Part shown: piece after piece, positions 1 through 23,804 of the stretch | Numbering within the stretch: the stretch's first letter is position 1 | How the letters are laid out: each line of letters opens with the position of its first letter | Source of the DNA: a virus | DNA length: 23,804 bases | Strand: one strand, 5' to 3' | IMG/VR virus record: IMGVR_UViG_3300034198_005756 | Coordinates: 1-23,804 of that record | Made by a program: the position numbers and the translations under genes | Notes under the pieces: model-generated | The model's database searches: none | Told to the model about the DNA's origin: nothing | Seen by the model: only the letters and a program-made list of their open reading frames with translations

Positions 1-27
1 AAAAAACCCACCGAAGTGGGTTTTTTT
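1..27 (-). terminator. Bidirectional intrinsic terminator with UUCG loop
   Basis: A CCCAC/GTGGG stem is flanked by A and T runs on both sides. Read on the minus strand the loop is C(TTCG)G, the very stable tetraloop, followed by six Ts. It lies about 15 nt after the stop codon of the AAA ATPase gene and would end that transcript. The T run on the plus strand means it could also stop convergent transcription. Confidence 0.9.
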
Positions 28-41
28 GACACTTGAATAAA

Positions 42-1082
42 TTAGCGTTTAACTTTGAAACAAGTATTTTCGGTAAGAACACGCCAGTTATTAGGGCTAA
101 TACGAACCAGATCAGCAATTTTGAGAGCCATACGCATTGACACTTCGCTTAATTTCGTGCGATTGTCCCACATATAATCAAGAATCAATTGATCTTCTTG
201 ATTTTCAAAATCGTAATCTTTAAACAAACCACCGTCATCGGCAGCATCAGCGTGTACTTGACGTACTCGTAACATAGCGTCACGTTCAGTATTGATAGTC
301 AAATCCAAATAGTGACAACGTGACTGAAGAGCATCAACGTGAGCAGCAATTTTACCACGGGCACTAGTGAAATTCAAGTTAGTGATAAAAATCACAGAGC
401 CTTTGAAGTCAAAGAAATTTGGAATACCCTCGTCACGAAGTTTACGACTATCAGTGTTCCAGAAAATGCGACGACGTTTACCGCTATCAAGTGCCGCTTT
501 CAAAATGTTAAGAGCATCTTCGTCATGAAAAATATCACAATCGTCAAATACTAACACATTCTTGGCATCGCTGTACTTGTACAGAGTAGAATACAAACCA
601 AGCGCCGACATAGCACCCTTGACAATCTCGTAACGAATTTTCTTGCCAGCAAGACGATCAAACGTACTGTATTTTTCCAATTGATATTCCACGCCGTGTG
701 ACTTGCCAACTCCGGGAGGGCCCGATACAATCAAAGCGCGAATGTCGCTATTGATACACGCTTTTGACATTTCATCAAGAATGGCAAAACGAGTACGAAT
801 ACGAGCCATTGCTTCCTCATCGGTTTCTAGTGGAACTTCTGGCTTAGCCACTTCTGGCTGTGTAACAAAATGTGAAACTTGTGACTGGCGACCAGTCTGT
901 AACACTTCAAAATCCATCGTGTCGATGTATACTTGTTTTGCCTTAGTCGGAAGTTGACCGTCATTTTTAACTTGAAGCCGACCATCTTTGCTCGACTCAA
1001 TCGGACGAGCAAGAGTAAAGACCATATTTTCGAGCGAAACATCTTTATAATAACCGCTAGAAACACGAATTAAAGTAGCCAT
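42..1082 (-). CDS. AAA-type ATPase
   Basis: A 346-residue P-loop ATPase. Walker A is GPPGVGKS (residues 121-128) and Walker B is VLVFDDCD (176-183). A sensor-1-like strand (VIFITN) follows, then an Arg-containing stretch (LQSRCHYLDL) where AAA proteins place sensor and arginine-finger residues. The first 100 residues match nothing I recognise and may be an adaptor region. Such ATPases remodel protein or DNA complexes, but the substrate cannot be told from the sequence. A clamp-loader-like or helicase-loader-like role is possible and unproven. The ATG follows AAAAGGGA, a usable ribosome binding site, about 27 nt after the predicted start of a consensus sigma70 promoter. The gene is the last of its unit and is followed by a strong terminator. 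Confidence 0.85.
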   Translation of the reverse strand: MATLIRVSSGYYKDVSLENMVFTLARPIESSKDGRLQVKNDGQLPTKAKQVYIDTMDFEVLQTGRQSQVSHFVTQPEVAKPEVPLETDEEAMARIRTRFAILDEMSKACINSDIRALIVSGPPGVGKSHGVEYQLEKYSTFDRLAGKKIRYEIVKGAMSALGLYSTLYKYSDAKNVLVFDDCDIFHDEDALNILKAALDSGKRRRIFWNTDSRKLRDEGIPNFFDFKGSVIFITNLNFTSARGKIAAHVDALQSRCHYLDLTINTERDAMLRVRQVHADAADDGGLFKDYDFENQEDQLILDYMWDNRTKLSEVSMRMALKIADLVRISPNNWRVLTENTCFKVKR

Positions 1083-1115
1083 GTATATCCCTTTTCTTAT
1101 TGATTCAATATAACT

Positions 1116-1144
1116 ATTATAGCACTAGTGCTATTTATTGTCAA
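1116..1144 (-). promoter_or_regulatory. Consensus sigma70 promoter for the AAA ATPase gene
   Basis: On the minus strand TTGACA (1139-1144), a 17-bp spacer and TATAAT (1116-1121) give perfect -35 and -10 boxes. The expected start near 1109 leaves a leader of about 27 nt. The spacer holds a 12-bp palindrome (1121-1132) and a late-promoter-like AATAAATA (1132-1139). A host-polymerase, probably early, promoter is the simplest reading. Confidence 0.85.
1121..1132. promoter_or_regulatory. 12-bp palindrome in the promoter spacer, possible operator
   Basis: AGCACTAGTGCT is a perfect palindrome between the -35 and -10 boxes and touches the -10 box, a classic repressor position. The same 12-mer recurs at 17435-17446, and the 10-bp core GCACTAGTGC recurs at 21238-21247, both inside genes. 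No regulator is identified in the window. Confidence 0.45.
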
Positions 1145-1146
1145 AT

Positions 1147-1794
1147 TTACTGGATTTTAGTGTAGTTTAATTGAGACACAAATCCATCACGATGAGCCTT
1201 GACTTTCCCAGTCAAGTTGACAGTATCGCCCAATTCAAAAGTCGGGGATTTAGAATAAGCGAACGACATTGCTAAATTATCTTTAGTAATTCCGCTGATA
1301 AAATAACAGCCATAATTCTGAGAATAGAAACACTTAACGATTTCTACGCTAAGAGTAACTTTAGAGCCAACATCGCCTACATACTTACGTTCACAATCTG
1401 AAAGACGTTCGTCAACAGAACGGCGAACTTGGGCACGAGCAAATGCGCTTGGCAGACAAGAAACAAAGGCAGTTTTATTTTCTGCCATTTCATCGGCTGA
1501 TGCCAACGCTAATGATTGAGCATCAAATTCATTGAGAACATCGCCCTTTAAAACTTTGAATACTAAACCCTTGAAATGAGTACGTACTAAATTACCTTTA
1601 GTATGATCATCTTCGGTGATTTCAAATTCGCCATTCAGAATTTGGCTGACTAACAATTTGTTAGTAATTTTAGCTGGATTGAAATCTGTGACTTTGATGT
1701 ATTCTCCGCCGTTAATGCGATCGGCAGTAGCAGCAGCAGCAAATACTAAATCAGTAGAATACATTTTTACTGCTTTTTTAGTGTAACGAGCCAT
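1147..1794 (-). CDS. Putative OB-fold protein, function unknown
   Basis: I place the start at the ATG at 1794 (MARYTKKAVKMYS, 215 residues). The open frame continues upstream, but that part overlaps the -35 and -10 boxes of the gene's own promoter and cannot be translated. A purine-rich GAAAGAGAGAAAAG precedes the ATG. The last 75 residues (from about GSKVTLSVEIV to the end) alternate predicted beta strands and end in GDTVNLTGKVKAHRDG, a pattern like an OB-fold nucleic-acid-binding domain. The N-terminal part, with an Ala-rich helix, is not recognised. Its own sigma70 promoter and a position before the AAA ATPase suggest an early DNA-metabolism role. The fold call is by eye and tentative. Confidence 0.7.
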   Translation of the reverse strand: MARYTKKAVKMYSTDLVFAAAATADRINGGEYIKVTDFNPAKITNKLLVSQILNGEFEITEDDHTKGNLVRTHFKGLVFKVLKGDVLNEFDAQSLALASADEMAENKTAFVSCLPSAFARAQVRRSVDERLSDCERKYVGDVGSKVTLSVEIVKCFYSQNYGCYFISGITKDNLAMSFAYSKSPTFELGDTVNLTGKVKAHRDGFVSQLNYTKIQ

Positions 1795-1828
1795 TTTTCT
1801 TTTCTCTCTTTCTTCAGTGTATGTGTAC

Positions 1829-1857
1829 ATTTTACACGAAAATGGATTAAATGTCAA
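1829..1857 (-). promoter_or_regulatory. Sigma70 promoter for the OB-fold-like gene
   Basis: On the minus strand TTGACA (1852-1857), a 17-bp spacer and TAAAAT (1829-1834) form a near-consensus promoter. The expected start near 1822 gives a leader of about 28 nt to the ATG at 1794. The hit just after the upstream terminator makes this an independent transcription unit. Confidence 0.85.
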
Positions 1858-1883
1858 AGAATTGTGTTGTTTTTATACAACAT

Positions 1884-1911
1884 AAAAAAACGACATTTCT
1901 GTCGTTTTTTT
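1884..1911 (-). terminator. Bidirectional intrinsic terminator
   Basis: An ACGACA/TGTCGT stem with a 4-nt loop is flanked by seven A on one side and seven T on the other. It starts 2 nt after the stop codon of the 462-residue gene (minus strand) and closes the recombination block. The symmetric A and T runs allow termination in either direction. Confidence 0.9.
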
Positions 1912-1913
1912 GA

Positions 1914-3302
1914 TCAATCTCTGGTTCCTCTGTCTAGTGAAATTTCAGGGGAATTTAGTGGTTTTTTGAATATTTTGGTTATATTTGCCTTTTTAGTCTT
2001 TTCTATTTCAGCATCACTAGGAGTTGATTTATTTTTCTTTTTATCAGATTGAACAATATTTGTCATATTCCACTGATGTGGGAATGTTCCACCTTCTTTA
2101 AATGACATTCCAACTCTGGCAAGAACTTCTCCAGATTCACTTTCAAGTATCATTGTACAATTTACTATATCAGCATCATCTGGAAATTCAAATCTAATGT
2201 TGAATTCTTTCTTAAATTCTTCATAAACGTGTTTAAATGCCTCGCTTGTTCTACTACTCACAGCTATCATTTTTTCACGATCACTACCAACCAATAGATA
2301 TACGTCATCAGCTCCATCTAATCCAAGACGTTTTAGAATTCTGTTATTGATGCCTGCTTTATCAATAGCGTAGTAGTGCTTAAAAATTTTGTTAAACAAC
2401 AAATCTCTCATTTGTTGATATCCACGATTTTGAGTAATATATTGATTAGCCTTTTTTCTATAATCTGGGTCATTATGTTTCTTGGCATCATTTTTTATTT
2501 TAATCCATTTATCAGTAACAGACAGTACTGTTTCAATGTCTTCACGAAACTGAGGAGCATCTTTTAAAAATGCCTCAATTGCTTTTTTACCAGTAGCAGG
2601 ATTTTCTGTACCAGTTATAACTGTCATTAGATAAGAGGCAAAAGTAGCATTATATATATTAACGCCACTAGAACTTTTGTAAAGTTTTAAACTGGCTTTT
2701 ATTTCTTCTAGCACTTCTTCTGTATCTAACTTTCTAATAGTTATCTTAACATCTTCTTTGCCCTTTTCAGAACGTGGTGCATCTTTATCAACAATGCTAC
2801 CAGTTAAATGTATGTCAACTTCGATTAGTTTGAAATCATGATCATCACGAATTTCATCCCATATCTTTTTTGCCATAATTTCACCACCTTCTTCGGCTCT
2901 TTTCAATTCAGCAAAAACTTGCTCTGGGGTATTTGGTTTAAACTTTAATATATTGTCTACAATGTAAGAACGATAATTATCAGCAAATTGCTTTAATCCC
3001 TCGGAGACATTTGTTTTAATTTTGATTCCGTTATGTTCTAATCCATAGGCCAACTTCCAGCCGACACAATACTCATTGTAGTAGCCTATCATTGCAGTTA
3101 AATTAAAAACTTCTCGATCTTTAGTGTTCTTTTTTGCTTCATCTAAAGCAGTGGATGATGATAAATAGTCAGACAAATCGATTTCTACCTTCTGTCCAAA
3201 TTGAAGTTTGCTGAATACTTTAGAGAAATAAGAGATAAGCCGTTTAGACCCACTCTTAATATCGGACCAAAAACTTTCTTGTAATAGATCATTAATTTTC
3301 AT
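1914..3302 (-). CDS. Tagged phage protein, possible PD-(D/E)xK nuclease fold
   Basis: A 462-residue protein I do not recognise as a named family. It opens with MKINDLLQE, one of seven leaders in this window ending in (L/I)-x-E, the T4 prohead-protease cleavage consensus, so I infer packaging in the head. Residues 184-206 contain an acidic D184 before a beta-like DVKITI stretch, then E200-I-K202 and a second Lys at 206 (EEIKASLKLYKS). This spacing resembles the D...ExK core of PD-(D/E)xK nucleases but is weak evidence alone. The C-terminal 40 residues are Lys-rich and low in complexity. The start codon has no Shine-Dalgarno. An AATAAATA octamer ends 8 nt before it, overlapping the stop codon of the dam-like gene. 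Confidence 0.75.
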   Translation of the reverse strand: MKINDLLQESFWSDIKSGSKRLISYFSKVFSKLQFGQKVEIDLSDYLSSSTALDEAKKNTKDREVFNLTAMIGYYNEYCVGWKLAYGLEHNGIKIKTNVSEGLKQFADNYRSYIVDNILKFKPNTPEQVFAELKRAEEGGEIMAKKIWDEIRDDHDFKLIEVDIHLTGSIVDKDAPRSEKGKEDVKITIRKLDTEEVLEEIKASLKLYKSSSGVNIYNATFASYLMTVITGTENPATGKKAIEAFLKDAPQFREDIETVLSVTDKWIKIKNDAKKHNDPDYRKKANQYITQNRGYQQMRDLLFNKIFKHYYAIDKAGINNRILKRLGLDGADDVYLLVGSDREKMIAVSSRTSEAFKHVYEEFKKEFNIRFEFPDDADIVNCTMILESESGEVLARVGMSFKEGGTFPHQWNMTNIVQSDKKKNKSTPSDAEIEKTKKANITKIFKKPLNSPEISLDRGTRD

Positions 3303-3310
3303 AGTAATAC

Positions 3311-3318
3311 TATTTATT
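3311..3318 (-). promoter_or_regulatory. Late-promoter-like octamer AATAAATA
   Basis: One mismatch from the T4 late consensus TATAAATA. With T4 spacing (octamer at about -13 to -6) transcription would begin about 3 nt before the ATG at 3302. It overlaps the stop codon of the upstream gene. In such AT-rich DNA a single octamer is weak evidence; support comes from the same arrangement at other tagged genes. Confidence 0.45.
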
Positions 3319-4234
3319 CAAAAGTAAATAGATTTGATTCTATGATTTTTTTCCTCTTAGATACTACTGGAACTATAGGCTGAGGTTGATAGTTTAAGAT
3401 CAAAACTTCTACTCGTTCTGGTCTAACACCCTTGGCTGATTTTCCATCTTTACGTACTGCTCCCTCTACCTTAGTCAAGCCATTGTTAGAGTAAGTTATC
3501 TGCTCATGCCAGTAGAATTTATCTCTAGGCATGATATCTTCTAGTTCTTTAAAGTAGTAATAACTTAAAGCAAACTTACCTTTCATGGCACTCATTTGTG
3601 TTAGCAATTCAATATGATCCTCACGCCCAAAACTATTCTTGGTATAATAATCTTCTAAGTTAAAGTAGGGTGGATCAATGTAGAAGAATGTATCAGCGTG
3701 ATCATATTTAGTGATAACTGCTCTACAGTCCATATTTTCAGTAGTCATTACATCAAGTCTATCTAAGTAATGTTGCTGTGAGAATTTTTCTGTGTAGGTA
3801 TAAAATTTAGATTTATACTTTGGATTACTGTAGATTTTTGTTTTCTCGTGTAGTCCCAAACCCCCAGTAAAAAACTGAGTTTGTAAAAACATATACTTGG
3901 CTGCCAAATCGTAATCTGGCGTAACAAAGTTGGTGTTATATACTTGAAATATTTGATCACGAAATTGTTCAAATACTGCAGCATTACCTACGCTTGGATA
4001 TAAATTCTTTAGTGCTATTTCAAACTTCTTTGGGTCTGTACTAGCACAAGTAAACACATTGTATAAATGACGATTAAAGTCATTATACACATTGATTTGT
4101 GCTGGAGTCTTTTTGCTCATCCAATACATCCAAAATGCTCCACCAAATACCTCAACATAAGTCTTGAAGTTAGTTGGAAATAATGGATCAATCCATTTAC
4201 TATGTTGTTTTTTGCCGCCGATATATGGAAACAT
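3314..4234 (-). CDS. dam: DNA adenine methyltransferase, Dam/D12 class
   Basis: A 306-residue N6-adenine methyltransferase that transfers a methyl group from S-adenosylmethionine to adenine in DNA. Motifs are in the order of the D12 (Dam, T4 Dam) class: FPYIGGK at residues 2-8, EVFGGAF, a NVYNDFN stretch and the catalytic DPPY in FFYIDPPYF near residue 186. I prefer the ATG at 4234 because AGGA lies about 7 nt upstream and FPYIGGK then follows directly, as in family members; a TTG six codons upstream is possible. The ATG is 7 nt after the stop of the preceding gene. Likely roles are protection of phage DNA from host restriction or marking of DNA. The target, GATC or other, cannot be read from the protein. 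Confidence 0.9.
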   Translation of the reverse strand: MFPYIGGKKQHSKWIDPLFPTNFKTYVEVFGGAFWMYWMSKKTPAQINVYNDFNRHLYNVFTCASTDPKKFEIALKNLYPSVGNAAVFEQFRDQIFQVYNTNFVTPDYDLAAKYMFLQTQFFTGGLGLHEKTKIYSNPKYKSKFYTYTEKFSQQHYLDRLDVMTTENMDCRAVITKYDHADTFFYIDPPYFNLEDYYTKNSFGREDHIELLTQMSAMKGKFALSYYYFKELEDIMPRDKFYWHEQITYSNNGLTKVEGAVRKDGKSAKGVRPERVEVLILNYQPQPIVPVVSKRKKIIESNLFTFE

Positions 4235-4241
4235 TGTTATC

Positions 4242-4697
4242 CTAAATTTCAAAGTCTTCCATGCCAGCAGTTTTTAGTTTGACTAAATGACCTAGCATGT
4301 AATTTTTAGATTCTAATCCTTTCATTACTGAAAGGTACTTATTTCTGAGTAGTGCTATCTCATTACAAAGAGTTTCCATGTCAATAACATCCTGCTCACC
4401 ATCAACATAGCGTTCTGCATCTCTGCTAGTTAAGGCTCTGTTATAGTTCTCAAGATATTTTTGAAATGTTTGACTACGAAGTTTCTTGAGTTGAATGTTC
4501 ATAAAATTCAACACAGATTCAATTTCTTGTAATTGAGAAAACACTCGTTCAGTTATTCCAGGAAGTTCAGAAATACTTTTCTGAATCAGTCCTTTTATAT
4601 GTGTAGCGTATTTTGCCTGATTTAATTCTGACTCATAGTGAGCGATAAAATCAGGCAAATTTGCTAAGTTTTGTGTTACTTTATGATACCAGTTCAT
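4242..4697 (-). CDS. Helical protein next to UvsX, candidate recombination mediator
   Basis: A 151-residue protein, almost wholly predicted helical and charged, with one Cys. The conserved-looking part is C-terminal (RDAERYVDGEQDVID, then a Leu-rich helix and LKTAGMEDFEI). I do not recognise it firmly. T4 encodes a small helical recombination mediator, UvsY, that loads UvsX on gp32-coated DNA. Size, helicity and position two genes after uvsX in a block that begins with gp32 make a UvsY-like role plausible, but this is inference from context. It follows the acidic 93-residue gene by 3 nt and precedes the dam-like gene by 7 nt, so it is in the same operon. Confidence 0.75.
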   Translation of the reverse strand: MNWYHKVTQNLANLPDFIAHYESELNQAKYATHIKGLIQKSISELPGITERVFSQLQEIESVLNFMNIQLKKLRSQTFQKYLENYNRALTSRDAERYVDGEQDVIDMETLCNEIALLRNKYLSVMKGLESKNYMLGHLVKLKTAGMEDFEI

Positions 4698-4700
4698 TGA

Positions 4701-4982
4701 TTACCAATTTTCATCTTCTTCATCATCATCGTCATCATCAGTGTAATCTAACTCACTGTCTAGTTCGTCTTCATCGTCCCATTCTCCTTCATCTGAATCG
4801 ATGTAGAATTTTAATGCGTCGATGATTATACCTTCTCCACGAAAAGCTTCACGAATTTCACTGGCACTAACATCATTATCAACTAGCATAGTAATGATAT
4901 TCTCAGCTACAATAGAACGATCACTACTAATGATACTATCTTTAACTACAGACCACATTTCGGCCACTAACATTAAACTCAT
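4701..4982 (-). CDS. Small acidic protein co-transcribed with uvsX
   Basis: 93 residues. The N-terminal 60 are a helical, hydrophobic-patterned region (AEMWSVVKDSI, then ENIITMLVDN and SASEIREAF). The last 30 are extremely acidic, with runs of Asp and Glu ending in ENW. The ATG overlaps the uvsX stop as ATGA, so translation is probably coupled. Acidic tails on partners of ssDNA-binding and recombinase proteins often mimic DNA or mediate docking; such a role for this protein is my guess. No named family recognised. Confidence 0.75.
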   Translation of the reverse strand: MSLMLVAEMWSVVKDSIISSDRSIVAENIITMLVDNDVSASEIREAFRGEGIIIDALKFYIDSDEGEWDDEDELDSELDYTDDDDDDEEDENW

Positions 4983-6046
4983 TCTTCTATCTCCTCTTCG
5001 TCAGTAATAGTTGGTAATACACTTTTAGTTTTTTCATTGAATTCTGACATTACTAGATCAAAAATACCATTGGCATTCTTTGCCCATTCTTTACGAAAAT
5101 ATTTATGAACTTCTCCATTAAGATCAGTGTAACAATAGCGATTGCCCTCTTTCTTAATCATATTACGTTTTTCAAGTAGATCAAAGAATCCACTATATGG
5201 GTTCATTCCAGTTTCGTATGGAATCTGAATTTCGATATCTTCAAATGGCTTAGCGTAACGAGTCTTCATGATCTTACATCCAGCACGAATGCCAAGAACA
5301 TCAGTTACTTTGTTACCTTCATCATCAAGTTTCAGCTTGAGTTTCTTCATGGCAACTACGATTGATGATGCATAAACAAAACCACTACCACCTGAAATCT
5401 TTGGATCAGGAGAGTACGGGTCTTGTGATTCATATGAGTGATTTGTTGCTATTAATCCAACATTGTTGCTGCCAAACATATTCACACAGTTAGTAACAAG
5501 TGTCTTTAATTGACGAGGCTTGTGACCAAAGTCACCTTTATTATCACCTTTATCAAACTGTTCAACTTGAATATCGGTCATTAGCATACCAAGTGAATCA
5601 ACAACAAACAAGACTTTTGGTCTGTCTTCCATTGGCAATGTTTTGTAGTCTTTCATAAACGTTGAAATAGTCTTACTAACATCATTAATCATGGCCATGT
5701 TTAATTTCAACAACTTATCTTCAGATGTATCAACTCCAAGATCCTTAAGCCAGCTTTCATCTAGTGCGTTTTCTGTATCAATTAAGATAACAAAAATACC
5801 CTGTTCTTGTGCATTTCTGATCACGTTACCTGAACAGATATAAGATTTACCAGCACCACTTTCGCCAGCAAATACAGTTACTTTCCCAAGAGGTATACCC
5901 TTGTTAAAATCACCAGAGATAAGATAATTTAGTGCATAATTACCAGTTGAAATCCAATCAGTAGGATCAGAAAATCCAATTGACATGCCTTCAATACTCT
6001 TAGTAATATCTTTTCTAAATTTACTCAGATCAAACGGCTTCTTCAT
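4979..6046 (-). CDS. uvsX: UvsX/RecA-type recombinase
   Basis: A 355-residue recombinase of the RecA superfamily, which forms ATP-dependent filaments on ssDNA and catalyses strand exchange in phage recombination-dependent replication and repair. Walker A is GESGAGKS (61-68). Walker B is VLFVVDSLG near residue 150. An L2-like region with NHSYESQDPYSPDPKISGG follows, ending in a Gly-rich turn before SSIVVAMKK. The C-terminus is acidic (TITDEEEIEE), as in UvsX and RecA, where it tempers DNA binding. The ATG at 6046 is preceded by AAAGGAT and starts 3 nt after the stop of the 76-residue gene. It shares a unit with a gp32-like gene and a candidate mediator, the standard T4 recombination set. Confidence 0.93.
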   Translation of the reverse strand: MKKPFDLSKFRKDITKSIEGMSIGFSDPTDWISTGNYALNYLISGDFNKGIPLGKVTVFAGESGAGKSYICSGNVIRNAQEQGIFVILIDTENALDESWLKDLGVDTSEDKLLKLNMAMINDVSKTISTFMKDYKTLPMEDRPKVLFVVDSLGMLMTDIQVEQFDKGDNKGDFGHKPRQLKTLVTNCVNMFGSNNVGLIATNHSYESQDPYSPDPKISGGSGFVYASSIVVAMKKLKLKLDDEGNKVTDVLGIRAGCKIMKTRYAKPFEDIEIQIPYETGMNPYSGFFDLLEKRNMIKKEGNRYCYTDLNGEVHKYFRKEWAKNANGIFDLVMSEFNEKTKSVLPTITDEEEIEE

Positions 6047-6049
6047 TTA

Positions 6050-6280
6050 TTATCCTTTATATACGTTATTATATATAGAAAACGAGTGTATGTCAAGTAG
6101 GTCTGGGCATTCCTTTGCTATATTATCTAACTCATAATCATTAGGATAATGTCTCAGTGCTCCGCGTGCTCGTTCTCTTATGATTGCTGGTACACGAGGT
6201 GTTTTTCCAGGATCACATAGTTCTTCTAGTAATTTCTTACCTTGTTTTATGGCGCGATAACGCTCATCGGGTAGTGTCAT
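6050..6280 (-). CDS. BPSL0761-like small protein
   Basis: 76 residues, starting MTLPDERYRAIKQGKKLL with a central TPRVP and RARGALRHYPND. This pattern (PDER near the start, a helix, PRVP, then R-x-A-x-x-L-R-H-Y-P) is what I recall for the bacterial BPSL0761 family of short uncharacterised proteins, common in Burkholderiales and relatives. The family name is from memory and should be checked. It sits between the gp32-like and uvsX genes with a perfect 12-bp hairpin before it and only 3 nt before uvsX. It therefore looks like a captured host-type gene placed in the recombination operon. The molecular role is unknown; the Arg/Lys-rich helix would suit nucleic-acid or protein contact. Confidence 0.8.
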   Translation of the reverse strand: MTLPDERYRAIKQGKKLLEELCDPGKTPRVPAIIRERARGALRHYPNDYELDNIAKECPDLLDIHSFSIYNNVYKG

Positions 6281-6299
6281 GTTTATTCTCCAGATATAA

Positions 6300-6327
6300 G
6301 AATATATCCGATTTCTCGGATATATTC
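6300..6327 (-). terminator. Perfect 12-bp hairpin between gp32-like and downstream genes
   Basis: GAATATATCCGA and its exact reverse complement flank a 4-nt loop. It lies between the stop of the gp32-like gene (6340) and the start of the 76-residue gene (6280), ending about 19 nt before that ATG. There is no clean T run on the minus strand, so it may be a weak terminator, a 3'-end stabiliser that raises gp32 mRNA over the downstream genes, or a processing site. I favour attenuation or stabilisation over full termination because uvsX has no promoter of its own that I can see. Confidence 0.6.
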
Positions 6328-6339
6328 TAGACCTAATAG

Positions 6340-7383
6340 TTAGGCTGTTTTGTTCTGTCTACTACGAATCAGTGCTAAAATGTCATTAGCATTTGATTTA
6401 GCGGCAGGAGTCTTGACTTTTTCTGATACTTCTGGAGTATCTTCTGTCCAAGGTGGAATTGATGTTGGTTGACCTGACTGAGCTGGCTGAGCGACTGCTG
6501 ACTGAGCAGCTGGCTTAGTAGTCTCAAATGATTCATCATCATCTTCTGACTTAGCTGCAGTTCCAGTATCCAAGCCCCAAGGCTTGTAGTATGCTCCCCA
6601 ACGTTCTACGTCATATGGACGACCATCAACTGATGCTTCAAACATCTCTTTGATAATTCGTTGTTCTGATTCACTTGGCTTCTTAGGCAAGAAGTCTTTA
6701 AGATTCAGTAAACCATACTGTTCGATTGCTTGATGTTCTGCTTGAGTCAAAGCAGTTTCTTTACGAGCGAAACTTGAGGTTGAATAGTCAGCCCATTCTC
6801 CTTTAGTACCTTTGACGATTTTGAAATCAAGACCACGTTGATAGTCAGTTGGCAATTCTTCAATTTCTGGATCCATCATTGATGCTTTAATAACGGTGAA
6901 TAATTGTGGAGTGACTACGAAACGACGAATTGGATTTTCTGGAGGAGTATCTTCTGTTTTTGGATCTCCAGTATTAAGCAAAGTATTAGTCTTTACAAAA
7001 CCTTGAAATAAGTATGTACGCTTTTTCCAATACTTGTTAGCCATTTCTTTTAGACTGTCATCTTTGTACCAAGTTCTTACTTCGGCTAATACTGGGCAAT
7101 TTTCACCGTATGTTTCCATACATGGAACTTTTACGATACGAACTTTATCATCAGTTGAATCACTCTTGACTCCAGTGAATGGAAGATTGATAACTGCTTT
7201 TTCTACCCAGAAAAAAGAATTGGTTGTATCTGAGTCGGGAAGAAACCGAATAACAGTTTGTTCACCTGGTTTGATATTCCAGAATGGATATAATGCTTGA
7301 TCACCTGGGGTTTTTGCTGATGGAGTAGATTGTCCACGATTTTCTTGTGCCTGCAATTTTGCACGAATGTCTGCTAAACTCAT
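6340..7383 (-). CDS. gp32-type single-stranded DNA-binding protein
   Basis: A 347-residue protein matching T4-like gp32 homologues of large environmental phages. It coats ssDNA during replication and recombination and works with UvsX. A short basic start (MSLADIRAKLQAQ) resembles the cooperativity segment. The core runs from about residue 30 (ALYPFWNIKPGE, then VIRFLP) through FFW, LPFTGVK and VPCMETYGENCP (C88, C96) to KYWKKRTYLFQGFV and GEWADYSTSSFARKE. Only two Cys are present and no complete T4-type zinc set is visible, so I do not claim zinc binding. Residues about 275-325 are a low-complexity Ala/Pro/Glu linker and the end is a short helix (NANDILALIRSRQ), a probable partner-docking tip. 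The ATG is preceded by AAAGGAAA and a repeat-bearing leader. Confidence 0.88.
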   Translation of the reverse strand: MSLADIRAKLQAQENRGQSTPSAKTPGDQALYPFWNIKPGEQTVIRFLPDSDTTNSFFWVEKAVINLPFTGVKSDSTDDKVRIVKVPCMETYGENCPVLAEVRTWYKDDSLKEMANKYWKKRTYLFQGFVKTNTLLNTGDPKTEDTPPENPIRRFVVTPQLFTVIKASMMDPEIEELPTDYQRGLDFKIVKGTKGEWADYSTSSFARKETALTQAEHQAIEQYGLLNLKDFLPKKPSESEQRIIKEMFEASVDGRPYDVERWGAYYKPWGLDTGTAAKSEDDDESFETTKPAAQSAVAQPAQSGQPTSIPPWTEDTPEVSEKVKTPAAKSNANDILALIRSRQNKTA

Positions 7384-7395
7384 TTTGTATTTCCT

Positions 7396-7435
7396 TTATG
7401 TTTAAGTGTTGTATTAATTATGTATAAGTGTTGTA
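7396..7435. repeat. Direct repeat in the gp32-like mRNA leader
   Basis: Two 18-nt copies (7396-7413 and 7418-7435) differ at one base and start 22 bp apart, two helical turns. In the minus-strand mRNA they read TACAACACTTA followed by (T/A)ACATAA and lie between the predicted transcription start (near 7461) and the ribosome binding site. T4 gp32 represses its own translation by binding an unstructured, repeated leader sequence, so these may be the autoregulatory site. Confidence 0.6.
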
Positions 7436-7467
7436 ATCAGAGGAATTCTGATGATGACTTAGATTAC

Positions 7468-7497
7468 ATTATATACGATCAATGATCTCTTTGTCAA
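7468..7497 (-). promoter_or_regulatory. Consensus sigma70 promoter for the recombination block
   Basis: On the minus strand TTGACA (7492-7497), an 18-bp spacer and TATAAT (7468-7473). The expected start near 7461 gives a leader of about 78 nt. It would drive the gp32-like gene and, by read-through of the 6300-6327 hairpin, the genes as far as the terminator at 1884. Confidence 0.85.
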
Positions 7498-7500
7498 TAG

Positions 7501-7508
7501 TATTTATC
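7501..7508 (-). promoter_or_regulatory. Late-promoter-like octamer GATAAATA overlapping an early promoter region
   Basis: GATAAATA lies 3 bp upstream of the -35 box of the sigma70 promoter. Identical octamers precede both downstream amidoligase paralogues. If active it would keep the gp32-like gene transcribed late in infection. Sequence support is one octamer. Confidence 0.35.
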
Positions 7509-7511
7509 ATT

Positions 7512-7545
7512 GTTTGGTTAAATTGATATTTTTATATTACCAAAC
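7512..7545 (-). other. Weak inverted repeat after the amidoligase gene
   Basis: GTTTGGT and ACCAAAC, 7 bp, flank a 20-nt AT-rich loop 3 nt beyond the stop codon of the last amidoligase-like gene. There is no T run after it on the minus strand. It may mark a poor terminator or mRNA end. Confidence 0.35.
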
Positions 7546-7548
7546 TTA

Positions 7549-10017
7549 TTAAGTTGTGGATTGAGTTGTATCGGGGCTCAATACCGGATATACCGAGTAT
7601 CTAGAGTTGTTGTTGTTGAAATATCCAGTTCTCTGTGCCCATTCACCAGCTACTCGATTAGCATCACTTTGAGAGTTGCCTATGCCACCGAATCTATAAA
7701 CTTCTTGATCTGATCCATTAACCACTATCCACTCACCAGTAAATTCGCCGCCTGATAGTCGTGCTTCTCGTTGACGTTCGCGTCGAGCTTGAGCTTGAGC
7801 TTGACGTTGTAAGTCCAAAGTGGATCCAGGAATAAAATTTTGAGCAATATCCATTCCAATATCTTGAACATTAGAATTTGATCTAGTTTGTGTAGATTGA
7901 TTCATTTCACTTCGAGCCACTTCATTTAGTGGTTTTAGTTCAAATCCAGCTAGTCCATTACGTTGTTTATACATAGAACGTAGCCACGAATCAGCTATTA
8001 CCTCAGCAACTGATTTGTCACTAGCCAGTACTTTACAAACTGTTTCTGGTACTAATTCATTATTATTTACTAGCTCCCACTTAGATTGAGTAAGATACGC
8101 GTCGGAAAGATTAGTTGAATTATTTGCTATAGTCAAAGTTCCATAATGATCTCTGACCGCAACACGTTTCATTGATGATTCTGTTGTACTTTCTCCTACT
8201 AGCGTAGCTTCCCAGTCATCGACAGATGCACGTGTGTTGTGCCATTCTGTTTCCCATTTTTTAACTAACTCAAGTGCATCTTTTTTGGTTTTTGCAAAAA
8301 CATTACAGTAGTTATATCTTGGTTCGTCTTTAGCTGAAACATCCCAGTTTAATATTCTTCCTGATGCTGCTAGACTATCTGTATTTCTAATTAAATTTTT
8401 CTTAAAAAGTGTACTCTTTAGTTCTTTTAGCCAATTATCTAATTCTTCTTTGCTTAGTCTTCCAGCAGAAAATGATGCTAATTTTTTAGCAAGCTCAGGA
8501 GCAATCTTTTCGGTAGGAGCAAGTAGCTTATATAATTTCTTTTGATATTCTTTTCGTTCATAAGAAGGATCACTGGCAATGTGTATAGCTTGTGCATATC
8601 TACGTAGTGTATTTTGTAATTTATCTATATCATCAAAATAATCTGTATTGCCGGCACTACGAAATTCAATGTACTTGTCTTTAGGATTTATACTGATATA
8701 TTTTCCAAACCCACCGTTTGGTGCTATTAAACTGCTAGCAATATTATCAAGACCCTCTTTCATCAAAGTAAATACATTTTCTATATCAATATTTCCTCTT
8801 GCTACTTTGGATTTGATTTTTTCCATAGCAGACACACAAAAATGATTACCATCTCTGTTAAACTCTTCTAGAACATGCACATCACCCAAGAATAATGCCA
8901 ATTTAGTATAATCTATTAAACTAGTATCTTGTGATGGTACACTTACACTCATATGAAAACCAGTGGTTTCATTGGCATATGCATCTCGTGATGCGGCCCA
9001 TTTGAAAAACTTAGGCATTATATCAAGACATTCTTTTAGTGGCATAGGAGGACTAACTATTTCAACTGTCATGTCGCTAGTACTACTAGCCTGTAAACTA
9101 CCATCTGGTTCAAATACCCAATCTCTTTGTCTATCTCCACCATATCCATGACCACTACTTACAAATGTTCTTACTCCTAACTTTGTTTTTAAATCATTTG
9201 CAAGCCACTGTGCTGCCGACTCATCAAATCCTTCATCATCGTCACTATCACTAGTCCAAAATGGCCAGTATGCATCATCATAAGCGAGATTAACATCACT
9301 CATGTAACTGAGATTGGCGGCTGCCAGCCACTCATTTTCCATGTTTGGATCTTCTCCGTATTCTTCTCTGATATTTTCTTCTGTTTGATCATAGATATCA
9401 TCACGAGAACTAATAGAGTTTTCTACCATGTCATCTAATGTTTTGTCTGCCAGTTCTTTTCCAATGACATAGAGTTCATAATCATCTAAATATGGTTTAA
9501 CTTCTAATTTGTATTCTTCTGAATCTTTTTGATAATTATTTCTAAGTTTAATAATTTTGTTATTAGCAAAGATCGCGTCTTCTATTCTTCCATCATCATA
9601 GCCATTATCTTTTAAATCAATTTTTATTTGCTCGTCCCAATCCCATTCATTTTCTATGATATAGTCTTTAATCAATCTTTCTTTATTTCTTTCAAAGTCT
9701 TCTGATGCTTGTTCATTTACCCATTCAAGAAAATCTTCAGTTAAATTTGTTTGTAGACGATCTAGCTCTCGATAACCCATGTTATCGCCCTGTCTAAAAA
9801 AATTAATAATATTGTCAATACTATTAGTGTGACTATCATAATCCATATCTGGCTCTGATTCAGAATCAGTGTTCTCACGAATATCAGAAAAGCATAGCTC
9901 TGCTTCAAAACCGGCGATGATTCCTTCTGCCTCGGGACTATTAGCAAATTGAGCTAAACGTGTTGGAGCTTGACTTACTTCGTCTAGTTGCTGAATAAAT
10001 AATTCATATAATTTCAT
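7549..10017 (-). CDS. Amidoligase-like virion protein, paralogue 1 (822 residues)
   Basis: Third transcribed and shortest of three tandem paralogues. Leader MKLYELFIQQLDE ends in L11-D-E13, a possible prohead-protease site. An amidoligase (COOH-NH2 ligase, glutamine-synthetase fold) signature follows: G36-F-E38-A-E40 for metal/ATP binding, DGSL and VEIVSPPM near residues 310-327, TGFHMSV near 352 and INPKDKYIEFRSAG ending near 453. Members of this superfamily make ATP-dependent amide bonds between carboxyl and amine groups; the substrate here is unknown. The region 60-250 is acidic and helical. Beyond residue 550 come about three diverged modules of the W-x-V type, the clearest at about 760 (GEWIVVNGSDQEVYRFGG). 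The gene overlaps nothing; its GATAAATA octamer lies inside the stop region of paralogue 2. Confidence 0.82.
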   Translation of the reverse strand: MKLYELFIQQLDEVSQAPTRLAQFANSPEAEGIIAGFEAELCFSDIRENTDSESEPDMDYDSHTNSIDNIINFFRQGDNMGYRELDRLQTNLTEDFLEWVNEQASEDFERNKERLIKDYIIENEWDWDEQIKIDLKDNGYDDGRIEDAIFANNKIIKLRNNYQKDSEEYKLEVKPYLDDYELYVIGKELADKTLDDMVENSISSRDDIYDQTEENIREEYGEDPNMENEWLAAANLSYMSDVNLAYDDAYWPFWTSDSDDDEGFDESAAQWLANDLKTKLGVRTFVSSGHGYGGDRQRDWVFEPDGSLQASSTSDMTVEIVSPPMPLKECLDIMPKFFKWAASRDAYANETTGFHMSVSVPSQDTSLIDYTKLALFLGDVHVLEEFNRDGNHFCVSAMEKIKSKVARGNIDIENVFTLMKEGLDNIASSLIAPNGGFGKYISINPKDKYIEFRSAGNTDYFDDIDKLQNTLRRYAQAIHIASDPSYERKEYQKKLYKLLAPTEKIAPELAKKLASFSAGRLSKEELDNWLKELKSTLFKKNLIRNTDSLAASGRILNWDVSAKDEPRYNYCNVFAKTKKDALELVKKWETEWHNTRASVDDWEATLVGESTTESSMKRVAVRDHYGTLTIANNSTNLSDAYLTQSKWELVNNNELVPETVCKVLASDKSVAEVIADSWLRSMYKQRNGLAGFELKPLNEVARSEMNQSTQTRSNSNVQDIGMDIAQNFIPGSTLDLQRQAQAQARRERQREARLSGGEFTGEWIVVNGSDQEVYRFGGIGNSQSDANRVAGEWAQRTGYFNNNNSRYSVYPVLSPDTTQSTT

Positions 10018-10022
10018 ATGTA

Positions 10023-10030
10023 TATTTATC
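10023..10030 (-). promoter_or_regulatory. Late-promoter-like octamer GATAAATA, 5 nt before ATG
   Basis: With T4 late spacing the first transcribed base would be the A of the ATG at 10017. No Shine-Dalgarno is visible. The next paralogue has the same octamer at exactly the same distance (12854-12861), which argues against chance. Confidence 0.55.
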
Positions 10031-12848
10031 AGTCAATATAATTATTATTATTTCGTGGAGGAATTTCCATGCCAGCATCACGAGCATTTTGTAAATCTTC
10101 TGGATCTGCTGGACGAATACCATAGTTATCGTCTGGTCTCCATTCAGATTGTAGCCAGTTTGAATATTCAGAATCTGCATCATCTTGAGTAGTGGCAGGG
10201 ATAATAGCAACATTTAAATGACTACTAGTACTATAGATAACCCAATATCCATTTTGACTAGTTCGATTACGTAATCGAGTGTACTGACTAGATTGAGGTG
10301 TGTTTGTTGCTTGTAATCGTTGTATATCAGCGGCATTGCCTAAGAAATATTGTACATTCTGTCCGCCTACTGATTGTACCCATCGTCTTTTTACCTGTAC
10401 TGCTTCTCCACCACTACTTGCCGAGAATTGATATAATACCGGACCAGATCCTTCGTTGCTATATTCGCCTGAGGAATTTTGCTGTCTTGCTCTTATTATA
10501 AAATTACCATTTGGATCATTTGGAGGTAAATTCATCTCAGGCTCTTGTTGTGTAGCGGTCTCTGCTCGTGCTAAGATATAATCTGATTGCACGCCATTTA
10601 TTGATTCTACCCATTGTAGTTTTATGTTAAACGCTGTACTAAGATTTTCAGCCGAGAATTGATACACTACCTGACCTCTAGCACCGCCCGTGCCGGCACG
10701 GCCCGTACCATCGTAAGTTTTTACAACATAATTACCATTTGGATCACTTGGAGGTAAATCCGCTATAGGCATCGGTATAGTTTGACTATCAGTTAGTCCA
10801 GTAATACGAGCTGCTCCAAAATCTGCTTGATTATATCCACGAGACCAATCTGAATTTTCAGGATCTGCTCTAGCACTAGTAATAGCCTCTTGTGCTGTGC
10901 TTCCAAATGCAGTACGAGTATTACCAGGTCTATATATGTTCCATACTCTCCAACTATGTACTGGCGATACTGGAGCTGGTCTTACTCCCAGATTAGGACG
11001 AAATTCTTCTGGATGAGAATTTAACCATTCTCGTGCAATTCTTATAGCACTTGGTCTATTACCCTCTGGGTTCTCAAATTCATGAATCAATCCTCCGTTA
11101 GGCGAAGAGTCACTAGTTGACATATCATATACTTGCCATGTTTTTCTGTTATTATTAGAAGACTTAGGTAGAGGACCTTTTCTTGTTGATTGAATTTGTC
11201 TAATATTATTAATTAATCCAATTCTTGAAAGATTACCAGACACATAACGAGCAAAAAGCCAAACTGGATCATTTGGATCGTATGACACTGCTGTGTCTTT
11301 TTTATTTATTGAAGATGGTGGACCAAATGTATCATCACTTCTAGTTGTAGTAAGTCTCACGTCACCTAGCAACTTGTATAATTTCTTAGCATACTCTTGT
11401 TTTTCTGCATCGAGATCCATACCTATGCTCATTGCACGAGCATAACGCAACATAGTGTTTTGTAGCTTGGGAATATCTTTGATATAATCTTTGCCGCCGG
11501 CTGAACGAAATTCAATATAGTTGTCTTTAGGATTAATAGTGTAGTACTTACCAAATCCAGCCGAACTTACAAATGATCTTGTAGCCAGTGAATTTAATTT
11601 TGTACGCATTGCATCAAGAGCTTTTGTCACAGCATTATCAGCTGGTATTAGATTTACTCTTCTTGAGTTAATTTTTGATTTAATTTCGTCAAGTGCAGAC
11701 TGAGCATATGAATTTGCTATTCGGCCAAATTGTTCTAGTACGTATTTGTCACCTAAAAATAATACAGCTTTAGTATAATCTAATTTATCACCACTATGTT
11801 CTGGCATGCCAACGCTCATGTGGATTCCAGTCGAGTTATTAGTATAAGCTTCATGACTTTTTGCCCATTCAAAGAACTTAGGCATTATTGCTAGAGTTTG
11901 TTCTAGTGACATGGGCGGACTAACAATTTCTATAGGCATGTCTTTGATATTCTCTGCACGTACACTGCCGTCATTTTCAAATACCCAAACATCAGGAGGA
12001 GTATTTAGTTTTTCACGATGTCCTCTAGTACCAGTTTCTACTTGTGTTTTTACACCTAGTTTTTCTGTTAGAGAGTCAGCTAGTTCTTGTGCAATATTAG
12101 AATGATAGCGTCCATCGAATGAATTATTATTTTCTTCTACTTCTGAAAAATGAGGCCATGGAATATCATATGCATTTGCAACGTCAATCATTGATCCCAG
12201 ACTATTACTTCTTAACCAAGAACGTTCACTATAAGTATCATCATACTCAAAATTTGATTCAAAATCTTGACGAGCGTCATAATAATCTTCATTTTGATCA
12301 TCTACCGCATCGTGAACTCTTTGAGTAAATTCATTGAATACTAGTTCTTTAGCTTCTTTATATTTGTCGGTCGGAAAGTTATTTGATCCTGCCATCGCGG
12401 TATCAATTTCATCATCTGTCATTTCCATACGAACTGACATATAAGCCTTTATTTCTTCTTCAAAACGAAAAGTTTTTAAAAGATATTTTCTTACATAATG
12501 AGTAACGTGTCTATTAAATTCATCTTGCATTTTTTCAACTTTCCACTCTACATATTCACTAGTGAGTCTGTCTTGAAGTCTGTTTTGTTCTCCAACACTC
12601 AAAGTAGAGTCTTCACTGAAAAAATAAACTATTTCATCAATAGAGTTGGCACGCTCATTTGTACCATAGTCAGGCTCATAATTTGGTTCTGAAGGATTTT
12701 CATCAACATGAAGTGCGTTTTTAAATACCAATTCAGCTTCAAATCCAGCGGTAATTCCACTGGCATTTTTTCTAGCCCATGACTTTAATGAGCCAGGACT
12801 CATATTGACTTCGTTTAATTGTTTTTCAAATAATTCATACAGTTTCAT
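10029..12848 (-). CDS. Amidoligase-like virion protein, paralogue 2 (939 residues)
   Basis: Leader MKLYELFEKQLNE ends in L11-N-E13. Amidoligase motifs: G35-F-E37-A-E39, FENDGSVRAE, PIEIVSPPM near 307, STGIHMSVGMP near 340 and INPKDNYIEFRSAGG near 447, so the residues expected for metal, ATP and substrate contact are retained. After a linker at about 510-565 come five modules of 60-85 residues starting near 569 (WQVYD), 631 (WRVWN), 702 (GNYVVKTYD), 779 (GNFIIRARQ) and 865 (GYWVIYSTS). Modules 3 and 4 share a 29-nt stretch at 28/29 identity, a sign of recent duplication. Module 5 and its tail (IRPADPEDLQNARD) match module 4 of paralogue 3. The modules look like small beta-rich binding domains. 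No signal peptide or membrane segment is seen. Confidence 0.82.
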   Translation of the reverse strand: MKLYELFEKQLNEVNMSPGSLKSWARKNASGITAGFEAELVFKNALHVDENPSEPNYEPDYGTNERANSIDEIVYFFSEDSTLSVGEQNRLQDRLTSEYVEWKVEKMQDEFNRHVTHYVRKYLLKTFRFEEEIKAYMSVRMEMTDDEIDTAMAGSNNFPTDKYKEAKELVFNEFTQRVHDAVDDQNEDYYDARQDFESNFEYDDTYSERSWLRSNSLGSMIDVANAYDIPWPHFSEVEENNNSFDGRYHSNIAQELADSLTEKLGVKTQVETGTRGHREKLNTPPDVWVFENDGSVRAENIKDMPIEIVSPPMSLEQTLAIMPKFFEWAKSHEAYTNNSTGIHMSVGMPEHSGDKLDYTKAVLFLGDKYVLEQFGRIANSYAQSALDEIKSKINSRRVNLIPADNAVTKALDAMRTKLNSLATRSFVSSAGFGKYYTINPKDNYIEFRSAGGKDYIKDIPKLQNTMLRYARAMSIGMDLDAEKQEYAKKLYKLLGDVRLTTTRSDDTFGPPSSINKKDTAVSYDPNDPVWLFARYVSGNLSRIGLINNIRQIQSTRKGPLPKSSNNNRKTWQVYDMSTSDSSPNGGLIHEFENPEGNRPSAIRIAREWLNSHPEEFRPNLGVRPAPVSPVHSWRVWNIYRPGNTRTAFGSTAQEAITSARADPENSDWSRGYNQADFGAARITGLTDSQTIPMPIADLPPSDPNGNYVVKTYDGTGRAGTGGARGQVVYQFSAENLSTAFNIKLQWVESINGVQSDYILARAETATQQEPEMNLPPNDPNGNFIIRARQQNSSGEYSNEGSGPVLYQFSASSGGEAVQVKRRWVQSVGGQNVQYFLGNAADIQRLQATNTPQSSQYTRLRNRTSQNGYWVIYSTSSHLNVAIIPATTQDDADSEYSNWLQSEWRPDDNYGIRPADPEDLQNARDAGMEIPPRNNNNYID
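10503..10759. repeat. Intragenic direct repeats marking duplicated modules
   Basis: A 29-nt sequence at 10503-10531 recurs at 10731-10759 with one mismatch, and a 14-nt sequence at 10420-10433 recurs exactly at 10651-10664. The offsets are 228 and 231 nt, one protein module. The repeats encode the PNDPNGN / PSDPNGN linkers and a YQFSA strand of modules 3 and 4 of paralogue 2. Confidence 0.8.
10688..10701. other. GC-rich 14-bp perfect palindrome inside a gene
   Basis: CCGTGCCGGCACGG sits in a Gly/Arg-rich loop of module 3 of paralogue 2, in otherwise AT-rich DNA. It may be a recombination scar or only a by-product of Gly codons. No function is assigned. Confidence 0.5.
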
Positions 12849-12853
12849 ATATG

Positions 12854-12861
12854 TATTTATC
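12854..12861 (-). promoter_or_regulatory. Late-promoter-like octamer GATAAATA, 5 nt before ATG
   Basis: Same octamer and same 5-nt distance to the start codon as at 10023-10030. Predicted transcription begins on the A of the ATG at 12848. It lies in the 49-nt spacer after paralogue 3, which holds no other signal I can see. Confidence 0.55.
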
Positions 12862-12897
12862 TATAGACATTAAACTTTTCTGTATTTTAGTTATTGA

Positions 12898-15800
12898 TTA
12901 TGGATACAGCATTGGCAATGGAACTAATTCAATTCGCGGTATACGAAGTCCTCGAATTCTGGCATCATCTGTCCATTCTACTCCCATCTGCCATGCCTCA
13001 GTATGTCTTGCAGATGGAGGAGTAGTTGATGGCAAAGTAATATGATGTAGAACTTCATTAGTAGAAGAGTCGATAATATTCCATTGTAGCGATTCATTAG
13101 GATCAGTAGCATTAGTAGACCTTTCTGGTTCAGCAGTAGTACTCTCTGGGTCAACTCGGTCTATACTATAATTTCTGTAATCTTGTCCTATTGCATTGGC
13201 ATATGCTCTTAAACGATCAATTAACGTACCGGTATTGTGGCTAATAAAGCGATACACTATACGACCATCTGACGCTCTTATTCCCCAATTGCCTTCAGGA
13301 TTACTTGGTTCAAGAGTCTGTGGAGAGTTAGCCTGCATTCTGGGAGGAACTGGCAGATTTCTATCTCGTGCATCTATAATGTCATATGAATCTGCTGGGC
13401 GAAGATAAAATCGTGCCTCACGCCCTAACATGTAACCAGTATTTTGAAGCCAATGTTGATATGCAAGTTGTGCATCTTGTCCAGTAATAGCCGGAAGAAG
13501 AGCTAGATTGTCCATGTTTGTAACACCATCGGCTGAATTAAACACAATCCAATATCCAGTTGTACTTGTTCTAGTAGCATCTAGTTCTGCAGGGCGACGA
13601 GTTTCGTGATTTTCTGATCTTTGTGTTCTGTATTCTCGTGGAACTTCCGATATCGGACTTAACCACAAACGAGCTCGTGAAACTCCTATTGCTGTTGCAT
13701 ACTGCATTGCTATGTCAATTGCCAGATTATTTCCCAAAGCTTGAAATTGATACAGTATTGGCCCTCGTCCAACTTGACGATTACTATCTCTATTTCTTAT
13801 TGCCCAATTTCCCTCTTGAGTGTTATTTGGCAAATAGTCCGGTATATGCCCAGGCTGAATATCATTTGAACTATCAGTTTGTCTGGATGTTGCATCATCT
13901 GATAGTAATGTTGCTCTAAATTCTGTAGGCTCAGTTGATCCTCTAGTCCATAAACTATAATGATAATTTTGTAGAGCATTCATGATAGCAGCTCGTTCAG
14001 TATCACCATATCCAGGAACCGTCCATGAAAAATCGTTAACATTAAATACTTCCCATCTAGGTAGATTGTCAGGGTTATTTTGTGTGGTAACATTTGCTGC
14101 GCCAGTTGGAGTCGAACCTATCGGTCTAGCTATAAAGTCAGAATTTTGCCATCCTCGATGAGTTTCTGGAGATATGTGCCATTCTGCACGAGCCAAAGCT
14201 ATAGCTTCATCTTGACTACGGGCCTGAACAGTTGTTTGTGGCCCACCTTGACGATCTGCTCCTTCGTATGCTCTATATGAAACTCTATAAAACATTTTAT
14301 TGCCTTGATCTGACTTTTTATAAAGCTTACGAGTACTTTGAATTTGCCTAATTATATCTTTTAAATTACTTTTTGCCAATTCACCAGCTACATATTGAGA
14401 AAAATACCAAATTGGATCATGTTTAGATACAGTTGTTAATTTATCATCAGAATTTTTTTGTAATCGTACATCACCTAATAACTTATATAATTTCTTAGCA
14501 TACTCTTGCTTTTCTGAATTGACATCCATGCCTATACTCATTGCACGTGCATAACGTAACATTGTATTTTGTAGCTTAGAAATATTATTAATATAATCTA
14601 CTCCACCAGCTGAACGAAATTCAATGTACTTGTCTTTGGGATTAATAGTAAAATACTTGCCATATCCAGCAGAAGAGGCAAATGCATTTGTAGCTAAAGA
14701 ATTTAATTCTGTTCGCATTTGTTTAAATGCTTGCTCAATTTTATCATCTGGTCTTGGTATAACAGTTCTTGATCTGCTTGAGTTAATAATATCTTTAATA
14801 TTTTTCATTGCCGACTGAGCATATGAATTGGCAGTTCGACCAAACTGTTCTAGTATGTATTGATCACCCAAAAATAATGCTGCCTTAACGTAATCTAAAT
14901 CATTACCACTGTGTTCTGGCATACTAACACTCATATGTATTCCAGTACTTTTATTAGCATAGGCTTTGTGACTTTTTGCCCATTCAAAGAACTTGGGCAT
15001 AATTGCTAGAGTTTCTTCTAGCGACATAGGTGGGCTAACAATTTCCACGGGCATGTCTTCGCTATTAGTTGAATTTAAGCTACCATCTGCTTCAAATACC
15101 CAAACATCAGATGGAGTATTACGTTTTGCTGTAGAGCCTCTAGTACCAGATTCTACTTGTGTTTTTACACCTAGTGCTTTTTCTAGACTACCTGCCAAGA
15201 TAAGAGCATGTCCTACATGATAGTGACCATCTGCAGGAACAGTGTTATTTACTCGACTCCAATATGGCCATTCATTCGCGAATGAAAATCTTGAGCCTAC
15301 ATCACGCATACTAAAGATACCAATATTTCTCAACCAACTTCTTTCAGAAGCTTCCCAGTTTTCTATAAACTCGTCATAAGCTCCCTGCCAGTTTCCATCA
15401 TGATCTCTCATGGAACGTTCAACTAATTGAGTTAATTGATCTGATACTTCTCTTTTTACAAATATGTACTCATCATTATCAGTGCGATCTGGATCATTCA
15501 TTATATCAGTTGCTTCTTCTGAAGTTTTACCCAGTTCATTAACAAAATATTCATGAATTTTTTCAGAATATTCCCAGCGAAGATCAGCTTTAATATAGTC
15601 TCTAATCAAGTCACGTGCCTGTTCAGCAAATTCCTCAAGCACTGCAGTGTCTCTCCATTCAGTGTAAGAATCGTGCATTTGTTGTTCAGCAGAGTTTCTC
15701 GTGGATGAATCAAGTAATGGACTAAAAAACTCTAGGATTTGATCTATAGTATTGGCACGCTCATCTCTATCATAATCAGGTTCTTGATCTTGATCTTCTT

Positions 15801-15966
15801 CATCATCTGTAGTGTTAAGCATATCTTTAAATATTAGTTCTGCTTCAAACCCCGCTTTCATGCCACTAGCATGTTTTTTTGCCCAAGATTTTAATGCACT
15901 AGAACTCATATTAACTTCATTCAGTTGTACATTTCTTTTTTTAATGAATAATTCGTACAATTTCAT
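12898..15966 (-). CDS. Amidoligase-like virion protein, paralogue 3 (1022 residues)
   Basis: First transcribed and longest of the three. Leader MKLYELFIKKRNVQLNE ends in L15-N-E17 and has a 4-residue insert compared with its neighbours. The amidoligase core follows: G39-F-E41-A-E43, FEADGSL, PVEIVSPPM near 309, STGIHMSVSMP near 343 and INPKDKYIEFRSAGG near 450. Six C-terminal modules start near 557 (FYRVSYRAY), 635 (RWEVFNVND), 717 (GNWAIRNRD), 803 (GYWIVFNSA), 890 (GNWGIRASDG) and 959 (LQWNIIDSS). Compared with paralogue 2, about two modules have been added at the C-terminus. The ATG overlaps the stop of the nucleotidylyltransferase gene as ATGA, so it is translationally coupled to it and has no late octamer of its own. 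The carboxyl/amine substrates and the ligand of the modules are unknown. Confidence 0.82.
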   Translation of the reverse strand: MKLYELFIKKRNVQLNEVNMSSSALKSWAKKHASGMKAGFEAELIFKDMLNTTDDEEDQDQEPDYDRDERANTIDQILEFFSPLLDSSTRNSAEQQMHDSYTEWRDTAVLEEFAEQARDLIRDYIKADLRWEYSEKIHEYFVNELGKTSEEATDIMNDPDRTDNDEYIFVKREVSDQLTQLVERSMRDHDGNWQGAYDEFIENWEASERSWLRNIGIFSMRDVGSRFSFANEWPYWSRVNNTVPADGHYHVGHALILAGSLEKALGVKTQVESGTRGSTAKRNTPSDVWVFEADGSLNSTNSEDMPVEIVSPPMSLEETLAIMPKFFEWAKSHKAYANKSTGIHMSVSMPEHSGNDLDYVKAALFLGDQYILEQFGRTANSYAQSAMKNIKDIINSSRSRTVIPRPDDKIEQAFKQMRTELNSLATNAFASSAGYGKYFTINPKDKYIEFRSAGGVDYINNISKLQNTMLRYARAMSIGMDVNSEKQEYAKKLYKLLGDVRLQKNSDDKLTTVSKHDPIWYFSQYVAGELAKSNLKDIIRQIQSTRKLYKKSDQGNKMFYRVSYRAYEGADRQGGPQTTVQARSQDEAIALARAEWHISPETHRGWQNSDFIARPIGSTPTGAANVTTQNNPDNLPRWEVFNVNDFSWTVPGYGDTERAAIMNALQNYHYSLWTRGSTEPTEFRATLLSDDATSRQTDSSNDIQPGHIPDYLPNNTQEGNWAIRNRDSNRQVGRGPILYQFQALGNNLAIDIAMQYATAIGVSRARLWLSPISEVPREYRTQRSENHETRRPAELDATRTSTTGYWIVFNSADGVTNMDNLALLPAITGQDAQLAYQHWLQNTGYMLGREARFYLRPADSYDIIDARDRNLPVPPRMQANSPQTLEPSNPEGNWGIRASDGRIVYRFISHNTGTLIDRLRAYANAIGQDYRNYSIDRVDPESTTAEPERSTNATDPNESLQWNIIDSSTNEVLHHITLPSTTPPSARHTEAWQMGVEWTDDARIRGLRIPRIELVPLPMLYP

Positions 15967-16772
15967 CTTCTGTGGCCCATAAACCTTTCTGTATTTTTGG
16001 CATTAATTGCAGCAAGTTTAATTTCTCTTGGAGTTGGTTTAGTAGTTGATAGTGCAATTGGAGTTCCTGGAATAGCACTTTGACTTCCCATTCCCGCTCC
16101 GCCGTTGTTTGGATTATCTGCTTCATCTAATCCACGTTCTACAGGAAATCCCATTCTTTCTGCTGCTAACTGCATATAATGCTCTACTTCACCATCATCT
16201 AACTTTGCTGGCATACACTCACGCCATAAATTAAATTTTTGTTCATATGTAGCATCTGGTTCTTTTAATATTTCTCTCATTGGAGTAGCTCTTGGGCCAG
16301 CTTCATTTGCATACTTGTCACCAGATTCTTGACGACTTATTACAGTTAATTTGTCAAAATTATATATAATATTTCCAGTTGTTTTTGCTGGTACTCCGTT
16401 GTATCTAAGTAAATATTGAAATTCTGTTTTTTGATCTTCACCTACCATAACCATACAATTTTTATATCCATCATTATTTAATTGATGTAGTACATCAATT
16501 AAATTTTTGGCAGTTTGAAATGAATCAACGTGATTTGGGAATACAGTACGATAAATCTCTAGTTTCTCATCTGGTAGTAATGGATCATCTTTACCTACTG
16601 TCTCGCTTACAATAAAATAAGCATCAGCGTGTAGTCTATGAGCGGTGGATATAACTGCGTGTGCCAAGTACATATGACCTTTGTGGCCCATTCCACGCCC
16701 CCAACCTACTATAGCAGTATCTTTGTTACCGATTTTATTAATTGATTCTGCTAATAGTTCTCTTATTTTCAC
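15963..16772 (-). CDS. HxGH nucleotidylyltransferase-like protein, virion-tagged
   Basis: 269 residues from a GTG start that overlaps the preceding stop (GTGA). Leader MKIRELLAE ends in L7-A-E9. From residue 20 the protein reads as a cytidylyltransferase-like nucleotidylyltransferase: AIVGWGRGMGHKGH gives the H30-K-G-H33 motif that binds the nucleotide triphosphate, a Rossmann-type region follows, then SETVGKDDPLLPDEKLEIYR, typical of phage members. A late GPRATPMREIL near 180 takes the place of the family's ISxTxxR element. These enzymes transfer a nucleotidyl group to a phosphate or phosphate-bearing small molecule (NMN-type or CTP-type reactions); the substrate is open. The last 55 residues are low in complexity (Gly/Asn/Ser/Pro). 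Its gene lies between the ligase-like gene and the amidoligases in an overlapping operon. Confidence 0.82.
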   Translation of the reverse strand: MKIRELLAESINKIGNKDTAIVGWGRGMGHKGHMYLAHAVISTAHRLHADAYFIVSETVGKDDPLLPDEKLEIYRTVFPNHVDSFQTAKNLIDVLHQLNNDGYKNCMVMVGEDQKTEFQYLLRYNGVPAKTTGNIIYNFDKLTVISRQESGDKYANEAGPRATPMREILKEPDATYEQKFNLWRECMPAKLDDGEVEHYMQLAAERMGFPVERGLDEADNPNNGGAGMGSQSAIPGTPIALSTTKPTPREIKLAAINAKNTERFMGHRR

Positions 16773-17947
16773 GATTTTCCGCCACGATTCTGATAACGAT
16801 TTGCTGCTGTAAATCCAGCACGTTTAACAAATTTCAATGGTTGAACTCCGCCTGCTGGATCGCTTACAAATCCTTCTCCGCCTGATCCATAATCAAATGG
16901 CAATTCTGCTCTGATACCCAAACTTCCTAGTGTTGGTTTTTCAATTTGATCAATGACCATATCTTTCAAATGCATAATAGCACGAACTACCAAGAACGTA
17001 GCTCTTAATCCGCTTTGACTGCTTTTTATTTTATTAATAGCAATTGGTCTACGACGAGCTGTCAATATAACATCAGTAGTTGCCCATTGAGCCATATTTG
17101 ATCCTAGTGAATCTAATGCTCCAGGAGTATCTACTTGACTATTAACATATTTGTAAATAACTTGACGCCATGCAGGGCCAGCTTGCTCTTCATTTCTAAA
17201 TGTTTGCACCCATTCTTCATCTGGTGTTAAAAATTCTTCCATTCTTGGAGCAGCTTGCTTAATAAATGTTTCTACTCTTTTAAGTTTTTCAGTCGATACT
17301 GATGCTTGAACTTCTGTAAATTTAGGAGGAATAATAAGAACGCTTTTGCTTCCAATTCCTGTATGATTAGTTCCTACTGCTTCTCGCTGTCCACCCATTC
17401 CAGGAATTATTTTAAAATAAGCAGTGGCCGCGGCAGCACTAGTGCTATGACTTATCATTTGTCCCAATTTACTGTTTGCATCTACGTGATAGATTACAGT
17501 ATTGGGCTGAAATGAATATTCATTATTTTTTAATGCTGGTCTAACTTTATATAGCAATCCACATTCTAAGAATCCACGAAATTCAAGTGGAGTTGCTTGC
17601 TCGTATAGTTTGTACAGTGCCATCATCTCGCCAGCAAACTGTCTACGATCATCATTGTTAGCATCTTTTGGCTCATACTGTTTGTATAACATGTCTGGGC
17701 TAGTATTAAACTGACGACTGAATTTATCACCAAAATGAAATTCACCCTTATCATTACGACCAAACACAATGGCTGGACTTCCGTCCCATTTTACTTCCAT
17801 GTGACCGCTATCATTATTAATTCTAATCAATCTTTCTATTGCACGCATTGCGCCTTCTGGTCCATAAATGTATGCCAAATCTTCAATGTGCTGAAATTCA
17901 CGACCTACTGGTTCTGAATTCTCTAAGATAAATTGTTCTGCTCTCAT
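16769..17947 (-). CDS. KxDG nucleotidyltransferase, polynucleotide-ligase-like, virion-tagged
   Basis: 392 residues. Leader MRAEQFILE ends in I7-L-E9. Residues 51-63 (EVKWDGSPAIVFG) contain K53-W-D-G56, the covalent-nucleotidyl Lys motif I of ATP ligases, RNA ligases and capping enzymes. FRGFLECGLLY (123-133) is placed like motif III/IIIa, and near the C-terminus EGFV (358-361) and LKFVKR (K372, K375) are placed like motifs IV and V. The order and residues support a ligase-superfamily catalytic domain, though the spacing between motifs III and IV is long. I recall close relatives in marine T4-like phages annotated only as a DUF. Join DNA, RNA or something else: unknown. The ATG overlaps the upstream stop (ATGA). 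It is not the usual phage DNA ligase. Confidence 0.8.
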   Translation of the reverse strand: MRAEQFILENSEPVGREFQHIEDLAYIYGPEGAMRAIERLIRINNDSGHMEVKWDGSPAIVFGRNDKGEFHFGDKFSRQFNTSPDMLYKQYEPKDANNDDRRQFAGEMMALYKLYEQATPLEFRGFLECGLLYKVRPALKNNEYSFQPNTVIYHVDANSKLGQMISHSTSAAAATAYFKIIPGMGGQREAVGTNHTGIGSKSVLIIPPKFTEVQASVSTEKLKRVETFIKQAAPRMEEFLTPDEEWVQTFRNEEQAGPAWRQVIYKYVNSQVDTPGALDSLGSNMAQWATTDVILTARRRPIAINKIKSSQSGLRATFLVVRAIMHLKDMVIDQIEKPTLGSLGIRAELPFDYGSGGEGFVSDPAGGVQPLKFVKRAGFTAANRYQNRGGKS

Positions 17948-19491
17948 AGTCCGCTTAACCTTTTAATTCGTTCTAGTGATTCAGAAAGCTCCATTGGATT
18001 CTTAAGTGCCTTGATATTAGGATCAACCCATTTAGAATTATCTTGAACTCTCTTGATTTTACTTTGCTTACGCTGTTCTTTAACTTGATTTCCGCCACTT
18101 AGTGCTGGAATCTGAGACATTCCAGAAGAAGCAGGTTCTTCTTCTGGCTCTTCTTCTGGTTCTTCATCTGAAACTGGTGGAGATGATTCTGGCTCTTCTG
18201 GAGCTGGAGACGAAGCAGGCTCTTCCGGAGTAGTATCACTTTGTGGTTCAATTTGATCTAATATGTCATGATACTCATCGCCACGTTGCTCACTCATCCA
18301 TGCTATAATTATACTACGAGCATCGCGATTAGTGTTTCTAGTTGCTGCTCTACGTAATCTAGAATAAAGTTTGTCGTTTTCTATTAGTCCGTTCAATTCA
18401 CCAATGGCATTTTTTGCATCTGGTCCTAGTGCCAAAAATTCACTGTCTGAACCCAATAGCTCAACTAAGTCACTACGTTGTCCAGGTTGATCTGGTGTTA
18501 ACATCTCATCTAATATATTATTAGCCCAATCCTCAAACATTGACATGTCAGAAGTTTCTGTAATAGTTAAATTTAATTTATTTAAAACAGGCAATGCATT
18601 TTCTATTCTGATATCAACTGAACTATTTTTAAACAATTCTATTAGACTAGAATCATCTGAATCTTCCATTAAAGTAGGCTGCCAGCTTTCAAAATAATTA
18701 TTGTATCCACGTACACTTTGTAGTCTTTTAAGATTTTCACGCAAAGTCTTATAGTGTTCTGTTGCTTCTAGTACAATTCGTTGTACACTTTCATTAAATT
18801 GTTTTGTTTTTGTAGCTCGAACAAATCCACCTAATTTTCTAGCATCTTCTACTATTTCTGTAATATGTTTCCATCTTTCATCATTATGAAGTCCACCTTC
18901 TGCTAAATGTCTAGCAAATATACGACCAATACCAGGTCTTGTGCTTGGAACAAGCACACGTTCTCCATATTCATTCTCTAAAAAAATACGCTCTACATAA
19001 CGATATCTAGCATCATTTTCATCTAAAGCTTTATTATGTTTAATGATCATTTTGATAGCGGCGGGACCATTATCACTGTAACTTGTCTGACGAGTTCCAT
19101 AATAACCCTCGTCTAATTTTCTATTATGATCTCTTGTTGCCATATCAGATTCAATATTGTCCAAATCATCTAGTTTCATTTTTAAACCACGACGAATTGC
19201 AAAATTTTTCAATTGTCTGACAAATTGTACCCAACCACCATTGTCTTCGTCTTCATCTAATGCTCTGGTAACTTCTGTGTTGTAGTAAACAATCATATTA
19301 TTTTGATCATCTATGGTAATATCTACAGTACCATAATTTTTATCACCGCTTTTAAAATTAAATTCAAACGCTTCTGCCTTTTCAGGAACAACGGCATTTT
19401 CGCCAGAGCTTGACAGTGGTTTAACTTTAAATCCCTTAGTGGTTAATAGATCATTTAATTCTACGTTTACTGATTCTCTGCTTTTTGGCAT
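17944..19491 (-). CDS. Conserved phage protein with Glu/Pro/Ser-rich linker
   Basis: 515 residues. I recognise the pattern (MPKSRESVNVELNDLL, YGTVDITIDDQNNMIVYY, SYSDNGPAAIKMIIKHNK, RPGIGRIFARHLAEGG) as one recurrent in uncultured large-phage genomes, but know no function. Residues about 1-230 look globular, 230-430 helical, and 430-475 form an acidic Pro/Glu/Ser linker with EEPEEE repeats. The last 40 residues are basic (KEQRKQSKIKRVQ). No (L/I)-x-E leader is present, unlike its downstream neighbours. It follows the terminase gene by 34 nt, with a GATAAATA octamer and AGG in that gap, and overlaps the ligase-like gene as ATGA. A structural or head-assembly role is suggested only by position. 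Confidence 0.75.
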   Translation of the reverse strand: MPKSRESVNVELNDLLTTKGFKVKPLSSSGENAVVPEKAEAFEFNFKSGDKNYGTVDITIDDQNNMIVYYNTEVTRALDEDEDNGGWVQFVRQLKNFAIRRGLKMKLDDLDNIESDMATRDHNRKLDEGYYGTRQTSYSDNGPAAIKMIIKHNKALDENDARYRYVERIFLENEYGERVLVPSTRPGIGRIFARHLAEGGLHNDERWKHITEIVEDARKLGGFVRATKTKQFNESVQRIVLEATEHYKTLRENLKRLQSVRGYNNYFESWQPTLMEDSDDSSLIELFKNSSVDIRIENALPVLNKLNLTITETSDMSMFEDWANNILDEMLTPDQPGQRSDLVELLGSDSEFLALGPDAKNAIGELNGLIENDKLYSRLRRAATRNTNRDARSIIIAWMSEQRGDEYHDILDQIEPQSDTTPEEPASSPAPEEPESSPPVSDEEPEEEPEEEPASSGMSQIPALSGGNQVKEQRKQSKIKRVQDNSKWVDPNIKALKNPMELSESLERIKRLSGL

Positions 19492-19514
19492 GATGGGTTA
19501 CCTAGTTTATCTAT

Positions 19515-19522
19515 TATTTATC
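19515..19522 (-). promoter_or_regulatory. Late-promoter-like octamer GATAAATA
   Basis: Predicted start near 19509 gives an 18-nt leader with an AGG ribosome site before the ATG at 19491. It lies between the terminase stop and the 515-residue gene. The flanks can form an imperfect hairpin (ATGAT-A-GG with CC-C-ATCAT), the right arm running into the start codon. Confidence 0.5.
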
Positions 19523-19525
19523 ATT

Positions 19526-21085
19526 TTAGCCTATCATCGCGATGAATGGCATTGGAGCAATCATCTCTCCGTGATCTCTGATATGCTTGTTAATATTAAC
19601 ATGAAAGCTTTGTAGATGTTGAAATATTCTTACTGCCAATAGGGTTGACATCACCAAATCATCAGTGTCTCCTGACTTTGCGGCATAACTACCACCACTT
19701 GCCACAAAAGTTTTGAGTTCAGATATCAATAATTCACTTGATATCTTCATCTTTTTGCTTTCAATTAGATTCTTTAATTTGCTACATGCTTCTAGCTTAC
19801 TACGATTAGTAGTAGTAAATCCACGACGATATCGTTTAACACTACCTAATTTTTTAGGCTCACTAATCATATTTCCACGAATCTTGTCTTCTCCAAATTC
19901 TTGTAATGATATCAATGCTGCTTCTCCAATCGTATTATTTTCTAAACTATAATACAAGTGATTGGGTTGATTAGTACATTCTATAATATGTTCATTGATT
20001 TCGCTTAATATTTTTATTTGTTCTGGAATAGTAGTTTTATTATGACGCCATTCTGCTACTTGAGTAGTAGTATCTGCTTCAAATACTTGTATAGCTGCTG
20101 GATCACCACCTGTTCCCAAACTAGGATCTAGTGCCACTACATATATTCTATCTTTAGTTGGTTTCTTAAACCATCTGACTTGACCAGTTTTATACAATGG
20201 TTCTTTGCTTGACAATTCAGTCAATTTTATGTTGTCTATTAGTGTTTCTTCATCAATGATAAATTCAAGCTCGTGTTCTCGTCTAAATCGATCTTCACCA
20301 ATTTGAGCAATTTCTCTTATCTTCCATTCTTCGTCACGATCAGGATGTTCCCACCAATATGCTTTATACGCTGAATATCCATTAGCACCCAACTTAGTTG
20401 CATTACCATAAGCATCAACTTTTTTGTTAGCTTCACGCCATATTTTTGAAAATTGATCTTCGTCACTGTTAGGAGTAGATGTAATAATACATTTACCACC
20501 AGTTGATAGTGTAGGTGAAATGGCAGTCCAGAACTCTTTTGCTATACTTGGTCGAACGAAAGCAAACTCATCAAGATATAATAATGATAGCGACATACCA
20601 CGACCGGTCTTTTCAGTGGTTGCTCTTGCTACAATTCTACTTTTATTAGCAAAGTCAATATTACCCTTGTTGTATGTTTCAACTGCTGCTTTTAACCACA
20701 TTGGACAAAACTCATAACCATAACGAATACGATCCATGATCTCTTGTGCTCCGCTGTATTGATGAGCAGCAATTAACACTGTTTGATCAGGATGAAACAT
20801 TGCAAACCATAGTAGATAACCGGCAGCACTTGTAGTCTTACCAGTTTGTCTTGACATCATACTTACTGAAAATCTGTTAGTATGATAATTATCTATCAAT
20901 CCGATTTGAAACGGATAAGGCTTATACAACAATTGCCCTAATTTAGGATGCTGTATATAAAAATAATTTTCCATAAAGTATCGGTATCCCGTTTGAGGAT
21001 GACAGCACTTGATGATCTCATTTATTTGATCTGGTGTTATATCTATCTTTCTGCTTTTTGTTCTAACTAAATTATTATCACTCAT
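19526..21085 (-). CDS. Terminase large subunit, T4 gp17 type
   Basis: The DNA-packaging motor: an N-terminal ATPase drives DNA into the prohead and a C-terminal RNase H-like nuclease cuts the concatemer. From the ATG at 21085 (MSDNNLVRTKSRK, 519 residues) the Walker A variant SRQTGKTT (78-85) and Walker B LLYLDEF (D172, E173) are clear. ITSTPNSDEDQ follows as the coupling motif. The nuclease acidic residues appear in VVALDPSLGTGGD (near 316), YSLENN and GDTDDLVMS. I choose this ATG because GGAG lies 8 nt upstream; the in-frame GTG eight codons earlier lies inside the upstream gene's end. It starts 1 nt after that gene's stop. Length and motif order are normal for myovirus large terminases. 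Confidence 0.95.
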   Translation of the reverse strand: MSDNNLVRTKSRKIDITPDQINEIIKCCHPQTGYRYFMENYFYIQHPKLGQLLYKPYPFQIGLIDNYHTNRFSVSMMSRQTGKTTSAAGYLLWFAMFHPDQTVLIAAHQYSGAQEIMDRIRYGYEFCPMWLKAAVETYNKGNIDFANKSRIVARATTEKTGRGMSLSLLYLDEFAFVRPSIAKEFWTAISPTLSTGGKCIITSTPNSDEDQFSKIWREANKKVDAYGNATKLGANGYSAYKAYWWEHPDRDEEWKIREIAQIGEDRFRREHELEFIIDEETLIDNIKLTELSSKEPLYKTGQVRWFKKPTKDRIYVVALDPSLGTGGDPAAIQVFEADTTTQVAEWRHNKTTIPEQIKILSEINEHIIECTNQPNHLYYSLENNTIGEAALISLQEFGEDKIRGNMISEPKKLGSVKRYRRGFTTTNRSKLEACSKLKNLIESKKMKISSELLISELKTFVASGGSYAAKSGDTDDLVMSTLLAVRIFQHLQSFHVNINKHIRDHGEMIAPMPFIAMIG

Positions 21086-21086
21086 A

Positions 21087-21398
21087 TTATTCTCCAAACG
21101 GGTCTTCACCCGTTAATTCTGGTTTGGCATACATAACTTTAAACCAGCGCGGAGAACCCAGCTTGATATTATTTTCTTTAATGAATTCTAGTCTTTTACT
21201 TTTGTCAATGAATTTATCTTCAATTGAAGGTTCTGAGGCACTAGTGCCATCTAGTCCAGCAAGTTTACGCATACCAGCAAGTGCATCATCATATGATTCA
21301 TCAATCGTATGTTCTGCTAAACGTGTTTGTATCTGCTGTGCGTTTTCTTCTTTTAATTTTAGTATATCTTCTAATGTTTTATAAAATTGTGTAGCCAT
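21087..21398 (-). CDS. Small protein in the small-terminase position
   Basis: 103 residues from the ATG at 21398 (MATQFYKTLEDILKLKEEN). An upstream TTG is in frame but would read through the late octamer. The N-terminal half is helical with a possible coiled coil, and the C-terminus reads SPRWFKVMYAKPELTGEDPFGE-like, basic/aromatic then acidic. It directly precedes the large terminase (1-nt gap), where T4-like phages keep the small terminase that recognises DNA and stimulates gp17. I do not recognise its sequence as gp16, so the role rests on position and helicity. No Shine-Dalgarno is seen; the ACTAAATA octamer ends 7 nt before the ATG. Confidence 0.75.
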   Translation of the reverse strand: MATQFYKTLEDILKLKEENAQQIQTRLAEHTIDESYDDALAGMRKLAGLDGTSASEPSIEDKFIDKSKRLEFIKENNIKLGSPRWFKVMYAKPELTGEDPFGE

Positions 21399-21405
21399 AG
21401 TGTAG

Positions 21406-21413
21406 TATTTAGT
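21406..21413 (-). promoter_or_regulatory. Late-promoter-like octamer ACTAAATA
   Basis: Predicted start about 2 nt before the ATG at 21398. It lies 11 nt after a terminator stem, so the terminase unit appears to begin here. The identical octamer at the same 7-nt distance precedes the kinase-like gene. Confidence 0.5.
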
Positions 21414-21423
21414 TTTATAACGC

Positions 21424-21451
21424 AAAAACCCTAGATATTATTCTAGAGTTT
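21424..21451 (-). terminator. Intrinsic terminator after the kinase-like gene
   Basis: On the minus strand AAACTCTAGA pairs with TCTAGGGTTT (one G-T pair, 6-nt loop) and the T run reaches five. It starts 5 nt past the stop of the kinase-like gene and separates it from the terminase unit. Confidence 0.8.
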
Positions 21452-21456
21452 GTTGT

Positions 21457-22107
21457 TTAATATTCTTCTTCAACTATCCATGGATCAAGAATAACTATTG
21501 TCCCATTGTTTCGCATCATGAAATTTTTAGGATTTAGATCAAATGTCCATCCTTTTCCCTCAGCAATGCGACTAAGTTTACCCATAGTTTTGTAAAATAG
21601 TTTTAAACTATCTTTTCCGCTGGTTTTTTCAAAATGATCATATAATTCTTTGTTTAAGTTATATTTTTGAATCATTTCATCAAAACTATCACCCATTTCC
21701 GCATCAGTTGACATATTGTATAGTTTCCATCCCCAAGTTGGTCGTAAATCAATTAAATACTCTTGTCGTATTTGTAAGTATACATGTTTTTTCCAATAAA
21801 AACTTTCAAAACCATAGAACTTAGGTAGAAATGGATTGCTGCTATTATCATTACAATAATTGACCCAAGTAAAGAACATTTTTTGATCTTTTGAGAATAT
21901 TGGTCTTTTTCTTTTTCCTGATGGAGAAAGTGCAACATCATCTTTAGTTCCAAATATTTTAAGAACTTGTCCAGTTCTCGGTTCAAGAAATGATGTTTGA
22001 TCGCTTCCTTTCCCTAAAAACTTATAACCTCTATCTGGGTGAGTGAGATATTTAATGATTTCTGGATCAGTGTCAGTATATTCGTCTATAATTTGATTGA
22101 TTTTCAT
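21457..22107 (-). CDS. Minimal protein-kinase-fold protein, virion-tagged
   Basis: 216 residues. Leader MKINQIIDE ends in I7-D-E9. The rest lines up with a compact kinase or aminoglycoside-phosphotransferase fold: Gly-rich loop FLGKGSDQTSFL (30-41), V-L-K50 as the beta-3 Lys, IRQEYL (113-118) as a hinge, catalytic loop D190-L-N-P-K-N195 and I-L-D208-P-W in place of DFG. The residues for ATP/metal binding and phosphotransfer (K50, D190, N195, D208) are all present, so activity is plausible; the substrate is unknown. At 216 residues it is short for the fold (usually 250-300). The start codon lies in the arm of a long inverted repeat and lacks a Shine-Dalgarno. A terminator follows. Confidence 0.8.
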   Translation of the reverse strand: MKINQIIDEYTDTDPEIIKYLTHPDRGYKFLGKGSDQTSFLEPRTGQVLKIFGTKDDVALSPSGKRKRPIFSKDQKMFFTWVNYCNDNSSNPFLPKFYGFESFYWKKHVYLQIRQEYLIDLRPTWGWKLYNMSTDAEMGDSFDEMIQKYNLNKELYDHFEKTSGKDSLKLFYKTMGKLSRIAEGKGWTFDLNPKNFMMRNNGTIVILDPWIVEEEY

Positions 22108-22147
22108 GATATAGTATTTAGTATTGTACTAAACAATCTATATCATG
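22105..22147 (-). promoter_or_regulatory. Nested inverted repeat enclosing the kinase-like start codon
   Basis: Outer arms CATGATATAG (22105-22114) and CTATATCATG (22138-22147) are perfect 10-bp complements, and inner arms TTTAGTA (22117-22123) and TACTAAA (22127-22133) are perfect 7-bp complements around a 3-nt loop. The start codon is in the outer arm. A transcript reading in from upstream would hide the ATG in the stem. One starting at the ACTAAATA octamer would lack the 5' arm and leave the ATG free. Confidence 0.75.
22115..22122 (-). promoter_or_regulatory. Late-promoter-like octamer ACTAAATA inside the inverted repeat
   Basis: Predicted start about 2 nt before the ATG at 22107, so the late mRNA would be almost leaderless. 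Same octamer and distance as at 21406-21413. Confidence 0.5.
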
Positions 22148-22169
22148 CTGAAATTTGTTGTTATTATGT

Positions 22170-22844
22170 TTATTTAATGTCCAATGCTCTACGCTTAGTA
22201 GCTACTACACAATATAATTTTTCTCTTGAAGACATCTCATCTTCTGTTATTTCAAATTCAATTGTTTTGAATAAATCAATATCAAATCCAGTTTTGTTTA
22301 ACAATGATGCTAATTGATTGGCTCCAAGCACACTATAGTGATTTTTAATACTCTCATGATTTCTATCAATATCCGGTGCTGGAACTTCTATGTAAATTTT
22401 AGAATTTTGTTTTAAAACTCTATTGTATTCAATCAAAGTAAGTATTGGAAACGGACTATGTTCTAGTGCTTGACGTAAAAATATAAAATCTACACTTTCA
22501 TCGTCATATCCTTCACGTTGTGGCAGAAAGCTAAAGTCTAGCTGCTGAACTGTATGCCCTTTGTCGGTACATAGTTTAATATCATCCACACTTAGTGTTA
22601 TGCCCGTAAGATTTGTATAATCACGAGCTTTCATTTCATCTAGAAAATATCCAGCACCACAAGCCAAATCTAAAATTTTAGCAGTCTTAGATAAATTTAA
22701 TGGGTCAATAAAGTCAGTGACTAGTTTAGCAGTTAATTCTTTTTCATATTCGCTTTCACCATCTGCTTGTATATGATTATTATAAAGCCAATCAATGTAA
22801 AATCGAATCTTAATTGTGTCTACTGTTTTGGATGCATCAAGCAT
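22170..22844 (-). CDS. Class I SAM-dependent methyltransferase
   Basis: 224 residues. Motif I is KILDLACGAGYFL (56-68), followed by an acidic end of strand 2 region (GITLSVDDI), a DFSFLP loop (103-108) and DFIFLRQALEHSPF (119-132) where the motif IV/post-motif His of methyltransferase type 11/23 families falls; then VLKQNSKIYIEVPAPD. The fold call is firm and the substrate open: small molecule, protein or glycan are all possible. It lacks the DPPY/NPPY of DNA adenine enzymes. A GAGGAAT ribosome site lies 7 nt before the ATG, and TATAAATA stands upstream. There is no (L/I)-x-E leader, so it is probably used in the infected cell, not packaged. Confidence 0.88.
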   Translation of the reverse strand: MLDASKTVDTIKIRFYIDWLYNNHIQADGESEYEKELTAKLVTDFIDPLNLSKTAKILDLACGAGYFLDEMKARDYTNLTGITLSVDDIKLCTDKGHTVQQLDFSFLPQREGYDDESVDFIFLRQALEHSPFPILTLIEYNRVLKQNSKIYIEVPAPDIDRNHESIKNHYSVLGANQLASLLNKTGFDIDLFKTIEFEITEDEMSSREKLYCVVATKRRALDIK

Positions 22845-22856
22845 ATATATTCCTCG

Positions 22857-22889
22857 GTGTTAGTGACTTTATTTATAGAGTTCTAACAC
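22857..22889 (-). promoter_or_regulatory. Inverted repeat around a late promoter, next to the methyltransferase ribosome site
   Basis: GTGTTAG (22857-22863) and CTAACAC (22883-22889) are perfect 7-bp arms with a further 3-bp ACT/AGT pairing inside. In the mRNA the 3' arm ends directly before GAGGAA. The exact consensus octamer TATAAATA lies in the loop. A late start near 22864 would omit the 5' arm. Confidence 0.6.
22870..22877 (-). promoter_or_regulatory. Late promoter, exact T4 consensus TATAAATA
   Basis: The only exact match to the T4 late octamer among the intergenic sites. The predicted start near 22864 gives a 20-nt leader with a GAGGAA ribosome site before the ATG at 22844. Confidence 0.7.
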
Positions 22890-22899
22890 TCAAAGAATA

Positions 22900-23804
22900 T
22901 TATATTTTACCAGATGCTTTTAGAATTGGAGGAATGCCTGCTCTAGATATTTTAGAACCTAATTTCTTTGCATTTTGTTTCATCGTATTAGGATGAATGT
23001 CTACCGTTAATGCGGTCTTGAAACGTGGATCATTCTTCTCTGCTTCGCTTGGAATGTATCCCGACGCTTCCGCCACACCTTGCTTACTTTGAGCAACTGC
23101 TATATAAGCAGGACCGGTGTAGCCATCAGGATACTTATGAAAGTGTTGAATAGTTCTATGCCATCCTTCTAGTAATTCATATCCGTCGGATCTTTTAATT
23201 AGTATCACCGGTTCACTTCTAATTCCTCCTTGTTTTTGTGCTAACTGTGCTTGTGTGGCGTGTCGTTCGACATCTCTTGATACCTCAAAATCCGGGTGCT
23301 GTTTACCACCTGCTCGTGCATTGAGTTTGGCAACAATGCCGGGAGTCCACATGTCCATTGTAAATTTCATGTTGGGTACTAATTGCCATTGAGTGTTTCT
23401 ATTTAAACCCTCTCGATTCAACATTGTCAATAATCTGCGTTTAGGATTTTCATCATTATAACGACCAAATCCCTGATATAACCAATCTTTTACTACATAA
23501 TCTGGCCATTTTGGAACAATGCTTTTTATGTATTGATACATTCGATCACGCAATTCAGTAATCTGCTCTGATCCTTCCGCCACATCTTGCTCTCCACTAA
23601 TCAACCAGACTTTAGCAGGTAATTCTTTAACATAATTTGCTGTGCCCAATCGTGTTTTTCCACCTATTAACCACAGTCCTTGACTTGTTTTTAGTATGAT
23701 AGGCATTTCTACTTGATCTTTATTAAACAAATCATTTACTCTTTTTTCTTTTGCTGGACCTATAGGACCTTCGTGACCAGTAGGTGCTAAAACTTTTTGT
23801 AAAG
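22900..23804 (-). CDS. Partial protein with two ParB-like motifs
   Basis: The frame is open to the window edge, so the 5' end is missing; 300 residues are visible. An in-frame TTG at 23730 is not a credible start. Two stretches look like ParB/sulfiredoxin-fold signatures: LWLIGGKTRLGTANYV followed by PAKVWLI, and GYELLEGWHRTIQHF, each with a G-x-x-R element after hydrophobic strands. Between them lies a Trp- and Arg-rich region (KWPDYVVKDWLYQGFGRYN). The C-terminal 55 residues (from ASGYIPSEAEKNDPRF to ILKASGKI) look like a separate basic module. Two copies of an 18-nt repeat encode QGVAEA and QDVAEG at 23067 and 23574. ParB-fold proteins bind or cut nucleic acid or use CTP; no activity can be assigned here. 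Confidence 0.75.
   Translation of the reverse strand, partial: LQKVLAPTGHEGPIGPAKEKRVNDLFNKDQVEMPIILKTSQGLWLIGGKTRLGTANYVKELPAKVWLISGEQDVAEGSEQITELRDRMYQYIKSIVPKWPDYVVKDWLYQGFGRYNDENPKRRLLTMLNREGLNRNTQWQLVPNMKFTMDMWTPGIVAKLNARAGGKQHPDFEVSRDVERHATQAQLAQKQGGIRSEPVILIKRSDGYELLEGWHRTIQHFHKYPDGYTGPAYIAVAQSKQGVAEASGYIPSEAEKNDPRFKTALTVDIHPNTMKQNAKKLGSKISRAGIPPILKASGKI
23067..23084 (-). repeat. Short dispersed in-frame repeat, copy 1
   Basis: On the minus strand AGCAAGGTGTGGCGGAAG, encoding KQGVAE at the join to the C-terminal module. It is GC-rich compared with its surroundings and matches copy 2 at 17 of 18 bases in the same reading frame. Confidence 0.6.
23574..23591 (-). repeat. Short dispersed in-frame repeat, copy 2
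   Basis: On the minus strand AGCAAGATGTGGCGGAAG, encoding EQDVAE after the first ParB-like motif. One base differs from copy 1, 507 bp away. Confidence 0.6.

Follow-up and report, generated by a model that had tools for sequence, protein, structure and literature searches.

Seven proteins of one phage locus share a short leader

Why would a phage begin proteins of unrelated families with the same kind of short N-terminal leader? We addressed this question in a 23,804-nucleotide stretch of viral DNA (here called the window), from a large T4-like phage, that encodes 17 proteins of at least 100 aa, 16 from the gene caller plus a UvsY-like gene (4242 to 4697). We found a leader of the form M(K/R)...(L/I)xE in 7/17 of these proteins, all seven on the minus strand. 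The original prediction had described seven (L/I)-x-E leaders, and each is where it had been placed. It had also called the seven proteins unrelated. There are indeed seven tagged proteins, but the three amidoligases are paralogs of one another, which leaves five unrelated families. The E was correctly assigned to residue 9 in four proteins (MKINDLLQE, MKIRELLAE, MRAEQFILE, and MKINQIIDE) and to residue 13 in two amidoligases; in the third amidoligase, it is residue 17. The predicted cut therefore falls after residue 9, 13, or 17, and 9 is one below the 10 to 19 quoted for T4. In the amidoligases, V follows the predicted cut, and in the kinase-like protein, Y does, in contrast to the A, S, N, or G that is common elsewhere. 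The start codon is GTG for the nucleotidylyltransferase and ATG for the other six. As originally noted, the tag is absent from the UvsX, gp32-like, Dam-like, terminase, and methyltransferase proteins of the window. For context, the terminase large subunit is encoded at 19526 to 21109 (minus strand), and a 515-aa protein without a leader (17944 to 19491, minus strand) matches PHROG 13484, virion structural protein.

To obtain a null for the leader counts, we shuffled residues 2 to 25 of each protein 3,000 times. The M(K/R) pattern, picked after the leaders were seen, with E at residues 9 to 18, occurs in 7/17 proteins versus a shuffle mean of 0.31, and 0/3,000 shuffles reached seven. The spacing pattern, with the spacing of the T4 leader MKTYQEFIAE cited in the original prediction, was not picked in this way; it occurs in 4/17 proteins versus a mean of 0.45, a count reached in 3/3,000 shuffles. 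A looser (L/I)xE pattern matches 8/17 proteins (null, 2.2), the eighth being a protein at 21087 to 21398 that we did not count among the tagged ones. We then turned to G001, a 169,847-bp record from a sister phage, and found 7/7 of the tagged proteins. Across G001, the M(K/R) form occurs in 11/145 proteins (null, 1.94) and the spacing pattern in 9/145 (null, 3.05). The spacing pattern showed no significant genome-wide enrichment in the more distant G018, G019, G006, and G009 (P values of 0.44, 0.38, 0.59, and 0.07).

Predicted activities of the tagged proteins

The nucleotidylyltransferase (269 aa; 15963 to 16772, minus strand) has the leader MKIRELLAE/S at 16746 to 16772 (slashes mark predicted cuts) and matches PHROG 3041, cytidyltransferase (5.8e-22). 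We set aside an NMNAT identity because sequence search yielded no credible relative of solved structure. The neighboring DUF6267 protein (392 aa; 16769 to 17947, minus strand; Pfam DUF6267, 2.5e-24) has the leader MRAEQFILE/N at 17921 to 17947. Its structure model has a pLDDT of 90.1, with residues 1 to 8 below 50. Foldseek alone gave zero matches at an E value of ≤0.001. With VIA-align, rows 1 to 32 were all RNA/DNA ligases or ligation complexes, at middling Z scores of 8.1 to 4.9. We also found that KWDG (K53, W54, D55, and G56) is invariant across 28 DUF6267 sequences and fits KxDG, the active-site motif of the RNA/DNA ligase superfamily. We predict that the DUF6267 protein has an RNA/DNA-ligase-like fold.

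The three amidoligase-like proteins, all on the minus strand, score above the 22-bit cutoff of Amidoligase_2 (PF12224). Protein A (1,022 aa; 12898 to 15966; 33.7 bits) has the leader MKLYELFIKKRNVQLNE/V at 15916 to 15966, protein B (939 aa; 10029 to 12848; 27.9 bits) has MKLYELFEKQLNE/V at 12810 to 12848, and protein C (822 aa; 7549 to 10017; 23.2 bits) has MKLYELFIQQLDE/V at 9979 to 10017. Searching viral_contigs with two amidoligase peptides returned the phage's own lineage only, in two records. The Atu_ph07 amidoligase gp196 is 31.1% identical over 20% of the query and has the N terminus MRWQDISSKKLTE/L. We did not take gp196 as virion evidence; it lies inside a cluster of virion proteins (CDS 170 to 215) but is unnamed in the main text of that paper.

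The kinase-like protein (216 aa; 21457 to 22107, minus strand; PHROG 15752, protein kinase, 1.6e-5) has the leader MKINQIIDE/Y at 22081 to 22107, and its comparison with solved structures gave nothing below an E value of 0.1. A distant relative, L316, has the leader MRSQEFIDE, and another relative lies within the L277 polyprotein (pairwise E value, 4e-14). The 462-aa protein (1914 to 3302, minus strand) has the leader MKINDLLQE/S at 3276 to 3302, which is the same in G001, and a second site, LDE/A, at residue 55. It has zero Pfam or PHROG matches and just two close relatives among those found, and its structure model (pLDDT, 36.6) is useless for fold; the nuclease that the original prediction listed as possible stays no more than a candidate.

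Relatives suggest a link of the leaders to virions and to a prohead protease

The T4 protease gp21 recognizes L/I-X-E, and propeptides of 10 to 19 residues target T4 internal proteins (PMC9026906). We found gp21 in 13/13 related records that have gp23, and gp23 carries an LxE site at its inferred maturation place in 13/13. A search for gp21 in the window gave zero matches. The G001 record, which is incomplete, has no gp23, and its sole gp21-like match, a weak one, falls in a frame of 131 aa. These sites bear on the possibility that the (L/I/V)xE sites are real but are cut outside the capsid by another protease of the host or phage. For polyvalent proteins, processing by zincin-like peptidases is thought likely (PMC5512222). 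We consider such an origin of the cuts very unlikely here, as the motif is that of gp21 and of the inferred gp23 maturation site in the related phages. No zincin-like peptidase was among the Pfam matches of five polyproteins scanned, a search that weak matches can escape.

Virion evidence comes from cyanophages. SSM1_190 of cyanophage S-SM1 is a diverged relative of the nucleotidylyltransferase (pairwise BLASTP, 2e-10; 27% identity over 135 residues only) with the leader MKKFSAFLNE/A. It belongs to the T4-GC190 cluster of cytidylyltransferases, and its gene, like that of the window, adjoins DUF6267. T4-GC190 was detected in purified S-SM1 virions; the cited passages draw no link to a targeting leader (PMC3037559). 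Leaders are also present in the diverged relatives Melnitz-1 _15 and _17, Syn9 gp184, P-SSM4_155, and S-SM2 _161. They are absent from the DUF6267 relatives SSM1_189 and P-HM1_161, from the nucleotidylyltransferase relative P-HM1_162, from the nucleotidylyltransferases L148, L167, L171, and L176, and, as judged by eye, from Syn9 gp183 and P-SSM4_154. The DUF6267 scan of viral_contigs returned the phage's own lineage only, and other DUF6267 relatives were drawn from the nucleotidylyltransferase and terminase scans.

PA5oct stands for the cultured phage group whose terminase ranked first among those listed, and its record marks proteins detected by MS. We found that the leader is not predictive there, as none of the three forms is associated with detection: the M(K/R) form occurs in 4/86 detected proteins versus 3/133 others, the spacing pattern in 4/86 versus 8/133, and the loose pattern in 9/86 versus 25/133. 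The two groups were treated unequally in this comparison, since annotation supplied the starts of the detected proteins and our own gene caller those of the others. The T4 late promoter TATAAATA occurs once in the window versus 2.93 expected. It shows no clear enrichment upstream of genes: set against eight permuted words, it outranks most of them, though not every one, in G018, G019, and G006 but fails to do so in G001.

Sites of the same kind border modules of polyproteins

In other phages, we found the same enzymes fused in polyproteins, with an (L/I/V)xE junction where the single proteins have their leader. L126 and L132, for example, carry DUF6267 and the nucleotidylyltransferase in one chain. 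For DUF6267, an (L/I/V/M)xE site is present in 13/16 stand-alone and 30/33 fused copies. For the nucleotidylyltransferase, it is present in 29/34 stand-alone copies, 14 of these 29 leader matches being doubtful forms (MxLRE followed by (F/L)LN), and in 10/10 fused copies. As judged from sequence, the junction is conserved where an upstream domain replaces the leader. Whole leaders also lie inside polyproteins, such as RE/MRAKEFVAE/S in L132 and MREFKSFLLE/D in L261. Among polyprotein domains, ParB and deaminase in L133 and GNAT in L261 exceed Pfam cutoffs; ParB and Pol-beta matches in P0001 of G001 are both under the cutoff.

A modular polyprotein, of which the window holds the C-terminal 300 codons (22900 to 23802, minus strand), runs past the window end and is homologous to P0001 (896 aa) and L241 (786 aa). 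The original prediction did not mention this polyprotein state, though it is partly inside the window. One junction, DVAE/G, has the codons GTG GCG GAA (23575 to 23583, minus strand). Another, GVAE/A (23067 to 23081, minus strand), is an exact copy of a 15-bp DNA word, AAGGTGTGGCGGAAG, that recurs at unrelated junctions.

Module starts carry (L/I/V)xE in 140/282 cases versus a null of 72.8 ± 6.8. In a reduced set, the enrichment holds for (L/I/V)xE and is absent for (L/I/V)xD, xK, xS, and xxE. Module starts are slightly enriched for E generally (nonhydrophobic xE ratio, 1.07; z, 2.4), and module ends are enriched for (L/I/V)xxE (1.19) and Ex(L/I/V) (1.27). The specificity for E speaks against a model in which the leader targets proteins to the head but stays uncut and polyproteins are packaged whole, as does the same kind of site in gp23. 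Phage N4 offers a precedent for that model, as its virion RNA polymerase goes into the head without processing (PMC5512222), and cleavage in the window's phage is a prediction. We nonetheless regard an uncut leader as unlikely, and internal Tat-like signals, described below, point the same way.

Boundary enrichment is also found, more weakly, in proteins without a link to the cargo seeds (94/243 versus 64.9 expected) and in noncargo proteins at terminase loci (22/78 versus 14.3); tail sheaths alone show none (2/13 versus 2.4). This breadth would fit junctions that no protease reads and that are either helical linkers or scars of fusion copied through recombination. The junction word is likewise conserved at the DNA level beyond the protein's need, which means that recombination between DNAs can by itself spread some of the pattern. 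But stand-alone leaders have the same kind of site, their codons and upstream DNA differ, and the junctions of L116, L181, and L132 read ALKE, RLRE, and NLQE rather than VAE, again the same kind of site. A linker or scar origin therefore seems improbable to us.

Module swaps and internal Tat-like signals

Two near-identical phages differ by swapped modules, and the swapped blocks end no more than 10 nt from (L/I/V)xE sites. The junction word gave 70 single matches in 257 Gb of GTDB genomes, about twice the random number by estimate, and matched 19 records of cultured phages with E values at chance level. A search for KQGVAE in one fixed codon set returned 14 mostly unrelated stretches; the codons chosen were wrong.

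Tat signals need an N-terminal position. We found that 8/9 internal Tat-like signals begin directly after an (L/I/V)xE site. Without a cut, such signals would be useless; once N-terminal after a cut, they would let the host export the module to the periplasm.

DISCUSSION

Comparative and published evidence favors the view that the leaders are cleavable capsid-targeting propeptides. The original prediction had proposed an enzyme cargo delivered with the DNA, and this is supported by the detection of relatives of the nucleotidylyltransferase in S-SM1 virions, the gp21 and the gp23 sites of related records, and the conserved junctions; for the relatives, sequence comparison leaves the cargo reading well supported. 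For the window's phage, we infer targeting, cleavage, and ejection. It is probable that the leaders are removable propeptides, cut after (L/I)xE by a gp21-type protease, and that the enzymes, also as polyprotein modules, are ejected with the DNA.

According to this model, the leader would direct each enzyme to the core of the prohead during head assembly, and a gp21-type prohead protease would cut after (L/I)xE. The freed enzyme would remain in the head and then pass into the host along with the DNA. In the same phage group, the enzymes also occur as polyprotein modules, and modules shift between the leader-tagged and polyprotein states. With sites of this kind at the module borders, one protease could free several enzymes from one chain. 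The task is likely early host takeover or counterdefense, with the ligase-like enzyme, nucleotidylyltransferase, kinase-like enzyme, and amidoligases acting before phage gene expression.

We lean, by a small measure, toward a broader cassette system. In it, modules bounded by prohead protease sites would be swapped precisely there (in some lineages via a conserved 15- to 20-bp word encoding QGVAE/G), made as leader-tagged singles or polyproteins, cut in the head, and ejected; some Tat signals would become N-terminal only after the cut, with the host exporting those modules to the periplasm.

As in T4 internal proteins with a capsid-targeting sequence (CTS), a short N-terminal propeptide ends in L/I-X-E, and gp21 and gp23 (in relatives), a T4-like terminase, and an enzyme cargo, as with Alt, are further likenesses. 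Unlike in T4, many unrelated enzymes share the leader, modules also occur in polyproteins with border sites, and a DNA word is conserved at some junctions. The polyvalent proteins of Iyer et al. (2017) are likewise multidomain phage chains that mix enzyme domains and are thought to be injected, but here prohead-protease-like sites mark the borders, and each kind of module is also found as a leader-tagged single protein. The prohead proteases of SPN3US and phiKZ also cut after E in short motifs, and ejected SPN3US proteins are described as maturing in the head, as we propose. The SPN3US gp245 cleavages reported in the portions cited yield, self-cleavage aside, N-terminal propeptides, and those portions describe no multienzyme chain.

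The junctions predict exact mature N termini, and therefore a direct proteomics test is possible. If the model is true, (L/I)xE leaders together with (L/I/V)xE junctions would give a sequence rule for the ejected effectors of uncultured phages. It suggests that phages make modular cargo and polyproteins and use their own capsid protease to process them, and it points to candidate early counterdefense enzymes, such as the ligase-like protein, that would be delivered with the DNA.

Leaders of the window proteins

All genes listed in the window (23,804 bases of a virus record) are on the minus strand. In order, they encode a modular protein cut off by the window end, a methyltransferase, a kinase-like protein, a small protein, the terminase, a 515-amino-acid (aa) protein, DUF6267, a nucleotidylyltransferase, three amidoligases, a gp32-like protein, a small protein, UvsX, another small protein, a UvsY-like protein, a Dam-like methyltransferase, a 462-aa protein, and two more. 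Among the IMG/VR matches listed, the terminase is 100% identical to that of 3300032271_000294 (41,090 bp) and 98% identical to that of 3300020048_000021 (169,847 bp; here G001); each is the same phage as the window's or its sister. The top-ranked cultured-phage terminases are from Pseudomonas jumbo phages such as PA5oct (50.8% identity over 98%). A single T4-late-promoter-like TATAAATA lies upstream of the methyltransferase at 22870-22877, with the same spacing in G001; the word showed no clear genome-wide enrichment, and the analysis gave no clear late-promoter signal.

The original prediction was that seven unrelated proteins share a short N-terminal leader ending in (L/I)xE. We found all seven leaders where it had placed them; however, only five unrelated families are tagged, since the three amidoligases are paralogues. 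The M(K/R) leader form, a pattern picked after the leaders had been seen, occurs in 7 of 17 window proteins versus 0.31 in shuffled N-termini, and in 11 of 145 G001 proteins versus 1.94. With the spacing pattern of the T4 leader quoted in the prediction, we found 4/17 versus 0.45 in the window and 9/145 versus 3.05 in G001. Codons and upstream DNA are unlike between leaders of different families, so recent duplication of a single start region fails to account for them. Extra G001 candidates include MTIRSFRKYLAE↓S (202 aa; the arrow marks the predicted cut) and MKINDLISE↓N (954 aa). Look-alikes of MTIRSFRKYLAE↓SVRTYKYKIKIAG, matched by eye, have leaders in three more distant phage records: MKNFKDFLTE↓S (G006), MSKTFVEHLNE↓A (G009), and MKSFKNYLTE↓S (G018).

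Passages of PMC9026906 describe gp21 of T4 as cutting after L/I-X-E and T4 internal proteins as targeted to the prohead core by propeptides of 10 to 19 residues. We concluded that the leader set is real and meaningful and that the leaders most probably serve packaged enzymes as capsid-targeting propeptides.

Virion proteins and the prohead protease in relatives

Marine cyanophages have the DUF6267 and nucleotidylyltransferase families next to each other. In S-SM1, gene 189 encodes DUF6267 (Pfam, 1.6e-91) and gene 190 a cytidylyltransferase, T4-GC190. SSM1_190 starts with MKKFSAFLNE↓A and, over 135 residues, shares 27% identity with the window nucleotidylyltransferase (pairwise E 2e-10). In the passages available from Sullivan et al. 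(PMC3037559), 41 proteins were found in S-SM1 virions, and T4-GC190 is among those newly detected in purified virions. This detection, together with the leader on SSM1_190, is the strongest independent support for the cargo reading. We found no leader on SSM1_189, P-HM1_161, or P-HM1_162 or, by eye, on Syn9 gp183 or P-SSM4_154. In PA5oct, whose record notes proteins detected by mass spectrometry, leader and detection showed no association; some detected proteins nonetheless have such leaders (MKINDIITE↓G and MKIKDILVE↓S).

When 35 records were searched for both the prohead protease gp21 (PF03420) and gp23 (PF07068), gp23 was found in 13 and gp21 exceeded the cut-off in the same 13. In all 13 gp23 proteins, some of them near-identical, the place inferred for maturation reads LxE↓(S/A/T/N). 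The DHP and SSRG motifs, which we take to be catalytic, are kept in all 11 gp21 proteins inspected. G001 has no gp23, and gp21 appears there only as a weak match in a 131-aa frame; because gp23 is also missing, the record most likely leaves out a head region and, with it, a full gp21.

Identities of the tagged enzymes

DUF6267 (Pfam PF19782, a family of unknown function; 16769-17947, minus strand) gave a confident structure model with a pLDDT of 90.1, the leader residues falling below 50. Foldseek alone found no significant match for it. With VIA-align, rows 1 to 32 were all RNA/DNA ligases or ligation complexes (Z 8.1 to 4.9, up to 202 residues), a Z near 8 being middling, and KWDG is invariant in the family. 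Because the fold matches agree with this motif, despite the middling Z and the Foldseek result, DUF6267 is likely a ligase-type nucleotidyltransferase with a predicted RNA/DNA-ligase-like fold. The three amidoligases score above the Pfam cut-off, and the kinase assignment is a weak PHROG match. Searches of viral_contigs with the 462-aa protein and with the amidoligases matched only their own lineage, leaving their leaders hardly comparable; a distant Atu_ph07 amidoligase begins with MRWQDISSKKLTE↓L.

The same junction in stand-alone and fused enzymes

Among 79 IMG/VR loci fetched as nucleotidylyltransferase relatives (L-numbers denote fetched loci), the enzyme stands alone behind a leader in some phages (MKISEILRE↓S in L131) and is fused behind DUF6267 in others. 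There the corresponding place again reads (L/V)xE↓(N/S): ALKE↓NIQK (L116), RLRE↓SIEP (L181), PVSE↓NKMS (L126), and NLQE↓NINR (L132). Likewise, DUF6267 follows MKIRELIIE↓AAAAIGRKYQHIED (L140) or MKINEILTE↓AAAPSIGRKYQHIED (L167) when alone and PQPINE↓AAAPAVGRKYQHIED (L160) or PATPLLE↓ATAPAVGRKYQHIED (L141) when fused. (L/I/V/M)xE preceded stand-alone DUF6267 in 13/16 distinct contexts (shuffle mean, 7.5) and fused DUF6267 in 30/33 (6.3). For the nucleotidylyltransferase, the counts were 29/34 alone (11.8), 14 of these 29 being the doubtful MxLRE↓(F/L)LN, and 10/10 fused (2.9). The kinase family has leaders when alone (MKINQIIDE in the window and MRSQEFIDE in L316) and is a cassette within the L277 polyprotein (E 4e-14 for the pair). 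Apparent whole leaders also lie inside some polyproteins, for example RE↓MRAKEFVAE↓S (L132) and MREFKSFLLE↓D (L261), as expected if tagged genes had been fused.

By eye, the L277 and L261 polyproteins have ADP-ribosyltransferase-like cassettes (LYHAT..., GYHVT...) without Pfam confirmation; L261 also has a GNAT acetyltransferase (Pfam).

Putative cleavage motifs at module boundaries

We took 1180 proteins of at least 200 aa from 246 loci (881 distinct; 556 after clustering) and defined module starts by all-against-all BLASTP as homologous starts internal in both partners. (L/I/V)xE fell within -12 to +6 residues of 339/746 starts versus a 27% background, and (L/I/V)xE followed by A/G/S/T/N/D did so at 247/746 versus 14%. 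With D, K, Q, N, R, S, or A in place of E, we found no enrichment at module starts. E after a non-hydrophobic residue was slightly enriched there (ratio, 1.07); module ends also showed enrichment of (L/I/V)xxE (1.19) and Ex(L/I/V) (1.27). In the set reduced at 40% identity, 140/282 starts had the site versus 72.8 ± 6.8 under circular shifts, and 0/1000 shifts reached 140. Enrichment was stronger in proteins linked to cargo seeds (245/503 versus 132.6). It was also present in unlinked proteins (94/243 versus 64.9) and in non-cargo proteins of terminase loci (22/78 versus 14.3); thus, the test has no clean negative set.

A DNA word and a module swap at the junctions

Of 150 distinct V-A-E contexts in cargo loci, 55 use the codons GTG GCG GAA, where codon usage predicts 0.8%. 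Neighbouring bases that played no part in choosing these contexts are also conserved (AAGGT before and G after, each >85%), and conservation drops off within a few bases beyond. When flanks of up to 80 aa were clustered, those upstream gave 42 clusters and those downstream 34, with no similarity detected between clusters; 48 of 52 usable pairs were distinct. The exact 15-mer AAGGTGTGGCGGAAG was counted 42 times, spread over 16 of the 27 records searched; several of the 27 had been picked because they were known to hold it. It was always on one strand per record, with zero occurrences read backwards. Of 44 distinct contexts, 42 are in the V-A-E frame. A copy lies at window 23067-23081; G001 has none. 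The 15- to 20-bp word agcAAGGTGTGGCGGAAGgc, with conserved codons, is found at borders of unrelated polyprotein modules in 16 of 27 related records, on one strand of each; its sites in the window are 23067-23081 and a second junction, 23575-23583. This pattern suggests that modules recombine via a short stretch of DNA common to the junctions, which encodes the cleavage site as well.

The minus strand has GTGGCGGAA twice more, perhaps by chance and in different frames: within the gene of the 515-aa protein (18090-18098) and at the end of DUF6267 (16777-16785).

At 22900-23802 the window holds the 3' part of a modular gene, the full forms of which are in L241 (786 aa) and G001 (896 aa). The L241 phage is near-identical to the window's, yet the stretch is not letter-for-letter equal. 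Between L241 and G001, three DNA blocks aligned (89.5 to 94.8% identity), and the modules between them differ. All internal block ends lie within 10 nt of where the E codon ends in an (L/I/V)xE site with A/G/S/N/T/D/K next. The fraction of trials in which random places matched this proximity was 1.3e-4 (L241) and 1.5e-5 (G001). The alignment indicates that these differences are a natural module swap in the window's own polyprotein.

Internal Tat-like signals and the wider system

Large modular proteins contain nine internal twin-arginine-like signals with a hydrophobic stretch. As Tat export is understood, signals inside a large protein could not work. In eight of the nine (two of the nine are 95% alike), the arginines come 2 to 6 residues after an (L/I/V/M)xE site, versus a mean of 0.66 and a maximum of 5 for random places in the same proteins (20,000 trials). 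Cleavage at this site would make the signals N-terminal. Signals a few residues past such a site are in L148, L263, L286, L291, L294, L306, and L445. An acidic 1528-aa protein adjoining the tail genes of G001 (24777-29363; L089 4777-9363) has many LxE/VxE sites and may serve as a head-core substrate.

Among the matches listed in searches of an open-licence library, none described polyproteins that carry sites for a prohead protease, which is not proof of absence. The nearest concept comes from Iyer et al. (PMC5512222), whose polyvalent proteins have zincin peptidases as proposed processors; in contrast, the polyproteins here have prohead-protease-like sites at their borders. Taken as a whole, a wider modular cargo (cassette) system in large T4-like phages is somewhat favored, and the host may export those ejected cargo proteins that bear Tat-like signals.
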